IMG/VR virus record: IMGVR_UViG_3300035034_000349
Location: 1-62,820 of that record
DNA: 62,820 nucleotides
Source of the DNA: a virus
Direction: 5' to 3' (one strand)
Shown: in pieces, positions 1 through 62,820 of the stretch
Layout of the letters: each line of letters opens with the position of its first letter
Numbering within the stretch: the first letter of the stretch is position 1
The notes under the pieces: generated by a model
What the model saw: the letters and a program-made list of their open reading frames with translations, nothing else
What the model was told of the DNA's origin: nothing
Database searches by the model: none
Made by a program: the position numbers and the translations under genes

Positions 1-170
1 CCAAAAGCCTTATACCAATCATACGGCACACTCTGAAATGCGGCTTTGCCTTGTCCAGTGCCGTTGCAACCCGAAAAAGACGTGCCGCCTCCACAGCCGC
101 CAAATGCAAGCACATATACGCTAGTGTGGCTGCCATAGTTTTGATCTGGATATACTGTGTAAGTTTTCAT
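1..170 (-). CDS. Glycine/cysteine-rich small protein (3' end beyond window)
   Basis: The frame opens with ATG at 170 and runs off the left edge, giving at least 56 residues that begin MKTYTVYPDQNYGS and contain a Gly/Cys-rich stretch (FGGCGGGTSFSGCNGTG). It is the third in a row of short glycine-rich frames on this strand. Its start region (AAAAGGCTAGAATATGAAA) repeats that of the preceding gene, which suggests tandem duplication. No function is recognised; similar Gly-rich small proteins are common and uncharacterised in T4-like phages. Confidence 0.5.
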   Translation of the reverse strand, partial: MKTYTVYPDQNYGSHTSVYVLAFGGCGGGTSFSGCNGTGQGKAAFQSVPYDWYKAF

Positions 171-173
171 ATT

Positions 174-353
174 CTAGCCTTTTCGAACCTGAAAAATGTT
201 CGCGGCCCTTCCCTCTACCAAACCATGAACGATCTTTCCATAACCCTTTCCTCTACCGTTTCCCGAACCGCTATCATCACCAAATTCAGCTATACCGTCT
301 ATATCATATACGGAACTTAACATCATGCCGCCGTGAGTAATATGCTGTTTCAT
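174..353 (-). CDS. Small glycine-rich protein (59 aa)
   Basis: ATG at 353, TAG at 174-176. The product begins MKQHITHGGMM and has a Gly-rich middle (GSGNGRGKGYGK). It ends in VRKG-stop, and the next gene starts 3 bases later. Stop, spacer and start (GGCTAGAATATG) are nearly identical to the junction before it, so these genes look like tandem paralogues. No known domain is seen. The case rests on tandem arrangement and shared composition. Confidence 0.4.
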   Translation of the reverse strand: MKQHITHGGMMLSSVYDIDGIAEFGDDSGSGNGRGKGYGKIVHGLVEGRAANIFQVRKG

Positions 354-543
354 ATTCTAGCCTTTTTTTGAACTCGTCAAATCCACCTGCGGAGCCATTT
401 CCTCTACCGAACCCCCAAGCATCGCCATAACCACGCCCCAAACCGCCGCCGTTTACGTGCGTGCCGTGTCCAAATGAATCAAATCGGTGATTGTAGTAGA
501 TTACCAATTTAGGATATCCACCATATGTTATTAAGGCTTCCAC
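304..543 (-). CDS. Small glycine-rich protein (79 aa; possibly ends earlier)
   Basis: A GTG-initiated frame overlaps the end of the MoxR-like gene by 13 bases. Residues 30-55 are Gly-rich (GGGLGRGYGDAWGFGRGNG). The frame passes through an A7 run at 363-369 and then overlaps the next ATG by 50 bases. With one A fewer it would end FKKG-stop exactly where its paralogue ends VRKG-stop, so the last 19 residues may be an artefact of an indel or of slippage. Start and end are both uncertain and the function is unknown. Confidence 0.35.
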   Translation of the reverse strand: MEALITYGGYPKLVIYYNHRFDSFGHGTHVNGGGLGRGYGDAWGFGRGNGSAGGFDEFKKRLEYETAYYSRRHDVKFRI

Positions 544-1229
544 GAGAATCCGTTTCGGTCTTGAATTTTCTTATGCTTCACCGCTTTGATAAGATCATCT
601 GCCTGTGTTGAACTGCCATTTTCGATATACTTAATTAGCGTCATACCAGCCTTTTTAATAGCCAAGTCTTTCATTCCTGCCTGATATGCAATAATACCTT
701 GTTCTGTATCACGAGGACTATTTTCCAACTCTTTTAAATTTAAATTATATTTTTGATTTAAAAACTCCAAGGCTGGAGCAGGATCGTGAACATAATCCAT
801 AACATAAAAACGATTAAGCAACGGTTGCATAATCTCAGTCAAATGTGGGTTTTCATCGCTCATATTACCTGCTGCAACAACTCGCATCAGTGGATTTCGT
901 ACACCATGCAATTCTCGTTTCTGCACAAGACCATATATGGCGTGAAGAACTTGTGGTGGGGCTTGGTTAATCTCATCGAGAAATAACACAAACGGTTTAT
1001 CCTTTCGAGAGTGAAACCATTGCGGTAGGAGATAGCGAAAACTATCCCCCTCAGCTTGCGGAACACCACCAATATCTTCTGGTAAACACAAAGCCAAAGA
1101 GATTGTAACAACCTCCAGACCTAATTCTGCGCTTGCTTGTTCTACTTGTGCCGTTTTACCCCACCCACTTTTACCGACAAGGAGAATAGGTAAATCATTA
1201 TCAATAGCTAATTTGATCTGATCTTTCAT
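531..1229 (-). CDS. MoxR-type AAA+ ATPase
   Basis: A 232-residue single AAA+ module. Walker A is GKSGWGKT (residues 19-26), Walker B is VLFLDEIN (81-88), and a sensor-1-like AAGN follows near residue 119. This is the MoxR/CobS branch, whose members usually act as ATP-driven remodelling chaperones with a VWA partner. A second, larger member of the branch sits at 45006-46007 next to its VWA partner; this one has no VWA neighbour in view, so its client is unknown. The start has a clear AAAGGA ribosome site. It is the first of the small-gene cluster, downstream of the 101-aa gene. Confidence 0.8.
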   Translation of the reverse strand: MKDQIKLAIDNDLPILLVGKSGWGKTAQVEQASAELGLEVVTISLALCLPEDIGGVPQAEGDSFRYLLPQWFHSRKDKPFVLFLDEINQAPPQVLHAIYGLVQKRELHGVRNPLMRVVAAGNMSDENPHLTEIMQPLLNRFYVMDYVHDPAPALEFLNQKYNLNLKELENSPRDTEQGIIAYQAGMKDLAIKKAGMTLIKYIENGSSTQADDLIKAVKHKKIQDRNGFSWKP

Positions 1230-1244
1230 AATATATTCCTTTGT

Positions 1245-1550
1245 TTATGGTTTTGCAAATTTCGACAGTGTAGGAATAACAGAGTCGTTACATTCTACAA
1301 CCTGAGCAACATCTGTAATAATTGTTTCTTTTTCAATAAGTGTAATAGAACCGCCTGTTACATCACCATTTGCCAAAGAGTGAAACGCTCCGTGAGACTT
1401 GTCTGAATATTCCCAGCTTGGGCAAAAAAAGCTTCCTGCCTCGAATAGAATAGCAGTGCCTTCCATTCCTGCACAACGTCCTACATTAATACCCGAACCA
1501 ATTCCGCGAACTGCAACTGATTTACCAATAAATTTATCTGTAATAGCCAT
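1245..1550 (-). CDS. Conserved-looking hypothetical protein (101 aa)
   Basis: ATG at 1550 is preceded by AAGGAAA. The protein is compact, without membrane segment or signal peptide, rich in Gly and beta-type residues (GIGSGINVGRCAGMEGTAILF), and holds four scattered cysteines without a metal-binding spacing. It has its own host-type promoter at 1586-1613 and is followed 15 bases later by the MoxR-like ATPase, so the two are probably co-transcribed. No family is recognised. Confidence 0.6.
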   Translation of the reverse strand: MAITDKFIGKSVAVRGIGSGINVGRCAGMEGTAILFEAGSFFCPSWEYSDKSHGAFHSLANGDVTGGSITLIEKETIITDVAQVVECNDSVIPTLSKFAKP

Positions 1551-1585
1551 AGTGTTAGTTTCCTTTTCATTGTTAATATCATTCT

Positions 1586-1613
1586 ATTATAATCAATTGT
1601 AGTATAAAGTCAA
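1586..1613 (-). promoter_or_regulatory. Host-type promoter (early)
   Basis: Minus-strand TTGACT (1608-1613), 16-base spacer, TATAAT (1586-1591), about 36 bases upstream of the 101-aa gene. Confidence 0.7.
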
Positions 1614-1620
1614 GCTATAT

Positions 1621-1897
1621 TTAAAAATTAAATGAAGTTTCTTCGTAGTTATCACAGGTTATACACAGAGCGTATTGACCCTTATTTAAAATATTAAGTT
1701 TTGTTCCACAACAATCGCAATGGTCTGTCATACTTAAATAGTATGCGTAAGGATCAGCACACGCTTCATATGGTGGATACTTATCGAATAGTGTGTGGTA
1801 CAAATCCACAAAAGCGGCATTAAGCTTGGCAACTTCATATTTAAAGGAAGTGGAATTTCTTTGATTTAAGAATTTCGAAGTATTTGTTAGTCTTCAT
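1621..1897 (-). CDS. Zinc-ribbon-like small protein, split by a +1 frameshift
   Basis: ATG at 1897 (6 bases after the GIY-YIG stop) opens an 18-codon frame, MKTNKYFEILKSKKFHFL, stopped by TAA at 1841-1843. Reading one base forward at CTT-TAA restores an open frame that runs to 1621 and ends with CDCC and CITC pairs typical of a zinc ribbon. The joined product would be 91 residues. CTT-T is the slip used in bacterial prfB, but no upstream SD-like stimulator is visible. The alternatives are a sequencing indel, a decayed gene, or initiation at GTG 1809 giving a 62-residue protein. Confidence 0.5.
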
Positions 1898-1902
1898 TGA
1901 CT

Positions 1903-2370
1903 TTAATCTCTAGGTTTTTCATAGCGTAATAATTCCTCTATTAATAATGATCTTTTCTCATCAAATACTCTTTTAGGTGTAAAGTATCTTGAAAGTATAT
2001 TATCATTATAATACAACTTATTGCCAGACTTGTCAAGTGTTTCTAAAACATTTAATTGAAATTGTAATTTAGTTTCACTAAAATTAACTTGACCCTTTGA
2101 TTCGTGTAGAGACAATATCTCACGCTTGAAAGAGTCTTGTCCTATAGTCTTTATATCTTCTAATAAAGGCTTACACGATCCGTAATAAGTCTTCCAGTCT
2201 GATTCAAGTTTTTGTCTACGCTTCTTGCCTTTGACTTTACGTACAGACCAGAAATATTTTCTGCCTACATAAAGTTTACCAGTCTTCAGATTTGTAATAA
2301 GATATACAAACCCATAATAGTCTGATATAAGCGTTTCGTCAAATTCTTTATTATTAAATAACCACGTCAT
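1903..2370 (-). CDS. GIY-YIG family endonuclease (probable free-standing homing endonuclease)
   Basis: A 155-residue protein whose N-terminal third carries the GIY-YIG core: YGFVYLITNLKTGKLYVGRK (about residues 18-37) followed by basic residues. This family cleaves DNA and, as free-standing phage genes, usually acts as a homing endonuclease. No DNA-binding C-terminal module is recognised. It sits between small genes, and its start lies behind a 9-bp hairpin that overlaps a late promoter and its own ribosome site (2377-2402), the arrangement known for T4 I-TevI. Confidence 0.8.
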   Translation of the reverse strand: MTWLFNNKEFDETLISDYYGFVYLITNLKTGKLYVGRKYFWSVRKVKGKKRRQKLESDWKTYYGSCKPLLEDIKTIGQDSFKREILSLHESKGQVNFSETKLQFQLNVLETLDKSGNKLYYNDNILSRYFTPKRVFDEKRSLLIEELLRYEKPRD

Positions 2371-2376
2371 AGAAAA

Positions 2377-2402
2377 ACTCCTCTACATATTTATAGAGGA
2401 GT
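2377..2402 (-). promoter_or_regulatory. RBS-sequestering hairpin overlapping a late promoter
   Basis: The minus strand reads ACTCCTCTA, an 8-base loop, then TAGAGGAGT: a perfect 9-bp stem whose 3' arm contains the GAGGAG ribosome site 7 bases before the ATG at 2370. TATAAATA (2395-2388) lies across the end of the 5' arm and the loop, so late transcripts should start inside the 3' arm, near 2382, and cannot form the hairpin. Read-through early transcripts would be folded and silent. Confidence 0.75.
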
Positions 2403-2426
2403 CTTGTATAGCATATGTTATATTGT

Positions 2427-2651
2427 TTATCTACCGCGTCTACGCCAACGGACAATATCAAATTCTGCCTTAGTCTTTTTGCCAGTTTGACGATCTTCTG
2501 AAGCCTGTTTCAAGTCTTCTTTAGGCTCTTTAACTTCTTTAGCTTTAACTGGTTTTTCAACCTTTGTTTTAGTCTTTTTAGTTTTTGTAGCCTTTTTAGG
2601 CGTTTCAATAGGCTCTTCAACCTTTACAACTTCTTCTTCGTTACTATCCAT
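2427..2651 (-). CDS. Lys/Glu-rich low-complexity protein (74 aa)
   Basis: The first two thirds alternate acidic and basic repeats (KKATKTKKTKTKVEKPVKAK), and the C-terminus is strongly basic (VRWRRRGR). No fold is expected for most of it; it could bind nucleic acid or be packaged in the head. A late promoter (2682-2689) and an AAAGGATAT ribosome site precede the ATG. Function unknown. Confidence 0.55.
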   Translation of the reverse strand: MDSNEEEVVKVEEPIETPKKATKTKKTKTKVEKPVKAKEVKEPKEDLKQASEDRQTGKKTKAEFDIVRWRRRGR

Positions 2652-2681
2652 TTTTGATATCCTTTAATTCGATTATGTATA

Positions 2682-2689
2682 TATTTATA
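2682..2689 (-). promoter_or_regulatory. T4-type late promoter TATAAATA
   Basis: TATAAATA on the minus strand about 30 bases upstream of the Lys/Glu-rich gene. It overlaps the stop codon of the small zinc-ribbon gene. Confidence 0.6.
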
Positions 2690-2828
2690 CAACTTCAATA
2701 TTTTCACTACCACAAAAAGAACAAAATAGAATCTCTTTTTCAAGTCTCTCTTTATGGTCTAAATCATCGGCATAGACTTCTAACTCTTCGCCACAATCAT
2801 GACAGATTACACTAAACTTTATGGACAT
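2685..2828 (-). CDS. Small zinc-ribbon protein (47 aa)
   Basis: ATG at 2828, TAA at 2685. The protein starts MSIKFSVICHDCGEELEV and has CHDC near residue 9 and CSFC near residue 36, a four-cysteine zinc-ribbon layout. It overlaps the dCMP deaminase stop by 17 bases, which suggests translational coupling. Small phage zinc ribbons of this kind often bind nucleic acid or transcription proteins, but nothing more specific can be said. Confidence 0.65.
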   Translation of the reverse strand: MSIKFSVICHDCGEELEVYADDLDHKERLEKEILFCSFCGSENIEVV

Positions 2829-3216
2829 ATATACCACACTTTATTAAATGATTAAGACCCTTCTCGCAACGATATTTATTGCTATAATATAAACCTGTAA
2901 TACCACAATTTACCAGAATCTTTGCACACTCTAAGCATGGGCTATGTGTTAAAAAGACTGTAGAATCTTCTGAAGATATGGTACTCTTTGCAAGCTTTGC
3001 AATCATATTTGCCTCTGCATGAATAACCACTTCGTTTGTAGTATTATCGGAGTCTTCACAGACATTTGACCAGTTTGGTGGAGTTCCGTTATAACCGAGG
3101 CTAATAATTTGATTATCTTTTACACACACTGCCCCAACTTGAAGTCTAAGTGCATAAGACTGTTTTGAGACTCTATGGGCAATATCCATATATAAGGCTA
3201 TGTCACGATCTTTCAA
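2812..3216 (-). CDS. cd: dCMP deaminase
   Basis: A 134-residue cytidine/deoxycytidylate deaminase fold. The zinc site is HAE (66-68) plus PCLEC (93-97), with SLGYNGTPP just before it as in phage dCMP deaminases. The reaction is dCMP to dUMP, feeding thymidylate synthase at 8012. The start used is TTG at 3216 with GAAAGG 9 bases upstream; the ATG at residue 10 has no ribosome site but would keep the whole domain. The first bases overlap the preceding 52-aa gene. Confidence 0.85.
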   Translation of the reverse strand: MKDRDIALYMDIAHRVSKQSYALRLQVGAVCVKDNQIISLGYNGTPPNWSNVCEDSDNTTNEVVIHAEANMIAKLAKSTISSEDSTVFLTHSPCLECAKILVNCGITGLYYSNKYRCEKGLNHLIKCGIYVHKV

Positions 3217-3361
3217 GATGTAATGCCTTTCGTATATTTTGTTTTAGTCTTGCGCGCCCACGCGGGTCTTGTAAAAGTTTTCTGATATCATATGACATTT
3301 TACCAGAATTGCTAACCTTTATAAATCCGCGCCTTACGCCGTATCTCAAAAATGTATCCAT
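3203..3361 (-). CDS. Small basic hypothetical protein (52 aa)
   Basis: ATG at 3361, TGA at 3203-3205. The product begins MDTFLRYGVRRGF and is basic throughout (GRARLKQNIRKALHLERS at the end). It overlaps dCMP deaminase by 14 bases and lies 4 bases downstream of the 122-aa gene, filling an otherwise empty 150-base gap. The tight packing is the main support. Function unknown. Confidence 0.5.
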   Translation of the reverse strand: MDTFLRYGVRRGFIKVSNSGKMSYDIRKLLQDPRGRARLKQNIRKALHLERS

Positions 3362-3364
3362 ACT

Positions 3365-3733
3365 CTACCACGAAGCCTGATAGAAGACTTTATCGCCATC
3401 GTGTTTGACAGCCGCAAGAGCCTCTTTAAATGCTTCTAAGTCTTGGGCTTTCTGTGCCAATGCGTATTTACGCTCATCTTTATCAGCACTATCTACACTT
3501 GCACTTTGTCCGAAAAAGAAGCCTGAAGTTTGTGGCAATTTATCTTCACTAATGGCTTTTAGAGTCTGTTCAATGTCTTCAGCCGTAAGTGGGATTTTTT
3601 GACACTCATCAACACCAGCGGCAAAACTCTTAACAATAAAACCGTGAAGGTTTGGATGCTTGCGCCAATAAGAAAGCTCAGTCTTCATTAAGTCTTCGGT
3701 AGACTCTTTAAACATATACATATCTAATCCCAT
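3365..3733 (-). CDS. Conserved phage protein of the MGLDMY type (122 aa)
   Basis: The N-terminus MGLDMYMF, the motif ELSYWRKHPNLHGF and the C-terminal VFYQASW resemble an uncharacterised family found in many phages and plasmids. No enzyme motif is visible. It has its own host-type promoter (3765-3795) and starts the small operon leading to dCMP deaminase. The family recognition is from memory of its signature ends; the function is unknown. Confidence 0.65.
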   Translation of the reverse strand: MGLDMYMFKESTEDLMKTELSYWRKHPNLHGFIVKSFAAGVDECQKIPLTAEDIEQTLKAISEDKLPQTSGFFFGQSASVDSADKDERKYALAQKAQDLEAFKEALAAVKHDGDKVFYQASW

Positions 3734-3764
3734 AATAATAAACTTTCTCTAATTGTTTCTATAC

Positions 3765-3795
3765 ATTATAGTATCATATTATATAAGTTTGTCAA
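3765..3795 (-). promoter_or_regulatory. Host-type promoter (early)
   Basis: Minus-strand TTGACA (3790-3795) with TACTAT at 16-base spacing (3768-3773), overlapping a TATAAT at 19. It lies between the repeat cassette behind NrdA and the 122-aa gene. Confidence 0.6.
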
Positions 3796-3798
3796 GAT

Positions 3799-3884
3799 AA
3801 AATTCGTCTTTTTTTATCGTTTAATATCAGATAGTTACAGAGACAAAAATCATTTAAAATTCACTTATGGTACTACCCTACCAT
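3799..3884 (-). repeat. Terminator/leader repeat, copy A
   Basis: One of three copies of an ~85-base intergenic cassette (others 14371-14461 and 41068-41159), all in the same orientation relative to transcription. It begins at the NrdA stop with a hairpin (ATGGTA / TACCAT, 3867-3884), then a T-rich stretch, a conserved block around GTCTCTGTAACTATCTGAT, and a TAAACGATAAAAAA tail. This copy has the shortest stem (6 bp). Confidence 0.75.
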
Positions 3885-5992
3885 CACGCTTCACAAGACT
3901 TACAACCCTGTGTTTTTTGTCTGGCAAGTTGCTGTGATGCATTCATATTATACTGATAATACAATGTCTTAACACCTAATTGCCACGCCATAAGATACAA
4001 TTTGTTAATTTCTTTAGGATGCATATCAGGATCAATCATAATGTTTAAAGATTGTCCTTGATCTATGTGTGGTTGTCTAATCGCCGCCTGATTAATAATA
4101 GACTCTGGAGAAATTTCATATATAGTCTTAAATACATTTCTTTCATGCTCAGACAAGAATCCAATATGCTGAACCGAACCGTCTGCATCTCTAATAGAAT
4201 CCCAAGTATTTCTATTGTCTTGATTATATTTCTGTAAAACTTTCTTTAGATACTTATTCTTAACGGTTGTCTCACTCTTCGCAAGACTCTTTACATAATA
4301 GTTAGAAAACTCTGGTTCGATTCCCATAGAGACTTGTTCTAGGATCGCCGAAGAACTCTTTGTGGGGGCGACTGCCGTTAGTGTTGTATTTCGTCTCCCG
4401 TATCCTGCCAGCACCTCAGGCTCGCCCCACCATTCTGCCATATCGCGTGAAGCTGTCCATGCGCGTTCGTTAATAGTCTCAAACAATTCTTTATTAATGT
4501 CTGAAGCCTCTTCAGACTCAAACGCAATTGATTTAGACTGTAAATATGAGTGCCAGCCTAGTACACCCAAACCCAAGGCGCGGTGATTCTTCGCAAATTT
4601 TAGTACACGCTTCATAAAGTATTGGACTTCTGGAGTCATTTGTTCGACTTTATCAATAAACTCTGTAACAACCGTGTCAAGGAATATAGTCATAGTCTCT
4701 ACAGCGTCTGTATTTTTCCAATCATCGTAATACAAAGCATTCATAGACGATAAGACACATACAAAAGACTCGTCTTTGTTTGACGGTAAGGCAATCTCGG
4801 AACAATTATGCACCAGTATATTATTAGCGTAAAAGTTATGATTATCCTTAACAGTAATATCATAGACTGGTGTAGGCTGTACGCTAAGTTTTACTATTTT
4901 ATAAGCGCGTTGGAAACTTGAAGAGTCTGAAGAAAGGAGAGTATCGTCTAGTAACAATTCATCTGCACGAACATAGCCCCTATTTCCAGTGAATATTTTG
5001 TGGTTTCCAGTACACTCTAATAGTTTATCATAAGCACTATAAATCTGAAACAACTCTTCCACTACATCAGTTTTAGCTGAGACTTCAACCTCTTTCCATT
5101 CCGATTTTTCAGTCTCTGTATTATACGAAAGTGTGTAAATAGGCTGAGTAAATAATTGAAGATTGAAGAAAAGGTCGAATAAGTCAATATCCATTTCAAA
5201 CTCAGAGTCCAGATATTTCAACTTCAGTGTAGTGTCGCCTTTAACACACATATTCGATGCATAGATTTTCATATTCTTATTTTTATACACATCCACCGTA
5301 TTGTTATTTACATTGTCTGTGAAGAATACGTAAGGATACCCAGCCTCGGTGCGATTTTGAATAACCTTAGCCCATCTACGTCTATTCTCGGTATTACCAT
5401 CAATCATATCATTTAAGAATGTATCTGTAACTGTCACACCATTTGTTAGAGTCTGAATAGCATGTCCGTCACTACCAAAGCCTACAAATTCATCGAAGTC
5501 ACCGTGTTCAATAGGCAAATATGGTGTAAAGAATCCTCTACGAACTGAGCCTTGTGATACAATGTCTGTAAGCTTATCAAACAGTTCCATAAAATGCACA
5601 GCCCCAAAAGACTTTCCATAATCTTTGATATCCGCGCCGCGCTGTCTTAATTCTCCGATATAGCCTGAACAGCCCCCGCCAAACTTACTAAGCATACCAA
5701 CTTCTGAAACAGTATATAGAATAGAGTCCATAGAGTCTCCAATCCATGAACCAAAACAGGAAACAGGCAAGCCACGATCTGTAGCATAATTGGACCATAC
5801 GGGTGAAGATAATGAATACCAGCCTTTACTCATATAAGAATAAAACTTATCGGCAAAGCCTTTAATACCAGTTAAGACTTCGGCATGGTCTGCAATAATA
5901 CGAACCCTCTCTTCAACCGTCAAGCCATCGGGAAGATATCCCCTACTTAAAAATTGGCGAGTCTCTTCGTTAGCCCATTTGAACTTTGTCAT
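3884..5992 (-). CDS. nrdA: Ribonucleotide reductase class I large subunit, intein-containing
   Basis: A 702-residue precursor of the NrdA alpha chain, which makes dNDPs from NDPs. The extein (554 aa after intein removal) keeps C79, N247, the radical cysteine C397 followed by E399, C412, a YY pair near the end, and the C-terminal reducible pair C697/C700. A 148-residue mini-intein (249-396) sits immediately before the radical cysteine. The usual N-terminal ATP-cone of NrdA is missing; one is found instead on NrdB. The gene follows nrdB by 14 bases and ends in repeat copy A, a probable terminator. Confidence 0.95.
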   Translation of the reverse strand: MTKFKWANEETRQFLSRGYLPDGLTVEERVRIIADHAEVLTGIKGFADKFYSYMSKGWYSLSSPVWSNYATDRGLPVSCFGSWIGDSMDSILYTVSEVGMLSKFGGGCSGYIGELRQRGADIKDYGKSFGAVHFMELFDKLTDIVSQGSVRRGFFTPYLPIEHGDFDEFVGFGSDGHAIQTLTNGVTVTDTFLNDMIDGNTENRRRWAKVIQNRTEAGYPYVFFTDNVNNNTVDVYKNKNMKIYASNMCVKGDTTLKLKYLDSEFEMDIDLFDLFFNLQLFTQPIYTLSYNTETEKSEWKEVEVSAKTDVVEELFQIYSAYDKLLECTGNHKIFTGNRGYVRADELLLDDTLLSSDSSSFQRAYKIVKLSVQPTPVYDITVKDNHNFYANNILVHNCSEIALPSNKDESFVCVLSSMNALYYDDWKNTDAVETMTIFLDTVVTEFIDKVEQMTPEVQYFMKRVLKFAKNHRALGLGVLGWHSYLQSKSIAFESEEASDINKELFETINERAWTASRDMAEWWGEPEVLAGYGRRNTTLTAVAPTKSSSAILEQVSMGIEPEFSNYYVKSLAKSETTVKNKYLKKVLQKYNQDNRNTWDSIRDADGSVQHIGFLSEHERNVFKTIYEISPESIINQAAIRQPHIDQGQSLNIMIDPDMHPKEINKLYLMAWQLGVKTLYYQYNMNASQQLARQKTQGCKSCEA
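4805..5248 (-). mobile_element. NrdA mini-intein (148 aa)
   Basis: Block A starts CVKGDTTLK, block B holds GNHKIF, and the C-terminal block is VYDITVKDNHNFYA...LVHN followed by Cys. There is no room for a homing endonuclease domain. The insertion point splits the conserved N-x-C-x-E active-site motif, so no functional reductase exists before splicing. Confidence 0.92.
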
Positions 5993-6006
5993 GTAATTAT
6001 CTTTCT

Positions 6007-7257
6007 TTAAAATAAGTCGTCTTCTGTGATAGACTTTGATCTTTTTGTGTATGAGGTGTTTCTAGTATTGAAAAAGTCTGTATTCTTTGTTACAGAGATT
6101 TCATCGGTAAACCATTCTGTCTGTTCTATTAAAGACTCATCAAGTCCAAAAATAGCCTTGCAACCAATAGCAACCAAAGACTGGTTAAGCCTGAGTTTAA
6201 CGTATTCAAGTGTAACAGCTTTTGGTATGATTGTCAAGTCTCCTTTTTCATAAATCCACTCTACGACCTCTTTTTCTGCATCATATGCCTGATATGCAAT
6301 CTCTTTAATATAATCAACTAACTCATCATCAAACCAGTCGGGGTTCTCTCTTTTAATGATATTAACCAAATCAAAGCCGAACATTGCATGAATATTCTCT
6401 TCTTTACTCGTAGCAGATACGGCGTTGGCAATTCCCTTTAGTTTATTATCATGTTTCTTAAATGACATCATGATAATAAACTGACTGAAGAGTGACACAT
6501 TCTCTATGAACATTGAAAAGAGTATGATAGTCTCGAAGAAGTCTTTGTTATCCGTTGCTTTTGAGTTTTTATTTACTTTTTCAAGATACTTAATTCTCTT
6601 ATCAATACACGGAACATTCTTCAAGTCTGTGAAACGATCATTAAGTCCAAGCTTTTCCAGCAACTCTGAGTAAGCGTCTTTATGCCTAACTTCAGACTCT
6701 GCAAAAGTGTCGCCTACGTCTGTGATCTCAGGCTTAGGAAGCTTATCGCCAATTCTACCCCAGAATTTCTTTACAGCATTTTCAATCTGTGAAATGGCTA
6801 ACATAGAGCGTATTACAGCCTCACGTTCCTTTTCATTCATATGAACTTTAATGTCTTGAATATCTGAATCATAATTGAACTCTGTGTGAATCCAATAAGA
6901 ATGGCGAATCGCTGTGACATACTCCATTAATTCTGGGTATTCATAAGGCTTAATATTTGCGCGATATCTAAAAATATCTGGTTTATTTGCGTCCCTATAT
7001 GTAATATACTCACGCGCAATGTCATACAGTTTTGCATCCATAAGCGAATGTTCAACCAAAGTATGAATTTGATCTACATGCGGCTTGACAGTTTTCCAGT
7101 CTTTAAGCTTTCGTAAGACTCTATTCTTGATCTTTGTAGCAGTCTTTAAAGATTCTTCATCGTTGATATCAGAATCCATAGCCCTTAAAATTGCATACAC
7201 AATTTTATCAGGATTAAAGACCACTTCAGTATTATTTCTTTTAATTACATATTCCAA
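6007..7257 (-). CDS. nrdB: Ribonucleotide reductase small subunit with N-terminal ATP-cone
   Basis: Residues 1-88 are an ATP-cone (VIKRNNTEVVFNPDKI at the start, AREYITYRD at the end), the allosteric dATP/ATP switch normally found on NrdA. Residues ~100-416 are the ferritin-like radical subunit: E189-V-R-H192 with Y196 four residues on as the likely radical tyrosine, E252, and E287-N-I-H290 as iron ligands. NrdB-borne ATP-cones are a known but uncommon arrangement in which the beta chain oligomerises in response to dATP. The neighbours are nrdA and glutaredoxin, one operon. Confidence 0.93.
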   Translation of the reverse strand: MEYVIKRNNTEVVFNPDKIVYAILRAMDSDINDEESLKTATKIKNRVLRKLKDWKTVKPHVDQIHTLVEHSLMDAKLYDIAREYITYRDANKPDIFRYRANIKPYEYPELMEYVTAIRHSYWIHTEFNYDSDIQDIKVHMNEKEREAVIRSMLAISQIENAVKKFWGRIGDKLPKPEITDVGDTFAESEVRHKDAYSELLEKLGLNDRFTDLKNVPCIDKRIKYLEKVNKNSKATDNKDFFETIILFSMFIENVSLFSQFIIMMSFKKHDNKLKGIANAVSATSKEENIHAMFGFDLVNIIKRENPDWFDDELVDYIKEIAYQAYDAEKEVVEWIYEKGDLTIIPKAVTLEYVKLRLNQSLVAIGCKAIFGLDESLIEQTEWFTDEISVTKNTDFFNTRNTSYTKRSKSITEDDLF

Positions 7258-7258
7258 A

Positions 7259-7486
7259 TTATTTACTCTTCAATTTCTGTAGTTTATCAATATCAAAGCC
7301 TGACCAATGGTTATGACCATTTACCACAACTGGCATAGATTTATAACCTAGTGCCAAGACTGTTTTTAACCCTGCGGGGTCTTTCGTAACATCAACCTTC
7401 GTGTATGGTATGGCATTATTTTTTAAATAGTTTTCGGTTGCGGTGCATTGTGGACAAGCAACTTTTCCATAAACAATAAGCGTCAT
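7259..7486 (-). CDS. Glutaredoxin / NrdH-like redoxin
   Basis: A 75-residue thioredoxin fold with the active site C11-P-Q-C14 and the cis-proline stretch KSMPVVV. It ends 1 base before nrdB, so it is the probable dithiol donor for the phage reductase. A late-type motif TATAAATA lies upstream at 7517-7524 and AAAGGA precedes the ATG. Confidence 0.88.
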   Translation of the reverse strand: MTLIVYGKVACPQCTATENYLKNNAIPYTKVDVTKDPAGLKTVLALGYKSMPVVVNGHNHWSGFDIDKLQKLKSK

Positions 7487-7516
7487 GGCGTATCCTTTGT
7501 GTGTTCTGTGAAAGTT

Positions 7517-7524
7517 TATTTATA
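7517..7524 (-). promoter_or_regulatory. TATAAATA late-type motif
   Basis: TATAAATA on the minus strand 31 bases upstream of the glutaredoxin start. Late use in front of nucleotide-metabolism genes would be unusual, so it may be a chance match. Confidence 0.4.
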
Positions 7525-7558
7525 CGTTTACGTTTGTCATAATACGTATTTTTGATTA

Positions 7559-7588
7559 AAAAATATATCCCATACGTGGGATATATTT
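7559..7588 (-). terminator. Rho-independent terminator
   Basis: A perfect inverted repeat AAATATATCCCA / TGGGATATATTT with a 4-base loop, followed on the minus strand by TTTTTTAATC. It lies 16 bases after the stop of the 108-aa gene and before the glutaredoxin-nrdBA operon. Confidence 0.85.
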
Positions 7589-7604
7589 AAAGTCTAAGAG
7601 TCTC

Positions 7605-7931
7605 TTACAGGCTGTACTGTACTTTAACAGCGGCAAGATGCTCGGGCACTAATTCAAGTGCGGCTTTGTGCGCTTCTTCTACAGTCTTTGCAGTGGCGCG
7701 CGAGATTGTATTTCTGGAGACAGTCTTGTTATAGTCTGAAAACATCTCAAAAACCTCGCTTACAAACACACCACCAGTTTCTTGAATTAAGTAGCTGGCA
7801 TTGGTGTAGCCTTTAGTGGTAGAGATTTTCAGAAAAGCGGTTTTAGTCTCTGTGATAGTCTGAAGCTTGATATATGTCTCAGCTACCCAGCCGCCGTGTA
7901 ATGATTTTCTAGTCTGTGTTGTGTAAGTCAT
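7605..7931 (-). CDS. Hypothetical protein (108 aa), single-gene early unit
   Basis: A soluble protein beginning MTYTTQTRKSLHGGWVAETY, rich in Thr and Ala, with no motif I recognise. It is a complete transcription unit: promoter 7976-8003, a conserved leader also found before two other early genes (41526-41598 and 48341-48413), and a strong terminator at 7559-7588. That layout suggests a highly expressed early takeover or defence-evasion gene; this is inference from context only. Confidence 0.65.
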   Translation of the reverse strand: MTYTTQTRKSLHGGWVAETYIKLQTITETKTAFLKISTTKGYTNASYLIQETGGVFVSEVFEMFSDYNKTVSRNTISRATAKTVEEAHKAALELVPEHLAAVKVQYSL

Positions 7932-7975
7932 AATATAGTCTCTTTCGTTTTGTGTTAAATCTCAGTTACAAGACT

Positions 7976-8003
7976 ATAATAGCATACTGTCAAACTATGT
8001 CAA
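7976..8003 (-). promoter_or_regulatory. Host-type promoter with conserved leader
   Basis: TTGACA (7998-8003), 16 bases, TATTAT (7976-7981), then AGTCTTGTAA and GAAAGAGACTATATTATG at the start codon. The same promoter-leader pair is found at 41571-41598 and 48386-48413. Confidence 0.8.
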
Positions 8004-8011
8004 GACTTTTT

Positions 8012-8893
8012 TTACACACTCATAGGATATTTTAATGGTGGGTGATGCTCGTATCCAGTAACGACAATTCCCAACTCTCCTACATTATTAATAGACTCTA
8101 CATCTTCAAGTGATTTGATATGGCTACCGATTGTCATAACTGGATTGCAGTCTACGAGTTGTCGTGAAGCTTCGATTAATGCTGTTTCGTATTGATCTTC
8201 ATAGATATGCGCGTTTACAATTTTATGATAGACTGTTCCTGCCTTATTTCCTGTAATCTGCGCCATTAACTGAAGAAAGAAATAACACTGCACCAAATTA
8301 AATGACAGGCCAAGCGGGACATCGCACGATCTTTGTTTACTGTGTAAGTGTAGTGTACCATCTAATAAAGAGAATTGATGATCGTACACACAGGGTCTTA
8401 AACAGCCCATATGAAACTCGCCTACATTGTAGAAAGATAAAATCTCTCCGCGATCATCTGTTCCAGCTTTCAAATTGTCGTATATCTTTCTAAGCTGGTC
8501 TACAGTATTACCTTTAATATTGAGTCCAGTAGAACCGTTTATATAGTAACTTGGCTTTCGCCATTCTCTTCCTTGTGCGCCATATACACGCCCCATATCA
8601 TCTACGCCTGATCTGGCAAAATTGTCTAACCACGCTTTATTTTCATTTGCGTTGGCATTCCAAGTGTTTGTTCCCATCGCGCGAAAGTCTTCGGCTGAGG
8701 TGTAGCCTTTGATATAGCCTACAAATTCTGCAACGGCTGATTTCCAATATGATTTGCGTGTTGTAACAAGCGGAAGCGTAGAGTATTCCATATCATAGTT
8801 GATAATTGTCTTACACTTTTTGTCAGTTCGTTTATTTTCAACCCATGTTCCATTATCAATAATATGGTTTAAGAGTTCGCTATACTGTTTCAT
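8012..8893 (-). CDS. thyA: Thymidylate synthase (ThyA type)
   Basis: A 293-residue folate-dependent thymidylate synthase: dUMP plus methylene-THF gives dTMP. The catalytic cysteine is C168 in LRPC, the phosphate-binding RSCD is 188-191, and LGLSFN (194-199) and NAHIYEDQ follow. Length and motif order are normal for ThyA. It uses the product of the dCMP deaminase at 2812. The start has AAAGAATG before the ATG at 8893. Confidence 0.95.
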
Positions 8894-8960
8894 TTAATAC
8901 ATTCTTTCGTTGTTTCGATTGCAGAAAGAGTAAACCAATACCACTAACAATAAGTTACGA

Positions 8961-9212
8961 TCATTCATTATGCAACTCCACGTAAGTTTTTGCCAGTCTC
9001 TCATACTTTTTCACATAGTTCATCGCCGCTTGATATTTGCTTTCTGAAATTCTGATAAACTCTTGTTTAAACATACCATATTTTGTACCAAATACCGCTT
9101 TAATGGTATATATAGGAATATCTTTAGTGAAAGGATATATTTCAGTGATAACCCCAACTACGGGATTATCCTTATTAGTACATACCTTGTCACCAATTTT
9201 AAAGTCTGTCAT
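8961..9212 (-). CDS. Small SH3/KOW-like hypothetical protein (83 aa)
   Basis: The N-terminus FKIGDKVCTNKDNPVVGVITEI looks like a small beta-barrel (KOW/SH3-like), and a basic helical tail follows. It has its own promoter (9247-9275) and an AAGAGAG ribosome site. No function is recognised. Confidence 0.6.
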   Translation of the reverse strand: MTDFKIGDKVCTNKDNPVVGVITEIYPFTKDIPIYTIKAVFGTKYGMFKQEFIRISESKYQAAMNYVKKYERLAKTYVELHNE

Positions 9213-9246
9213 AATCTCTCTTTTTGTGTAATCAGTCTATATAAGA

Positions 9247-9275
9247 ATACTACACCATCTTTATAGGCTTGTCAA
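9247..9275 (-). promoter_or_regulatory. Host-type promoter (early)
   Basis: Minus-strand TTGACA (9270-9275), 17 bases, TAGTAT (9247-9252), 35 bases upstream of the 83-aa gene. It overlaps the end of the preceding gene. Confidence 0.65.
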
Positions 9276-9556
9276 TCAATATATGTATATTGATTAGATT
9301 CTATTACAGACTGCGCGTGAGACATAACAGCCTTCTTTTTCGTTTCACAATTAATTCTTGTCTCAATGATACGAGTTGCATACTCCATCTTGTGCTTAAA
9401 AGACTCATCAAACTCTTCTACAGACCTTATAGACCCATAATGCAGATATGTTGCCTTTTCTACAAAAACAAAATTGTCGCTGGAGTTTGTACGCACAACC
9501 TCAAAATAAAGCATCTCGTATTTTACATCATCTCGCAGTCTTATTGCATATTTCAT
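9272..9556 (-). CDS. Hypothetical protein (94 aa)
   Basis: Starts MKYAIRLRDDVKYEMLYFEV, mixed beta then helix, no recognised family. The ATG overlaps the stop of the upstream 97-aa gene by 4 bases (ATGA type), indicating translational coupling in the operon from 10316 to 9272. Confidence 0.6.
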   Translation of the reverse strand: MKYAIRLRDDVKYEMLYFEVVRTNSSDNFVFVEKATYLHYGSIRSVEEFDESFKHKMEYATRIIETRINCETKKKAVMSHAQSVIESNQYTYID

Positions 9557-9846
9557 AATAATACTTCTTCTGTTTGTGCAAATTCTTCAATTAATTTTTG
9601 CATTTTCTGAGTTTCTGTCCCGCCTCTAGCGTATTCTCTAATATACTCTAGCGCAAGCTTGCGATTAGCGTCAAGACTTTTCTGTAAACCTTCGACTGTT
9701 TCGTAATCATTTTTATGAACAATGCTAACGCAAAATCTCGCCGTGTGGGTAGAGGACGACTTTACCATCCAAAAACGGAAGGCTGGGCCCAGTCTTGCGC
9801 ACGATACGTCATACGTTGTCTCTAATTGATATTCAGTCTTTGTCAT
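9553..9846 (-). CDS. Hypothetical protein (97 aa)
   Basis: The frame is open from 9900, but the ATG at 9846 (MTKTEYQLETTYDVS) has the clear AAAAGGAAAA ribosome site, so that start is chosen. The protein has a beta-rich N-terminal half and a charged helical C-terminal half (KMQKLIEEFAQTEE). Same operon as the Acb2-like gene. No function recognised. Confidence 0.6.
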   Translation of the reverse strand: MTKTEYQLETTYDVSCARLGPAFRFWMVKSSSTHTARFCVSIVHKNDYETVEGLQKSLDANRKLALEYIREYARGGTETQKMQKLIEEFAQTEEVLL

Positions 9847-9872
9847 AGTTTGTTTTCCTTTTAATTGTAAGC

Positions 9873-10316
9873 CTATTTCGTAAGGTGTTGAACAGCCCAC
9901 ATAACAGCCTCTTCAACTCTCTGTTCGGCAATCTCTAATTCTCTGTTATATTCGTAATTATCATCCATTCTGCGCAGAAGTTCGAAAAACTCTAATCCTA
10001 AGTCTTTAACCTCTTGCATATACTGTTTTTCAGTTTCTGTCAAGACTCTATATTCATGGCTCATTACATTATTAACAACTCTCTCATCGCGTGTAGAGTC
10101 TACAGAGACTTCTTCATCTACCAGTGTAAAAAACTCTGGTGGGTAAACGGCTAAAATATCAGAGAAGATATAATTACCATCATCTGTAATTTGGTGAATT
10201 GTGTATTCTTGACCTAGCACAAGATATCTTTTAGCGCAAGTTTCATATGAAGTATGTTCATATCTGTTTGTATTATCGAAAATTACTTTTCTACCAATTA
10301 AAGAGTCTTTTTTCAT
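9873..10316 (-). CDS. Two-part protein with C-terminal Acb2/Tad1-like hairpin domain
   Basis: Residues 85-147 (MSHEYRVLTETEKQYMQ..., ending VEEAVMWAVQHLTK) match my recollection of the Acb2/Tad1 hairpin family: an N-terminal YR-LT-E stretch, IK/VKDLG helix, then RELEIA--R-EEA-MWAV--LT. Acb2 proteins sequester cyclic nucleotides and so block CBASS (and some Thoeris) immunity. Residues 1-75 form a separate small beta domain of unknown role (SLIGRKVIFDNTN), similar in flavour to the protein at 39027. It is the first gene of an early operon with its own promoter. Family call by eye; the fusion is inferred. Confidence 0.6.
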   Translation of the reverse strand: MKKDSLIGRKVIFDNTNRYEHTSYETCAKRYLVLGQEYTIHQITDDGNYIFSDILAVYPPEFFTLVDEEVSVDSTRDERVVNNVMSHEYRVLTETEKQYMQEVKDLGLEFFELLRRMDDNYEYNRELEIAEQRVEEAVMWAVQHLTK

Positions 10317-10345
10317 TATGCGTATTCCTTTTTTTAATTTGTATT

Positions 10346-10374
10346 ATACTAACACCGTGTTTACAGCGTGTCAA
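10346..10374 (-). promoter_or_regulatory. Host-type promoter (early)
   Basis: Minus-strand TTGACA (10369-10374), 17 bases, TAGTAT (10346-10351). It overlaps the stop of the 64-aa membrane gene and drives the Acb2-like gene. Confidence 0.7.
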
Positions 10375-10565
10375 CCGTTATCTAGCCCTACAAGTCTTAC
10401 AAGACCGTAAATAAGACATGCCATAAGAAAGAAAAAACCCACAACTGGCAATAGTCCAACCTCAATAATTATAACACAAAGAAGGGTAAGAAAAATCCCA
10501 CCAGCAAATGCAGACATTACATAACCTACAATGAAGTCTAATGCAGTGATAATAAATTTATTCAT
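10371..10565 (-). CDS. Small two-helix membrane protein (64 aa)
   Basis: Almost entirely hydrophobic: one segment around residues 6-36 and another around 37-57 (VVGFFFLMACLIYGLVRLVG), with a basic N-terminus (MNKF). AAAGGA precedes the ATG. It could be a holin-like or membrane-modifying early protein, but nothing in the sequence decides this. Confidence 0.6.
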   Translation of the reverse strand: MNKFIITALDFIVGYVMSAFAGGIFLTLLCVIIIEVGLLPVVGFFFLMACLIYGLVRLVGLDNG

Positions 10566-10698
10566 AATATGGTCCTTTATAATCGTTTTTCATAGTGTGT
10601 AACTGTTTTTCACAAAAACTTTCTAATACGTTGCGGTGTTCCTGATTCGTTTTAATAGTGTCAGCGGCGCACTATTAGGTGAGTAAAATTTTACTTTT

Positions 10699-11394
10699 TC
10701 ATTTATTTTTTCCTCTAAAACTTGTTACTGTATCAAAACCGGCCTTATGAATTTTATCTTTGTTGGACAATTCAACAGGCGGGTCACTGTCGGGACTGTC
10801 TGTCAGCATACTTGATATAAACTGAACAATCTCTTTATATGCTTCATAAGGCTCTATAATCGAAGACAATCCCAAATCATTTAATATAGGGTATTCATCA
10901 CTCAAATATACACTAAAAGCGTCTACCACGTCAACTATAAAATATGGCTGGTTTACAAATGAATACACATATTCAATTGCCTGATTATTGTTCAAGTCAA
11001 CTTCTCTCTCCCAGCCAGTGTGCATTTTATTAAATTCTAGCTGATGATTATGCTGGTTAATATCGGGAACAAACTCTGATAATTTTAGGGTTTTATAAGC
11101 TCTGTCCCCGTACCGAACAATCTTAAAATTATAGCTATTTATTGGCGATGCTAATAAATAATATCTGCCGCAAAACACTAGAATTTTTAATCTCTGTGTG
11201 AGCGGACCTCGACCGTAGTGGTCTTTGCTCATTCTAAAAACTGATTTCAGAGCCGCCGCAAAATGCTTACTCGTCTCTGGAAATTTGAATGATGATACAG
11301 AATTTGATCTTCTATCTAAAACCATTTTCGGATCTTCACCATAAATCTTTGTGAAGTAATCATAATAATCTTCGTGTTTTGAAATAATTAACAT
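10699..11394 (-). CDS. Hypothetical protein with C-terminal HGFD/SFR-like motif (231 aa)
   Basis: Soluble, mixed alpha/beta, no membrane segment. The C-terminus NKDKIHKAGFDTVTSFRGK resembles a short motif (GFD---SFR) seen at the end of many uncharacterised phage and plasmid proteins. The stop is followed by a 132-base gap that holds an inverted repeat at 10654-10677 (AATAGTG / CACTATT) without a T-run. Function unknown. Confidence 0.6.
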   Translation of the reverse strand: MLIISKHEDYYDYFTKIYGEDPKMVLDRRSNSVSSFKFPETSKHFAAALKSVFRMSKDHYGRGPLTQRLKILVFCGRYYLLASPINSYNFKIVRYGDRAYKTLKLSEFVPDINQHNHQLEFNKMHTGWEREVDLNNNQAIEYVYSFVNQPYFIVDVVDAFSVYLSDEYPILNDLGLSSIIEPYEAYKEIVQFISSMLTDSPDSDPPVELSNKDKIHKAGFDTVTSFRGKNK

Positions 11395-11428
11395 ATTAAT
11401 TAACCTGTATTATTGTTCTATGCATATA

Positions 11429-11457
11429 ACATTACACTGTATTTAACAAGAGGTCAA
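11429..11457 (-). promoter_or_regulatory. Host-type promoter (weaker match)
   Basis: Minus-strand TTGACC (11452-11457), 17 bases, TAATGT (11429-11434), 35 bases upstream of the 231-aa gene. Confidence 0.5.
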
Positions 11458-11470
11458 CCTATTTTCTCTC

Positions 11471-11833
11471 TCACGCTTGGTGTCTGTAAAAGTATATTTT
11501 GTTATCGTCTACAGTCTGGTTATAGTCTTTAAGGATAGGGTCTTTACAACCATTGATAAACTTCAAATATATACGAAGCTTTTTAGGATCATCTGTCTTG
11601 AAGTGAAAACAGTATGGTTTAGTCTGTCTAACCCATGAAACGATCTCATCTCTAATCTTTCTGAAAACTGGTATGGCACACTTCAAATCATTAAGAGTCG
11701 CGGCACTATATGAGTCATATGTCTCAAAGTTCCAAGCGTCTACTAAAGTCTCTTTACGACAAAACGCAACTTCGCCATCAGCGGCAACGATGATTAAATA
11801 TTCTTTGTCATGTAAAGTAAATGTATGTTGCAT
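11471..11833 (-). CDS. Hypothetical protein (120 aa)
   Basis: The ATG at 11833 (MQHTFTLHDKEYLIIV) follows GAGG and is preferred to the ATG 15 bases upstream, which would lie closer to the -10 box. The protein is a compact alpha/beta type with no recognised motif. It is a single early unit with its own promoter at 11856-11884. Confidence 0.6.
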   Translation of the reverse strand: MQHTFTLHDKEYLIIVAADGEVAFCRKETLVDAWNFETYDSYSAATLNDLKCAIPVFRKIRDEIVSWVRQTKPYCFHFKTDDPKKLRIYLKFINGCKDPILKDYNQTVDDNKIYFYRHQA

Positions 11834-11855
11834 AATTAATAACCTCACTATATAT

Positions 11856-11884
11856 ACTATAGCAAGAATTATAGGCTATGTCAA
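11856..11884 (-). promoter_or_regulatory. Host-type promoter (early)
   Basis: Minus-strand TTGACA (11879-11884), 17 bases, TATAGT (11856-11861). It overlaps the 3' end of the ParB-Rel gene. Confidence 0.7.
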
Positions 11885-13018
11885 TAGGTTATTTAATGTT
11901 TCTTGTAGAATTTCTTCAGATAATTGCATAAGACTATCAACAATCTCATCTTCTGTAGACTCTTCCAGAGATTCTCTTACACCTTGCGCGAATAGTTTAC
12001 GACTCATTGCGAGTTCGTGTTCACTCGCACCAGTGTCTCTAGTGGCTGTATATATCTTATGCGCTAAGGCTTTTTTCTTATACACACCTTTTGAGAAAAT
12101 CTGAATTTCAGCGGTAATGCCATCATAATCTAAGTCAATATGATACGCACCCTGATATCCTGCGCGGTTATTACCACCAGTGGTCTTTTTCTCAAACGAA
12201 AGGATATTTGAACGCATCTTTCTTTGAATATCTTTAGCTACACTTTCGGCATCTTCCGAACTCTGTGTAATAATCATACCGCCAATAAGATCAGGCGCAT
12301 CGGCTAAAGACTTGCCGCGTTTGACAACCTTTGAAATGACAGAATCAAGGGGCTTTACGCGAGTCTTGATATCAGTGTTTTTATATTTCTTAGATAGTTT
12401 TTGCAGTGTATTTTTTAATTCCCTATCACGTTTATTAAGATCAGGCAACACCGCTTTATATATACTCTTTATAGCCTCTTCCTCAGACTTACTATCTAAT
12501 CTATTTGAAGCTTTATTCTTTACGTAGTCTATTACATCTTTGTTTTTTCTCAATAGACTATTGACAACTCTTTCTGTAATCAATACAGACTCACTATAGT
12601 ATTTGACATCGGGGAAGGTGCGAAGTTTCTCTAAAGCCTGTTTAATATTCAGATCAATGATAATGGCTTTGATAGACTGGTCTTTAATTCTTGCGCCTAA
12701 TACACGATGATGACCATCTAAAACATATCCGTCTTTAGTTGTAAGAACGGGTCTGGAGTCTTTATTGCCTTTATCGACAACAATCTTAACAGTATCGGCG
12801 TTTAGATTCTTCTGTGTAGCCTTCAAAGACTTTGCAGGAATGTCTTTTACGGTGGTTTTAATCTTCTCAGTCTTTAACCATTTTTTAAAGTCTTCGAAGT
12901 ATGCCGATTTAATTTGCGGCATATCCCGTCTACTGATATTGATGTTAGTCTTTGTAAAGGCTTTAATCTCAGCCTCTACAGTTTTCTCTTCGTTTATATA
13001 TTCGATAAAGCTTTTCAT
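11876..13018 (-). CDS. ParB-like / RelA-SpoT-like fusion with capsid-targeting N-terminus
   Basis: 380 residues in three parts. (1) MKSFIEYINEEKT resembles the capsid-targeting leader of T4 internal proteins (MKTYQEFIAE). (2) Residues ~60-135 resemble a ParB/sulfiredoxin-type domain with DGHHR (101-105). (3) Residues ~195-330 resemble the RelA/SpoT nucleotidyltransferase: R220-V-K222-S226-K230, DLIGG (243-247), GYQGAYH (287-293) and EIQI (304-307). That fold makes alarmones or pyrophosphorylates tRNA in toxSAS proteins. It is driven by a late promoter at 13024-13031, which fits a protein packaged in the head and injected. The activity is inferred; the DGHHR part could be only structural. Confidence 0.65.
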   Translation of the reverse strand: MKSFIEYINEEKTVEAEIKAFTKTNINISRRDMPQIKSAYFEDFKKWLKTEKIKTTVKDIPAKSLKATQKNLNADTVKIVVDKGNKDSRPVLTTKDGYVLDGHHRVLGARIKDQSIKAIIIDLNIKQALEKLRTFPDVKYYSESVLITERVVNSLLRKNKDVIDYVKNKASNRLDSKSEEEAIKSIYKAVLPDLNKRDRELKNTLQKLSKKYKNTDIKTRVKPLDSVISKVVKRGKSLADAPDLIGGMIITQSSEDAESVAKDIQRKMRSNILSFEKKTTGGNNRAGYQGAYHIDLDYDGITAEIQIFSKGVYKKKALAHKIYTATRDTGASEHELAMSRKLFAQGVRESLEESTEDEIVDSLMQLSEEILQETLNNLLT

Positions 13019-13023
13019 TATTC

Positions 13024-13031
13024 TATTTATA
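13024..13031 (-). promoter_or_regulatory. T4-type late promoter TATAAATA
   Basis: TATAAATA on the minus strand 6 bases upstream of the ParB-Rel start codon. The transcript would have almost no leader, so this is either leaderless-like expression or a chance match. Confidence 0.5.
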
Positions 13032-13046
13032 CATTAAAGAAAATTG

Positions 13047-14057
13047 TCATATCTTTCTCCATAATGTAAATTTGTGGCGGGCCATCAATCCTGAATAACA
13101 ATACTCTTTCAGTATAGACATTAATTCAGACTTGTCAAGTCCATTTTCCATCATTGCCCCAATATCTTTTTCTTTTATCATATCAGGCAATAAGACTATA
13201 CGAGCCTTTGAGTTATTATGTAAAAGCCTATCAATAATCTTTACAATCTCTTTATTTCTTGGCTGATTATCAAAAACATATACAAAATTACCGCGATCAT
13301 ATGACGCAAGCTTCATCAATGCGCTTCCCGCTACAGCAAGACTATTATCCACATACATACTATCAATTGGTCCTTCGAGGATATAAACGTCTTTGGCAAA
13401 GTCTACCATTTCAAGACCATATATCAGTGTTTTTTTACTCTCATTAATGGTAATGTAACGCAAAGAAGAATCTTCTTCTAACGATCTTCCTTGGAATGCG
13501 TAAGGCTTGCTTTCACTGTCATAAAACGGTATAACAAGTCTCTTATCAGTCTTATAAACATTTTTAAACTTTTTCGGAGATATGTAATCATTAATCCATT
13601 GTTGATAATTATCTGTATAGAATAGCTTACTATAATAAGACTCTGGTATCTTACGACTCTTAACATATTTCATAGCAAAGGGATTATCGACAAGTCTTGA
13701 CAACCCTTCTATCTCATACCGCACAGGCTCACAGACATTTAAAACTTTAGGCTTATACACAGTTTTACGACTCTTACTCATATATATCTCTTTAAGAAAC
13801 TCTCCAGCCAGCGAAGGCTCTTTAAACATAAGAAAGTCATATACGCCCATTCCAGTTCCACAATTATGACATTTGTAACTATAATTATCATTTTTAGTCT
13901 TATAGAAGTATCCGCGAGTCTTATACTCAGACTTTTCAGAGTCTCCGCACATAGGACAACGAAAGGTTGCCGTATCTTGTCCAGAGCCTATCCACTGAAA
14001 CTTATCAAGCTTCGGTGAAATGAGTCTGATGTATTTTTCTTGGATGTATAATGACAT
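13047..14057 (-). CDS. 61: DNA primase (T4 gp61 type)
   Basis: 336 residues. A zinc ribbon C34-P-M-C37 / C63-H-N-C66 at the N-terminus recognises the template, and a TOPRIM-like catalytic region follows with EGP (228-230) and VFDNQPRNKE (261-270). It makes RNA primers with the gp41 helicase at 30880. It has its own promoter (14064-14092), separate from the other replication genes, as gp61 often does. Confidence 0.88.
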   Translation of the reverse strand: MSLYIQEKYIRLISPKLDKFQWIGSGQDTATFRCPMCGDSEKSEYKTRGYFYKTKNDNYSYKCHNCGTGMGVYDFLMFKEPSLAGEFLKEIYMSKSRKTVYKPKVLNVCEPVRYEIEGLSRLVDNPFAMKYVKSRKIPESYYSKLFYTDNYQQWINDYISPKKFKNVYKTDKRLVIPFYDSESKPYAFQGRSLEEDSSLRYITINESKKTLIYGLEMVDFAKDVYILEGPIDSMYVDNSLAVAGSALMKLASYDRGNFVYVFDNQPRNKEIVKIIDRLLHNNSKARIVLLPDMIKEKDIGAMMENGLDKSELMSILKEYCYSGLMARHKFTLWRKI

Positions 14058-14063
14058 TCGCTA

Positions 14064-14092
14064 AGTATAGCAAACTATAGGCTACTTGTCAA
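14064..14092 (-). promoter_or_regulatory. Host-type promoter (early)
   Basis: Minus-strand TTGACA (14087-14092), 17 bases, TATACT (14064-14069). The -10 is only 6 bases from the primase ATG, so the leader is very short. Confidence 0.65.
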
Positions 14093-14381
14093 GCGGAGAT
14101 TCGTAAAATTCTTTATATTTTTTGATAATAGTGTCATACAGTTTAAGTCTGTTTTGAGTGTCTTCAGCATTCAAAGCAAGATTCTCAAAGCCTTCGGTAT
14201 CAAGTGCATACAATGGCTTTCCGTCTTGCAAGATTACAGACCATTCCATAGGTCTTAATTTTAAAGGCGAGGGATTAGACACATTAAGCGAGACTCTTTC
14301 AGTCTCAGCGACTAATACCGAAGTGTTTGCACACCCTGCAAGGAATGGTAAAAATAGTATTGTAATGATTAAAATTCGCAT
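14082..14381 (-). CDS. Small lipoprotein, possible outer-membrane spanin
   Basis: MRILIITILFLPFLAGC is a signal peptide with lipobox LAGC (cysteine 17), so the mature protein should be lipid-anchored. The rest (83 residues) has a LRPMEWSVI stretch and a helical C-terminus. It directly follows the single-pass protein at 14450, and the pair fits i-spanin/o-spanin that fuse inner and outer membranes at lysis. Its start codon lies inside repeat copy B. The spanin role is inferred from topology and adjacency. Confidence 0.6.
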   Translation of the reverse strand: MRILIITILFLPFLAGCANTSVLVAETERVSLNVSNPSPLKLRPMEWSVILQDGKPLYALDTEGFENLALNAEDTQNRLKLYDTIIKKYKEFYESPLDK

Positions 14382-14461
14382 ATTTTTATTCTTTATTATC
14401 AGATAGTTACAGAGACAAAATTCATTTAAAACTCACTTATGGTATCACCCTACAGTAAGTG
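14371..14461 (-). repeat. Terminator/leader repeat, copy B
   Basis: Second copy of the cassette at 3799 and 41068. The hairpin (CACTTATGGTA at 14434-14444 with TACAGTAAGTG at 14451-14461) spans the stop of the upstream gene. The conserved GTCTCTGTAACTATCTGAT block follows, and the 3' end of the cassette (CGAATTTTA) supplies the first codons of the lipoprotein gene. Confidence 0.75.
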
Positions 14462-14854
14462 CGCACAAACGGCATTTTCTTCATTTTTTAAGGCTTTTTC
14501 ACCTGTAGCCAAAGCGAAACAGCGTATGCGAAGTCTCATAGATTCATTGATAAGTCTTTCAACCATCAAAGGCTTTTCTACGGCATATCTTTCAAGTCCA
14601 CGCAAAGACTCATTAAGTCTACGTGTATTATCAGTAAACGATTCTTGAACACTATTCAACTCTGAGTTAATGTCTTTAATTGTGTTGATATCGTCTTTAA
14701 TATCGGTTATGACTAATTCTTGTGTTTTAATTGTAATTTCATTTGCAACCAGTTTTTTATTCTGTGTGCTTATCTTTGCCTGAGACCAGTAGAAATAGAC
14801 TCCAAAGAGTATTACTGTAACGCCAAAACCAATACCTAGATATTTCATTAACAT
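14450..14854 (-). CDS. Single-pass membrane coiled-coil protein, possible inner-membrane spanin
   Basis: Residues ~5-23 form one membrane helix (YLGIGFGVTVILFGVYFYW), and residues ~25-110 are a long charged heptad-like helix. The layout is that of an i-spanin: N-in, periplasmic coiled coil, with a lipoprotein gene immediately downstream. The ATG overlaps the stop of the 220-aa gene (TAATG). It lacks any enzyme motif. A structural membrane protein is the alternative. Confidence 0.6.
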   Translation of the reverse strand: MLMKYLGIGFGVTVILFGVYFYWSQAKISTQNKKLVANEITIKTQELVITDIKDDINTIKDINSELNSVQESFTDNTRRLNESLRGLERYAVEKPLMVERLINESMRLRIRCFALATGEKALKNEENAVCAHLL

Positions 14855-15516
14855 TATCTGAACCTTCGTAAGTATAACATTGCGCCTGTATTCTCATCCT
14901 GTAGAATGATATTCTTTTTAGGATTGCCACGAGCGTAGCCTATAATTTCATCGTCTTCGCCAACAAAAGTTTTATACTGTTTAAATTTCTCTTTACCATG
15001 TCGGCATTTATTGAATACATCGCCATTACACTTAAAGACTCGTGATCCTGCAAAGCTAGGCATATCAACACCAGTTGTGAAGTTTTCAATAAGCTCTTCA
15101 CCGTCAAACAACAATCCAAAGACTTCAGTATATTGTGTAGTGTCTACATCTTCATTTAAATATTGGACCATAAATGGTAAAATTATATCAGACTCTTCAA
15201 GATAATCTCTAAAGACTTTTTCAACATCAAAAGACTCTCCGACCTCTTCTTTAATAAGCATAATAGCTGTAGCATATCTGCCTATTGTAGAACTAGCCAT
15301 TGGAACTTTGTTTAACAATTCCTTTAACCTGAATACAAGCTTATGAAAGCGTGTAAAAGCCTTCTTTTCTTCGCTGGTTCTTAATTGACGAATCTTTTTA
15401 AGCTGTTTACCATCCTTATCAATGATTCCAAGCTTAAAAGCATCGGTATCTTCAAAATCCTTTGTCAATAGGTATAAGAATCTAAAAGCATAATATGTGT
15501 CTAATATAGTAGTCAT
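14854..15516 (-). CDS. Conserved T4-like phage structural-type protein (220 aa)
   Basis: Starts MTTILDTYYAFRFLYLLTKDFEDTDAFKLGIIDKDGK; this opening (helical, YRFL-LL--F--TDA-KLGIID) is conserved in marine T4-like phages, where the protein is annotated as structural or hypothetical. The C-terminal third is beta-rich. It is coupled to the genes on both sides by 1-base and ATG/stop overlaps. The role is not known. Confidence 0.65.
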   Translation of the reverse strand: MTTILDTYYAFRFLYLLTKDFEDTDAFKLGIIDKDGKQLKKIRQLRTSEEKKAFTRFHKLVFRLKELLNKVPMASSTIGRYATAIMLIKEEVGESFDVEKVFRDYLEESDIILPFMVQYLNEDVDTTQYTEVFGLLFDGEELIENFTTGVDMPSFAGSRVFKCNGDVFNKCRHGKEKFKQYKTFVGEDDEIIGYARGNPKKNIILQDENTGAMLYLRRFR

Positions 15517-15908
15517 TAAATGGCTTCCAGTCTTTTCATGAGCGTTTCATCAATAGCAATAGAGTTTGTGTGAAGATTCCCGCCATTTATTCTAACAGTA
15601 GGTGGACACCTATTCAAGTATGTAAGAGTGGTCTTTACAGCCGAATAATACGCTGGTCCAGTCTTGAAGAATAGTATCTTACTTGCCGCAAAAGGATTAA
15701 AGACATTGAAGAATGATATGTAATGGTTAAGATACAGTCTTTCACATATATTATCATCTGTCATATAGCGTGTAGTAAGCTTTTTAATATGTACGATTCT
15801 ATTCAAGTCTGAATAAAATTCGGCAATGTCGGCACAATTACTATTATCATAGTTTTTTGCGGCGTATAGTAGATAGGTACTTGAATTTAGATCAAATGTA
15901 TCTAACAT
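15516..15908 (-). CDS. Conserved T4-like phage protein (130 aa)
   Basis: The ATG at 15908 (MLDTFDLNSSTYLLYAAKNYDN) is chosen: the upstream part of the open frame lies inside the previous gene. The mostly helical sequence with EFYSDLNRIVHIKKL and ERLYLNHYISFFNVF matches a family present in many T4-like marine phages without assigned function. It is part of the three-gene coupled run 16953-14854. Confidence 0.65.
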   Translation of the reverse strand: MLDTFDLNSSTYLLYAAKNYDNSNCADIAEFYSDLNRIVHIKKLTTRYMTDDNICERLYLNHYISFFNVFNPFAASKILFFKTGPAYYSAVKTTLTYLNRCPPTVRINGGNLHTNSIAIDETLMKRLEAI

Positions 15909-15909
15909 A

Positions 15910-16953
15910 TTATTTTTCTTTAATTCCACGCTTTTCAATCTCATTTACAATGGCTTCATACTGGGATTCATCGGTATCGCGTGTATTTTTCAAAGCCTTT
16001 AGAAGTTCAGAGTCTTTCATTTTCTTAAATTTTGCAACACTCTCTTTAAGACCATCTTCGCCAGACTCATCTTCAGCATTATAACCCTTATCAATCTTCA
16101 TAAAGAATGCCTTAGTCTCTTCATCAGTGGCAGACGCGATATCAAAAGAGTGTTCGTCCATCATTTTCTTGACGTATTCCTGATAACCAGACTTTTTAGA
16201 TTCTTCGAGTGTTAAAGTATTATTACTTATTGTTATGTGCGTCATGTGGGGAAAACCTACGATACTGTCTAAGAAGTCAAAAGGCGCGTCCCGCCCCCTA
16301 GCAAGGGATTTGGGCATTGTAAACTCTTTTTTTGCTTTATCGAAAGACATTCTTTCTGCGAAGGGATGTTTCGATGTTTTTAAAGCCTTTTCAATTTTAT
16401 TAAGAAACTCATTGCTGGTTTTCAGTTTTATTGTTACCATCTGCTCGCCTTCATGGAGTGCCGCTTCTGCCAAATCATCATAATCATCTTCACCGCGCAG
16501 ATCATCGCCAACAAAATCATCATCACTCTGTAATTCAACCTCACCAGTCTCTACAACCTTGTCAAAATCGGCTGGATCAATTTCATGTACTTGAAGCTTA
16601 ATAAGATTAATGAGAACAGTGGAACGGACATCGTAAATCTGTGGGGCTGTTTTCTCATACTGTAAGGTTAAGAATACGTTACGAACGTCTTCACCTGTAG
16701 AAAATGTAGAGACTGTAAAGCCTTCTTCACCAGCATCATCAAAGGCTGAGTCGTCAATCTCACCAAGCGTGTAACCATACTTGTGTAATTCTTGTTCAAT
16801 TGTATTGATAAACTCTTCCATTCTCGGTTGTAAAGCATTGCTAACTCTTCGCGCAAAGTATGAAAGACTGCGAATAACGCTGTGTGGCATAATATTTACA
16901 GCTACGCCATCTGTATTAAGTGATTCAGTTAATTCTGTATATGATTTTACCAT
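15910..16953 (-). CDS. Probable internal head/virion protein (347 aa)
   Basis: Begins MVKSYTELTESL, like the capsid-targeting leaders of T4-type packaged proteins. The sequence is acidic and helical, with a poly-Asp/Glu stretch near residues 143-160 (DDDFVGDDLRGEDDYDD), and ends in helices (DSELLKALKNTRD). A late promoter (16984-16991) and an AAAAGGA ribosome site precede it. Virion location is inferred from leader, late promoter and neighbours. Confidence 0.55.
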   Translation of the reverse strand: MVKSYTELTESLNTDGVAVNIMPHSVIRSLSYFARRVSNALQPRMEEFINTIEQELHKYGYTLGEIDDSAFDDAGEEGFTVSTFSTGEDVRNVFLTLQYEKTAPQIYDVRSTVLINLIKLQVHEIDPADFDKVVETGEVELQSDDDFVGDDLRGEDDYDDLAEAALHEGEQMVTIKLKTSNEFLNKIEKALKTSKHPFAERMSFDKAKKEFTMPKSLARGRDAPFDFLDSIVGFPHMTHITISNNTLTLEESKKSGYQEYVKKMMDEHSFDIASATDEETKAFFMKIDKGYNAEDESGEDGLKESVAKFKKMKDSELLKALKNTRDTDESQYEAIVNEIEKRGIKEK

Positions 16954-16983
16954 TTGGTGTATTCCTTTTAAATAATCTTAACA

Positions 16984-16991
16984 TATTTATA
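16984..16991 (-). promoter_or_regulatory. T4-type late promoter TATAAATA
   Basis: TATAAATA on the minus strand 31 bases upstream of the 347-aa gene. Confidence 0.65.
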
Positions 16992-17037
16992 AACATTCAT
17001 ATTATACAAATTAATTTCAAAATAATGCATTTTTTAC

Positions 17038-17066
17038 TTGACAAGGTTTTGAAAGATGTGTATAAT
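17038..17066 (+). promoter_or_regulatory. Strong host-type promoter of ncRNA locus 1
   Basis: TTGACA (17038-17043), 17 bases, TATAAT (17061-17066): a perfect consensus. No coding frame follows for 300 bases on this strand. The ~50-base block around it is nearly identical to the minus-strand block at 52253-52304. Confidence 0.85.
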
Positions 17067-17072
17067 AGAATT

Positions 17073-17390
17073 ATATATTCCCTTATTGTAATAAGTCTTA
17101 TTCGAGTAAAATTCGTTTTTTTATAAATTAATATGTTAATTAATGGATACGAAAACACTGTAATCTTTTAACAGTCTTACTTAAATAAGAAATACAACAA
17201 ATAATACCACGTAGATATTGCGAAGCAATTAGAGTCTTAAAGATTCTTACTGTATATAGACTTAGAACATTGAATTTGTTTATTCTCTACAGACTTACAA
17301 TAATGAATACCTATGTCTATTTCATAGACCATATAATTTCAAATATGTATTTCTTATTGAGAAGACTCTAATGCTTCGCAAAGGGCTATG
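17073..17390 (+). ncRNA. Structured phage ncRNA, copy 1
   Basis: This is the only content of the 432-base gap between 16953 and 17386. The expected transcript starts near 17073. It holds a conserved block (ACTTAAATAAGA ... ACGTAGATATTG), a long-range stem of about 20 bp formed by 17218-17239 (TTGCGAAGCAATTAGAGTC) and 17362-17381, and between them a conserved core with a 6-bp hairpin GTCTAT-TTC-ATAGAC (17315-17329). Copy 2 at 51912-52261 conserves all of these in inverted orientation. The 3' end is unclear: a GGGC-TAT-GCCC hairpin (17383-17393) follows without a T-run and overlaps the stop of the spike gene on the other strand. Function unknown. Confidence 0.7.
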
Positions 17391-18273
17391 CCCCGTCTAT
17401 CTTCGTTCTATCTTTAGGATATTTAGTTTTTTTATCATTTACAAGATCATTCATATCTTCTATATTTCCTGCGCTACTCTTAATTCTATTAAACGTAGGC
17501 TCACACACAGAATCTTCAATAGATAGACCACCTGTAGGATCGTTATCTAATATAGCTTTAAATGGTACGCTTGGCCCCGGTTTATTAAAATGAACTTGCG
17601 AACCGTCTACATATACGACTCCAGCCGATTCTATAGATGTTCCACTCTTTGAAACAGTATTGAATGAGGCTTCGCATGACACATTATATACGCCTTTGGA
17701 ATAATGCACAAACTCTCCCTCATTTCTCAATACAAGATTTGCAAAAGACTGAATATTATGATTTCCTTTTGTGTAGTCTAGCTTTTCACCTTTTACACGA
17801 GTTGTCATATTACCATGTACGGTTAAGTCGTAATTCCCGCCAATTTTCTGTTTTACATCACCTTTTGTCAGAATATTGGCATTGCCTTGCACCGTTATAT
17901 TGAGATTGCCACCTACTGTCAGGACATTGTCTTCGAGTGATATATGAAAATCATCTCCAAAGACTTTAACAACCTTTGTTCCATCTTGGTGAATCTCGTA
18001 ATATGTACCAGACTTATGCATTTCCATAAGTCTTTCCGCACCCGGTGTGTCATCAACCTCTGTTACGTGTCCAGAAAGACTCTGAGTAACGCTATTGTAA
18101 GGATACGCCGTATGTGTAGGACTTGAAGGCTCTGTATAATTTAAATTATCATCGGCTGTAGAGATTACATCAAGTGTATTACTCTTAATTACATTTACAC
18201 GATTATTAGACCCTCCAAGACCAGTTGTAGGAGAATCGTGTATAATGTCAATATCTTTAGTGTACTTACTCAT
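17386..18273 (-). CDS. Baseplate central spike, gp5 C-terminal-type beta-helix
   Basis: 295 residues. The middle (~80-235) is a run of short beta repeats (HISLEDNVLTVGGNLNITV and similar), as in the triple-stranded beta-helix of T4 gp5C/VgrG-type spikes; MHKSGTYYEIHQDGTKVVK leads into it. In T4 this part is fused to gp5, whereas here it is a separate gene sharing its start with the end of the peptidase-bearing hub gene. It pierces the outer membrane at infection. The stop lies inside the small hairpin at the ncRNA 3' end. Confidence 0.75.
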   Translation of the reverse strand: MSKYTKDIDIIHDSPTTGLGGSNNRVNVIKSNTLDVISTADDNLNYTEPSSPTHTAYPYNSVTQSLSGHVTEVDDTPGAERLMEMHKSGTYYEIHQDGTKVVKVFGDDFHISLEDNVLTVGGNLNITVQGNANILTKGDVKQKIGGNYDLTVHGNMTTRVKGEKLDYTKGNHNIQSFANLVLRNEGEFVHYSKGVYNVSCEASFNTVSKSGTSIESAGVVYVDGSQVHFNKPGPSVPFKAILDNDPTGGLSIEDSVCEPTFNRIKSSAGNIEDMNDLVNDKKTKYPKDRTKIDGA

Positions 18274-19421
18274 TATTCTGGACCATCTTTCGCCCGTACG
18301 GGCATATCTGATTTTTTGAATGGCAATGGACTAATATCATATTGTTTATTTAATACAGTCTTTGTGAAAGATTGGTGTTGGTGTGCAAGTTGTGGAAACA
18401 CTCGGCCGGGGTTTATGGCATTTGGTGCAACGGGAAGGGCTGTTCCTGTACGAATCTCAAAATGAAGGTGTGTCAGACTATCCCAAACATGACTTCTACC
18501 GACTGTACCGATTTGTTGTCCTTTTGAGACTGTATCGCCTACGCCAACACTTATACCAGCTCCAGCCGCGTCTTTTGCCGCGTCTTGACTTACACCTAAA
18601 TGAGCATATATAGTGGTATATGTGCCTGTAGATAATTCGTGTGTAATTGCCACGGCATTACCGAACGATCTTCCTTTTGGTACACCGTTTGGTCCAAGCT
18701 TGTCATAATCACTTACTCTACCACCTTGTCCCCTATCTGCGCGGAATATACAAACCACTTTTCCTGCCGCCGCCGCATATACGGGAAGCCCTGCTGGTCC
18801 TTTTAAGACTCCATTAATATGTGACGCACCTTTATCAGTCTGTTTAAAGAATCCTGCTGGACATATATCAACTCCTAAATGTGTTCCGTTTCCGCGCGAC
18901 TCTCCAAAAGCACTTGAAACAAAGCCTGAAAATGGAACACACCATTCACTTTTATTGATATTAAGCATACGCGGATCAACGGGGTCTGTGTTAACATTAA
19001 CAGAGTCTGTTTCTTGTGGCGAGATATTATCGCCTTCTTTTTTAAAGATACTGAATACATTAGGAAACCAGTCTGTAGAACCGTTTTCGGTTGCGCGTGT
19101 AGACTCAGTCTGTGTTACACCACCAGCGACACCGATCATAATAGGAGATTGTCCAGATTCGCCATCTAAGAAAAAACCAAAGACTACCGAACCGGGCAAT
19201 AAGCCTGTAGGAGACTTTCCAACTCCAGCGACCCCAGCGTTTGTAATAGGAGTTATAGGATAAGCCCACGGCAAGGCATCTGTAGGCAACTCTTCAATAC
19301 TAGGATTGTGCCAACCATGTATTCTTACGCGACACCGACCAACTCCCATAGGATCGCCATTTGATTCGACTTCACCAAACCACCATATAAAACCATTCTT
19401 ACCCTGAAAGAGTCTATCCAT
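18273..19421 (-). CDS. 5: Baseplate hub gp5 with M23 peptidase domain
   Basis: The N-terminal ~110 residues form an OB-fold of the gp5/VgrG type (WWFGEVESNGDPMGVGRCRVR, LLPGSVVFGFFLDG). The C-terminal half is a zinc endopeptidase of family M23 (GTHLGVDI, AITHELSTGTYTTIYAHLG, THLHFEI). Where T4 gp5 carries a lysozyme, this phage has a peptide-cleaving domain. The start at 19421 (MDRLFQGKNGF) is preferred over the ATG at 19457, which lies inside the upstream gene. The spike gene follows immediately. Confidence 0.85.
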   Translation of the reverse strand: MDRLFQGKNGFIWWFGEVESNGDPMGVGRCRVRIHGWHNPSIEELPTDALPWAYPITPITNAGVAGVGKSPTGLLPGSVVFGFFLDGESGQSPIMIGVAGGVTQTESTRATENGSTDWFPNVFSIFKKEGDNISPQETDSVNVNTDPVDPRMLNINKSEWCVPFSGFVSSAFGESRGNGTHLGVDICPAGFFKQTDKGASHINGVLKGPAGLPVYAAAAGKVVCIFRADRGQGGRVSDYDKLGPNGVPKGRSFGNAVAITHELSTGTYTTIYAHLGVSQDAAKDAAGAGISVGVGDTVSKGQQIGTVGRSHVWDSLTHLHFEIRTGTALPVAPNAINPGRVFPQLAHQHQSFTKTVLNKQYDISPLPFKKSDMPVRAKDGPE

Positions 19422-20646
19422 TATTCGCCAACATTTTCTCATTAAATATAGACTCAACTCTATTCTTCAAGTCTTCTATATTCTTTTCGGATATATCATT
19501 ACCGACAATGACACTCTTTAAGAATAATTCACTATCTCTATATTCTTGTGTGATATTCTGATTAACCTTGATTTGTTCTCTAAGAATAAGACTCTTTTTA
19601 ATATTAACAAGATAATCAATCGAGTCTGTTTTCTTATTAATAACGCCTAAATCAACGATCATTCTATCGGCAACTTTATAAAAAGCCCTACTCATTGCCT
19701 GAACAGATTCGTTATATGAGTACACTTTAATACTTTTCACAGACTCCGATAGACTAGGCAATAATATATCAGTGTCTAATAAGTGTTTATCAATAATTAT
19801 ATTATACTCTTTTGTTACATAGTCTATCAAAGGTTGGTAGTCTGTATATGTCGATACATATTTGTAAAAGTCTAATTTAATATCTTGGACCACTTTATTT
19901 TTTTTATTGATACCGAGTGGATCGCTAGGTGATACAAGCGTGTCTATATTTAAAACAGTCTGTAGTGATTGTTTCTCATACTCTAAAAAAGAGCTTTTGG
20001 CATTCTCGCGCTGTTCAATACTCTTAAAGGCTTGTAAGGCATGATCTGCATACTGCCCAGCATTTACGATATTTCTAAGACCATTAGGTAGAATATTAAA
20101 GAGTGGTAAAGATAATATTGATCTTAGACCACTATTTTTTATAGACTCTAATAATGGCATATTCTCTTCCAGTACATAAAGCATATTTACAACATCCGAG
20201 AATGATATGTTAATTCCTGCAATCTGAACTTCAAGGTCTTTAAAGAATACCTGTTCTATCTGCGAGAATAAAAGACCATTCTGCACACTGTCTAAGATTG
20301 CGAGATTTGTGTTTAAGAGTGAGAAACCGTCTACAAACATTTGTTGTACGTTAGCAGGAATAAAATTATATACACCGATCATAGATAAATTGCCACTAAT
20401 TGTCGTAAACAGACTTTGTGCCGTTGCAACCTTGCCTAGAATGTTTTCAAGCTTGAATCTATTCTTCTCTCTACGATAGTTCGGATCGCCTTCAACTTGA
20501 ATATAATCAAGAATCTTACTCTCATTGACAAATTCAAGCCTTCGCGCTCGACTCATAAGAATATCAAGCCTACCTAAGTATGCTCCAGACTCATAAAGGC
20601 TGGAGTTTATTTGCGGGGCGTTATATATTTTATTAAATATTGACAT
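19414..20646 (-). CDS. Baseplate-associated protein of unknown type (410 aa)
   Basis: A largely helical protein with alternating hydrophobic and charged stretches and no recognised domain. It lies between the tail-tube-like gene and the gp5 gene and is coupled to both, so it is most likely a baseplate or tail component. The start MSIFNKIYNAPQ at 20646 follows the previous stop by 3 bases. Confidence 0.6.
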   Translation of the reverse strand: MSIFNKIYNAPQINSSLYESGAYLGRLDILMSRARRLEFVNESKILDYIQVEGDPNYRREKNRFKLENILGKVATAQSLFTTISGNLSMIGVYNFIPANVQQMFVDGFSLLNTNLAILDSVQNGLLFSQIEQVFFKDLEVQIAGINISFSDVVNMLYVLEENMPLLESIKNSGLRSILSLPLFNILPNGLRNIVNAGQYADHALQAFKSIEQRENAKSSFLEYEKQSLQTVLNIDTLVSPSDPLGINKKNKVVQDIKLDFYKYVSTYTDYQPLIDYVTKEYNIIIDKHLLDTDILLPSLSESVKSIKVYSYNESVQAMSRAFYKVADRMIVDLGVINKKTDSIDYLVNIKKSLILREQIKVNQNITQEYRDSELFLKSVIVGNDISEKNIEDLKNRVESIFNEKMLANNG

Positions 20647-20649
20647 ATA

Positions 20650-21204
20650 TTAAGCAAAGGGATTGAAGCCTTTGTCCTTATCAAAGTATAATTCTTCGAC
20701 TGTGTAGAATTGCATATTTACATTAAATTGTCCTATACCCTCATTTGCATAACCTTTATCGAGTGGTGATACGTTTGAGGGGAATACGTCTTTGACAATA
20801 CACTCATAAGTCTTGTTTCTTTTCTTATCATACTGTATAATGTGAACATTTTTTACATAGTCTTTAAAGAATGCAAAGCGTAGAGAACTCTTATTGAATA
20901 TCTTTTCTTGCCATTTTACAAAATATTCTCTTTCCTTTTCATATTCAGACTCGTAGAATGTTAAGTTAAGCTCCGTAAAGCTTTTACCCATTGGCATATT
21001 ATGAATATTACCAATTGCCCATTTGCGAAATTGTGAAAAGATAATGTTCGTACCGGGTGTATTCACCTGTGAACAGTTTAGCATAACGTCTTGTGAAGCG
21101 TCTTCAACAGTCGTTCCACCGAGAATCCTTACTTCATATAGATAAGGCTTTAATAGAAAGTTTCTATTAAGATGGGCGTAGATTTCTGTGATGTCTTTTG
21201 TCAT
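20650..21204 (-). CDS. Tail-tube-like protein, probable tube initiator (gp54 type)
   Basis: 184 residues with the tail-tube pattern: NCSQVNTPG (about 43-51), GKSFTELNLTFYESEYEKE, then F-KW---I. Such proteins form the first ring of the tube on the hub. T4 gp54 and gp19 share this fold; the position next to hub genes favours gp54, the short length favours gp19. A late promoter lies at 21210-21217. Confidence 0.6.
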   Translation of the reverse strand: MTKDITEIYAHLNRNFLLKPYLYEVRILGGTTVEDASQDVMLNCSQVNTPGTNIIFSQFRKWAIGNIHNMPMGKSFTELNLTFYESEYEKEREYFVKWQEKIFNKSSLRFAFFKDYVKNVHIIQYDKKRNKTYECIVKDVFPSNVSPLDKGYANEGIGQFNVNMQFYTVEELYFDKDKGFNPFA

Positions 21205-21209
21205 AACTA

Positions 21210-21217
21210 TATTTATA
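21210..21217 (-). promoter_or_regulatory. T4-type late promoter TATAAATA
   Basis: TATAAATA on the minus strand 6 bases before the ATG of the tail-tube-like gene. The short leader makes it uncertain. Confidence 0.5.
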
Positions 21218-21222
21218 TGACT

Positions 21223-21837
21223 TTATCTGCTTTTACCAGAGTCAGACCATACTTTACTATTGACAGCCCCTTTGAAGTCTGCTGTAGGTAGATATAAAGC
21301 GGCTTCCCACTCTTCAGATGGTATTTTAACAATCTTAGACTTTACGTGACTATGTAAGTAGTGTTTGAACATTGGTTTAAATATACTCAACTTCGCCGCG
21401 CCTTTAAGCATAGAATATGATATAGCAAATTTGGTCTTTTTGTCAAACCTTTTATTGTTTGTGTATGCAAGAAGCTTGTCAAAGAATAAAGCCCTCATTT
21501 TAGGCGATAGATAATGTACATTAAGACCATAAAAACCACCTTCTGCTGGTCCAACCATAATTATAAGCGGAAAAGCATCCCAATACGGCAATGTTGCTTT
21601 ATGCTTGGCATCATACACAAAAGAATACATAAAGCCTATTCCGGGCGTGCGCGACAAACCAAACCCACGCTCAGTCTGATTTTTAATAAGCGTATCACGA
21701 GTGTTTTGTCCACCCATTGTCTTGACTTTGTCTTTATACCATGTAACAGACTGGCTAGAGAATCTATCTAGCTTACGACTTTGCGCTCCTCTTTCGAGTT
21801 TTTGCAAAAGGGTTAAAGGTTTTTCTTTCTTAGCCAT
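21223..21837 (-). CDS. Probable DNA end protector (gp2-like)
   Basis: 204 residues. The central motif, PYWDAFPLIIMVG followed by GFYGLNVHYLSPKMRALFF, is shared with T4-like marine phage proteins annotated as DNA end protector (gp2), which caps packaged DNA ends. It lies directly after gp4, as the head-completion pair does in T4. T4 gp2 itself is longer (274 aa), so the name is tentative. Confidence 0.55.
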   Translation of the reverse strand: MAKKEKPLTLLQKLERGAQSRKLDRFSSQSVTWYKDKVKTMGGQNTRDTLIKNQTERGFGLSRTPGIGFMYSFVYDAKHKATLPYWDAFPLIIMVGPAEGGFYGLNVHYLSPKMRALFFDKLLAYTNNKRFDKKTKFAISYSMLKGAAKLSIFKPMFKHYLHSHVKSKIVKIPSEEWEAALYLPTADFKGAVNSKVWSDSGKSR

Positions 21838-21841
21838 ACTC

Positions 21842-22309
21842 TTATTTATTCTTTCTACCAGTCTTTACAATGTTTTTTATATCGTGTTCGGTTATGATAG
21901 AGAATTTATATCCTTTTCTATTACAGTACGCAAGCGCGGCATCCCATTTTGCAGTATTGACCACAAAAGTTTTACACTCATTAAGGTATCGTAGCTTAGT
22001 CTTGCGTGTTTCTTTTTTTGGTTCGATTGGCGGCATAGTCTGAGACTCTGGTTTAACTTCTATAATCGTAGTTTCATTCTCTGTGTTTGTTATAGTAAAG
22101 TCTGGGAAGTATCTGTGTTTCTTTCCGTCTACAGGCGATATGTATGGTATAACAACCTCTTCGCTTTGCCACTGTATAATATTTGGATTATTATCACACC
22201 AAACCATGAACGATCTTTCCAATAACGATCTCCATACAATTTTTGTAGGATCACCTTTATACTTTGCGCGGTTTTTAAGTCTATATGTACCTTTGTAAGA
22301 TTTTCTCAT
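21842..22309 (-). CDS. 4: Head completion protein gp4
   Basis: 155 residues with the gp4 signature: VWRSLLERSFMVWCD, IIQWQSEEVVIPYISPVDGK, HRYFPDFTI and TTIIEVKPESQ, which resembles a TnsA/PD-(D/E)XK nuclease core. gp4 joins heads to tails after packaging. It is the first of the minus-strand late genes and is transcribed away from gp48. Confidence 0.8.
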   Translation of the reverse strand: MRKSYKGTYRLKNRAKYKGDPTKIVWRSLLERSFMVWCDNNPNIIQWQSEEVVIPYISPVDGKKHRYFPDFTITNTENETTIIEVKPESQTMPPIEPKKETRKTKLRYLNECKTFVVNTAKWDAALAYCNRKGYKFSIITEHDIKNIVKTGRKNK

Positions 22310-22316
22310 TATGTTT

Positions 22317-22324
22317 TATAAATA
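22317..22324 (+). promoter_or_regulatory. T4-type late promoter TATAAATA
   Basis: TATAAATA on the plus strand 25 bases upstream of the gp48 start, with AAAGGAA as ribosome site. Confidence 0.7.
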
Positions 22325-22348
22325 TGTTATGAATGTAAAGGAATATTT

Positions 22349-23149
22349 ATGACTAGCGATTTTAACAAGAATACCAGCTTTCGGTATCCAAACGATCTTT
22401 TAGATAAGACTAGGAAACAACCGCTTCCTTGGACACTCATTGAAATTGTAGAGTTTCGTCAAAGAAACTTTGTATGGGATAGAGGCAAGGCAAAAGATGT
22501 AAACACCGAGAAAAAGACTCATGCAAGAATTGCTTTACCTTTGCCAGAGAATCCGATAAGCGATTCAAAAACTATGAACTGGGAAATGGCTAATATGCAA
22601 GCCTTGAAAATTCTTGACAACGCTTCGCAAGGCGATTTAAAAGCTGTAGCAAGCGGAATGAATGCTATGATCTTAGGCGGTATTAATAGAATCGTTGCCA
22701 GTAAGACCGCAAACCCTAAGAAACAGGCTTTATTTGAAGGTCACGAGCCTAGAACCTTTACATTAGATTACACATTCTTTCCACAATCTTTGCAGGAAGC
22801 TGAAACGCTTGGCAAACTTATTCGCACACTATCTGAATATGCTTTGCCTGAAGCTGAAGAAGGCGAAGGTATTTTAAACGAGGGTCTACAGGGCATGACT
22901 CAGGCTGGTGAAAGTCTTGAAAGATTGGTATTAGATAAGAGTGCATTCTTTAAATTTCCAGCCGAATTTATGATATCCTTTAATAATGTACGCGGCTTTC
23001 CAAAGTACATGCCCGCTGTATGTACGAATATATCAACAAATCTAGGCTCTCAGATACAGTTATTTGAGTCTGGACATAGTGTTCAAGTGAATCTATCTAT
23101 GTCTTTCCTTGAAACCGAACTTTTAAGAAGGGGTAATCCGGGTGTATAA
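22349..23149 (+). CDS. 48: Baseplate tail-tube cap gp48-like
   Basis: 266 residues with FRYPNDLL near the start, NPKKQALFEGHEPRTFTLDYTF in the middle and a beta-rich end (YMPAVCTNISTNLG), the pattern of gp48, which caps the hub and nucleates the tail tube. T4 gp48 is longer (364 aa). It starts the plus-strand baseplate run gp48-gp53-gp27-gp26/51-tape measure, in T4-like order, after a late promoter. Confidence 0.65.
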   Translation: MTSDFNKNTSFRYPNDLLDKTRKQPLPWTLIEIVEFRQRNFVWDRGKAKDVNTEKKTHARIALPLPENPISDSKTMNWEMANMQALKILDNASQGDLKAVASGMNAMILGGINRIVASKTANPKKQALFEGHEPRTFTLDYTFFPQSLQEAETLGKLIRTLSEYALPEAEEGEGILNEGLQGMTQAGESLERLVLDKSAFFKFPAEFMISFNNVRGFPKYMPAVCTNISTNLGSQIQLFESGHSVQVNLSMSFLETELLRRGNPGV

Positions 23150-23639
23150 TAATTATCCTAAGACTATACATAATAAAAGAAAGATATCTAATCTTACGGT
23201 TAGGCTCTCTATTATAAATGATATTAAGACTAATTTCAATATCTTTCAGAAATTTATATTACGTGCAGGACAATCTCCAGAAGACATTGCCTTAGAGTTT
23301 TACAATGATGAAGAATTGTTTTGGCTTGTGTTGATGGTGAATAATATCAGCGATCCTTATCATGGTTGGTATATGACAGATTCAGACTTAGATACTTATG
23401 TAAAAGATAAGTATGGTCCAGAAAATGTATATAATATCCACCATTACGAGACTATAACAGGCTCTGTATATCCCGTAGGTACTTATGTCGATTTTGGCGC
23501 GCCATTTTCAAAGTCTGTTACGAATTATGTGTATGAAGAATCTTTAAATGAAAAGAGACAAAGAATCAAACTATTGAAGCCTTCATATTTACCGCAACTA
23601 TTATCAGAAATAGAACAACAATTACAAAATGTCCGATAA
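23142..23639 (+). CDS. 53: Baseplate wedge gp53
   Basis: 165 residues. A LysM-like stretch GQSPEDIALEFYNDEELFWLVLMVNNISDPYHGW (residues ~43-76, key residues SPE, W and N) is the signature of gp53, a wedge subunit that binds at the hub edge. It overlaps gp48 by 8 bases and the next gene by 11. Confidence 0.8.
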   Translation: MYNNYPKTIHNKRKISNLTVRLSIINDIKTNFNIFQKFILRAGQSPEDIALEFYNDEELFWLVLMVNNISDPYHGWYMTDSDLDTYVKDKYGPENVYNIHHYETITGSVYPVGTYVDFGAPFSKSVTNYVYEESLNEKRQRIKLLKPSYLPQLLSEIEQQLQNVR

Positions 23640-25092
23640 TTCAACAAACCAAGTTTTAGGCTCTGTAACTCCCGTTATAGAGAATTTAGAGTTACTTACT
23701 CGCACTGGAGAAGAGATTAATCTTGTGCCACAATTACGCGAGCTTGTTATATATGAAGATATGTATTCACCAGTGCTTACAGGCTCAATTACGCTTGAAG
23801 ACAATATCCAACTCTTTGATAGACTTCCCATCATAGGCTTTGAAAGACTGCGCGTAAAGGTATATTCTTATAATTATTCATCTACTTTAAATGAAAAGGT
23901 AGACTTCTTACACCGCACGTTTGACATAATAAGCGTAACTGATATCACGCAAGTGAATGATTACACTAAACTTATAACACTTAATTTTGCTTCACCTGAA
24001 TTATTAAAAAACGATTCAACTAGACTCTCAAAGGGTCTTAGAAATTTATCAAATTCAAAAGCTGTGGAGTTAGTCTTGACTGAAGACTACGAATACGGCG
24101 AAGGCTTGGGGATACAGTCAAGTAAGATATATGACGGGTATTACAATAATTTTGTATCACCTTATATGTATAGTAGCTTTATCGAGTGTCGTTACGAGAT
24201 TACAAATGAAGATGATAGTTATGAATTATTCATTGAAAAGACAAAATACACAGAGCCTGTCATATCATTCCCGTATATGAAACCGTTTGATATCGTTTCA
24301 TGGCTTTCCGGCCGATCAATAAGAATGGCGCAAGGTGAAAAACCATCTACAAAATCGGCGGCATTCCTATTCTTTGAGAATAAGCGAGGGTTTAATTTCG
24401 TTTCTCTGGATACACTCTTAGAGGCTAAAGCATATAATACAACGGATTTTGTGTATGGTGATGCAAATCAAAACCTTACAAAAAATAGAAATACAAAGTC
24501 TGAGAGTATTATAAATTTACAGATTCAAGACGCATATAATACAGTTGAAAATATACGCAACGGCTTGTACGCTTCACGTATGTATTCATTTGACATATCG
24601 ACTGGACAAATGCGCGAACAAGACTATTCCTTTAAAGATAAGTTTCCAGAGTTTACCACTATGGAAAAGAATCCAACGCTACCATTAGAACAGACTTTAA
24701 CAGATAGACCACTTTCTCATAGGATTCTTACGTATAATACGGGGAATAGTGCCAATAATATTACAAGTTCGTCTACTGCAAGACTTCAACCATCTAATAA
24801 AGAGAATGGTCCAGAAGAATATATTCAAAATAGGCTGATGCAACTTGGTAAAATTGGTAATTATGTAATATCCTTTGAAGTTGCAGGAAATAGTAAACAT
24901 AAAGTAGGAGATTGCGTCAATATTGATATAAATACAACACAACCTACACCAGACAATTCATATAAGAGTGTTCCGAATCTATTTTATTCTGGATATTACT
25001 TATTAACTTCTATCAAACATAGCATCACACCCTCACAATACACAATGTATATTGAAGCTACAAAAGATAGTCATAACGAGGAAATAGTATAA
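23629..25092 (+). CDS. Baseplate hub protein (gp27-like)
   Basis: 487 residues, beta-rich, beginning with a conserved hub motif (ELVIYEDMYSPVLTGSITLED). It sits between gp53 and gp26, and its beginning resembles T4-like hub proteins annotated gp27 or hub/structural. gp27 forms the trimeric ring that carries gp5. Its stop overlaps the next ATG by one base (TAATG). Confidence 0.6.
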   Translation: MSDNSTNQVLGSVTPVIENLELLTRTGEEINLVPQLRELVIYEDMYSPVLTGSITLEDNIQLFDRLPIIGFERLRVKVYSYNYSSTLNEKVDFLHRTFDIISVTDITQVNDYTKLITLNFASPELLKNDSTRLSKGLRNLSNSKAVELVLTEDYEYGEGLGIQSSKIYDGYYNNFVSPYMYSSFIECRYEITNEDDSYELFIEKTKYTEPVISFPYMKPFDIVSWLSGRSIRMAQGEKPSTKSAAFLFFENKRGFNFVSLDTLLEAKAYNTTDFVYGDANQNLTKNRNTKSESIINLQIQDAYNTVENIRNGLYASRMYSFDISTGQMREQDYSFKDKFPEFTTMEKNPTLPLEQTLTDRPLSHRILTYNTGNSANNITSSSTARLQPSNKENGPEEYIQNRLMQLGKIGNYVISFEVAGNSKHKVGDCVNIDINTTQPTPDNSYKSVPNLFYSGYYLLTSIKHSITPSQYTMYIEATKDSHNEEIV

Positions 25093-25823
25093 TGAGCCTA
25101 CCAGTATTAGACTGTGTAAAGTATGAGACAGTTGTACCAAGCACAGGAAAGACTATAAAATATAGACCATTTCTTGTTAAAGAAGAGAAGGTCATCCTCA
25201 TAGCCCAGCAGGAAGACAGTATAAAGACTGCGCTACAGGCTGTAAAGGATATTATTGATAACTGTACGTTCAATGCACTGGATATTGACAGTCTTAAAAC
25301 GTATGACATTGAATATATTTTTCTTCAAATTAGAATGAAATCAAAAGGCGAGATAGTTCCTATGGCTTTTTCTTGTCAAAAAGAAAAAGAGAATGGCGAT
25401 TCGTGTAATAACATTATCAATATTGACCTTGACTTGAAAGAGGCTAAAGTAATTGGTAACAAAGACTTAGAAGCGCGAACTGTTATGCTAGACGAAGATA
25501 AGAAAATTGGTCTTGTTATGCTTGCACCAGACTTCTCATTGATTGAGTCTCTTCAAGAATACGCCACCAGTAAAGACAGTGATGTATTATATGAATTAGT
25601 GCCTAAGTTTGTCGAGTGTGTTTTTCAGAGTGAGACCATTTACGAGTTTACAGACGAAGAGTTTGCACAATGGTTAGAGTCTATGAGTCCAGAACAGTTT
25701 TCGAAGATCACTGAATACTTTGAAAACCTACCAAAACTATCTTTAACTCATAAAATATGTTGCGATCAGTGTAAACATGAAGAAGACGTTACCTTACAAG
25801 GTCTGAAAAGTTTTTTAACATAA
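25092..25823 (+). CDS. 26: Baseplate hub assembly protein gp26
   Basis: 243 residues with the gp26 opening (LPVLDCVKYETVVPSTGKTI, then YRPFLVKEEKVILIAQQ) and a zinc-ribbon-like C-terminus (CCDQC--EE). It acts in assembly of the central hub. It terminates at TAA 25821-25823, directly after a slippery heptamer T-TTT-TTA, and a fraction of ribosomes is predicted to shift -1 and add the gp51-like tail encoded to 25981. Confidence 0.85.
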   Translation: MSLPVLDCVKYETVVPSTGKTIKYRPFLVKEEKVILIAQQEDSIKTALQAVKDIIDNCTFNALDIDSLKTYDIEYIFLQIRMKSKGEIVPMAFSCQKEKENGDSCNNIINIDLDLKEAKVIGNKDLEARTVMLDEDKKIGLVMLAPDFSLIESLQEYATSKDSDVLYELVPKFVECVFQSETIYEFTDEEFAQWLESMSPEQFSKITEYFENLPKLSLTHKICCDQCKHEEDVTLQGLKSFLT

Positions 25824-25843
25824 CGGTTGGAGGAGAATCGTTA
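25811..25843 (+). promoter_or_regulatory. Programmed -1 frameshift signal
   Basis: The heptamer T TTT TTA (25811-25817) is in exact gp26 phase (AGT TTT TTA). After 3 bases comes an 8-bp stem: TAACGGTT (25821-25828) with AATCGTTA (25836-25843), one G-T wobble, loop GGAGGAG. A -1 shift continues in an open frame for 54 residues. Confidence 0.8.
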
Positions 25844-25981
25844 ATACTTTATTATAACATTAACTCTACACTGATGTTACATTATAAGTATTCCTTAGCA
25901 GAACTGGAAAATATGATACCTTGGGAGCGCGAAGTCTACGTTGGACTCTTCGAGCAGTATATCACAGAACAAAATGAATAA
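25817..25981 (+). CDS. 51: gp51-like C-terminal extension reached by -1 frameshift
   Basis: In the -1 frame the ribosome reads 54 residues ending in LAELENMIPWEREVYVGLF, a stretch typical of gp51-type hub assembly proteins of T4-like marine phages. The full fusion would be 296 residues (gp26 1-242 plus 54). Independent initiation is possible only at ATG 25874, giving 35 residues with no ribosome site; the GGAGGAG upstream has no start codon at usable distance. This parallels the G/GT tail-chaperone frameshift of other phages. Confidence 0.75.
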   Translation, partial: NITVGGESLILYYNINSTLMLHYKYSLAELENMIPWEREVYVGLFEQYITEQNE

Positions 25982-25989
25982 ATACCACT

Positions 25990-26334
25990 ATGAATATTAA
26001 AAAAGAAACATATATAGAAGATCATGAGATTATGAAACCCTCAGAGGGTAGACCATCTTGGAAGAATCGGCGTAGGGTTATATTTCTCACGCTGGGATTT
26101 TGTGCATTCTGTATAGCCTACATTATGATTTTCGGAGTTGATTCCAGAGTAAACGAGACTATCGTATTAGGCGCATTTGGTCTTATGTTTACAACCATAG
26201 GTTTTTATGTTGCAGGAGCGGCATGGACTGATGTGAGTATTGAAAAGATTAAAGTGTCTGATAAAAGAGTAAGTACGCAAATTTCAAATACAATCGAACC
26301 ATTGGTTGATGGTCGTGGAATTGAGGATATGTAA
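25990..26334 (+). CDS. Two-helix membrane protein (114 aa)
   Basis: Two hydrophobic segments, around residues 30-50 (VIFLTLGFCAFCIAYIMIFG) and 58-77 (IVLGAFGLMFTTIGFYVAGA), follow a basic SWKNRRR. The polar C-terminus is about 35 residues long. Similar small membrane proteins lie beside baseplate genes in marine T4-like phages. A holin role is possible but not shown by the sequence. Confidence 0.6.
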   Translation: MNIKKETYIEDHEIMKPSEGRPSWKNRRRVIFLTLGFCAFCIAYIMIFGVDSRVNETIVLGAFGLMFTTIGFYVAGAAWTDVSIEKIKVSDKRVSTQISNTIEPLVDGRGIEDM

Positions 26335-27962
26335 TGCCTTTACCGAGTCTTAAAGATACTGCAAAAGCAGGTGGAAAAGCTACCCTTGAGGGCGCAAAAG
26401 CTGTAGGTAAAACTGCGGGCGATAGGCTAGGGAGTGTTGCTTCAAGTGCAAAGGATGCGTTAAACCCAAATAAAATGTTATCACAGTCTTTCAATGTTGT
26501 AAAGAGTGGTCTATACTCTGAAATGCCTGAGATTGGTAAATTATCTGGAATGGTAGGCAGTCTTATGTCTGATATCAAAGGAAACTTTGGCGGGTATGAC
26601 GATGAGATTGAAGAGAATACTGAAAAGACAGCCGAAGAAAGTGCGAAGACTAACGTATTCTTACAGAGTATGCAAGATACAAATAACTCTATTCTTCACG
26701 AGCTTATGACACTTATTGATATAACAAGTAGTGCGTGGGACATATCTGAAAAACAGTTAGAGACTACGAGAGCCTTGCTTGCCTTTGATAAAAATACCGA
26801 ACAGCGTAGAAAGTTTGAGAATCAACGTGCGACTGCACAAGATACCGTCAAAAGTAAAATCCCTAGTATCAAAAAGATTGAAAAAAAGGATAAGGGATTC
26901 TTAGCCAAGCTTGCCGACTTTATCGTACCGTCTATAGTATTGCTCGGGGCTACGATGAAAACAGCATTAATGACAGGCTTAGGGGCTATTGCAGGAGCAG
27001 TAGGCTTAACAAGCGTTGCTAAAAAGCTTAAATCATCAAAAGCAGAGAAGAAAGCAGAAAAAGCTAAAAAGCTTGACAAACCTTTAAACACCGATAAAAA
27101 GATTACCAAGGATGCGTTTAAACAAGTTGCCGATCCTGTTAAAAAGCCTACGATGGGATCAAAGATCACTAAGTTTGCAAAAGATGCGGTGAAACCAGCC
27201 TTAAAACCCGCGGGACGTGCGGCAAAAGCAGTACCTGTATATGGACTAATAGCGTCTGGAGTAATTGCCGCCATTACAGAAGGCATACCGACTTTTGTTC
27301 AAGAATATAGAGAGTCTGGTAATTTAGGTAAAGCCGCATGGAAAGGCTTATACGCTACAGGCGAAGAGTTTATTATGGGTACAATTTATTTGATTCGTGA
27401 TATCTTCAAGTGGAGTACAAAGAAATTCGCCGAATGGGGCAAAAAGTCTTCTGAGGCTGTATCAAAGACTTTCACTAGAGTTGGCGAGGGTTTTAATAAT
27501 GCTAAAGAGAATTTCAGAGAATTTGGTATAGAAAGTGCAAAAAAGACTTCTGATTTTGTCTCTGATGTGTGGGCTGGATTTTCAAACTTTTTCTCTACAA
27601 GTAAAGCAATGCTCTTAAATGGTATTAAAGACTGGATTAGTGGTATTGTCGATACACTGAAGATTAGACATATCCTACCAGATTCTGTTAAAGACTTTTT
27701 AAATACTAAAGAGAAGATTCCTGCACCTATTAAAAGACGCGAAGAAAGAAATCAAAAGGCTGTTAATATTATATCAGGTCAAGATGCGATTAACAAGCAA
27801 AATAAAGAATATAATATGGCAATGATGAATAGGGGCGACACTCCAGCTTCTGTTTCAAATCCTATTACAAATGTTGTTAATAATACAAATGTAATATCAG
27901 GAAATATTATAACAAGAAACCCAAGATCGCCCCTATTTTTAAAGGATAAAGTGGTCTTTTAG
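26334..27962 (+). CDS. Tail tape-measure / hub protein (gp29-like)
   Basis: 542 residues, Ala/Lys-rich and helical with a hydrophobic Ala/Gly-rich region around residues 200-230 (VPSIVLLGATMKTALMTGLG) and a second around 300-330. Length and position after gp26/51 fit T4 gp29 (590 aa), which sets tail length and later enters the membrane. Its stop overlaps that of the convergent gp32 gene by 3 bases. Confidence 0.65.
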   Translation: MPLPSLKDTAKAGGKATLEGAKAVGKTAGDRLGSVASSAKDALNPNKMLSQSFNVVKSGLYSEMPEIGKLSGMVGSLMSDIKGNFGGYDDEIEENTEKTAEESAKTNVFLQSMQDTNNSILHELMTLIDITSSAWDISEKQLETTRALLAFDKNTEQRRKFENQRATAQDTVKSKIPSIKKIEKKDKGFLAKLADFIVPSIVLLGATMKTALMTGLGAIAGAVGLTSVAKKLKSSKAEKKAEKAKKLDKPLNTDKKITKDAFKQVADPVKKPTMGSKITKFAKDAVKPALKPAGRAAKAVPVYGLIASGVIAAITEGIPTFVQEYRESGNLGKAAWKGLYATGEEFIMGTIYLIRDIFKWSTKKFAEWGKKSSEAVSKTFTRVGEGFNNAKENFREFGIESAKKTSDFVSDVWAGFSNFFSTSKAMLLNGIKDWISGIVDTLKIRHILPDSVKDFLNTKEKIPAPIKRREERNQKAVNIISGQDAINKQNKEYNMAMMNRGDTPASVSNPITNVVNNTNVISGNIITRNPRSPLFLKDKVVF

Positions 27963-28873
27963 TCTTCGAGAAGCTTTTGCAAGTCTTCCATATCATCGTC
28001 ATCTTCTAATGAGATATCATCAAGATTATCATCATCGTCAAAGGCTTCGTCACCTTTTGTCTGAGCCTTTGCTATACTTGCTAAGTCTTCGTCAAGCGAG
28101 TCTTCATCTGCACTCTTAGCCGCTTTATCACCCTCTACGCCTAAGAATCTGTTAAACTCTTTGTCGAGTTCTTCATAAGACTTAAACTGGTCTGGAGCGA
28201 TAAATTGTTTAAGACTGTGCATTTTAGTCTCCCAAATGTCTTGCAAGACTTTATCATCATCCGACAATGGTTTAACCTTATCAAACTGTGAACTGTCATA
28301 GTTTGCGTATCCAGACTCTTTTGTGATGCGAAGTTTAAAGTTTGCACCTTCCCAAAAGTCAAAGATATTGATAGGGTCTTCATCGTCAAACTTAGGGGCT
28401 ACAGCCTCTTCAAGTTTTTTAAAGATTGCTGGTCCAAACTTAAACAAAAAGATTTTGCCTTCGTTATCGGGATTTGCTGGGTCTTTAATTACCATAATAT
28501 TGGTAAAATAAGATACGCGGCGTTTCCTATCTCTAGCAGTCTTTTCGTTATCCTCACCACCAGCTTCCCAAAGCTTATTATTTGCTTCAAGAACAGGCGA
28601 CTCTCCACCAATAGTTGTGGGGCAGTTATTGATAAACCATTTCTTACTGTCACCTACTGATCTGGAGAAGCCGTATTCAAAGCGTTTGATATATGGCAAC
28701 TCTTCGCCTTGTGGGGCAGGAAGAAAGCGAATAACAGCACTGCCATTACCAGCCTTATCCATTTGGGCTGACCAGAAACGATCATCCGAATAGTCTTTTT
28801 TAGTCTTTAATGAGTCTTGGAGGTTTTTGAAGTTAGATTTTTGTTTGCGTAGTTCACTAAAAGATTTAGTCAT
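27959..28873 (-). CDS. 32: Single-stranded DNA-binding protein gp32
   Basis: 304 residues. The basic N-terminal helix (FSELRKQKSNFKNLQ) serves cooperativity, the central OB-fold contains VIRFLPAP and the conserved YFTNIMVIKDPANP, and the tail is acidic (DDDDNLDDISLEDDDD). It coats ssDNA in replication and recombination. The cysteines of the T4 zinc site are absent (PVLEANNKLW in place of a CxxC-type stretch), so this gp32 is probably zinc-free. gp59 and gp33 follow upstream in T4 order. Confidence 0.9.
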   Translation of the reverse strand: MTKSFSELRKQKSNFKNLQDSLKTKKDYSDDRFWSAQMDKAGNGSAVIRFLPAPQGEELPYIKRFEYGFSRSVGDSKKWFINNCPTTIGGESPVLEANNKLWEAGGEDNEKTARDRKRRVSYFTNIMVIKDPANPDNEGKIFLFKFGPAIFKKLEEAVAPKFDDEDPINIFDFWEGANFKLRITKESGYANYDSSQFDKVKPLSDDDKVLQDIWETKMHSLKQFIAPDQFKSYEELDKEFNRFLGVEGDKAAKSADEDSLDEDLASIAKAQTKGDEAFDDDDNLDDISLEDDDDMEDLQKLLED

Positions 28874-28921
28874 ATGTAGTTTCCTTTTTTTTAAATAAGT
28901 TCGCCAACATACATAATATAG

Positions 28922-29488
28922 TTAGGTTGTCATAATATAATTCGTCACTTTACGTAGTTGCTGTAAAGTATCGTTATTTATACACCAAGCGTCAAGTAAG
29001 AATGGTGTAATTTTGTTAAGAGTCTCTTCGGTATTATCCCAAAGAATATCATCCGTTTTATATTGTTTGAAGATTTGTCCTTTATAGGCTTCATTCAAAA
29101 GAATGAAAAAATATATAGCATCCTCATCGCCTGTCTGACAGTCTTTGATACACTTATCAAGATTGCGGATATATTTTTTACATGATTGTTCATACTTATA
29201 TTGAATTGAATCGCCATATCCTACGAATTTAAGATATGTGTCATGTGAATAGTCTGTTACAAACGATCTGCCTGTCATGTGATTAGAGGCTAAGAATATA
29301 AGCGCATTCTTTTCAGAGCCCATTCTCCGAGCAAGTTTTTCGTATAAGTATCTCGGTTTTAGGGCTAAGAATGTATCTTCTTTAATACGAAGCCTACCGC
29401 CATACTTATAATAATTGTACGCACTGCCATCTTTAAAGTGGTTATGCATTGCAATAGTCATTTCATAAAATCTAAAAGCACTAAGCAT
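28922..29488 (-). CDS. 59: Helicase loader gp59
   Basis: 188 residues, helical, with FRFYEMTIAMHNHFKDGSAYNYYKY and YLYEKLARRM, followed by DYSHDTYLKFVGYGDSIQYKYE; this layout matches gp59, which loads the gp41 helicase on gp32-covered forks. Its place beside gp32 and gp33 is that of T4. Confidence 0.75.
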   Translation of the reverse strand: MLSAFRFYEMTIAMHNHFKDGSAYNYYKYGGRLRIKEDTFLALKPRYLYEKLARRMGSEKNALIFLASNHMTGRSFVTDYSHDTYLKFVGYGDSIQYKYEQSCKKYIRNLDKCIKDCQTGDEDAIYFFILLNEAYKGQIFKQYKTDDILWDNTEETLNKITPFLLDAWCINNDTLQQLRKVTNYIMTT

Positions 29489-29489
29489 A

Positions 29490-29786
29490 TTATGAAAACA
29501 GTTTAGGCTGTTTTTTCGCTTTCAAAAGGGATAATTCCTTTGCCTCACGCTCCAATACCTTATATAAAGGCTTTGAGATAAGCGCATGAATTGTTTCACT
29601 TTCCATATCTTCTGTAAGTGTCAATACAGCATCAAGATATGTGATATCTTCTTGCCATACAAGTTCAGTCACCTTGTATTCAAATGATTCTGGAGTCTCT
29701 GTGATTAAGTGTCTTTGTACGATATCTTTTTGATTCATGATGAACCCTTTACTTTTTTCATATGGAAATTGAATAAGATTTGACAT
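29490..29786 (-). CDS. 33: Late transcription co-activator gp33
   Basis: 98 residues. The helical motif ITYLDAVLTLTEDMESE followed by ALISKPLYKVLEREAKEL matches gp33 of T4-like marine phages. It bridges RNA polymerase and the gp45 clamp at TATAAATA promoters, of which this window has many. GGAGTA lies before the ATG at 29786. The gp32-59-33 order supports the call. The late sigma-like gp55 is not in the window. Confidence 0.65.
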   Translation of the reverse strand: MSNLIQFPYEKSKGFIMNQKDIVQRHLITETPESFEYKVTELVWQEDITYLDAVLTLTEDMESETIHALISKPLYKVLEREAKELSLLKAKKQPKLFS

Positions 29787-29819
29787 TTTACGTAATACTC
29801 CTTGTTTAGAATATTTATC

Positions 29820-30629
29820 TTAAATTGTAAATGTCAAATTTCTGTTATAGTCTGTAGGATTTTCTGAATAATATCCGTATGGATTTGCTAAAATTCTAGT
29901 AGAGCCTATACGATAATCTACATTATTATGTATATGTCCGTGTAGCCAAGTATGGATATCAGAGTCTTTTATATAGTCATCAAGATCATTAACAAATGAT
30001 GAATTTAATGCCGAGCCTACAAATCTAGGATGTACCGATTGATACGAGGGGGCGTGATGCGTCATTACTATTTTATTAGTATAGCAGGTTGTAAGGTACT
30101 TGTCAAGTAAATTCTTACATTTTTCAAAAGAAAGTCTAGCCATTTCTGGAGAAAAGCCTTCAACGACTCTGTAATCATTCATCATCTGTTTCGCAATCAT
30201 CTGATCGTTAATAAGAAAATTGCCATCCTTATGATATGAAGACCACATTGTACCTGCAAAGAGTGCGGTATCCTTATTAATCTCTACATATTCATCATCA
30301 AGTAATGTCATCTTACTGTGAAACGGCAAGATAAACTGATTAACTGTATCGTATGTTCTATTGAAATTGTAACCATAATGTTCATGATTGCCAAGAATCA
30401 TATAGATATGTTGAAAACGACTGCAAAGATTGTCAAATAGATGAATCCAATTATCACAAGTCTTTGCCGTGAATATATCACCAGCCAATAGAAGAATTTG
30501 CTTATCCTCGCCTTCAGTCTTTTGCAAAACTGATGATTGGTTAATATCCCGCGATGGACTACCAATATGCGTGCGGTATGTGTAAAACTCTAAATGCCAG
30601 TCACTAGAGAATCTAAAAGTCTGTGTCAT
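29820..30629 (-). CDS. Calcineurin-like metallophosphoesterase
   Basis: 269 residues with the family's metal motifs in order: SDWHLE at the start, LLAGDIFT, ILGNHEHYG, MTHHAP and WLHGHIHNN. It probably hydrolyses phosphodiester or phosphomonoester bonds in nucleotides or nucleic acid. The substrate cannot be told. The start at 30629 (MTQTFRFSSDWH) is taken because the next ATG upstream overlaps the neighbour further; both lack a good ribosome site. Confidence 0.8.
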   Translation of the reverse strand: MTQTFRFSSDWHLEFYTYRTHIGSPSRDINQSSVLQKTEGEDKQILLLAGDIFTAKTCDNWIHLFDNLCSRFQHIYMILGNHEHYGYNFNRTYDTVNQFILPFHSKMTLLDDEYVEINKDTALFAGTMWSSYHKDGNFLINDQMIAKQMMNDYRVVEGFSPEMARLSFEKCKNLLDKYLTTCYTNKIVMTHHAPSYQSVHPRFVGSALNSSFVNDLDDYIKDSDIHTWLHGHIHNNVDYRIGSTRILANPYGYYSENPTDYNRNLTFTI

Positions 30630-30883
30630 AGTAAAGACCATTCGTTAAGATTAAGAAGCGTAGTCAATGGTGCGATACAAACACAGTCTTGAACCGTTAA
30701 GTCTTCGTAAGTGTCTGTATATGAATCATGCATCTCAGAGTCTGTATCCCATAATACCAGCATGTCATAAGACTCTAATATATGTGTGACTATACCGCAA
30801 CGCATAGTTTCTAAGTGTAGTAACTCTTTGCCGACTATGGCTTGGTGTAATTCTTCTATGGTATAGTCTGTAGGATACATCAT
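30626..30883 (-). CDS. Hypothetical protein (85 aa)
   Basis: Acidic small protein (MMYPTDYTIEELHQAIVGK) without recognised motif. It is coupled by overlaps to gp41 before it and the phosphoesterase after it, so it belongs to the replication operon. Confidence 0.55.
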   Translation of the reverse strand: MMYPTDYTIEELHQAIVGKELLHLETMRCGIVTHILESYDMLVLWDTDSEMHDSYTDTYEDLTVQDCVCIAPLTTLLNLNEWSLL

Positions 30884-32628
30884 ACTTTAATTCCTGTAAA
30901 CTTATTCTTTGTAGTGTTTTTCACACTTGGAATAGTTGTAGTTGAACCGCCATTTGTATAGGAGGTACTTACTATATCATAGAACTTCATTTTAGGTCTG
31001 TCAACACCTACTGCAAATTTTGTATCTTTAAACACGTCTGAGTAACGGTTTTTCAACTGTTTAATTAAGACTTGATTAGCCTTCGCCAACTCTTCGTTTG
31101 ATATTAGACCAAAAAAGAAATCGAATGTCATTGGACCACCAAAAGAGTCTGAGGTACTGGCAATATCAATATCGCTATTATCCGCGCCCGAGTTGTGTGT
31201 TAATATTCCATTGGCGTAGAAAAGTCTATCACCATCCAACTCAATGTCTATAGTCTCAATTTCTCCCATTTCTATAATATCTACAATTTCGTCTGTAGAG
31301 TCCTCTTTTATGAAAAGTGTGTCTCCTATGGATAGACCCTGTTTTAAAGACTGTATATTATCTAAAGTGTTTACAGGGAATAGGTGATTATCGGAGCATA
31401 CAATTTCTTTTCCTGATTTAGTAATTATTTTATATACTTTGGTCTTCGAGTTTTTGTAAGTGTCTTTAACAGTATTAAATTTGTTGTCTTTAGATAATAC
31501 ACAATCACCTTCTACAAGATGTTTAATTGCTATAATACCCTTTACTTTTTCGTGAACCAGTGTATCTGGAGAAAGACATCTATTCGTTTGAGTCGCTGTC
31601 CAAAGCACGACATTATTCTTCACTGCAAATCCGCGCAACTCTTCACAGATTGATTTTACATAACCATATGAGTTTGAATTGTCTTTAAACCTGTCACTAG
31701 CCGCAATATTCAAATAGTCTACAATGACAACATCAGGCACAAATCCGTTAAGCGTCTTATATTCTTTAAGCAGATAATCAAAAGCCAATGCCCCTGCCCC
31801 AGACGTAGGATATTCTTTAACCTTCAGCCTGCCTTGAAGACTCTCTAAAGCCTTCGTTTTAAGTCCCCACTTTTTAGCTGTAATTCCCTTAAACTCATCC
31901 ATATTAATGTCCATAAGATTTGCATCAATTCTTTGAGCAATCTTTTTCTCAGCCATTTCAAGTGTTATGTATAGTACATTTAACCCTCTTTTAAGATAAT
32001 TTGCCGCAAGATCACATAAGAACATACTTTTACCTACACCTGTAGACGCAAGAATACAGTTCACCGTCTTAGGTTCTACACCACCACCAGTAATACGATT
32101 AAGCATATCCAAATGACACGGTATCTTATGCGCCTGTTCGTTATAATACTCAAAGCGTTCGGCAATGTCTTCAAGATAGTCGTGTCCGATATTCGTATTG
32201 AATGAGACTCCTAAAGCCTCGGCAAGAATGTTAGGAATAGACGTTTTTGAAATTTTGCCCGTATGGTCCGTAGAGATTTTGATAGTCTCTGTAATAGCTA
32301 AGTCTAAAGCCCTATCTTTACAAAACTCTTCAGTCTGATCTATAATCCATTGTAGAGACTCTTTGGAGTGTTTCTTACTGTCTATAAGCTTTGCGCGTTT
32401 AAGAAGTCTTGTGTGTGTTGTTTCATTTACGGCAAGATTTTCTATATAGACTTTAACAGTGTCGTATGATGGTTGTTCACCATACGTATTTAAATGATTC
32501 TTCAGTATATTGAAATACTCTTTCGTATCAAATTCTGTAAAGTAAGACTCTTTAAGGTGTGGTAGAACAGCCTGAACATAATCTTTACTATACTGTAGAT
32601 TTTTCAGAATTGCTGTTTCTAATTTCAT
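30880..32628 (-). CDS. 41: Replicative DNA helicase gp41 (DnaB family), intein-containing
   Basis: A 582-residue precursor with 453 extein residues. The RecA-like motor has Walker A ASTGVGKS (194-201), Walker B VVIVDY (300-305) and the strand WTATQTNR (343-350). A 129-residue mini-intein (351-479) splits this last motif from the following SGADNSDIDIASTSDS. gp41 unwinds the fork 5'-3' with gp61 primase and the gp59 loader. It lies in an operon after UvsX and the 112-aa gene, with small overlaps. Confidence 0.93.
   Translation of the reverse strand: MKLETAILKNLQYSKDYVQAVLPHLKESYFTEFDTKEYFNILKNHLNTYGEQPSYDTVKVYIENLAVNETTHTRLLKRAKLIDSKKHSKESLQWIIDQTEEFCKDRALDLAITETIKISTDHTGKISKTSIPNILAEALGVSFNTNIGHDYLEDIAERFEYYNEQAHKIPCHLDMLNRITGGGVEPKTVNCILASTGVGKSMFLCDLAANYLKRGLNVLYITLEMAEKKIAQRIDANLMDINMDEFKGITAKKWGLKTKALESLQGRLKVKEYPTSGAGALAFDYLLKEYKTLNGFVPDVVIVDYLNIAASDRFKDNSNSYGYVKSICEELRGFAVKNNVVLWTATQTNRCLSPDTLVHEKVKGIIAIKHLVEGDCVLSKDNKFNTVKDTYKNSKTKVYKIITKSGKEIVCSDNHLFPVNTLDNIQSLKQGLSIGDTLFIKEDSTDEIVDIIEMGEIETIDIELDGDRLFYANGILTHNSGADNSDIDIASTSDSFGGPMTFDFFFGLISNEELAKANQVLIKQLKNRYSDVFKDTKFAVGVDRPKMKFYDIVSTSYTNGGSTTTIPSVKNTTKNKFTGIKV
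31192..31578 (-). mobile_element. gp41 mini-intein (129 aa)
   Basis: Starts CLSPDTLVHE, has block B CSDNHLF, and ends DGDRLFYANGILTHN before a serine. No endonuclease domain. The insertion is in the DnaB-family motif QTNR/S, so unspliced protein cannot be an active helicase. Confidence 0.92.
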
Positions 32629-32926
32629 CGTATGCTCTTTCTAAGGATGTTTCGAGTATATCATAAAAAACACCTGTAAGGGTATCATTCAAAGCTGGCA
32701 TACAGGTATTTAAGTATGCATCTGAAATATTCTTAGGTATTCCTTGAATGACTGTTTCAAACCCTGCTTGACCATCATCAGCGATATTAATCTTGTGTAT
32801 AGTCAAAATCCAGTCTTTAAAAGGGTCTTCCGTCAATCGAAGGTCTATAAAGTCTGGAGACGTATCTTTTCTATCCTTAATAACCAAAGGATTCACTACG
32901 GTATATGCTTTATTCCTCTTCATCAC
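32588..32926 (-). CDS. Hypothetical protein between uvsX and gp41 (112 aa)
   Basis: Starts MMKRNKAYTVVNPLVIKD; a beta-rich first half and a helical end. It overlaps uvsX by 17 bases and gp41 by 41. A small gene in this position is seen in related phages, but I know no function for it. Confidence 0.6.
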   Translation of the reverse strand: MMKRNKAYTVVNPLVIKDRKDTSPDFIDLRLTEDPFKDWILTIHKINIADDGQAGFETVIQGIPKNISDAYLNTCMPALNDTLTGVFYDILETSLERAYDEIRNSNSEKSTV

Positions 32927-34337
32927 TTGATACCTTTCCTGTAGACTCTGAGCCTAGTTTATACTTATTCTCTATATATGCGACAAACTCTTTATTGTTG
33001 AGCAAGTCTTCAAGCCAGATATCTGTGTCTTTTTTACGAACCTTTGAGTCTGGACTAGCGGGTAAGGCGTACCAACCGTTTGTAGGTGAAATAATATGTT
33101 TAGATTCTAAGGCAAGATCAAGCAAGCCTGAATACTTATCAATACCAGAGTCGAATAAGACTTTAAGACCAATGCGAGCCTTTTCTTTTACGAAGCGAGA
33201 CTTCTCCACATTTAAGTTAAAGGTAAAGCCTTTTAATTCTTTGCCCTCTTTTTCCATAGCCTTTGTGATAATAATGGCAGTATTCGCCGCGAACATAAGC
33301 CCAGTATTATGGTGATTAATACCATTAACATCTCTATATGAGTTGTTATTTTCAACGGTCAAATCATATACATCTTCTTTATCAATTTTTTTAATATTTT
33401 TAATTTTCAAATCAGCGAGAATATCTTCATTATTATAATCTGTCACGCCAACCCACTTATTATCAGTTGTTAATAGTTTATGATTAGCCGAACATTTAAA
33501 CTTTACGCCATTTTCCATCTCAACTTCGTATAGATCGGGCTTAGGCTCTAATAGTGTATGTTTGTTCCATGTATGCGTCACTAACTGGTACGTACCATCG
33601 TGAGTCATAACTTTATCGCCTACGACAATATTTTCTATACTACATGCGCCGCCTTCAGTTAATACCTTATGTCCAGCGGTAAGGCACCCGCCTCCAATAA
33701 TAGTCTTTGGAAACAATCCAATTTCTTGATAAGTGTGGGCAATGCCGACACACGGAATATCTTTAATGGTGAGTTTCGCTGTAATGATTCTGAATAGAGA
33801 CTTCAAAGCCTTTGCGCGAGTCATATCGCCTACAGTTTTACCGTCTAAAGCGTCTTGTGCTTCTTTATCAGACCCCATATTACCAAAAGAGTCTACAAAG
33901 ATTATGACTTTATCACCTTTTACCAATTCTTCAAGTTTCTGAGCAATGTCAATTTTCATCTTCTCTACAGACTCTACTGGAATGTGTACGACTCGTGAAA
34001 CATCAACACCCTGCGCTTTCATATACTCTTCAGTGATACCAAATTCAGTGTCATAAAAAAGACAAACACCATCTTTATGTTTATTGAGATATGCCGATAC
34101 GACTGCCAAGCCTAGTAGAGACTTAAAGTGTCGTGATGGACCAGCAATTACGGTAAAGCCCGGTGATAATCCACGATTAGGAGAACCTGAAAGAATGATA
34201 TTCATTGCTGGGTATGCTGTTTTAACAAAAGAATCGTCTGTAAGATTGAAAAACTCTGACTTAGAGACTAAAGAAGAGCCTTTGCCTTTGAGTAATTTTT
34301 TCAATAGGGGATTAGATACGGAAGTTGTTCCCGACAT
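32910..34337 (-). CDS. uvsX: UvsX RecA-like recombinase, intein-containing
   Basis: A 475-residue precursor, 348 after splicing. The ATPase core has Walker A GPSRHFKS (66-73), the glutamate stretch LFYDTEFG, and Walker B VIIFVDS. A 127-residue mini-intein (218-344) sits in the DNA-binding loop region between IIGGG and TGLMFAAN. UvsX does strand exchange in recombination-dependent replication and repair. It heads the operon uvsX-gp41 with its own promoter at 34370-34398. Confidence 0.93.
   Translation of the reverse strand: MSGTTSVSNPLLKKLLKGKGSSLVSKSEFFNLTDDSFVKTAYPAMNIILSGSPNRGLSPGFTVIAGPSRHFKSLLGLAVVSAYLNKHKDGVCLFYDTEFGITEEYMKAQGVDVSRVVHIPVESVEKMKIDIAQKLEELVKGDKVIIFVDSFGNMGSDKEAQDALDGKTVGDMTRAKALKSLFRIITAKLTIKDIPCVGIAHTYQEIGLFPKTIIGGGCLTAGHKVLTEGGACSIENIVVGDKVMTHDGTYQLVTHTWNKHTLLEPKPDLYEVEMENGVKFKCSANHKLLTTDNKWVGVTDYNNEDILADLKIKNIKKIDKEDVYDLTVENNNSYRDVNGINHHNTGLMFAANTAIIITKAMEKEGKELKGFTFNLNVEKSRFVKEKARIGLKVLFDSGIDKYSGLLDLALESKHIISPTNGWYALPASPDSKVRKKDTDIWLEDLLNNKEFVAYIENKYKLGSESTGKVSSDEEE
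33306..33686 (-). mobile_element. UvsX mini-intein (127 aa)
   Basis: Begins CLTAGHKVLTEGG, block B CSANHKLLT, ends VYDLTVENNNSYRDV...INHHN before Thr. No endonuclease domain. It disrupts the second DNA-binding loop of the recombinase. Confidence 0.92.
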
Positions 34338-34369
34338 ATTAGTACCTTTCGATGTGTGTGATTGTTTTT

Positions 34370-34398
34370 AGTATATCATAATATATGTATTATGTCAA
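34370..34398 (-). promoter_or_regulatory. Host-type promoter of uvsX
   Basis: Minus-strand TTGACA (34393-34398), 17 bases, TATACT (34370-34375), 33 bases before the uvsX ATG. Confidence 0.75.
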
Positions 34399-34405
34399 AT
34401 ACTAT

Positions 34406-34990
34406 TTACGGTATTTCAACTTTATTTTCATCATATACCTTATATCCTCTGGAATGCCATTTACGCGCCCTGTCATAATCGTTTACAGACTTTGGAGGAT
34501 AATGTATGGTGTATTTATTCTGTATCATATCTAATTGTCTTTTAGTCATGTTAAGAGTATTTGACGTATAAGAATAGTATGCTTTACAGTGTTCATAATC
34601 AAAAGTAGGTGTGATATCTCTTTCGGGGTTTCCTTGGTGCATCTTGATAAACTGATAAGAGACACTATCAACTATAATGGTTAAGGCTCGTGAAGTATTG
34701 CTATATACTTGAAAACCTTTGTGGTTGCCTAATTCACCAGCCGCATTTACAATAGCCTTAATTTCGGCGCGCTTATCAGTCGTTAAGTATATATCAACAT
34801 CGGTTCGCTGATAGCACTGCTCCGCTTCAATGTCCACACTATAAGTATCGTACAGCATAGGAATCAACCCGCCTGCAATTATGTACGAACTGAATGTTTC
34901 TATTCTTAAACCTAAAGCCTTTGTTGCTATTTCGATTCTTTTTGCACATTCTTGTTTAACTGCAAAGAAAATTGCGTCTTCACTCTCCAT
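34406..34990 (-). CDS. Nucleotidyltransferase-fold protein (194 aa)
   Basis: The N-terminal half has AGGLIPMLYDTY followed by RTDVDIYL, the helix-G-G and D-x-D pattern of pol-beta-type nucleotidyltransferases. It is similar to phage proteins lying beside DNA polymerase. The substrate is unknown. It begins 1 base after the gp43 stop, and a second nucleotidyltransferase lies on the other side of gp43. Confidence 0.6.
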   Translation of the reverse strand: MESEDAIFFAVKQECAKRIEIATKALGLRIETFSSYIIAGGLIPMLYDTYSVDIEAEQCYQRTDVDIYLTTDKRAEIKAIVNAAGELGNHKGFQVYSNTSRALTIIVDSVSYQFIKMHQGNPERDITPTFDYEHCKAYYSYTSNTLNMTKRQLDMIQNKYTIHYPPKSVNDYDRARKWHSRGYKVYDENKVEIP

Positions 34991-37563
34991 TAGAAGAATA
35001 TCCCCTTTAAGTCGTTTTCTTTCTCACACTTCCAGCCTATTTCATCGGTAATAGCCTTCAAAGGATCGAGAAAGGTTTTTTCAAATTGTAGTTCATAGTC
35101 TATAAATCTGGCTATGTTCGTTTCTTTTGGGTATTCGCCTAAGAAAGCAAAAACATTTTCTTTCAGTATGTTAGGCATTTTTAAGTATAAAAATAGAATA
35201 CTATCCCCTGCGCGAATAAGATCATACTTATCAGTGAGATTCTTTTCTGTAAGTAGTTTGTTATAGACCAATGCCGCGCGAACATGAATAGGTATTCCAC
35301 TATTATATTGTCCTGTAACCCCATCAACCCACTTTGCAATTTCGTTCGTACCGCGCGGAAAGGCAATCTGCTCTGGACTCATCATGAAAAACTCTTTTTT
35401 AAAGTCTCGCACAAAATTATGTAAAGTCTTCTCATCCTTACGTAGAATGATAGATAAAGACTCTTCAAGTCTGTCACGAACGACTAGCGGTGTCGAACTC
35501 TTTACAACTTCAAGACCCATGATTTTCATTTCTGGCTCTTGATATCTGACACCCTCTTTATCATAGACATTCATGGCGTAGCGTTTTTTACCAGTCCACA
35601 CAGCCTTATCTGCTATAATCTCACGTTCCATAGCCATTGTCAAGTCTTTATGGTTCATATATGTAAACATATTCTTAAAGATATCGGCAAACATAGGCTC
35701 AAATTTCTTTTTACATATGATATCAAGCTTTTCCGTAATAATCTGAGGGTCTGTTTCACCCTTCATAAGCGTGTCTACAATATCTGAAAAATCAATATAC
35801 AAAGAGTCTGTATCCACCGCTATGACAAAGTCTTTATCTTTTTTCGTAACCTTAGTCATATACTCATTAATCTTATTAACAGAAGTCTTAATAAATGTCT
35901 GTCCCGTAAGAGTAACAGCCGAAGCATTATCAATATCGAAATATTGAAAGTATTTGTTACCCAATGCGCCATAAGCGGCGTTAATCAAAATCTTTGTGGA
36001 TAGCTGTTTAATCTTATAAACACCATGCAAAGTCTTCATTGTACGATAGTCTTCAGAGTTTGAATCAGTCTTCAGTAATAGGTGTTCAGTCTCAAACATC
36101 TTTTTCTTAAATACTTTACGCTTATTAAAGAATTTCTCCATAAGCTCAGATAAGAATGATTGAAAGTCTTTGCGGTATAGTGCGCCATTTCCTGCAATGG
36201 ATACATCACCATACTGTTTCAGAATATCTGAAGTCTTCAGCAACTCATTGACAAAATCCATATGGTCTATGTCGAGTCTTGTTATTTTAGTCTCTGGACC
36301 AATATTCACTTGTCGAATAATATTAGGATACAAAGAGGCTAAGTCAAAGGATACAACCCATCGGTGTTGTCCAGTTAAAGGCTCTTTTACATACCCACCC
36401 TCAAATTTGAAGTATTCGTCACCGTTCTCATATTCTTTAATCTCTGGAATAATCCCCTTATCATGCAAATGCTGATAGATAAGAATCTCCCAATATTTCA
36501 CAGTCCCTAAAGAGTCTGTATATTCTGGCACTTTTCCAGAATATGTAACATCAATGATAAGATCGAGAAACTGAAGCTTCGTGTCAAGTTGGTGTATTCT
36601 ATGAGTATCAATGATATTATATTCACAGTAAGTCTGATAATCATTCTGTAACAAGTCCGTAAGAGTACCTTCATACTCCATTTTACCTACTTTTAAATGT
36701 TTCTTTGTGATATAATCAAGTGAATACGAAGGCTCTTTAGAATATGTGTATTTCATATACAAGTCTCTATAATCTAATTCAGAGACTCCTACAATGTCAT
36801 ATGTCGTAACGGTTTTAAGTGTACCAAATTGTTTAACACGATTTGTTCGTGTATTGACAATTTTCCAAGGTGAGAGTTTTTTCATCACAGATGGTCCAAA
36901 TAGATTTTGGAGTCTGTTTACAAGATATGGAATATCAAAGTGTCGAGAATACCAACCAGAAAGAATATCTGGTGGGTTAAGTTGAATGAAATTAACAAAT
37001 GAAAGAAGCATCTTCTTTTCATTCTCATAAGCATATGATACAATCTCAAAGGTTAATTCATCCTTTGAAATATGTTTAAGATTCTCTGAGTCGAATTTGC
37101 CCCACTTTTCACAAGACCATACGTACATGATATTCTTTTTTGCATCTTTATAGGCAATCGAAGTAACTTCTTCTTTTGCTATAAACGGGTCTGGAAAGCC
37201 GTTTGCTGAATTTACCTCAATATCAAAGAAGCACTTATTAATAGCCTTTACATCAAATTCCAATTCTCCAGCAAATGTTTCTGCAATATAAGCACACGAA
37301 AAGAGGCTATTACCATAATGCTTTACATTTTGAACATTGGAAAAGTCTTTAAGATGGTCTTTTGCAGAATTGATAGAGTCAAAGGACATGGCTTTCAGCG
37401 GAGTTCCATCATAACACTCTTTATCCTTTTCAGTCTCTGGGCACTGGGCATAGATAGTCGGCGCATATGGAATCTTTTTAAGAAGGGCGTTCCCCGAAGC
37501 GTCATATCCACGGTATAGGAGATTATTCCCATACTGGCGTATGTTCGTATAAAATTCTTTCAT
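34990..37563 (-). CDS. 43: DNA polymerase gp43 (family B)
   Basis: 857 residues, close to T4 gp43 (898). Exonuclease: FDIE (113-116) and SRHFDIPYL near 207-215. Polymerase: motif A DLASLYPN (407-414), motif B NAAYGALGNKY (528-538), motif C DTDS (584-587). The C-terminal end lacks a typical clamp-binding motif that I could identify. No intein, unlike the neighbours uvsX and gp41. Confidence 0.96.
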   Translation of the reverse strand: MKEFYTNIRQYGNNLLYRGYDASGNALLKKIPYAPTIYAQCPETEKDKECYDGTPLKAMSFDSINSAKDHLKDFSNVQNVKHYGNSLFSCAYIAETFAGELEFDVKAINKCFFDIEVNSANGFPDPFIAKEEVTSIAYKDAKKNIMYVWSCEKWGKFDSENLKHISKDELTFEIVSYAYENEKKMLLSFVNFIQLNPPDILSGWYSRHFDIPYLVNRLQNLFGPSVMKKLSPWKIVNTRTNRVKQFGTLKTVTTYDIVGVSELDYRDLYMKYTYSKEPSYSLDYITKKHLKVGKMEYEGTLTDLLQNDYQTYCEYNIIDTHRIHQLDTKLQFLDLIIDVTYSGKVPEYTDSLGTVKYWEILIYQHLHDKGIIPEIKEYENGDEYFKFEGGYVKEPLTGQHRWVVSFDLASLYPNIIRQVNIGPETKITRLDIDHMDFVNELLKTSDILKQYGDVSIAGNGALYRKDFQSFLSELMEKFFNKRKVFKKKMFETEHLLLKTDSNSEDYRTMKTLHGVYKIKQLSTKILINAAYGALGNKYFQYFDIDNASAVTLTGQTFIKTSVNKINEYMTKVTKKDKDFVIAVDTDSLYIDFSDIVDTLMKGETDPQIITEKLDIICKKKFEPMFADIFKNMFTYMNHKDLTMAMEREIIADKAVWTGKKRYAMNVYDKEGVRYQEPEMKIMGLEVVKSSTPLVVRDRLEESLSIILRKDEKTLHNFVRDFKKEFFMMSPEQIAFPRGTNEIAKWVDGVTGQYNSGIPIHVRAALVYNKLLTEKNLTDKYDLIRAGDSILFLYLKMPNILKENVFAFLGEYPKETNIARFIDYELQFEKTFLDPLKAITDEIGWKCEKENDLKGIFF

Positions 37564-37572
37564 GTGTTCTCT

Positions 37573-38328
37573 TTATTTTTGTGTGTGGAGTCTGTAGAAT
37601 GAGTCTATACAGGGCTTATTGATATATCTGTAATCTACTTCACTGTAGCCTAATATTTCATCCTTCATATCATCTAACTGGGCATAGAGTCTTTTCAGTA
37701 TCTTTAAGTCTGGTGTGTATTGTACGGCATTTTGCCTATTTGTTACAATACGCGAGACTTCACCATATACATCATACGGCATAGTGGTAGACTCTAGTAA
37801 AGTCTGTATAGATAATGGGAAGGTAGTAGAATAAGATTGTAGCATAAAGTTTACACAAAGTAAAGGTCTTAATATGCATATCTGATATTTCGACTCTTCT
37901 TCGTTTCTTATTCCGTTCTTATATGTTTTATGGGCCAGACCATAATAATGAAACATAAGACTTCTTCGAACATTATTCCAAAATTCTGTAGGCAATTTAA
38001 GGTCAAGACTTCTATAATGACATTCTTTTTTTGCGTTAAGCATTTCATAGGCTGTAGCATTGCCATTATAAAGCATTTTGCAAAATTGTCGAATATCGTA
38101 TAAACAAACGTCTACGTCACCTTGTTGATAGGTTATACTCTTCTGCTCGTTGTCATCAAATGTGTGGTATAGAGTTTTATCATTTGAAACATATACACCC
38201 TTTATGTCATGATCGCTAAAGCGTGAGTTATATTCCCACGCTCGCGAACCATTTTCGACAAACGACAACACTTTTACATCATTTGCGCCTTCTATATTTG
38301 CTATATGTTCATTCATTGTCATTGTCAT
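37573..38328 (-). CDS. Predicted nucleotidyltransferase (COG3541 type)
   Basis: 251 residues. The motif ENGSRAWEYNSRFSDHDIKGVYV carries GS-x(n)-SDxD of the MNT/COG3541 nucleotidyltransferase group. A long helical C-terminal part follows. Its start (MTMTMNEH) overlaps the end of the secreted protein upstream, in a short tandem of CAATGA units. A role in modifying RNA, protein or an antitoxin-like target is possible; none is shown. Confidence 0.7.
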   Translation of the reverse strand: MTMTMNEHIANIEGANDVKVLSFVENGSRAWEYNSRFSDHDIKGVYVSNDKTLYHTFDDNEQKSITYQQGDVDVCLYDIRQFCKMLYNGNATAYEMLNAKKECHYRSLDLKLPTEFWNNVRRSLMFHYYGLAHKTYKNGIRNEEESKYQICILRPLLCVNFMLQSYSTTFPLSIQTLLESTTMPYDVYGEVSRIVTNRQNAVQYTPDLKILKRLYAQLDDMKDEILGYSEVDYRYINKPCIDSFYRLHTQK

Positions 38329-38584
38329 TGTTTTGGTACACTCTAAAATACATTAAATCGCCTTCACTCTGGGTGACAGGCGAAGAGTCTGGTTCAATTC
38401 TTGATAATACAAATGGAGACTGACAGAAAGATTCTTGAAAGTCTGTAGCTTGGCAGTATCGCACAACTTCTTCAAGCGCGACTACAGTGGCAGTGGCTTC
38501 TAGCCGTGTCTCTACGGTATTCTGCGCGTAGACTGTAGACACAAATAGAAAAATGAAAAACAGGGTATTGTATAGGTATAACAT
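38309..38584 (-). CDS. Small secreted protein with signal peptide (91 aa)
   Basis: The start at 38584 is preferred because GAGGAGAT lies 8 bases before it. MLYLYNTLFFIFLFVSTVYA is a signal peptide with a probable cut after VYA. The mature part is ~70 residues with two cysteines (YCQATDFQESFCQ) that may form a disulphide in the periplasm. Function unknown. Confidence 0.65.
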   Translation of the reverse strand: MLYLYNTLFFIFLFVSTVYAQNTVETRLEATATVVALEEVVRYCQATDFQESFCQSPFVLSRIEPDSSPVTQSEGDLMYFRVYQNNDNDNE

Positions 38585-38616
38585 AATATATCTCCTCATT
38601 GAATTACTATAACTAC

Positions 38617-38645
38617 AGTATAACTACAGTATGGAACAATGTCAA
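38617..38645 (-). promoter_or_regulatory. Host-type promoter (early)
   Basis: Minus-strand TTGACA (38640-38645), 17 bases, TATACT (38617-38622), in front of the secreted-protein gene. Confidence 0.75.
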
Positions 38646-38983
38646 GCAGTATGTGTAGATTTTTGATTATTAAGTGAACGATAAATCACTTGTTTACCAT
38701 TACGAAGGTGTTCTTGAATGCCGATAGACATGCCGTGTGTAATACCACGATCTGTATAGACTACAACATAATCGGCCGATCTTGACCAGCATAAACCAGC
38801 GGCAATGCCTATAGCTCTTTCGCATGGGTTATTATCGTCAAGAATGCCCGGCTGGGTGTATAGTAAATGCGAGGCTATAGGACTTTCGCCATGCGTTAAA
38901 GAGTCTCGAATACACTCGCGCGCGTAACCGACATTCTCTTCATTGTTTCCAGTGTACGGACTTTCTACTATAACTCTTTTCAT
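38642..38983 (-). CDS. Nucleoside-deoxyribosyltransferase-like phage protein (113 aa)
   Basis: VIVESPYTG at the start, YARECIRDSLTHGESPIASHLLY and VVVYTDRGITHGM form a Rossmann-like pattern shared with DUF7768 / 2-deoxyribosyltransferase-like proteins common in phages. Such proteins may bind nucleosides or nucleotides. Catalysis is not established for the family. A late-type motif lies upstream (39014-39021). Confidence 0.65.
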   Translation of the reverse strand: MKRVIVESPYTGNNEENVGYARECIRDSLTHGESPIASHLLYTQPGILDDNNPCERAIGIAAGLCWSRSADYVVVYTDRGITHGMSIGIQEHLRNGKQVIYRSLNNQKSTHTA

Positions 38984-39013
38984 ATTATTCCTTGTTATTC
39001 TATATACATAATA

Positions 39014-39021
39014 TATTTATA
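39014..39021 (-). promoter_or_regulatory. T4-type late promoter TATAAATA
   Basis: TATAAATA on the minus strand 31 bases upstream of the deoxyribosyltransferase-like gene, with AAGGAA before the ATG. Confidence 0.55.
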
Positions 39022-39026
39022 CTTTT

Positions 39027-39209
39027 TTAGCCTAGATAAGCACTTACTATATTATCTTCAGTATCAATAACTAAAGTGTATCTATTAGGCATATAATCGG
39101 CGGTGATTAGACCATTAAAGTTTGCAACTCTATAGACTACGCCAAGCTTATCGAAACGGTCTGTAATCGAAAACACATTCTTACCTATTAGTGAGTCTGG
39201 ATTAACCAT
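39027..39209 (-). CDS. Small beta-rich hypothetical protein (60 aa)
   Basis: The start at 39209 (MVNPDSLIGKNVFSITDRFD) has GGAGAG 7 bases upstream and is chosen over an ATG inside the upstream gene. The opening PDSLIGKNVF resembles the N-terminal domain of the Acb2-like protein (KKDSLIGRKVIF), pointing to a shared small domain. Function unknown. Confidence 0.6.
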   Translation of the reverse strand: MVNPDSLIGKNVFSITDRFDKLGVVYRVANFNGLITADYMPNRYTLVIDTEDNIVSAYLG

Positions 39210-39213
39210 TTTT

Positions 39214-39681
39214 TTACTCTCCAAATACGTGAAATACTTCATTAAAACCTTCGCTTATTCTAGGATATACCATAGAATGCGCCATACTCTTCAACACAGA
39301 CTCTGGAATATTTCTTCCATATTCTGCGCGTTCTTCGTTTCTTGTTCGTGTAAGCTCATCATTACACGACATTATAATTGCAGTCTTCTTATAGTCTTCA
39401 GGCACTTTAATTAAAAACTTATGCCGACCCTTAATTGTAAGATTTGTTCTATCAAGAATGATATTCTCACCAAGCTTTAAAGACTCTTCGAATTGTCTAT
39501 CCATGGTGTAGGTTGCCTTTTTAATGACCTCATAGAACACCTCATTATAAGTCTTGCCTACAGACTTTGCATAGTCTTCAACTATCTGATCGGTGGAAAG
39601 TCTTACGTAGTCTGGAAAAAGGGCCGCTTGGGTACTTTTGCCGCTTGCTGGAAGACCAATTAACATAACGAAGTGTTTCAT
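39214..39681 (-). CDS. Polynucleotide kinase-type P-loop kinase
   Basis: 155 residues, Walker A GLPASGKST (9-17), then LSTDQI and ILDRTNLT, the layout of the kinase half of T4 Pnk. The 3'-phosphatase (HAD) half of T4 Pnk is absent here; stand-alone HAD proteins occur at 41582 and 51346. Together with the RNA ligase two genes upstream it could repair cleaved tRNA. The ATG overlaps the stop of the 57-aa gene. Confidence 0.8.
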   Translation of the reverse strand: MKHFVMLIGLPASGKSTQAALFPDYVRLSTDQIVEDYAKSVGKTYNEVFYEVIKKATYTMDRQFEESLKLGENIILDRTNLTIKGRHKFLIKVPEDYKKTAIIMSCNDELTRTRNEERAEYGRNIPESVLKSMAHSMVYPRISEGFNEVFHVFGE

Positions 39682-39851
39682 ATCATTCTTTCTAATATTT
39701 TAATCTCTCGGTTAATATTCTCTTTCTGGAGAATAAACTCAGACTTTTCATAGTCTGTATAAGTGTAATTATCATTAGACAGCTCTTTGTTAATACTGTG
39801 TATCTGCGCTGTATTAAGTCTTATTCTATCTAATATGTCTGAGTCTGTCAA
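39678..39851 (-). CDS. Small coiled-coil protein with TTG start (57 aa)
   Basis: In the 200-base gap between kinase and RNA ligase, TTG at 39851 with AAAGGA 8 bases upstream opens a frame for MTDSDILDRIRLNTAQIHSI and a helical rest ending LERMI. The stop TGA overlaps the kinase ATG. The same TTGACA could instead act as -35 with TAGAAT 17 bases on. No function known. Confidence 0.5.
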   Translation of the reverse strand: MTDSDILDRIRLNTAQIHSINKELSNDNYTYTDYEKSEFILQKENINREIKILERMI

Positions 39852-39882
39852 GATAATTATCCTTTGAAATGAAAGTTATTTA

Positions 39883-41046
39883 TCAATCATTCCAGTTTAT
39901 AGTATTCTTAAAGACTGATGAAGTCTCTGCATATGATTCAAATTTTGTATTTCTGGTACACTGTTTAAGAATATGAGATAGCAATAAAGTCTTAATATCA
40001 AGTCTTGATGCGGGATTATCCCATAATGAGAATATAATTGCCTTTTCTGTAGCATCTATACTCACAGCAGACAATGCAAACTCTTTACGTGTAGTTTTAT
40101 TTATATAAAGATTGTGTTTTATATCGAATATGCTTGTCACAGCCTTATTGATAGAGTCTGAAAAAGACTGTTCATACTCTTCCAAGTCTTCTAAATCATC
40201 GGCACTCAGTAAAGGTTTAATATCATCTAAAGAATTGTCAATAATAAGTTTGACAACACCCGACTCATTAGCCAAATCGTTTTTGACCCGGTGTAAAGCA
40301 CAATACCAGTCATTTTTAACTTTTAATCGGTGTCCATCCTCAAAAGCAATTACATAGCCTTCGTTGCCTACTTCATTCTTAGCCTTTGTTAAAAATTCAT
40401 CACCATTAAAAGTGTCTTCTATGCCAGTGCAAAGCTTTATTCCACAATCTTTATAGTCTTCAATATCATGATAAAGTCCTGTGTATATATTTCTCACTGC
40501 CAAAAGAGTCAAAGAAGATTCTTTTCCATAGTCTATAACAACTCTATTCTTAGTGTCTGTCCACTCAAAAATAGGATTCAAGCCTTGTAATTTAAGCTTT
40601 CGCGCAAAGTGCGCATAAACATCATTATTCTCTACAAAAGCTTCTACATCATGTGAAAATTCTGTTTGACCCATCTTTGTACCCCAAATAAGCCTATCAC
40701 CTACGAAATACGGCACAATCATAGTTCCGTCAATTTTTTCATAGATTTTATGTGGGCGCGTGATATCAACCATATTAAGCGTTTCAGCTCTTTCACCATA
40801 ATTAAAGAATTTGTGTAATGGTCTGCGAAGAATGTTTCCAGTCTCTTTACAGAATATAATACCGCGAAATTCTCTACGAATCTGTGGAATATTGCAAAAA
40901 TGATCAATCTCTGGAAAAACGTCTGGTGACATATAAAGATAGTTAATAATAAGGTACTCTCCACGATCTGCAACCATGAAGAAGTCTTTATCTAAAGCAT
41001 GTTCAACATCTTTAATACTTCGAATGAGTGGAAAGTTATAATTCAT
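39883..41046 (-). CDS. rnlA: RNA ligase 1 (T4 Rnl1 type)
   Basis: 387 residues, near T4 Rnl1 (374). The adenylation motif is K104-I-D-G (EKIDGTMI); RRPLHKFFNYGE precedes it, and PIFEWTDTKNRVVI, NEGYVI and LKVKNDW follow as motifs III, IV and V. It seals RNA ends, classically tRNA cut by host anticodon nucleases. The kinase at 39214 is its likely partner. The gene lies just after repeat copy C. Confidence 0.9.
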   Translation of the reverse strand: MNYNFPLIRSIKDVEHALDKDFFMVADRGEYLIINYLYMSPDVFPEIDHFCNIPQIRREFRGIIFCKETGNILRRPLHKFFNYGERAETLNMVDITRPHKIYEKIDGTMIVPYFVGDRLIWGTKMGQTEFSHDVEAFVENNDVYAHFARKLKLQGLNPIFEWTDTKNRVVIDYGKESSLTLLAVRNIYTGLYHDIEDYKDCGIKLCTGIEDTFNGDEFLTKAKNEVGNEGYVIAFEDGHRLKVKNDWYCALHRVKNDLANESGVVKLIIDNSLDDIKPLLSADDLEDLEEYEQSFSDSINKAVTSIFDIKHNLYINKTTRKEFALSAVSIDATEKAIIFSLWDNPASRLDIKTLLLSHILKQCTRNTKFESYAETSSVFKNTINWND

Positions 41047-41067
41047 GTTTTTTCCTTAGAGGGCTAT

Positions 41068-41159
41068 AAAATTCGTGTTTTTTTATCGTTTAATATCAGA
41101 TAGTTACAGAGACAAAAATCAATTAAAAAACACTTATGGTACTACCCTACCATAAGTGT
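41068..41159 (-). repeat. Terminator/leader repeat, copy C
   Basis: The best-preserved copy. On the minus strand a perfect 11-bp hairpin (41131-41141 with 41148-41158, loop 6) is followed at once by TTTTTTAATTG, a classic Rho-independent terminator for the 117-aa gene. The conserved GTCTCTGTAACTATCTGAT block and the TAAACGATAAAAAA tail then run up to the RNA ligase leader. Confidence 0.85.
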
Positions 41160-41172
41160 GATTTTAAACGCT

Positions 41173-41526
41173 TTATTTCACTTTGTAGGGTTTATCCCAT
41201 TTTCCGATACACAAGTTTTGGTAGTAATTTGGAATATTTCCGTAGTCTCCATCAACACTCTCAACACGCTCCTGACAAACTTCGTTCATGGCTTCAAGAA
41301 CTCGACTAAAAACTTTAACAGCCTCTGGCTCAGACTCGTAGTGGTCTTTGTACCAGAAAGTGTTAACATCGGTATATGAATGGTCTTTGAAGATATCTGG
41401 ACCAGACATAATTGAAACGCCAACACTACTGTGATTTTCGCGGCGAACGCTAAATTTAAACTCTGGTAAAGACTTCTTCAGGTTCTCGCGCATGGCTTTA
41501 ACTTGTTCTGTACTGATATAAGGCAT
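41173..41526 (-). CDS. LPD29-domain-like protein (117 aa)
   Basis: MPYISTEQVKAMRENLKKSLPEFKFSVRRENHSSVGVSIMSGP is the pattern of the LPD29 domain (large polyvalent protein-associated 29; key: YIS, L---PEFKFSVR, V-I-SGP), found alone in many phages and within large polyvalent proteins. The role is unknown. It forms a closed early unit: promoter with the conserved leader (41571-41598) and terminator repeat copy C. Confidence 0.7.
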   Translation of the reverse strand: MPYISTEQVKAMRENLKKSLPEFKFSVRRENHSSVGVSIMSGPDIFKDHSYTDVNTFWYKDHYESEPEAVKVFSRVLEAMNEVCQERVESVDGDYGNIPNYYQNLCIGKWDKPYKVK

Positions 41527-41570
41527 AATATAATCTCTTTCTTCTGGTTAAAAATCTTTCTTACAAGATT

Positions 41571-41598
41571 ATAATAACACATTATAAAGAGATGTCAA
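41571..41598 (-). promoter_or_regulatory. Host-type promoter with conserved leader
   Basis: TTGACA (41593-41598), 16 bases, TATTAT (41571-41576), then AATCTTGTAAGAAAGATTT. Compared with the copies at 7976 and 48386 it has AATCT/AGATT in place of AGTCT/AGACT, a paired change. Confidence 0.8.
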
Positions 41599-42100
41599 AC
41601 TTCTTTTTCAATATTTGAATACTTTTTTTATAATCTCTATATCCAAAACCATCATCAGTATCACTAAAGACTGCATAAGGCTTCAAATCAAGCTGGGCCG
41701 TTTCGTAATATATATCACCACCAGAGTCTTCATCATCAATAATTAAGACTTTACCAATATGCTCATTTGGATAGTTGTCTTTATGATCTATTAACCATTC
41801 TTTAATCTCTGTACCGCGTCCCGCCCTGGAAAACTTCATAGGAGTCTTATCGCATGGATGAAACTCTCCGCGAAAGCCGTAAGTCTGTAATATAGTCGGC
41901 ACATCATGTATTTTACGCCAAGTGCTAGAGATAACCACTTTAAGTTTATAGTCTATACATAGCCTGTCTATAAGTCTTACTGATAGCGGGTCCCATGATC
42001 TGAATACACACTTATGTTTATCCTGCTCATATGCGTAATATGATCTTTCATTACAGATTGGACCATCTATATCTAAAAATAAGATATTAACAACTTTCAA
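41582..42100 (-). CDS. HAD-family hydrolase-like protein (172 aa)
   Basis: ILFLDIDGP carries the HAD nucleophile pair D10-x-D12, followed by VVISSTWRKIHD (motif II) and VLIIDDED (motif IV). It resembles the HAD domain attached to RNA-repair proteins and stand-alone phage nucleotide phosphatases. The ATG overlaps the upstream stop by 4 bases. Confidence 0.75.
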   Translation of the reverse strand: MKVVNILFLDIDGPICNERSYYAYEQDKHKCVFRSWDPLSVRLIDRLCIDYKLKVVISSTWRKIHDVPTILQTYGFRGEFHPCDKTPMKFSRAGRGTEIKEWLIDHKDNYPNEHIGKVLIIDDEDSGGDIYYETAQLDLKPYAVFSDTDDGFGYRDYKKSIQILKKKFDISL

Positions 42101-42327
42101 TTCATAGTTTCCTTATCGTTAAAGGCTTTAAGTCTTACGCCAAGCTTCATATAGTCATCAAGCCATTTTCGCATATCTACCAAAGACTCATATGTAACAG
42201 CTACGCCATCATTTTCAGCAAGCCTATTAATGATATTACTTTGAATTGTCTGGGCGCGAACTAATAGTGGGTCATACTGGGCGCAAATATTAACAATCTG
42301 CTCGCATTCTTCATTGGAGTATGGCAT
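42097..42327 (-). CDS. Hypothetical helical protein (76 aa)
   Basis: Entirely helical and charged (MPYSNEECEQIVNICAQYD), no motif recognised. It lies 1 base after regA and overlaps the HAD gene by 4 bases, so it is part of the operon. Confidence 0.55.
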   Translation of the reverse strand: MPYSNEECEQIVNICAQYDPLLVRAQTIQSNIINRLAENDGVAVTYESLVDMRKWLDDYMKLGVRLKAFNDKETMN

Positions 42328-42328
42328 A

Positions 42329-42742
42329 TTATTTATCTCCGCTGAAGGTGTAATGTGATTTTAGCGTCCACTGAGACTTTAAAGCATATGGCACAACTTT
42401 AAGATATGACATTGTGATAAACTCATGATCTGCTAAGAAAGACTCCAAAGGCTCAACCGTTTCTAACAAAGACCATTTACACAATAATTTTACAATGGTA
42501 TTCCGTCTTTGAATATCCTCAATAGAGACTTCAGATACTTGTCCATCCATAATGAACATCTCTTTAAAGTGTAGAATAGAGTATCTACCAGCCTTATGTA
42601 AAATATGTGCAGTCTGGGATAAGTTCTTCAATTCCTTTGAAGCTACACCCATTCTTGTCAAAGTCTCTTTGACTTTTAAGAAATCATCCTCAGCTTTGAG
42701 TTTAATTTCAATCCCCAAGCCTTTAAATACGTCATTATTCAT
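42329..42742 (-). CDS. regA: RegA translational repressor
   Basis: 137 residues with the RegA core: DDFLKVKETLTRMGVAS, HILHKAGRYSILHFKEMF and DIQRRNTIVKLLCKW. RegA binds the start regions of phage early mRNAs and blocks translation. Its place after gp62-gp44-gp45 is that of T4 (45-44-62-regA). Confidence 0.9.
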   Translation of the reverse strand: MNNDVFKGLGIEIKLKAEDDFLKVKETLTRMGVASKELKNLSQTAHILHKAGRYSILHFKEMFIMDGQVSEVSIEDIQRRNTIVKLLCKWSLLETVEPLESFLADHEFITMSYLKVVPYALKSQWTLKSHYTFSGDK

Positions 42743-43128
42743 AATCTACCTGTTTCTTTCATTATATCTTTTAAGTCTTCTGGTGTCAAGAATTTTAAAA
42801 ACTCTCGGGCTTTTTTGGAAGAGCATGTCATATACTGGCAAACAGCCTCGACATACTCTTCCTTTTCAGCATCTTTTTTGGGCCACTTGCCATATCTATT
42901 TGAAGTCTTATCTACCCCATAGTATAGAAAATCATAGTGCATTTTCGGCGATAGGTTAGGAACACTATTTAAATATTCGGCGAAAAATAAAGTCTCTGGA
43001 TTATATGCAAAATACTTATTCAAAATATAGGCTGGATATCCAGCGGTATCTGAAGAGTCTTCATCATATAGATTGCCAGTCTTTCTATTCAGTGAGGGTA
43101 TAATCTCTTTAAATAAATCGTAACCCAT
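42739..43128 (-). CDS. 62: Clamp loader small subunit gp62
   Basis: 129 residues (T4: 187) with YPAYILNKYFAYNPETLFFAEYLN and HYDFLYYGV, the gp62 pattern, shortened. With gp44 it loads the gp45 clamp. Its start overlaps the gp44 stop by 1 base, a coupling also seen in T4. Confidence 0.85.
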   Translation of the reverse strand: MGYDLFKEIIPSLNRKTGNLYDEDSSDTAGYPAYILNKYFAYNPETLFFAEYLNSVPNLSPKMHYDFLYYGVDKTSNRYGKWPKKDAEKEEYVEAVCQYMTCSSKKAREFLKFLTPEDLKDIMKETGRL

Positions 43129-44069
43129 TACTTAAATCCTACGTTTCCTAAAATTCTTGAACACATTGCCAAAAGGTTAATTTCCTGATTTGCCACTATC
43201 GGAGAATCTTTTTGCGCGTCATGAATATCCATAACAAGCTGTGGGACATCTTCAGGCAGTACAAGATCGTAAAAGCCTGTGTAAATCTCATCAAGAAGAG
43301 TCTCTGGGTCTGTGTCGGAATTGTCTTGTACCCACTGTTTAATTTTGCCAAAATCCCTCTCTTTGAAATATGTCGCAAGGTTCAACACATCGGCTTTATC
43401 CATAGCAGATAGTAACCCTACGTCAATCTCACCACCAACTGAGTATCGCTGCAATTCATTAAGAATACGGCGATTGTCTGGAAAATACTTTTTCACACAA
43501 GCGGCAACAACTCTCTTATCATACGTAACCTTTTCGATATCAAGAATCTCAAAGACTCTTTTAAGAAATTCCAAGACTAAGGCATTCTTCTCAGTCTTTG
43601 AGAAATTGAACGTAATGTTCGTTGTTCGTGAATGAATAGGTGCAATTAGCTTATTCTTATAGTTTGCAGTAAGAATAAATCGAACCGTTGAAAACTCTTC
43701 AATAGCCGCGCGTAAGGCTGGTTGGGCTGAAGTAGGATTCATACCATCACTCTCATCAAGGATAATAGTCTTATTAGACCCTCTAAGAGACGTATGTGAC
43801 GCAAAGTTTCTAATTTTACCGCGAATGGTATCAATATTTCTTTCATCCGAAGCATTGATTAGAATTACATCATGGTCTAACTCTTTACACAAAGCCTTTG
43901 CGAGTGTTGTTTTACCTGTTCCCGCACTACCCGTTAATAGTAGATTAGGAAAATCGCCTTTCTTAACAAAAGATTTGAACTCTTTTTTAAGCCTTGGGGG
44001 AAGAATACAACCATCAATAGAGTCCGGACGATATTTTTCAACCCAAGGATAATTTTTAACATTTGTCAT
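43128..44069 (-). CDS. 44: Clamp loader ATPase gp44
   Basis: 313 residues, AAA+ of the RFC/DnaX group: Walker A GSAGTGKTT near residues 47-55, Walker B IILDESDGM, sensor 1 FILTANYKNK and the arginine-finger region IHSRTTNI (SRC-like). It loads gp45 with gp62. Confidence 0.95.
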   Translation of the reverse strand: MTNVKNYPWVEKYRPDSIDGCILPPRLKKEFKSFVKKGDFPNLLLTGSAGTGKTTLAKALCKELDHDVILINASDERNIDTIRGKIRNFASHTSLRGSNKTIILDESDGMNPTSAQPALRAAIEEFSTVRFILTANYKNKLIAPIHSRTTNITFNFSKTEKNALVLEFLKRVFEILDIEKVTYDKRVVAACVKKYFPDNRRILNELQRYSVGGEIDVGLLSAMDKADVLNLATYFKERDFGKIKQWVQDNSDTDPETLLDEIYTGFYDLVLPEDVPQLVMDIHDAQKDSPIVANQEINLLAMCSRILGNVGFK

Positions 44070-44081
44070 AGAGTTTAATCC

Positions 44082-44759
44082 TTATGCAGTTTCTTGTAAA
44101 GCACAGAAATATGAAATATTCGTATCCTGTTTATTGACAAACTGGGCAAGTTTACCATCCATGATATTTACGGTATAATTACCATCAAGAAGCATATCAA
44201 CATAAGACTTCTTAACACAAACGGAAAAGTCTTTATCGGTGTCACCTAATGTTACATCAAATGTGTTGGTATTAGGATTATTCAATTCAAGGGCTGTAAG
44301 CGTCACTTTACCGTCTTTGCCCGTGAAACGAATATGCGGCAAGGCAAGAATACCAGACATTGAAAGAGTCTTGCATAAGTCTTCGGCGTACATATCAAAA
44401 GAATAATCGAAATTATCCATCTGCGCGTCATTCTTCGGACTATCAATAAAGTTTTCATCAGCATAGACAACCGTTGCCACTGCGCCTGTATCAGACTTGA
44501 TTACAGCCTTCTCGCTCTGGAAATCAATCTCTGGACTATTCATAGAGTCTAAGACACTGAGAAAAGCCTTTAAGTTATAGATAGGCGCGGTGTTTTCAAA
44601 AATGTCTTCAACAATGGCGCGACCTACAACCGAGCCTGAAGAATCAATTGTCATAATCTTAGAACCGTCTTCGGAGTTCAAAGTCTTGCGTAGAACAATA
44701 CCAGTGTTGATATTGACAAAGTTTTTAAGGATATTCATAGTATTTTGTGATAGTTTCAT
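44082..44759 (-). CDS. 45: Sliding clamp gp45
   Basis: 225 residues (T4: 228), with a clamp-like start MKLSQNTMNILKNFVNIN and repeated alpha/beta halves. It is the processivity ring for gp43 and, through gp33, the activator of late transcription. Its own promoter (44793-44821) lies inside the upstream DUF3310 gene. Confidence 0.9.
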   Translation of the reverse strand: MKLSQNTMNILKNFVNINTGIVLRKTLNSEDGSKIMTIDSSGSVVGRAIVEDIFENTAPIYNLKAFLSVLDSMNSPEIDFQSEKAVIKSDTGAVATVVYADENFIDSPKNDAQMDNFDYSFDMYAEDLCKTLSMSGILALPHIRFTGKDGKVTLTALELNNPNTNTFDVTLGDTDKDFSVCVKKSYVDMLLDGNYTVNIMDGKLAQFVNKQDTNISYFCALQETA

Positions 44760-44996
44760 TTATATATCTTTCTTATGGTTAATGGTGTCGGTATTATAGT
44801 ATAAGTCTTCGATAATGTCAAGATATTGTCGAATTTTGTCAATATCCTGTTTACCGCCTTTGAATCTATGGCGACAAATATATTTTACGACATTGGCTTC
44901 GCATGGCGTAAGGTTGTTTTCTTCGCAGAATACAATAGGCTGAATTTTAAGACGTTTATAATGATCGCCGCCTATTTGGTCTTTAAGAGACTTCAT
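44760..44996 (-). CDS. DUF3310 protein (78 aa)
   Basis: GGDHYKRLKIQPIVFCEENN and ANVVKYICRHRFKGGKQDIDK are the conserved blocks of DUF3310, a short phage family sometimes called nucleotide-kinase-like without proof. The gene ends right before gp45 and contains the gp45 promoter. Confidence 0.8.
   Translation of the reverse strand: MKSLKDQIGGDHYKRLKIQPIVFCEENNLTPCEANVVKYICRHRFKGGKQDIDKIRQYLDIIEDLYYNTDTINHKKDI
44793..44821 (-). promoter_or_regulatory. Host-type promoter of the gp45 operon
   Basis: Minus-strand TTGACA (44816-44821), 17 bases, TATAAT (44793-44798): a perfect consensus inside the DUF3310 coding frame, 34 bases before gp45. Confidence 0.8.
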
Positions 44997-45005
44997 GTAT
45001 GCTCC

Positions 45006-46007
45006 TTATATTGTAAGTTTTGCGTCTGAATTGGATACGTCTGGATAGTCTGAAAACGCTTTGTCATCTGTCAATAATTGATAATGTTCAATCATTGCAT
45101 CGCGCGTTGCGGCATCGAAGCGTGAACATGCCAGTAAGACTGCGCGCTTTTTATCTTTAAAGATTGAATAGCCTTTAATGATATTAATCAAAGCGCGAGT
45201 CGTAATGACTTCATCAGCCGCACCATTGTCATAATTATCACGCGAGTCTTTAGCCCAGCGACAAAGATTTTCAATAAAGGCAGAAGCATCGTCAAAGTCT
45301 TTATCATCCTGCGCGGCATCTTTCCAGAGATATTCAATAAAGTAGCGTTTGAGAATAGCCTCTTCAATGGCTGGTGTCGGATAAGCCTGTTCGATTGTCC
45401 CCGCAAATCGGTCAAGAAACGCCCCGTTCATAACATTCGTTCCGATAAAAGTACCGTCTTCAGAGCCTTTACCTTTGGTGTTTGAAGTTGCAAAGACTTG
45501 AAAGCCCGGCGCAGGGTGTACCCACTCTTTTTTAGACTTGATAAAGACTCCCTTACCTTCGAGTACAGATTGTAAAGAAATGGCGCTGCCTGCGCGTGAA
45601 CAGTCGATCTCATCGAGTAACAATACCGCGCCACGGCGCAAGGCTTCGACAACTGGACCATCTTCGTAGACTGTATTACCGTCTTTAAGCGTAATTCCAC
45701 CAATTAGATCAATTTCATCAGTATCCACATTAAAGTTAATACGAATAAATTCACGACCCTTACCCTCATGGGCTTCAGCAAGTTTTTGTTTTTGCGTAAC
45801 CTTCACAGAGTCGGCGAAATACTCTTCAGAGATTCCAGACAATGCACAAGCTTGCTGGATCATATGAGTTTTACCATTACCAGATAAGCCTGTAATCCAA
45901 ATTGGAAAAAACTGTTTCGAGTCTATGATAGTCTTCACCAGATTGAAGTTGCCATATGGATAGTAGCACGAGTCGATTGTCGGTAGGTATTGTGTATCGT
46001 CTTTCAT
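45006..46007 (-). CDS. cobS: CobS-like AAA+ ATPase
   Basis: 333 residues. Walker A GLSGNGKT (40-47), Walker B VLLLDEIDC, sensor FATSNTKGKG. It is the MoxR/CobS type as found in many T4-like marine phages, where it is called cobS; in phages the real job is more likely remodelling with the VWA protein next door than cobalamin synthesis. It has its own promoter (46039-46067). Confidence 0.85.
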   Translation of the reverse strand: MKDDTQYLPTIDSCYYPYGNFNLVKTIIDSKQFFPIWITGLSGNGKTHMIQQACALSGISEEYFADSVKVTQKQKLAEAHEGKGREFIRINFNVDTDEIDLIGGITLKDGNTVYEDGPVVEALRRGAVLLLDEIDCSRAGSAISLQSVLEGKGVFIKSKKEWVHPAPGFQVFATSNTKGKGSEDGTFIGTNVMNGAFLDRFAGTIEQAYPTPAIEEAILKRYFIEYLWKDAAQDDKDFDDASAFIENLCRWAKDSRDNYDNGAADEVITTRALINIIKGYSIFKDKKRAVLLACSRFDAATRDAMIEHYQLLTDDKAFSDYPDVSNSDAKLTI

Positions 46008-46038
46008 AATATAAATCTTTCTCTATAAGTTATAAGAT

Positions 46039-46067
46039 AGTGTAACACAGTTATGATATAAGGTCAA
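46039..46067 (-). promoter_or_regulatory. Host-type promoter of the CobS-like gene
   Basis: Minus-strand TTGACC (46062-46067), 17 bases, TACACT (46039-46044). It overlaps the end of the CobT-like gene. Confidence 0.65.
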
Positions 46068-47877
46068 CAAAAATATTCATAAAAATCAAAGATTTTCGAC
46101 TATTTTTAATTCCTTTGAGTTTAAAGGAGTTTACATCCACTACAAAATACTTATCAAATGCGTAAGTGTCTGTGTAGGCTGTAAAATTATGTTTCTTAAA
46201 GGCTAATTCACAGTCTGTGTATTTTGTGTAATGCTCTTCTGAAGTTGTATCTGGTCCAAGCCAGCCTAGAGTTCGTTCGAAACTTTTATAGTAACCTTCT
46301 GTTACAAAAATTCCTGTCAGGCTGTGTAGATTGTTTACATCTTTAATATACTTAAAGATTGTATGTGAAGTCCAGTTATTATTACTAGTATCTAATTTAT
46401 AATTCATTAGTCTTTTCTTACTGATAAGAAAAGAGCCTTTGCCCACATTTATATTATCAGTCGCGCCGCCATCTGTAATAACAATCATAGATAGTTTTTC
46501 TATCTGGTGTGCAGATTTAAAAGACTGAATTTTTTTGTTAATGAGTAACGAACAATGACAAGTAGGAGTCATTCCCATAGAGAAAACTCGTTTATGAGCC
46601 TTCATCGACATATAAAAACCGTGTAAATAGTCTGTGTAATCTTTGTTTTTCATACTGGAGTTGAAAATCTCAAAAATCATACCCTCGTTTTTAATACGCG
46701 GGGTTTTTTCAGGTATGACTTTATGTAGATTGTAGGCTTTGGATGTAAAACCATAAACAACATACGGTATTTGTATTTTACGACAAAATTCAATAAGAGC
46801 TACAGCCTGTTTGATTGTAGAGTCTAGTTGGCTTGCCATACTTGAAGACCAGTCTACCATAATAACCAAGCCATGATTTTTACCTTCTGGCACAGACTCG
46901 TTTTTTAGAAAAATGTTATCATGTGTGCGATACCGCGCCAGCTTTTTACTGTCAATTTGACCACTATTAGAGACTTTAATCTTCTGATAGTCTGAAGCAG
47001 ATTTTCTCATATTAAATCTATTGACCATCGTAGCAATGGTGGGTCTTAATTCTGATAAAAAATTAGTCAAGTGTGTAGATCGGGCGCCGCGCTGATTAAT
47101 ACTATATATTTTCTGTATCGCGTCATCAATATCATCAACACTCTCATTATAGTCTTCACACTCTTCAGATAAGTCTACAACTTCGCCTTCACCAGTCTCA
47201 GACACTTGTTTCTCTGAAAAGGCTTTATCAAAGGCTTCCTGTGTAAAGCCTCCACACTCTCCACCGCCTGAAGAGTCTCCCTCGCCAGCTTCCTTGTCTT
47301 CTGGTGTATTGTCATTATTCTTATCATGCTCGTATATGGCAATTGCCGCTTTGCGGGCATCTTCAAAAGACTCTTCATTGTCTACCATAGTGACTAGAAG
47401 CTGTTCTTCACTTGTGAAAGGGATTTGAATGGCATGTCCGATTTTGAAGTGTAGGTTAATTTTGTCGATAAGTGGAAGTACACTGAGATCAGGCTTCGCA
47501 CTTAGTCCGAAAAAGTCTTTGTCTGCAAGGTCTTTATAGAAATGAAACATAAGAGCCTTCGTGCCCGGAAATTTGCGTTTCAGGAGTTTTTCAATTCTGG
47601 CATCTTCGGTGATGTTAATATATGAGGGTGGTACGTCATTTTTACCAGCATCCATATAGGCTTGCGCTGGAGTCCATAAAGCGTGCGAAATCTCATGCGC
47701 GATGAAGGCTGTGTATGCTTGACTATTCATATCTTTAAGCATTGGCAATTCTACAACACGAGTCAAAAGATTGAATGATGCGGTTTGCGCGTTTGGCGAA
47801 TGAATAACAGAAAGGTTCTCAGACGCAAGTAGTCTGGCTAACACATTCTTGGCATTGATGTTTATCTTATCGTTCAT
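46051..47877 (-). CDS. CobT-like VWA protein with HExxH motif
   Basis: 608 residues. The N-terminal part carries AHEISHALWTP (H61-E62-xx-H65), a zinc-metallopeptidase-like helix; an acidic linker follows (around 195-250); the C-terminal half is a von Willebrand A domain with MIDAS motif MVDWSSSM and ITDGGATDN. The pairing with a MoxR/CobS ATPase is the standard chaperone couple. The target is unknown. Promoter at 47902-47930. Confidence 0.8.
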   Translation of the reverse strand: MNDKININAKNVLARLLASENLSVIHSPNAQTASFNLLTRVVELPMLKDMNSQAYTAFIAHEISHALWTPAQAYMDAGKNDVPPSYINITEDARIEKLLKRKFPGTKALMFHFYKDLADKDFFGLSAKPDLSVLPLIDKINLHFKIGHAIQIPFTSEEQLLVTMVDNEESFEDARKAAIAIYEHDKNNDNTPEDKEAGEGDSSGGGECGGFTQEAFDKAFSEKQVSETGEGEVVDLSEECEDYNESVDDIDDAIQKIYSINQRGARSTHLTNFLSELRPTIATMVNRFNMRKSASDYQKIKVSNSGQIDSKKLARYRTHDNIFLKNESVPEGKNHGLVIMVDWSSSMASQLDSTIKQAVALIEFCRKIQIPYVVYGFTSKAYNLHKVIPEKTPRIKNEGMIFEIFNSSMKNKDYTDYLHGFYMSMKAHKRVFSMGMTPTCHCSLLINKKIQSFKSAHQIEKLSMIVITDGGATDNINVGKGSFLISKKRLMNYKLDTSNNNWTSHTIFKYIKDVNNLHSLTGIFVTEGYYKSFERTLGWLGPDTTSEEHYTKYTDCELAFKKHNFTAYTDTYAFDKYFVVDVNSFKLKGIKNSRKSLIFMNIFVDLIS

Positions 47878-47901
47878 AATATAATCTCTCTTTCTATTAA
47901 G

Positions 47902-47930
47902 ACTCTATCAAACATTACACAGTCTGTCAA
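47902..47930 (-). promoter_or_regulatory. Host-type promoter of the CobT-like gene
   Basis: Minus-strand TTGACA (47925-47930), 17 bases, TAGAGT (47902-47907). Confidence 0.6.
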
Positions 47931-47933
47931 GCG

Positions 47934-48341
47934 TTAAAGCATCTTCATAATGTCTTTAATATCATTATTATCAAAATCAGCATCAACACCGCTATAAGTG
48001 TCTTCGAAGGCTTCAAGCGCGGCAAACAGTTTTAAAGGATTTGCTTTAACTTTTGCGGGAAGCTTGGCGTTCTCTGTATCGTGGTATGCTTTTTTCAGCT
48101 TTTCAAGATTTTTACGAGTGGCAATAATCCACTTATTACGCCCGACTTTGTATTCATGATTCTTTGTGAAATATTGAAAGTTGGCATATTTATCAGAGTT
48201 GGCATCGAACACTTCACAGATTTGTGTGCGTGTAACAATTGCGCCCTCACCGAAGGTATTAATCAGCGCATTGATAAATGTGGCATATTTGATCTTTGTT
48301 TTATTCTGTTTAATGGTCTTCCATTTATATGTATCAGTCAT
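47934..48341 (-). CDS. Hypothetical early protein, possible winged helix (135 aa)
   Basis: Residues ~15-70 (ATFINALINTFGEGAIVTRTQI onward) have helix-turn-helix spacing and end with the basic stretch NHEYKVGRNKWII; the C-terminus is acidic. A DNA-binding role is possible but is only an impression. It begins the minus-strand early region with a strong promoter and the conserved leader. Confidence 0.6.
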   Translation of the reverse strand: MTDTYKWKTIKQNKTKIKYATFINALINTFGEGAIVTRTQICEVFDANSDKYANFQYFTKNHEYKVGRNKWIIATRKNLEKLKKAYHDTENAKLPAKVKANPLKLFAALEAFEDTYSGVDADFDNNDIKDIMKML

Positions 48342-48385
48342 AATATAGTCTCTTTCTTTTTGTGTTAAATCTTTCTTACAAGACT

Positions 48386-48413
48386 ATAATAGCACCTTGG
48401 ACCAGCATGTCAA
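48386..48413 (-). promoter_or_regulatory. Host-type promoter with conserved leader
   Basis: TTGACA (48408-48413), 16 bases, TATTAT (48386-48391), then AGTCTTGTAAGAAAGATTT and GAAAGAGACTATATTATG. Near twin of the promoter at 7976. Confidence 0.8.
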
Positions 48414-48437
48414 ATGTTATTTTTAATAAATAATAGT

Positions 48438-48893
48438 ATGAATGAGAAAGAGTCTAAATCGTTATCAGATAACGTTTCGCAGGAAGAACTGATACAGATG
48501 ATTATCAGAAACCAGAATAAATCTGGGGATGGTATATCAATATCTCCTATGACAGCGGTAATAGGTATGAGTGGCGCACTTGTAGTGCTTATTCAGCTTA
48601 TGGTTGGTCTTGCAGTCTGGTCAATGCAAGACAGGCTTGACAGATACGATCAGTATGAATCAAGAATCACGACCATTGAAAATAATGTCGTAAAACTCGA
48701 TAGACTGGCAGAAGACGTTTCATTATTGATTCATGAGTTTAAACTCTTTTCAAAAACCGAAAGATTTGATACTACAGACTTTCAGACTAATATCCAACCG
48801 TTTCGTATCAGATTAGAGACTCTTGAAACTTATAGTAGACGTTTTGAAGATAGAGTATTGAAAAGGCTTGATAAACTTGAAGAAATAAAATAA
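48438..48893 (+). CDS. Membrane-anchored coiled-coil protein (151 aa)
   Basis: The start at 48438 (MNEKESKSLSDNVSQ) is chosen; an AATAAATA late-like motif lies at 48424-48431, so the upstream frame is unlikely. One membrane helix (about 38-62, MTAVIGMSGALVVLIQLMVG) is followed by a long heptad-type coiled coil. The topology resembles an i-spanin or a membrane anchor. It is divergent from the 135-aa gene. Confidence 0.55.
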   Translation: MNEKESKSLSDNVSQEELIQMIIRNQNKSGDGISISPMTAVIGMSGALVVLIQLMVGLAVWSMQDRLDRYDQYESRITTIENNVVKLDRLAEDVSLLIHEFKLFSKTERFDTTDFQTNIQPFRIRLETLETYSRRFEDRVLKRLDKLEEIK

Positions 48894-48896
48894 CAT

Positions 48897-48925
48897 TTGA
48901 CATAATACATTTTATATAGTATTAT
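48897..48925 (+). promoter_or_regulatory. Host-type promoter of the plus-strand cassette
   Basis: TTGACA (48897-48902), 17 bases, TATTAT (48920-48925), 30 bases before the KxDG gene. Confidence 0.8.
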
Positions 48926-48954
48926 AATAATTCATCCAATAAAATCAGAAAATT

Positions 48955-49842
48955 ATGACAAACAATCACATCACTCATTTGGAGGATTTGATTTTTAATG
49001 GTCAATCCGACTCAGTGCGGAATGCTATATCAATTCTTCAGAATATCTCAAATCAAAAATTTATCACCAAATACGATGGCGCGCCTGCGCTAGTCTTTGG
49101 TTTATGTCCTATTGAGAATAAGTTTTTCATAGGCACAAAGTCTGTATTCAATAAGAGGATACCGAAGATTAATTACACACTCAAAGACATTGAGAAGAAT
49201 CATAAAAATAATCAAACTCTGGTCCAGATTCTAAAATATTGTTACGAGCATATGAAAGATGGAGTCTATACCAGTGTTTATCAGGGTGATTTAATATTCA
49301 TCGAAGAGTGGGTTAAAGACTTTAAAGTAAAGCCTAATGTGATTGAATATGAATTACCTGTAGATATAAGTAATGGTTATAAGATTGGTATAGTTATTCA
49401 TACAGAGTATAGTAACAATACGGCAAAGTATAGTATAGACTCTTTACCAAGCTGTACGAATACTTTCTTTTACTCTCCTAATACCTATACAAATCTATCA
49501 ATAGATAAAGAAACACTTACGAAGATTGGTCAAATATTTAGGACAATACCATCAGAGTATTTGGATAATATACCAAAAGACATTATTAAGTATGTAAACA
49601 GCTTCGTGCGAAGTGGTGATGAAGACTATACTCAGCATTCTTGTCTGGAGACTCGTAAACTCTTAACCATACACTCTTTAATCGTAAAAGAAAAGCTAAA
49701 TATTCTCACGCAACTTAAAGTCTTAAATAACGATATCATATCAGCCGTAGACCATGAGGGCTATGTTTTTCATAATACACAGCCTCTGAAGATTGTTGAT
49801 AGATACTCATTTTCATATAAAAATTTCACACAAAACGACTAA
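48955..49842 (+). CDS. Nucleotidyltransferase/ligase-like protein with KxDG motif (295 aa)
   Basis: HLEDLIFNGQSDSVRNAI, then KYDGAPALVFG (K39-Y-D-G42) and GTKSVFNKR form the adenylation-type motif seen in DNA/RNA ligases and in the DUF6267-like phage family. HEGYVFHN near the C-terminus would fit motif IV/V. A ligase or adenylating function is therefore plausible but unproven. It is the first gene of a four-gene plus-strand run with its own early promoter. Confidence 0.6.
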   Translation: MTNNHITHLEDLIFNGQSDSVRNAISILQNISNQKFITKYDGAPALVFGLCPIENKFFIGTKSVFNKRIPKINYTLKDIEKNHKNNQTLVQILKYCYEHMKDGVYTSVYQGDLIFIEEWVKDFKVKPNVIEYELPVDISNGYKIGIVIHTEYSNNTAKYSIDSLPSCTNTFFYSPNTYTNLSIDKETLTKIGQIFRTIPSEYLDNIPKDIIKYVNSFVRSGDEDYTQHSCLETRKLLTIHSLIVKEKLNILTQLKVLNNDIISAVDHEGYVFHNTQPLKIVDRYSFSYKNFTQND

Positions 49843-49859
49843 TATAACAGGAACATAAT

Positions 49860-50786
49860 ATGTATGCAACAAATACATATCGTGCCAATGTTAATGAAAT
49901 CTATACAGGATTCTTCATTAACAATGAGCAGTGGTACGATTTAAACGCCAAAGAATTAATAGACGAATATAAAATAACGCTTGAAGCCGAAATATTCAAT
50001 GACGAAAAAGAAAAAGCCTATGTCATGGCTCAGAAATTCAATGAGTGGAATACAGACTACAAAGACTTAGAAGGAGTCTGGTGGGCTGGGCGTGATCCAA
50101 CGCTTGTGTCAAAGCTTGTGGGATTGTCTAGTACCATTCAAGAAAATCCTACAGATATTCTTTTGAAGTATAAGCTTGGTGGTTATCTTGGCGTATCGTG
50201 TAAGTCTTCGGTAAAGCATGTTAAAGTTCCTTGGAAAAACACAGGAATCATAAGTCTGTGTGAGTTCTTAGATATTCCAGAGTGTGTAGACTTTATACAG
50301 TCTGAGACACAATATATCATAGATAAGTACAACCTACCACAAACTGCCAAGGATAGAAAGTTATATGTCAGGGCAAACCCAGATATTAATATCATAACAA
50401 AGACTCACGGGGCTTTTATTATGTCTGGAGTTAGGGATAGGATTTATGAAGGCTTTACCAGACTATCACAGACTCAGATTAGAGACTATGTTTTTAAATA
50501 TCTATTAAACTCTGATTCAAAAGTTCCGCCGTGGGTTAAAGTGCAGGGAATGGGTACATATGGTAATTACAACGCAACGGTACACGATCCTTATATCAAT
50601 AAGACAATAAGCCAATTCAAGACACAATATATAGATTTTGATAAAATAAGCGATAAAAGTATAGGACTATACACAAAGCTTGACAAAGACTGTATGAGTG
50701 TCTATAATAAACACATTGCCTTGGGAATCAAATATGAAAGTGAGGCAATGTGTGCAAGCCTGAAAACTCGTGTTCAAGATTGGTAG
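49860..50786 (+). CDS. Possible PD-(D/E)XK nuclease-like protein (308 aa)
   Basis: The first half has LEAEIF, then GVWWAGRDPTLVSK, then NPTDILLKYKLGGYLGVSCKSS, where D-(x)n-S/C-x-K spacing resembles the PD-(D/E)XK nuclease core. The second half has MSGVRDRIYEGFTRLS and no known motif. It lies between a ligase-like and a nucleotidyltransferase gene. The nuclease reading is a weak structural guess. Confidence 0.45.
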   Translation: MYATNTYRANVNEIYTGFFINNEQWYDLNAKELIDEYKITLEAEIFNDEKEKAYVMAQKFNEWNTDYKDLEGVWWAGRDPTLVSKLVGLSSTIQENPTDILLKYKLGGYLGVSCKSSVKHVKVPWKNTGIISLCEFLDIPECVDFIQSETQYIIDKYNLPQTAKDRKLYVRANPDINIITKTHGAFIMSGVRDRIYEGFTRLSQTQIRDYVFKYLLNSDSKVPPWVKVQGMGTYGNYNATVHDPYINKTISQFKTQYIDFDKISDKSIGLYTKLDKDCMSVYNKHIALGIKYESEAMCASLKTRVQDW

Positions 50787-50789
50787 AGA

Positions 50790-51359
50790 ATGAATATTAT
50801 TAGCGTATATCCCGGCCGGTTTAATTTTCCGCATAGAGGACACATAGAGTCTTTTATGGGAATGTATCACAGCATGCCCGGAAAATCTATGTTGGCTATG
50901 ACAGATAGTAATGAATATATGACATTTGATGAAAGACGCTTTGTATTAATGTCTCTAGGCGTACCGCAAGATAGAATTATTAAAGTCTCCAGTCCGTATA
51001 ATATTAAAGAGTATGAAACATATATATCAAATAAAAGCGATACGTTATGTTTCTTTTTTCTCGGTGAAAAGGATAGAGACAGATTCTCGCATAAAATTAA
51101 AAAGGATGTTACATATTTACAACACGCTTCGACTATGGATGACGTGATGGTTATACCCAAGGCTTGTGATAAACATTCGTACCTAGTCTATAAAAAAACA
51201 GTCACGCATAAAGGCTATAAATCTTCTACAGAATGGATTAAAGCCTATAAAGACTCTGATGATAGGTACAACTTTCTATGCAATGTTTATGGAAATATAC
51301 CAAACTTAAATAAGATATACGAAATATATGAAGAAAGATTCTACTATGACTGGCATTAG
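50790..51359 (+). CDS. Adenylyl/cytidylyltransferase (NMNAT-like)
   Basis: 189 residues. GRFNFPHRGH (9-18) is the nucleotidyltransferase alpha/beta phosphodiesterase motif (G-x-F-x-P-x-H-x-G-H) and is shared by NMNAT, CoaD and cytidylyltransferases. The usual second motif (ISSTxxR) is not obvious. In phages such enzymes can make NAD+ or activate sugars. It overlaps the following HAD gene. Confidence 0.75.
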   Translation: MNIISVYPGRFNFPHRGHIESFMGMYHSMPGKSMLAMTDSNEYMTFDERRFVLMSLGVPQDRIIKVSSPYNIKEYETYISNKSDTLCFFFLGEKDRDRFSHKIKKDVTYLQHASTMDDVMVIPKACDKHSYLVYKKTVTHKGYKSSTEWIKAYKDSDDRYNFLCNVYGNIPNLNKIYEIYEERFYYDWH

Positions 51360-51888
51360 ACTATACTTAGACATGGACGGAGTCTTTACCGACTTTGCCA
51401 AAAGCGCAGAAAAGGCTTATGAACATTTTCATATGGTTCGTGGCTTGTACGGAGATAGTGTATCATGTTTGAAATTAAAGAGACTTAGGCAGGATATGGT
51501 AGATGATATCATTAAGACTCCTAATTTCTGGAAAAATCTATCATGGGAAGAGAATGGTCCAGAATTGTGGGATTTTATCAGTAGCAATACTCATATATGG
51601 TCTTTAGCTGTATTGACTGCGCCGCTCGGTGGTGATATGCCTAGATGTAAAAACGAAAAACTGGAATGGTGTTATAATAATTTTGATGGTCTTATCAATG
51701 AAAGCAATTTCATATGCGCCGATGACAAATGGAATTATGTTAATCATTATGTAGGAGATAAGCAGATTCTCATTGATGATAGAGAGACTAATATTAATAA
51801 ATGGCAGTATGAGGGTGGAATCGGAATATTACATAATGGAAATCATGTAGAGACTATTCAAATACTTAAAGAATATATCTTTAATTAA
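51346..51888 (+). CDS. HAD phosphatase, 5'-nucleotidase type
   Basis: 180 residues starting MTGIRLYLDMDGVFTDF (nucleophile D9-x-D11), then LAVLTAP (motif II) and QILIDDRETNI (motif IV), the layout of 5'(3')-deoxyribonucleotidases. The ATG at 51346 overlaps the previous stop; the ATG 18 bases earlier is less likely. The gene ends at the bidirectional terminator at 51916-51951. Confidence 0.75.
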   Translation: MTGIRLYLDMDGVFTDFAKSAEKAYEHFHMVRGLYGDSVSCLKLKRLRQDMVDDIIKTPNFWKNLSWEENGPELWDFISSNTHIWSLAVLTAPLGGDMPRCKNEKLEWCYNNFDGLINESNFICADDKWNYVNHYVGDKQILIDDRETNINKWQYEGGIGILHNGNHVETIQILKEYIFN

Positions 51889-51911
51889 CAGACTCTTATA
51901 TATTAAATAAT

Positions 51912-52261
51912 ATAAAACCAGTAGAAGAATAATATCTTTTACTGGTTTTTTAATAAAAGTGTTCCGTAGGTCTTGCGAAGCAAGTAGAGTCTTATAAATA
52001 TATGAGGAATATTGGTCTATGAAATAGACATAGGTATTCATTATTGTAAGTCTGTAGAGAATAGAACAAATTCAATGTTCAGAAACTTAATTTGTAAAGA
52101 CTAAACATATTAAGAGTTATAAGACTCTAATTGCTTCGCAATATCTACGTAGTATCATTTGTTGTAACTCTTATTTAAGTAATAATATGAAAGGATTAAA
52201 GATAAGTTAAAGGATGTGATATATAAAGGGTTAAAGTCTTATTGGATTAAGAATAACATAT
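51912..52261 (-). ncRNA. Structured phage ncRNA, copy 2
   Basis: This fills the 415-base gap between 51888 and 52304. The expected transcript runs from about 52261 to about 51912 and ends at the terminator hairpin. It shares with copy 1 the ACTTAAATAAGA...ACGTAGATATTG block, a 22-bp long-range stem (52120-52141 with 51973-51994, 21 of 22 pairs) and the core with hairpin GTCTAT-TTC-ATAGAC (52015-52029), while the flanks between these differ. An ATG in the core opens a 70-codon frame (MNTYVYFID...), but without ribosome site; in copy 1 the same ATG gives only 22 codons. Confidence 0.75.
51916..51951. terminator. Bidirectional terminator
   Basis: A 13-bp stem (51916-51928 with 51935-51947, loop 6). 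Plus-strand transcripts of the HAD gene meet a T-run (51945-51951), and minus-strand ncRNA copy 2 meets TTTTATA. Confidence 0.85.
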
Positions 52262-52267
52262 AATTCT

Positions 52268-52296
52268 ATTATACACATTTTCTAAAAGCTTGTCAA
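52268..52296 (-). promoter_or_regulatory. Strong host-type promoter of ncRNA copy 2
   Basis: Minus-strand TTGACA (52291-52296), 17 bases, TATAAT (52268-52273): perfect consensus. The -35 lies 8 bases before the divergent gp25 start codon. Confidence 0.85.
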
Positions 52297-52303
52297 GTAA
52301 AAA

Positions 52304-52711
52304 ATGACATATAATCGAACTATTTTCACAAAAGGTACTGAACAATATACGGATATTGATTTATCCTTTAAAATCAATCCTCTTACAAAAGATATCCGCA
52401 CCTTATCAGACGGTGACAGTATCAAACAGGCTTTAAAAGTCTTGTTACTTACTAATTATTCTGAAAGACCGTTTAGACCAACCGTTGCTGGGAATGTAAA
52501 TAGGCTGTTATTTGAGCAATACGATCAGCTTACAGAATTAAGCCTTCGCAATGATATTATAGAGACTATTGAGAATCACGAGCCTAGAGTCTTATTAAAT
52601 GATGTAAAGGTTGTGTATAATGATTTGAGTGTAGACATAACCGTTAAATACTCTTTACAGAATGATAACAGTCTTCAAACAATAAATATGATGATTCAAC
52701 GAATTAGGTAG
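52304..52711 (+). CDS. 25: Baseplate wedge gp25
   Basis: 135 residues with the gp25/GPW lysozyme-like pattern: DIDLSFKINPLTKDI, LLLTNYSERPFRP and the acidic IIETIENHEPRV. gp25 nucleates the tail sheath. Its ATG directly abuts the conserved promoter block of ncRNA copy 2 and has no good ribosome site, so its expression may be affected by that locus. It starts the plus-strand late run gp25-gp6-gp7-gp8. Confidence 0.88.
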   Translation: MTYNRTIFTKGTEQYTDIDLSFKINPLTKDIRTLSDGDSIKQALKVLLLTNYSERPFRPTVAGNVNRLLFEQYDQLTELSLRNDIIETIENHEPRVLLNDVKVVYNDLSVDITVKYSLQNDNSLQTINMMIQRIR

Positions 52712-52713
52712 AT

Positions 52714-54543
52714 ATGACAAATATATTAGAAGTTTCTGAAGTAGATTTTGCTACTATTAAAGAACGATTAAAGACATTCTTAAACAATCAAACACACTTT
52801 ACAGACCATAATTTTGAGGGTGCTGGATTAAATGTGTTGCTTGATGCGCTAGCCTATAGTAACCATTATCACGCCGTCCACAGTAACTTAGTCTTTTCAG
52901 AGACTTTTCTTTCTTCGGCAGAAGAAAGATATAATGTTGTTTCTCGCGCCAAAGACTTAGGATATATTCCAAGATCGTCTACAGCGGCAAAGTCTATTGT
53001 TAATGTATCGTTTAGCGTTCAAGGCAATCCGTTGCAGTATGTTATACCTAAGAATACTCAATTTACAGCTTCAGCCGATAACCAGTCTCTAATATTTGTT
53101 ACCACTAAAGACACTATTGTAAATAGGGGTCAGAATAATATATATTCAACTACGCTTGATTTGTATCAAGGACAATTCATAACGCGCAATTATACGCGAG
53201 ACTCTTCACAGGTTAATCAAAAATATATCGTATCTTCACAAGACTGTGATACAAGATTCCTTACAGTAGGTGTAAGAGATACTCAATCTTCGCCTTTAAT
53301 GCAAACATACTCATATATTAAAAACGTATCGGTAGGTGTATTGAATAAAGACTTTCCTGTGTATTTTCTTAAAGAGAATATCGAAAGAATGTATGAAGTC
53401 TATTTTGGTGATGGTGTAATCGGTAAAAGCCTCACAAACGGTAATGTAATCTCGCTTACTTTTTTAATCACTAGCGGAATGTCTGGCAATGGCGCAAAGA
53501 CTTTTGCCTTGTCAAGCAATCTTCAGTCAGTCTCTAATTTAACTACTACGACACTTACTCCAGCCTTCGGCGGCGGTGAAAGAGAATCTGTAGATAGTAT
53601 AAAATATCTTGCGCCTTTCTATTACGCTTCAAAGGGTCGGGCTGTTACTCCAGACGATTATAAATCTCTTATTATGCAAGACTATGCAGATATTGATGAT
53701 CTTGTGGCGTGGGGCGGTGAAGATAATATACCGCCTTATTATGGAAAAACTTTTGTTGCCATTAAACCAAAGAGTACCGCATTCTTTTCTAATACTGCAA
53801 AACAGTCTATTCAGAATGATGTAGTCTCGAAATATAATGTTCTTTCAATTAGACCAGAAATTGTCGATCCCGATTATATCAATGTCATGATTAGTACAGT
53901 CATTACATACAATGCCGCACGATTTGACAATACTTTACTGGAGTCTGATATACGAAATACCATTATCAATTTCTTTAAAAGTAGTACAAACAGGTTCGGT
54001 AAGCCTTTATATTATTCCAAGCTTGTTACAAAGATTGATGAGACTAGCGACATTATCTTAAACTCTGTTACAAATTTGACATTATGTAAGACACTGCAAA
54101 TATATCAGGGAATCTCTTCAACTTACACATTCTCCTTTAATAATGCACTCCATCCGGGTGCTATCCGTTCAAATGCCTTTATTATAGGCGGTATAGAATA
54201 TAAGATTATGGATATTCCACAAGGAAGTGGTCCACACGCAACGGGTGTTGTAGCAGTCTATAGAAATACGCAGACTGGTAAAATCTTTTTAACGCGCAAT
54301 GCAGGAACAATTAATTATAATACAGGCAAGATTGTTATCAGTAATTTAAAAATTGATAGTATTGTCGGCGATCCTATAGGAAAAAGACTTGAAATTTGTG
54401 TATCACCGGGTGCGTTTGCAAATATGAACAATCCAGAGAGTGTGTATTCAGACTTTAACGTATATACCAATAAGCGCGATCAAATTATTACGCTTGATGA
54501 GTCTTCTATTGACATAACACTATTACCAGATAATGCCGTGTAA
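52714..54543 (+). CDS. 6: Baseplate wedge gp6
   Basis: 609 residues (T4: 660). The N-terminal LIFS-like stretch, FEGAGLNVLLDALAYSNHYHAV, and later YYASKGRAVTPDDYKSLI (typical of gp6/GPJ baseplate proteins) are clear. It forms the wedge ring that contracts and opens. Starts 2 bases after gp25. Confidence 0.88.
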   Translation: MTNILEVSEVDFATIKERLKTFLNNQTHFTDHNFEGAGLNVLLDALAYSNHYHAVHSNLVFSETFLSSAEERYNVVSRAKDLGYIPRSSTAAKSIVNVSFSVQGNPLQYVIPKNTQFTASADNQSLIFVTTKDTIVNRGQNNIYSTTLDLYQGQFITRNYTRDSSQVNQKYIVSSQDCDTRFLTVGVRDTQSSPLMQTYSYIKNVSVGVLNKDFPVYFLKENIERMYEVYFGDGVIGKSLTNGNVISLTFLITSGMSGNGAKTFALSSNLQSVSNLTTTTLTPAFGGGERESVDSIKYLAPFYYASKGRAVTPDDYKSLIMQDYADIDDLVAWGGEDNIPPYYGKTFVAIKPKSTAFFSNTAKQSIQNDVVSKYNVLSIRPEIVDPDYINVMISTVITYNAARFDNTLLESDIRNTIINFFKSSTNRFGKPLYYSKLVTKIDETSDIILNSVTNLTLCKTLQIYQGISSTYTFSFNNALHPGAIRSNAFIIGGIEYKIMDIPQGSGPHATGVVAVYRNTQTGKIFLTRNAGTINYNTGKIVISNLKIDSIVGDPIGKRLEICVSPGAFANMNNPESVYSDFNVYTNKRDQIITLDESSIDITLLPDNAV

Positions 54544-54544
54544 T

Positions 54545-56239
54545 ATGACAACTATTAAAAAACACATCTCAAAGCGTTCGTTGCCTTCATTTATTCATGA
54601 AGACTATCCGCTATTTGTATCTTTCGTAGAGTCTTTCGTAGAGTTTATGGAGACTGAGAAAGGCGCAGTAGATATTGTCAAGAATCTTAAAGAGTATAGA
54701 GACATTGACACAACACTTGAAGAGTTTGTAGATAGACTTACAGACGAATATATGGCTGGTATTCCAAAAGAAATATTAGCAGATAAAAGACTTGTCGCAA
54801 AACATATCAATGAGTTTTACGCCAATAAGGGTAACGAAGCCTCTTATAGATTTTTGTTTCAGTTATTGTACGGTGATAATATTGAATTTTACTATCCAAA
54901 ACTTGACATTCTCAGGGCTTCGGATGGTAAATGGGATGAGCCTATATCTGTTAAGATTCTATTAGAGAATGCCAAAGACTTATTTAAATTTGAGTCGAAT
55001 AAAATTACAGGCTATACTTCAGGATCGACTGCCATTGTTGAAAGTGCGTTTCTTATTACAGAGCGTAGTTTAAATGTAGTTGAATTGTCTTTATCAAGTA
55101 TTAATGGTCTATTTCTTCCTGATGAAGATATAACTATTATATACGATGGTGTGACATACGCCTTTCCATTACTTGAAATATTTACACATATAAATGTTCT
55201 TGAAGGCGGGTCTGGGTACAGAATTGATGATATTATTCCTGTATTAGATATAGACGATAAAGAAATTGCCAAGGCTGAAGTGGTGTCTGTTACGCTTGGT
55301 TCTGTTACAGATTTAAGTGTAGATACGGCTGGCTTTGGATATAATGGAGAGTTGCGTAAAGTTGTAACCTTTGGAGAATTAACAGCCGAGGCAACCTTTA
55401 ATGGCGATTTATTGAATACTGTTATTTTAGATGGTAGCGATTCTGCTTCAAGCGGTGAAGATTATTTTGATTACACTTTTGACCAGACTATAACAAGTGT
55501 TGATGTACCTTCCGTTGGTGATAAGATATTCGTATTTGACGATGATACAGGCTTAGGCGCAAATGCCGAAGGAATCATTTCAGTTGTAAGCGAAACTGGA
55601 AATATTCTTGAAGTGGTCCTTACGCGCAAGGGTGATGGCTATTCTGCACCAATTGCTTTTATACAGACAGAGACTGGACAAGATGGTGTCGTAGGTGTCG
55701 TAGGCGGCGCAGGCTCTATTAAGACTATGAGACTTTCTAATTTTCCAATTGTCTTAAATACTGATAAAGACTCTAACGAAGAGTTTACCCACGTTACTAT
55801 AGACTTTTCAGGTGTAGGTGACGAAAATGCCGAAGCCTCTTTAGACTCTGGTGTTATGGGGTTCTATCGTGGTAGATTTTTAAATGATGATGGTTGGTTG
55901 TCTTCTGCCAAATATTTACAGGATAATAGATATTATCAAGACTTTTCATATGTACTGAAGACTAGCTTGCCTATTAACAGATACCGTGATATAATTAAGA
56001 AAATAGTTCACCCAGCAGGTCTTGCAATGTTTGGTGAAATTTCTATCTTAGACTCTATTGACAATAATGCAAATATAGTGTATAATTTTATTACAATATT
56101 CAGTATATCAAGCGTTACCAATAATGCCGATATATATGACTCGTATGTAAAATTCTTTGATGCAGGCCAGCCTGTTTTAGACTCTGATGGAAATCATTTA
56201 CCAGACTATATGCGGGATAGTAATAATATTCACATTTAA
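54545..56239 (+). CDS. Baseplate wedge component at the gp7 position (564 aa)
   Basis: The start at 54545 (MTTIKKHISKRSLPSF) follows the gp6 stop directly. The N-terminus (IHEDYPLFVSFVESFVEFME, then EFYANKGNEASYRFLFQLLYG) is typical of wedge proteins of marine T4-like phages; a beta-repeat middle follows. T4 gp7 is much longer (1032 aa), and similarity cannot be seen by eye, so the name rests on gene order. Confidence 0.65.
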   Translation: MTTIKKHISKRSLPSFIHEDYPLFVSFVESFVEFMETEKGAVDIVKNLKEYRDIDTTLEEFVDRLTDEYMAGIPKEILADKRLVAKHINEFYANKGNEASYRFLFQLLYGDNIEFYYPKLDILRASDGKWDEPISVKILLENAKDLFKFESNKITGYTSGSTAIVESAFLITERSLNVVELSLSSINGLFLPDEDITIIYDGVTYAFPLLEIFTHINVLEGGSGYRIDDIIPVLDIDDKEIAKAEVVSVTLGSVTDLSVDTAGFGYNGELRKVVTFGELTAEATFNGDLLNTVILDGSDSASSGEDYFDYTFDQTITSVDVPSVGDKIFVFDDDTGLGANAEGIISVVSETGNILEVVLTRKGDGYSAPIAFIQTETGQDGVVGVVGGAGSIKTMRLSNFPIVLNTDKDSNEEFTHVTIDFSGVGDENAEASLDSGVMGFYRGRFLNDDGWLSSAKYLQDNRYYQDFSYVLKTSLPINRYRDIIKKIVHPAGLAMFGEISILDSIDNNANIVYNFITIFSISSVTNNADIYDSYVKFFDAGQPVLDSDGNHLPDYMRDSNNIHI

Positions 56240-56241
56240 TG

Positions 56242-56249
56242 TATAAATA
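56242..56249 (+). promoter_or_regulatory. T4-type late promoter TATAAATA
   Basis: TATAAATA followed by CAC, 29 bases upstream of gp8. Confidence 0.75.
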
Positions 56250-56278
56250 CACTAAGAATACACAATTAGGAATAAACT

Positions 56279-57145
56279 ATGCCACTATTAAAAAAGAACT
56301 CATATAATACAAACATCGCGCGTATGTTTAGAGATAGGCTCTTGGCAGATAATCTATATCTATTTTTTGGCAGAACCGCTGTTTGGACGGATGAAAATTC
56401 TGCAGAGACTCCTACTGAAGACATTACATATGAATTTGAGACTAGAGGCAATATGCTAGGCTTAAAAAAGGTATCACAGGCTAATACAGCTTTTGTTGTA
56501 CCGCGCTACACTTGGAACACTGGTACAGTCTATGCAGAATATGATGCAAATGATGCCAACCTTAAAACAAAAGCCTTTTATGTAATCAATCGCAACTTTA
56601 ACGTATATAAGTGTATTGATAATAACAACGGCGCAAACTCTATTATTGAGCCTTTAGGGACTTCAACAAGTGTCGTTACGACTGGTGATGGATATTCGTG
56701 GAAATTTATGTATGGTCTTTCAAGCGCGATGCAGATAGACTTTTTAACGAATGATTGGTTGCCAGTGCCTACAGGTGGACAAAAGAATACATTTCAGACT
56801 ACGGTAGAGAATAACGCAGTCTACGCAAATGGCTCACCAGTAGGTGGACACGGTTTCAGTGCTTATGAAGAATTGTTTTCAGACTCTGTGATGGTTTCAC
56901 AGTCTTTAGATAAAAGCGAATCTGGTGTATTTCCTACTGATATTGCATACAGACAATACGGTTTACTATTAAACCCAAGACTTATTTCAGATAATACACT
57001 TGCTACAGGTAACGTATATTCTTTAAACGACTCAAACGCCTCGGTAGATCATAATTCAGGTTCTTTACTGTATGTTAATAATAGACAGTCTATGTCACGT
57101 TCCGCAGATCAGGCAGAAGCCTTTAAGATAATTTTAAAAATATAG
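56279..57145 (+). CDS. 8: Baseplate wedge gp8
   Basis: 288 residues (T4: 334) with YLFFGRTAVWTDE, KKVSQANTAFVVPRYTWNTGTVYAEYD, YVINRNFNVYKCIDN and GYSWKFMYGL, the gp8 pattern. It joins wedges at the rim. AATTAGGAA precedes the ATG, and a late promoter lies at 56242. Confidence 0.85.
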   Translation: MPLLKKNSYNTNIARMFRDRLLADNLYLFFGRTAVWTDENSAETPTEDITYEFETRGNMLGLKKVSQANTAFVVPRYTWNTGTVYAEYDANDANLKTKAFYVINRNFNVYKCIDNNNGANSIIEPLGTSTSVVTTGDGYSWKFMYGLSSAMQIDFLTNDWLPVPTGGQKNTFQTTVENNAVYANGSPVGGHGFSAYEELFSDSVMVSQSLDKSESGVFPTDIAYRQYGLLLNPRLISDNTLATGNVYSLNDSNASVDHNSGSLLYVNNRQSMSRSADQAEAFKIILKI

Positions 57146-57153
57146 TATAAATA
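57146..57153 (+). promoter_or_regulatory. T4-type late promoter TATAAATA
   Basis: TATAAATA 23 bases upstream of the 1763-residue gene. It overlaps the gp8 stop codon. Confidence 0.75.
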
Positions 57154-57176
57154 TACAAAACAATATAGGATATTAA

Positions 57177-60100
57177 ATGGTACTCGACAAAAATACTTCA
57201 CCGTATTACGATGATTTTGAAGAAGCTAAAAAGTTTTTACAGATTCTTTTTCGTCCGTCATATCCTGTTCAAGCGCGTGAGTTATCACAAGCCCAGTCTA
57301 TTTTACAGAATCAAATTGGAAGATTTGGCCGTCACGTATTTAAAGAAGGCTCTATGGTAATTCCGGGTGAGATTGGAGTCGATCTTAACGTACCATACGT
57401 AAAACTCGATCCACAATTTAATAGTGCCGATATTTCAGCCACAAACTTTAAAGAGAATAAAGTAATTGGTACGACTTCAGGCGCAATTGGATATATTCTT
57501 GATGCTACAAATGAAGGCTCTGGAAATCCACACACACTATTTGTTAAGTATGAAACAGGTAACGCAAATTTAGCGTTTACAGGAAACACAACAAACTCTT
57601 CTAATACTATTACCAACATTAATGTGAATGCACAAGCTGTATTTGTGGTTGGTGCTAATATTTCGGGAACAGGAATACCGTCAAACACGTTCGTTGAATC
57701 TATCACAAGTAGCACAGAAATTGTAATTTCCAATTCTGCCACAGAAACGGGTTCAGCCGCTGATCTTTCACACAAAACTGCTGGATCGTTCATAGAGGGT
57801 GAAACACTTGTAACCGAAGACGGGACATACTCAGCTACGGTTTCAGATTCTCTTACAGACCCAGTAGGGCTTGGTTCGAGAGTCAAAATTCAGGCTGGTG
57901 TATATTTTGCAAAAGGCTATTTCATTATTGTAAGCGAACAGTCTCTTATATTAGATGCATATGACACAAAGCCTTCGTACAATGTTGGATTAAGAATTGT
58001 TGATTCTTTTGTAACAGATGCCGATGATGTAACACTTGTCGATCCTGCCGCAGGTTCATATAACTTCAACGCACCGGGTGCTCACAGATACAAAATCGAC
58101 TTGGTATTATCTAAATTCTCTAATACCGTTCCAGCCGAATCTGAAAATTTTATCGAACTTATGACATTATCCAACGGGTCTATTCAAAAAAGAGTAACCC
58201 GTCCAGACTACGCAGAGCTTGAAAAAACCTTGGCGCGAAGAACCAATGATGAGTCTGGTAGTTATACTGTTAAAAACTTTCCTATTCAGATTAGAGAACA
58301 TTTGGATACTGGTACAAACTTTGGCGTATTTTCTTCAAGTGATGGTGGAGACTCTTCAAAGCTTGCATTATCTATCGAACCGGGCAAGGCTTATGTTCAA
58401 GGATATGAAATTGAGTCTTCGACTACAAATATCATTGCAGTTGATAAGGCTCGTACAACTCAGACAGAGAATAATTCGACAATTCCCTTTACGCTTGGTA
58501 ATTATGTAAGAGTTAATAATGTTTCTGGTTCGTTTAATATTTCTACGTATGAAACTGTAGAATTAATTGATGTTGATAAAGATGACGGTTCATACCCAAA
58601 TGGTGTAATCGGTACAGCAAAAGTACGCGGCATGGAATTTGTCTCTGGTGTACCAAGTACAGCCACTGCCCAATATAAACTATTCCTATTTGATATCAGA
58701 ATGGACTCAGACTCAAACGGAGACTCGTATCAGTTTTCTGAAGTAAAGTCAATATCTAATGCCGATCAGAGTAAAGATGTAGACACTATTCTTAATAGCG
58801 CAGGTGATGCAGAATTAAAAGACTCTGGTGTAAATAATTCAGCAATGGTCCTTTTACCTTCACAAGCAATTCAGTCTCTATCAGATGTAAATTATACCGT
58901 AAAGCGTTTCAACTCAGGAACGATGACTGGCAGTGCTTTGACTCTTTCATTATCAACAAACGAGTCCTTTTCAGCCTATAACGTGTCTAACTATCATGTT
59001 GCAATTAGAACGCTTTCTTCTACAGCGTCTACAAACGGATACTCGGTCGGCGATGTAATTGATTTGTCGGCAAATGGCGCGACTGTTACTCTAGGCGGTT
59101 CGCCTATTGGTAGACAGGTTACGTTTGACATTCCAGATATTTCTGGTTCAACAATTGACATAATCTCTACTGTATCAAAAGCCTCTGTTTCAGAAAAGAC
59201 AAAGACGCTTACCACAAGACAACAAACTGTTTCATTTGCCAGTGAAATTTACCTTGATCGCGCAGATATCTTTGATATAGTCTCTATTCTTGATGCGGAT
59301 GATGGCGATAAAGATATTACAGATCGTTTTGTATTGGATAATGGACAAAGAGATAACTTTTATGATTGTGGCAAGATTACATATAGAAGTAATTTTAAAG
59401 TGCCTACTGGTAATATTAAGATTAATTACAGATTCTTCGTACACGGAACGGGCGACTATTTCTCCGTAAACTCATATGATGGTGTTATAGCATACGAAGA
59501 TATTCAGACTTTTGTATCTCCTTCGACTGGGGCAAAATATGATCTTAGAAACACCGCCGACTTTAGACCTAGAGTGAATAACACTCGAACAGGCTTTTTG
59601 GTTTTTTCAGAGATTGTAGCAAATGCTGAAAACTTTGTTTCAGACTACGCTTATTATTTACCAAGAATTGATAAGGTTATTATAGATACTCGCGGAAACT
59701 TCACAGTCTCGCGCGGAATCCCTTCTAAAACTCCATTATCACCTAAAGCCCCCAATAATACAATGACATTGTATGAAATTGGTATTCCAGCCTATACGCA
59801 TGATGTAAAAGATATTGCAATTGTGCCTATTGACAATCGTAGATATACAATGCATGATATCGGAAGACTTGAAAAGAGAATTGAAAATCTTGAATATTAT
59901 TCTTCATTGAATTTGCTTGAAAAAGATACGGCTGATTTGTTTATTGATGATGGGGCTGGTGGAAACAGATTTAAGTCTGGGTTCTTAGTTGATAACTTTA
60001 CTTCACACTTGATAGGAGATTCAAGACTTCCTGAATATACGTGTGCCATTGATAAAGAAATGGGATATCTTCGTGCGCCATTTGTTTCAACTTCCGTACC

Positions 60101-62468
60101 ATTAGATATAAATGTCACAGACTCTAGTAATTATCAAAAGACTGGTGATTTAATCACTTTGCCATACACTTCAAAAGTTTTAGTGGCGCAACCTTTTGCT
60201 TCAAAGACTGAAAACATTAATCCTTATGATGTATTTTCATGGGTAGGTACAGTTGCTTTGACACCACAAACAGATGAATGGTATGAAGAACAGCAAGCTC
60301 CAGACAGACTTATTCAGAATGATGATGGTCTTGCAGATTCTTTAGCCGCGCTAAACGGACAGGTTATTTGGAATGACTGGGAAACGAATTGGCTTGGCGC
60401 GCCGCTTACAGCAACAAACGTATCATCTCGCATACTTGCCGTAGAAGGTAATGGACGCGCTGTAAGATTTGTATCTGAAGTTACACAGCTTGTTTCCAGA
60501 GAACAGGGTCAAACTCGGACTGGCGTTAGACTTAATGTAACTGAGACTACAAACACAAGATCAGAAGGTGATAGAGTTATTGCCACTGATGTAATTCCTT
60601 GGATTAGATCAAGACAAGTTGAATTTAATAGTAAAGCCTTGAAGCCTAATACACAAGTTTACCCATTCTTTGATAATGTAAATGTCACCGATTATTGTTC
60701 ACCTACTGGCGGGGCATTTGGCGATAGTCTGATTACTGATAATTCTGGTGAGGTGTCTGGTACATTTAATATTCCTAATAACGATACACTTCGTTTTAGA
60801 ACTGGTGAAAGAGTCTTTAAACTTACAGACTCCGAGACAAATGATCGAAACTTTGCCACAACGTCTTCAGAGTCTATATATACAGCAAAAGGTATTCTTG
60901 AAACAAAACAAGAAACAATCATTTCAACACGCTCGGCGCGAGTTGTCAATACTACAGTTGCTGGAAGCCGTGTTATCATAGGACAGAATCTACAGAATGT
61001 GGTTGTTCGTAGTGGGTGGTTTGATCCGCTTGCCCAGACTTTCTTGATTGAACAAGAAGGTGGCGTATTCTTAAACAAAATTGACATATTCTTTGCGACA
61101 AAAGACACTTCAGGTGTTCCTGTTAGACTTGAAATTCGCAACGTAGTAAATGGATATCCCGGCCAGTTTGTTTTACCATTCTCAGAAGTCTCGCTGAAGC
61201 CTGAAGATGTTAATATCTCTACAGACTCCACAGCCGCGACTACATTTACCTTTGAGTCTCCAGTATATTTACAAGACAATCAAGAATACTGTTTCGTATT
61301 GCTTGCAAACTCTATTGAATATAATATCTGGACTTCAAGAATTGGTGAATTTGACGTAAAGACTGGGGCTAGAATCTCCGAACAGCCTTATGCTGGTGTG
61401 TTATTTAAATCTCAGAATGCTTCTACATGGTCTGCCGATCAGGAACAAGATATTAAATTTAATATTCATCGTTGCGTATTTGATACAGCCGTACAAGGAA
61501 ATGTTCAGTTTAGAAATAAAGACTTGACAACGTCATTCCTTCCTGCAAATGCCTTGTCTACTACAGACGCTTCTGATATTGTCGGCGTATATTCACCTAA
61601 TCATGGTTTGATTGAAGATGATGAAGTTACGATATCTGGTCTTACTGCCAATGTAAACGGCATTCCTTTTGCAGAATTAAACGCAACTCATGTTATAACG
61701 TATGTAGATCATGATAACTTTTCAATAGTTGTAACGACTGATGCAAATTTGACGGGTGATGGAGACTCTTCAGGCGCAAGGATGAATAAGAATCTTCGTG
61801 TAGATGTAGCAAACTGTGTTATGGAAACAATTACTCTTCCACAAACGGCAATGGGTTGGGGCTTAAAAGTGCGCGACTCTGAAAACAGTCTTCACTCAAA
61901 CTATATTCCAATTGAAGTGAAGAGTAACGTAGAGTTTACAGATGAGAGATTTATCTTTAATACTGATAATGAATCTGCTTCAAAGTCTGTTCACGTTTTG
62001 TCACAGTTTGCCTCAGATAATGATGCAATTTCTCCAGTCATTGATACACAGCGTTCTTCAATCATTGCAATTTCAAACAGAATTAATAACACTGCAACCG
62101 ATGAATTACTACCAAGCTCGGGTGATGCATTATCGCGCTACATTACAAAGAAAATATCTCTAACAACTCCAGCTATATCAATTAGAACATATTTTGCCGC
62201 TGTTAGACCACCTTCTTCAGAAATTAAAGTCTATGTCAAGTATATGAAAGACTCAGACTCTGGTGTAGTGTTTGACGATCTTCCATACGTAGAGTTAAAT
62301 AAAATTGTTTACCCGCAAGGGTCTGAAACAGCCTTTAGAGATTATGTATTTGAATTAGAGGACATTGAACCATTTTCAACCTATGCAATCAAGATTGTAA
62401 TGGTATCCGAAGAGACTTCAGACGTACCTTTGATTAAAGACTTTAGAACAATTGCGCTTGGTACATAA
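57177..62468 (+). CDS. Giant baseplate/fibre protein with DUF4815 start (1763 aa)
   Basis: N-terminal SPYYDDFEEAKKFLQILFRPSYPVQARELSQAQS and FGRHVFKEGSMVIPGEIGV form the DUF4815 start found on large structural proteins of marine T4-like phages. The rest is beta-rich with repeated Thr/Ser/Asn stretches and a late metal/receptor-free fold. It takes the place of T4 gp9/gp10 and probably forms the rim or connects to long fibres. AATATAGGATATTA precedes the start. Confidence 0.75.
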   Translation: MVLDKNTSPYYDDFEEAKKFLQILFRPSYPVQARELSQAQSILQNQIGRFGRHVFKEGSMVIPGEIGVDLNVPYVKLDPQFNSADISATNFKENKVIGTTSGAIGYILDATNEGSGNPHTLFVKYETGNANLAFTGNTTNSSNTITNINVNAQAVFVVGANISGTGIPSNTFVESITSSTEIVISNSATETGSAADLSHKTAGSFIEGETLVTEDGTYSATVSDSLTDPVGLGSRVKIQAGVYFAKGYFIIVSEQSLILDAYDTKPSYNVGLRIVDSFVTDADDVTLVDPAAGSYNFNAPGAHRYKIDLVLSKFSNTVPAESENFIELMTLSNGSIQKRVTRPDYAELEKTLARRTNDESGSYTVKNFPIQIREHLDTGTNFGVFSSSDGGDSSKLALSIEPGKAYVQGYEIESSTTNIIAVDKARTTQTENNSTIPFTLGNYVRVNNVSGSFNISTYETVELIDVDKDDGSYPNGVIGTAKVRGMEFVSGVPSTATAQYKLFLFDIRMDSDSNGDSYQFSEVKSISNADQSKDVDTILNSAGDAELKDSGVNNSAMVLLPSQAIQSLSDVNYTVKRFNSGTMTGSALTLSLSTNESFSAYNVSNYHVAIRTLSSTASTNGYSVGDVIDLSANGATVTLGGSPIGRQVTFDIPDISGSTIDIISTVSKASVSEKTKTLTTRQQTVSFASEIYLDRADIFDIVSILDADDGDKDITDRFVLDNGQRDNFYDCGKITYRSNFKVPTGNIKINYRFFVHGTGDYFSVNSYDGVIAYEDIQTFVSPSTGAKYDLRNTADFRPRVNNTRTGFLVFSEIVANAENFVSDYAYYLPRIDKVIIDTRGNFTVSRGIPSKTPLSPKAPNNTMTLYEIGIPAYTHDVKDIAIVPIDNRRYTMHDIGRLEKRIENLEYYSSLNLLEKDTADLFIDDGAGGNRFKSGFLVDNFTSHLIGDSRLPEYTCAIDKEMGYLRAPFVSTSVPLDINVTDSSNYQKTGDLITLPYTSKVLVAQPFASKTENINPYDVFSWVGTVALTPQTDEWYEEQQAPDRLIQNDDGLADSLAALNGQVIWNDWETNWLGAPLTATNVSSRILAVEGNGRAVRFVSEVTQLVSREQGQTRTGVRLNVTETTNTRSEGDRVIATDVIPWIRSRQVEFNSKALKPNTQVYPFFDNVNVTDYCSPTGGAFGDSLITDNSGEVSGTFNIPNNDTLRFRTGERVFKLTDSETNDRNFATTSSESIYTAKGILETKQETIISTRSARVVNTTVAGSRVIIGQNLQNVVVRSGWFDPLAQTFLIEQEGGVFLNKIDIFFATKDTSGVPVRLEIRNVVNGYPGQFVLPFSEVSLKPEDVNISTDSTAATTFTFESPVYLQDNQEYCFVLLANSIEYNIWTSRIGEFDVKTGARISEQPYAGVLFKSQNASTWSADQEQDIKFNIHRCVFDTAVQGNVQFRNKDLTTSFLPANALSTTDASDIVGVYSPNHGLIEDDEVTISGLTANVNGIPFAELNATHVITYVDHDNFSIVVTTDANLTGDGDSSGARMNKNLRVDVANCVMETITLPQTAMGWGLKVRDSENSLHSNYIPIEVKSNVEFTDERFIFNTDNESASKSVHVLSQFASDNDAISPVIDTQRSSIIAISNRINNTATDELLPSSGDALSRYITKKISLTTPAISIRTYFAAVRPPSSEIKVYVKYMKDSDSGVVFDDLPYVELNKIVYPQGSETAFRDYVFELEDIEPFSTYAIKIVMVSEETSDVPLIKDFRTIALGT

Positions 62469-62469
62469 T

Positions 62470-62664
62470 ATGGAAACTGTTAAAATTGAAGGTAAACCAG
62501 ACTTAGCTAGAGTTTTAGACAGTAGAGCTATTATAAATACTGATGAAGATGCCTATGAAAAGGCTAAACGTATAAAACATAATAAACAAAAAGAATCAAA
62601 AAGACTTGACGATCTTGAAGTAAAGGTCAATAGAATCTTAGAATTGTTAGAGAATAATAAATGA
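62470..62664 (+). CDS. Small coiled-coil structural-type protein (64 aa)
   Basis: METVKIEGKPDLARVLDSRAI at the start and a charged helical end (LDDLEVKVNRILELLENNK). Such short proteins with KPDL-RD opening sit between large baseplate and fibre genes in T4-like phages. Start at 62470 directly after the giant gene's stop; the stop overlaps the next ATG. Confidence 0.6.
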   Translation: METVKIEGKPDLARVLDSRAIINTDEDAYEKAKRIKHNKQKESKRLDDLEVKVNRILELLENNK

Positions 62665-62820
62665 GTATTACAACCGTACAAATAACAGACACTCTGAATA
62701 CTTATAGAACCAGACTGAATACTGTTATCTCACGCTGGAATACACTTGGCGAGTCTGGGGATATTGTCATTACAGGCGGTGAGATTGATGGTACAACGAT
62801 TGGTCTTTCAAATCCTGCGG
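62661..62820 (+). CDS. Fibre/baseplate protein (3' end beyond window)
   Basis: ATG at 62661, open to the edge (53 codons). Begins MSITTVQITDTLNTYRTRLN and contains VITGGEIDGTTIGLSNPA, the short GG-IDGT-IG motif typical of T4-like tail-fibre and baseplate beta domains. Confidence 0.6.
   Translation, partial: MSITTVQITDTLNTYRTRLNTVISRWNTLGESGDIVITGGEIDGTTIGLSNPA

Follow-up and report, generated by a model that had tools for sequence, protein, structure and literature searches.

A genuine, undescribed element is carried in triplicate by one orphan T4-like phage. As far as its sequence lets us judge, it comprises at least three dispersed noncoding copies, of ~200-350 bases each, within a single T4-like phage species, and among its possible functions we tentatively rank first a T4-type origin at each copy, where replication would be primed early by an R-loop transcript. 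The window analysed here, 62,820 bp, takes in an entire viral record and is probably a fragment of the genome; its proteins are T4-like and include gp43 DNA polymerase, gp41 helicase, UvsX, gp32 and a gp59-type helicase loader as well as the clamp, clamp loader, gp25, gp6, gp5 and RNA ligase. The replication and recombination genes of the phage include gp32, the gp59-type loader, gp41, gp43, gp44, gp45, gp46/47, UvsX and UvsW. Its nearest cultured relatives by DNA polymerase are cyanophages, at ~40% identity, and its gp6 shares no more than 38% identity with any IMG/VR sequence retrieved outside its own species.

Copies, anatomy and genomic setting

The preliminary description held that two gaps contain the same element in opposite orientation, and comparison of the window with itself by BLASTN confirms this: copy A (17028-17381, +) aligns with copy B (52306-51973, -) over 372 columns at 72.6% identity (E = 6e-54), and the pair is the window's longest repeat. 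The positions reported there for promoters, stem arms, core and GTCTAT-TTC-ATAGAC hairpin agree with our recheck. Both of the copies it counted are present, but the count has to be raised to at least three, since a further copy, C, was found in sister contigs. An exact 41-nt core pattern matched four IMG/VR contigs, two of which are loci A and B from other samples (99.98% and 99.93% identical); the other two, which overlap each other by 19.9 kb, carry copy C at a new site. Because one C contig shares its sample with a B contig, and because the C contigs share the R2 and R3 repeats and the AGNCT excess described below, we infer that copy C comes from the same phage species as A and B. The features are listed here, in window positions for A and B.

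17020..17072, +: copy A promoter block (TTGACA at 17038, TATAAT ending at 17066; A/T-rich upstream; hexamers match the consensus 12/12)
17073..17208, +: copy A 5' leader (A/T-rich, poorly conserved in the alignment; overlaps low-stability DNA)
17209..17237, +: copy A 5' stem arm ACGTAGATATTGCGAAGCAATTAGAGTCT, the same in A, B and C
17265..17330, +: copy A 66-nt core with the GTCTAT-TTC-ATAGAC hairpin, 66/66 in all copies
17315-17329, +: GTCTATTTCATAGAC in copy A
17362..17381, +: copy A 3' stem arm, ending 5 bp short of the gp5 C-terminal ORF
52257..52306, -: copy B promoter block (TTGACA at 52296, TATAAT ending at 52268; abuts the gp25 start codon at 52304; hexamers 12/12)
52151..52256, -: copy B 5' leader (from the alignment; first part 83% identical to C)
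52122..52150, -: copy B 5' stem arm ACGTAGATATTGCGAAGCAATTAGAGTCT
52014..52080, -: copy B core with the GTCTAT-TTC-ATAGAC hairpin
52029-52015, -: GTCTATTTCATAGAC in copy B
about 51973..51997, -: copy B 3' stem arm; CTACG beyond it, at ~51970-51966, lengthens the stem
51905..51950, -: terminator-like hairpin 3' of copy B (-15.7 kcal/mol, z -4.95, then a T-rich stretch), probably bidirectional
IMGVR 3300035034_000409 (L003), 1187-1611: copy C, also present in part in 3300012147_000095

In the alignment the blocks follow one another as promoter, A/T-rich leader, 5' arm, variable loop, core, variable stretch and 3' arm. TTGACA-N17-TATAAT is present in all three copies; the promoter block, earlier called identical, is so in its hexamers and in the bases after the -10, whereas its spacer differs (identity to A of 47/55 in B and 52/55 in C). 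The variable leader extends over ~100-130 nt, and TACAACAAAT precedes the 29-nt 5' arm. As for the core, the hairpin ascribed to it is present, but the stretch that is identical across A, B and C extends to 66 nt and is mostly unpaired. The copies are mosaic: leader and 3' arm group B with C, promoter and var2 group A with C, and the core is common to all. Terminator-like hairpins follow B (z -5.0) and C (z -5.9) and are absent after A (z 0.0); the terminator tail of C, TTTTTGTCTCTGTAACT, matches the R2 repeat found 3' of other phage genes.

The copies fill the largest intergenic gaps of their contigs (432 bp at A by the ORF list, where the automatic gene picker kept a spurious ORF). Gene positions bear out that a convergent gene lies downstream of each RNA and that one promoter abuts gp25: copy B begins at a distance of 8 bp from gp25 and is directed away from that gene. 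Copy C diverges from gp55, which encodes the late sigma factor, and converges on a 156-aa gene that has UvsW as its neighbour, placing UvsW two genes away from the copy. With transcription read from the promoter sequence alone, the element is very probably expressed early, and all three copies are predicted to be transcribed against genes on both sides. At the A locus gp5 appears to be split into two ORFs (17386-18273 and 18273-19457, -), the N-terminal part having a peptidase-like domain and the separate C-terminal part matches to Gp5_C and to trimerisation domains.

Since all three copies oppose neighbouring genes, they could be cis-antisense regulators, that is, early transcripts that damp the opposed genes (the gp5 region, the gp25 leader) late in infection, in transcription or in translation. 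Within copy B, at 51993 (+), the gp25 strand carries TATAAATA, which resembles a late promoter and lies ~310 bp upstream of the gp25 start; a late gp25 leader beginning there could be antisense to RNA B. However, TATAAATA is about as frequent in the window as chance predicts, the genes opposed are not the same ones (gp5, a nucleotidase-like gene and the 156-aa unknown) and show no complementarity to the conserved core, and the terminator-like hairpins of B and C precede the convergent ORF. We regard cis-antisense regulation as very unlikely.

Folding, coding potential and relatives

The stems had been taken as a sign of RNA-level selection, a claim that did not hold in a hand alignment of the three copies, where compensatory changes were found at 0 of 30 stem positions. 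The 5' arm of the shared stem is nearly invariant and every change is one-sided, several breaking pairs and one restoring a pair; the outer CGTAG/CTACG helix is missing from copy A. Folds of the whole element reach z scores of -5 to -9, and the antisense and sense strands behave alike (antisense/sense z of -6.1/-5.2 for A, -5.8/-7.7 for B and -6.8/-5.3 for C), so the energy signal is only that of the inverted repeat. The 5' arm holds a palindrome of its own, ATTGCGAAGCAAT, and the region inside the stem gives a z of merely -0.7 to -1.7, little better than shuffled sequence. Strand-asymmetric folding together with a structured interior was not found in the three copies, and, given that these are mosaic, recombination among them may add to their likeness. 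A structured RNA is possible and unproven.

These results weigh on the main rival to the proposed replication origins, which we consider possible and nearly as likely: the three copies may be paralogous genes, each encoding an early ncRNA that acts in trans. Its ~25-bp closing stem would present the mostly single-stranded core to a host or phage protein or to a host RNA, and three copies with perfect promoters would make it abundant early. The free-standing promoter without a conserved ORF, the terminator-like hairpins after B and C (the latter with its R2-like tail), the invariant core between diverged loops and the z scores of the whole element are all consistent with such genes. They are harder to reconcile with the lack of compensatory changes, with an antisense strand that folds equally well around a weakly folding interior, and with copy A, which lacks a terminator and whose RNA would enter gp5 in antisense; nor was there an Rfam relative or a phage target clearly above shuffled controls. 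Should the RNA act in trans, it would be an undescribed triplicated early phage ncRNA, with the invariant core as a ready probe for its partner.

Antisense targets for the element within the phage were none of them clearly above shuffles. The strongest candidate, within the uvsX ORF, was rejected as about equal to the best of 15 shuffles (core/uvsX duplex of -25.3 kcal/mol vs -25.0 for the best shuffle). The core weakly resembles the antisense strand of the uvsX ORF at 33888-33995 (nhmmer E = 0.0015), a similarity that is probably due to chance, helped by the AGACT excess. A small protein gene was likewise rejected, as there is no conserved ORF and no Shine-Dalgarno or other ribosome-binding site; a common start, MNTYVYFID, runs to 22 (A), 70 (B) and 38 (C) aa with differing C termini. 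A tRNA identity was excluded, and a retron ncRNA, a 6S mimic and a CRISPR-repeat mimic were set aside because no feature matched.

The element proved new to Rfam: no Rfam 15 family was matched at the gathering threshold, and at E values up to 5 the matches were no better than chance. The covariance-model check that had been proposed against T4-like phages yielded no homologue. A model of the three copies, applied to 888 kb including ~80 relatives, gave good scores for the copies and their reverse strands only, the next match (E = 0.015) lying within a gene of the window, and found no match in 25 whole records including T4. Neither did a profile HMM on distant T4-like contigs, fetched as gp6 relatives. 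Matches to cultured phages by blastn, in Pseudomonas phage NV1 and Rhizobium phages, were confined to promoter-like sequence; IMG/VR, scanned with exact patterns and with proteins, returned the same species only, plus unrelated or very distant matches; and one scan of bacterial genomes returned a single 19-mer in Butyrivibrio, the surroundings of which are unlike the element. The gap upstream of gp25 exceeds 120 bp in just one of the 57 other T4-like contigs measurable there, which indicates that the gp25 site of the element is lineage-specific, and by eye no similar element was seen in L058, a relative with a gap at this position.

Dispersed repeats, recombination and word bias

Two further families of dispersed repeats occur in the window.

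R2: 3789-3884, 14360-14461, 41066-41178 (-); hairpin and T-run followed by TTTTTGTCTCTGTAACTATCTGATA, just 3' of stop codons; probably a standard terminator
R3: 7920-7984, 41517-41583, 48330-48398 (-); TTGACA...TATTATAGTCTTGTAAGAAAGATTTAACAC..GAGACTATATTATG, running into start codons; apparently a common early promoter and leader

A related R2 copy ends the predicted transcript of C. The presence of these families, the mosaic make-up of the copies and the heavy recombination of T4-like phages would all fit a dispersed repeat, whether hotspot or selfish repeat, that is kept alike mainly by recombination between copies, with promoter and stem incidental. Yet the flanks of the copies are unrelated and revealed neither common element ends nor target duplications, and conserved blocks alternate with diverged ones so as to coincide with promoter, arms and core and not with random tracts. 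We consider a repeat of this kind improbable.

The window as a whole also has a pronounced word bias. AGACT/AGTCT occurs at 3.9x the dinucleotide expectation (565 sites, 9 per kb) and AGGCT/AGCCT at 2.8x, in every codon frame; the excess depends on spacing, AG-N1-CT standing at 3.5x and AG-N2-CT at 0.3x. An AGNCT excess is also found in two further contigs, L022 and L023, while the other T4-like contigs compared are all at or below ~1.2x. GCWGC, CCWGG and CGWCG are nearly absent from the window (0 to 0.07 of expected), and 26 of the 64 six-base palindromes are missing altogether, which suggests restriction avoidance. DNA-methyltransferase-like proteins are encoded on a sister contig.

Proposed transcript-primed replication and comparison with known systems

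If each copy is a replication origin, host RNA polymerase would start at the strong early promoter, the RNA would stay paired with the A/T-rich DNA, forming an R-loop, and its end would prime leading-strand synthesis. The core and the palindromic GCGAAGC arms may then mark the place at which the hybrid is retained, cleaved or recognised, and the phage-encoded UvsW would clear hybrids late. The T4-type replication and recombination genes of the phage fit such origins. By DNA stability in 120-bp stretches, the copies coincide with or adjoin the least stable sites (window ranks 1, 2 and 5, with other intergenic stretches ranking nearby), and A/T-richness is to be expected of any intergenic element. 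The lack of strand asymmetry in folding fits an element that works at the DNA level. An oriE-like iteron array was not found in any copy. Third-position skew shows no clear shift at copy A and an ambiguous one at copy B, and the copies sit inside runs of same-strand genes, with no shift in transcription strand; such shifts accompany oriE, oriF and oriG of T4 but not oriA and oriC, and so do not define T4 origins.

A difficulty for replication origins is that those of T4 share no sequence motif and that R-loops there need no specific sequence (PMC3016281), which leaves the invariant core unexplained. Whether R-loops are used at T4 origins besides oriF and oriG is an open question in the same review (PMC3016281). 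Were the copies origins, the rules of transcript-primed initiation could be read from the conservation of one repeated sequence-defined element.

The positional match to the T4 origins was spotted after the fact and is imperfect. According to the T4 record, oriE lies in the 3' part of gene 5, in (-) direction, and makes a primer RNA that complements the transcript of gene 5; similarly, copy A immediately follows the 3' end of the gp5 C-terminal ORF (Gp5_C), with an early-type promoter and a predicted RNA antisense to gp5. Unlike oriE, the copies have neither iterons nor a repEA/repEB-like ORF, and their conserved sequence recurs at other sites. In T4, oriF, or ori(uvsY), is located between uvsY and gene 25, less than 100 bp from gene 25, and its RNA leaves gene 25. 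Copy B too adjoins gene 25, with its RNA running away and A/T-rich DNA downstream of the promoter, but it is on the 5' side of gp25 where oriF is on the 3' side, and it has a sigma-70 consensus and an untranslated RNA in place of a MotA middle promoter and the uvsY mRNA. The T4 annotation shows no origin near gene 55, leaving copy C without a counterpart; oriF is ~1 kb from uvsW in T4, and copy C is two genes from UvsW.

T4 has several origins, as is proposed here. That several origins of a T4-like phage should be versions of a single module defined by its sequence (promoter, palindromic arms, core and untranslated primer RNA) is unlike T4, whose origins lack a common motif, and is the more doubtful part of the proposal. 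Phage-borne Rfam RNAs (wcaG, PhotoRC-II, GOLLD-type) are likewise untranslated RNAs of large phages, and no Rfam family matches the element. By description, not by sequence, the copies resemble the lactococcal phage c2-type origins and RNA II of plasmid ColE1, in which a promoter is followed by an untranslated structured transcript at the origin, with one such origin per genome there and several copies here.

Follow-up and report, generated by a model that had tools for sequence, protein, structure and literature searches.

The 62,820-nt stretch of viral DNA analysed here (the window) in all likelihood specifies two forms of a T4-type tail assembly chaperone that would share one start, the longer of them arising through a -1 slip on U UUU UUA. 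At the junction between gp26 and a gp51-type tail, an X XXY YYZ heptamer in phase is combined with an overlapping open -1 frame, the pattern of -1 programmed ribosomal frameshifting, and comparison of junction sequences makes a genuine, functional frameshift very probable. By the logic of lambda G/GT, the fusion product would most likely be the chaperone's long form.

The gp26 junction in the window

The window is a 62.8-kb virus fragment from IMG/VR that encodes a T4-like DNA polymerase, clamp, clamp loader, gp4 and gp2, and its source is a marine-type T4-like phage. Elsewhere in it, a DnaB-like (gp41-type) helicase (30880-32628, minus strand) is split by what appears to be a mini-intein of some 128 residues (CLSPDT...FYANGILTHN/S) in which an endonuclease domain was not seen, and the RecA core of a UvsX-like recombinase (32910-34337, minus strand) is interrupted from about residue 218 by a Hint/intein-splicing domain. 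The product of 18273-19457 (minus strand) carries a gp5-type OB domain with an M23 peptidase in place of the T4 lysozyme domain, and the ribonucleotide reductase genes of Staphylococcus phages share about 65% DNA identity with positions 3929-6951.

Table 1. Features of the gp26/gp51-type locus and of the two genes downstream (window coordinates).
Feature	Position	Strand	Basis
gp26, predicted short form (TAC-N), 243 aa	25092..25823	+	PF12322, phrog_150, AlphaFold model
Slippery heptamer T TTT TTA, in gp26 phase	25811..25817	+	read directly; T TTT TTN equivalent in 93/94 loci
-1 frame tail (TAC-C, gp51 type), 54 aa past the predicted slip, then TAA	25817..25981	+	phrog_634, C-terminal end of phrog_150
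Candidate stimulatory hairpin, 8-bp stem (one G-U), 7-nt loop GGAGGAG	25821..25843	+	begins 3 nt past the heptamer
Small probable membrane protein, 114 aa	25990..26334	+	phrog_14936 (unknown function), 4e-17; membrane character by eye
Candidate tape measure protein, 542 aa	26334..27962	+	phrog_167, BLASTP, position

The gp26 protein matches the Pfam family PF12322 (T4_baseplate) over its full length (1.3e-50) and the PHROG family phrog_150 (5.5e-53). Its gene ends in the codons CTG AAA AGT TTT TTA ACA TAA, with the stop at 25821-25823, and the open stretch of the -1 frame spans 25781 to 25981. Translated from the slip, the tail reads NITVGGESLILYYNINSTLMLHYKYSLAELENMIPWEREVYVGLFEQYITEQNE (54 aa), which includes the motif ENMIPWERE and matches phrog_634, annotated as 'baseplate hub assembly catalyst' (4.6e-17), as well as the C-terminal end of phrog_150 (8.4e-5), where both parts occur together in the longer members of the family. 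The first-pass annotation, made from the sequence of the window, had placed the heptamer in phase and a 54-residue open -1 frame here, correctly to the base. In line with its further claim that the tail lacks a plausible start of its own, the earliest ATG, GTG or TTG in the tail frame is the ATG at 25874, within the conserved tail.

In the mechanism that we propose, the majority of ribosomes would terminate at TAA 25821 and release gp26 as the short form. A minority would slip by -1 at U UUU UUA, with the tRNAs in the P and A sites moving their pairing from UUU UUA to UUU UUU, and would restart decoding at AAC 25817 to give a long form with the gp51-type tail, predicted at 242 + 54 = 296 residues. 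A downstream hairpin probably increases slippage.

Conservation of the junction across 94 loci

The junction was compared in 94 loci, comprising 80 from IMG/VR, 13 from annotated phages and the window itself. The IMG/VR loci were gathered by the tail alone and hence without selection for any frameshift signal; a wide alignment (A1) proved too divergent to be searched for patterns, and an alignment of the tail (A2) was used in its place. All 94 loci place the tail in -1 relative to gp26, with no case of an in-frame fusion or of +1, and in each the -1 frame reads as an open, protein-like sequence. An in-phase T TTT TTN occurs directly ahead of the gp26 stop in 93 of the 94, mostly as TTTTTTC, with TTTTTTT in 11 loci, TTTTTTA in 9 (window included) and TTTTTTG in 1. 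The distance from the end of the heptamer to the stop is 3 nt in nearly all loci, and 0 or 6 nt in three. An alignment of junctions in related phages for T-TTT-TTA or equivalents had been proposed in the first-pass annotation, and it gives the claim of a -1 fusion of gp26 to a gp51-type tail strong comparative support. The sole tail locus lacking the heptamer (L074) was considered as a real exception and rejected: its gp26 is about 35 residues short and jumps to the gene end, which is a deletion or an assembly error.

The codons that form the heptamer are far more uniform than their background. Every one of 88 distinct junctions uses TTT as its first Phe codon (75% background; nominal P 1.4e-11) and has T as the last base of the preceding codon (68% background in Ser, Asp, Asn and Ala codons; nominal P 1.1e-15), although both P values overstate the case because the sequences are related and not independent. 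The second slip codon encodes Phe in 78 junctions and Leu in 10 with the T run kept throughout, and this retention of the T run while the amino acid alternates is the pattern expected from selection on the nucleotides. Judged on these sequence comparisons, the heptamer as a set across loci is far beyond chance. Furthermore, a -1 frame stop lies directly upstream of the heptamer in 6 loci, which would pin the shift within the heptamer itself.

The tail is conserved over considerable divergence. It is 49-64% identical between the window and aligned IMG/VR relatives, and the best gp26 identity to the window among the IMG/VR loci compared is only 39%; a single-protein search of IMG/VR found no close relative of the window gp26, and the gp27-like neighbour, used as a query for close relatives, returned only 25%-identical loci. 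Among named phages, the heptamer is present in Vibrio phage nt-1 and in Aeromonas phages 65, CC2 and Ahp1, and Mendera, beside several Aeromonas phages, is a further example supporting the -1 junction. The cyanophages (Kyanoviridae) P-SSM2, S-PM2 and S-SSM7 have the same gp26/gp51 junction with T TTT TTC, differing from the window in the seventh heptamer base and in having gp51 annotated as a second gene.

The cyanophage records bear on the first of three alternatives, namely that the tail is a separate small gene, with the loop GGAGGAG acting as ribosome-binding site and translation restarting at AUA 25844 or ATG 25874. GGAGGAG (25829-25835) would serve well as a Shine-Dalgarno sequence, lying about 8 nt upstream of AUA 25844, but AUA is a very poor start codon, a start at ATG 25874 would omit conserved tail residues, and GGAGGAG is not seen at the equivalent place in the relatives listed. 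About a third of the junctions (28/88) offer no ATG, GTG or TTG in the tail frame upstream of its residue 16, while the heptamer is conserved at the nucleotide level. Vibrio phages D528 (L012, 3199-3399) and K452 (L099, near 2223) do lend some support to a separate gene: the heptamer is absent at the end of their gp26, whose stop shares bases with an ATG in the tail frame (TAATG), and in these two phages the tail may be made as a separate chain. For the window, taken together, we regard a separate gene as very improbable.

Hairpins downstream of the heptamer

The arms of the window stem are TAACGGTT (25821-25828) and AATCGTTA (25836-25843), and its loop is the strong Shine-Dalgarno-like sequence described above. 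The hairpin has a minimum free energy of -6.4 kcal/mol (z -3.25 against dinucleotide shuffles), but 4.1% of 30-nt stretches of the window fold equally well, so that on its own it is weak evidence. The 8-bp pairing and the GGAGGAG loop reported in the first-pass annotation are thereby present, with the weight they can carry reduced. Searching for exact copies of the window's heptamer and stem together returned no match.

When the 88 loci are folded in 40-nt windows, the predicted structure is strongest exactly past the heptamer, at a mean of -9.2 kcal/mol compared with -4.2 kcal/mol over all offsets. An 11-bp stem is common to 44 loci (alignment A4; for example L001, L019 and L023), which were picked by their 5' arm only, ATGG or ATGT; 89.8% of its cells are paired, and its covariation exceeds that of all 500 shuffles and of every slid control. 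Marine relatives other than the window are thus the loci in which covariation supports a downstream structure. One of its pairs is seen as U-A, A-U and G-C, with the 5' side at a third codon position and the 3' side at a second, so that maintaining the pairing alters a tail residue (Glu/Val/Ala). Many cyanophages have a stronger, covarying hairpin, starting from about 5-6 nt past the heptamer, unlike the window. The remaining 44 loci, the window included, lack the A4 stem, and some of them carry unrelated strong hairpins (L039, L048, L071). The window hairpin is not homologous to the hairpin of the relatives. A strong hairpin is missing from about half of them, which suggests that one may not be needed.

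The covarying stem also bears on a second alternative, in which RNA polymerase slips on the six T and adds a U, so that part of the mRNA joins the -1 frame and the ribosome reads it unshifted. A run of T6-T7 is present in all loci but one, which is in its favour, but a covarying RNA hairpin right past the site in many relatives implicates the ribosome, and the six-T runs, whether followed by C, A or G, are held in exact codon phase. Six T is moreover a short run for bacterial transcriptional slippage, and polymerase slippage appears marginally less probable still than a separate tail gene. That gp26 is the sole product and the -1 frame a decaying remnant of gene 51 has a negligible chance of being right: 94/94 loci retain an open, protein-like -1 frame, and in the aligned IMG/VR relatives the tail keeps its 49-64% identity to the window.

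With ribosomal frameshifting retained as the preferred reading, a broader scenario can be put forward tentatively, as possible though doubtful. The T4-like gp26/gp51 junction may carry an evolving frameshift stimulator, in which the marine stem is kept by compensating, residue-changing pairs, the Vibrio group has lost the heptamer and perhaps makes its tail separately via TAATG, and the stimulator of the window arose independently with a Shine-Dalgarno-like loop.

Relation to known tail assembly chaperones

T4 carries both forms as genes. Its gp26 (208 aa) matches PF12322 (8.8e-64) and has no tail, and its gp51 (249 aa) matches PF12322 (3.9e-52) and carries a phrog_634-type tail, the same C-terminal domain as the window tail; these are the same two forms, present as separate genes. 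Genes 26 and 51 lie on opposite strands in T4, and likewise in Aeromonas phage Aes508, so that in these phages, in contrast to the window, the two forms come from two complete, oppositely oriented genes without a frameshift. A gp51 with a separate start had been named in the first-pass annotation as grounds for abandoning the fusion; such a gp51 does exist in T4 and Aes508, but there it is a complete, separate long form, which is compatible with the fusion reading.

The fold of gp26 was modelled with AlphaFold from 46 sequences (pLDDT 92). The top VIA-align match of the model, first of 779 chains, is the HK97 tail assembly chaperone 2ob9 (Z 7.6, in the tool's middling range and below its safe level; rmsd 4.2; 83/107 residues; model residues 1-85), followed by 5ir0, a protein of a Vibrio cholerae PICI-like element (Z 5.3). 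Foldseek gave no significant match to the window gp26, with 2ob9 at E 2.1, and no solved structure matching gp26 by sequence was found. The resemblance of the predicted fold to the HK97 chaperone is suggestive.

In lambda, gpG and gpGT share one start, the short form being accompanied by a rare -1 frameshifted long form, and both act on the tape measure protein (PMC5009743). The likeness to the window lies in the two forms predicted there from one start by a -1 shift. Lambda differs in its slip site, the window belongs to a contractile-tailed T4-like phage, and the window gp26 is larger, with only its first 85 residues resembling the HK97 chaperone. In E. coli, U UUU UUA shifts less well than A AAA AAG, which weighs against the frameshift reading, but the lambda short:long ratio is about 30:1, so that the shift rate wanted is low (PMC5009743). 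In a review of how the T4 tail is assembled, gp26 and gp51 are given as chaperones of hub assembly (PMC3004832). The first-pass annotation had combined the lambda logic with hub assembly. The lambda logic is retained, but the proteins are probably a tape-measure chaperone pair rather than a hub variant, because T4 gp51 consists of a gp26-family part plus the tail and the predicted gp26 fold best matches the HK97 chaperone. By the same analogy with gpG/gpGT, the gp26 part would coat the tape measure protein, whose gene probably lies close downstream, and the gp51-type tail would recruit tube subunits.

Neighbouring genes are likewise of T4 type. Around gp26 are genes for a gp48-like tube cap, gp53 and a gp27-like tail protein, and after the tail come a small membrane-like protein, unlikely to form part of the frameshift signal, and then the candidate tape measure gene, separated from the tail by that one small gene. 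The candidate tape measure protein matches phrog_167 (tail length tape measure) weakly (0.0039) and, by BLASTP (7e-4), a co-located phiM12 gene annotated as similar to tape measure proteins. It would be the client of the chaperones.

The 2022 study of Vladimirov and co-workers is said to name genes 26 and 51 and to describe frameshifting in several T4-like groups. The tail assembly chaperone genes of T4-like phages were identified in that study (Vladimirov, Gautam & Davidson 2022, Virology 566:9-15), as relayed by two later papers (PMC12846349, PMC10885494). The Pseudomonas phage Adele paper credits it with poly-T frameshift signals within the TAC-N genes of T4-like phages (PMC12846349), and the PRFect paper with T4-like phages that have separate short and long genes (PMC10885494). 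On these accounts, the two-form concept for T4-like chaperones is already published, and the first-pass annotation was mistaken in knowing of no description for gp26/gp51. The window shares with the system so credited a predicted short and long form and a poly-T signal, and is a further instance with T TTT TTA and a GGAGGAG-loop hairpin. In the TAC-N/TAC-NC terms used for T4-like phages, it has a gp26-family N-terminal protein, a joined gp51-type segment and a conserved in-phase heptamer.

The value of the present analysis lies mainly in this confirmation, together with the covarying hairpin and the Vibrio exception. It would mend the annotation of gp51 in many T4-like marine phages, where it now stands as a separate 'baseplate hub assembly catalyst' or is unannotated, and it supports viewing the T4 proteins gp26 and gp51 as one tape-measure chaperone whose short and long forms have been split between two genes.
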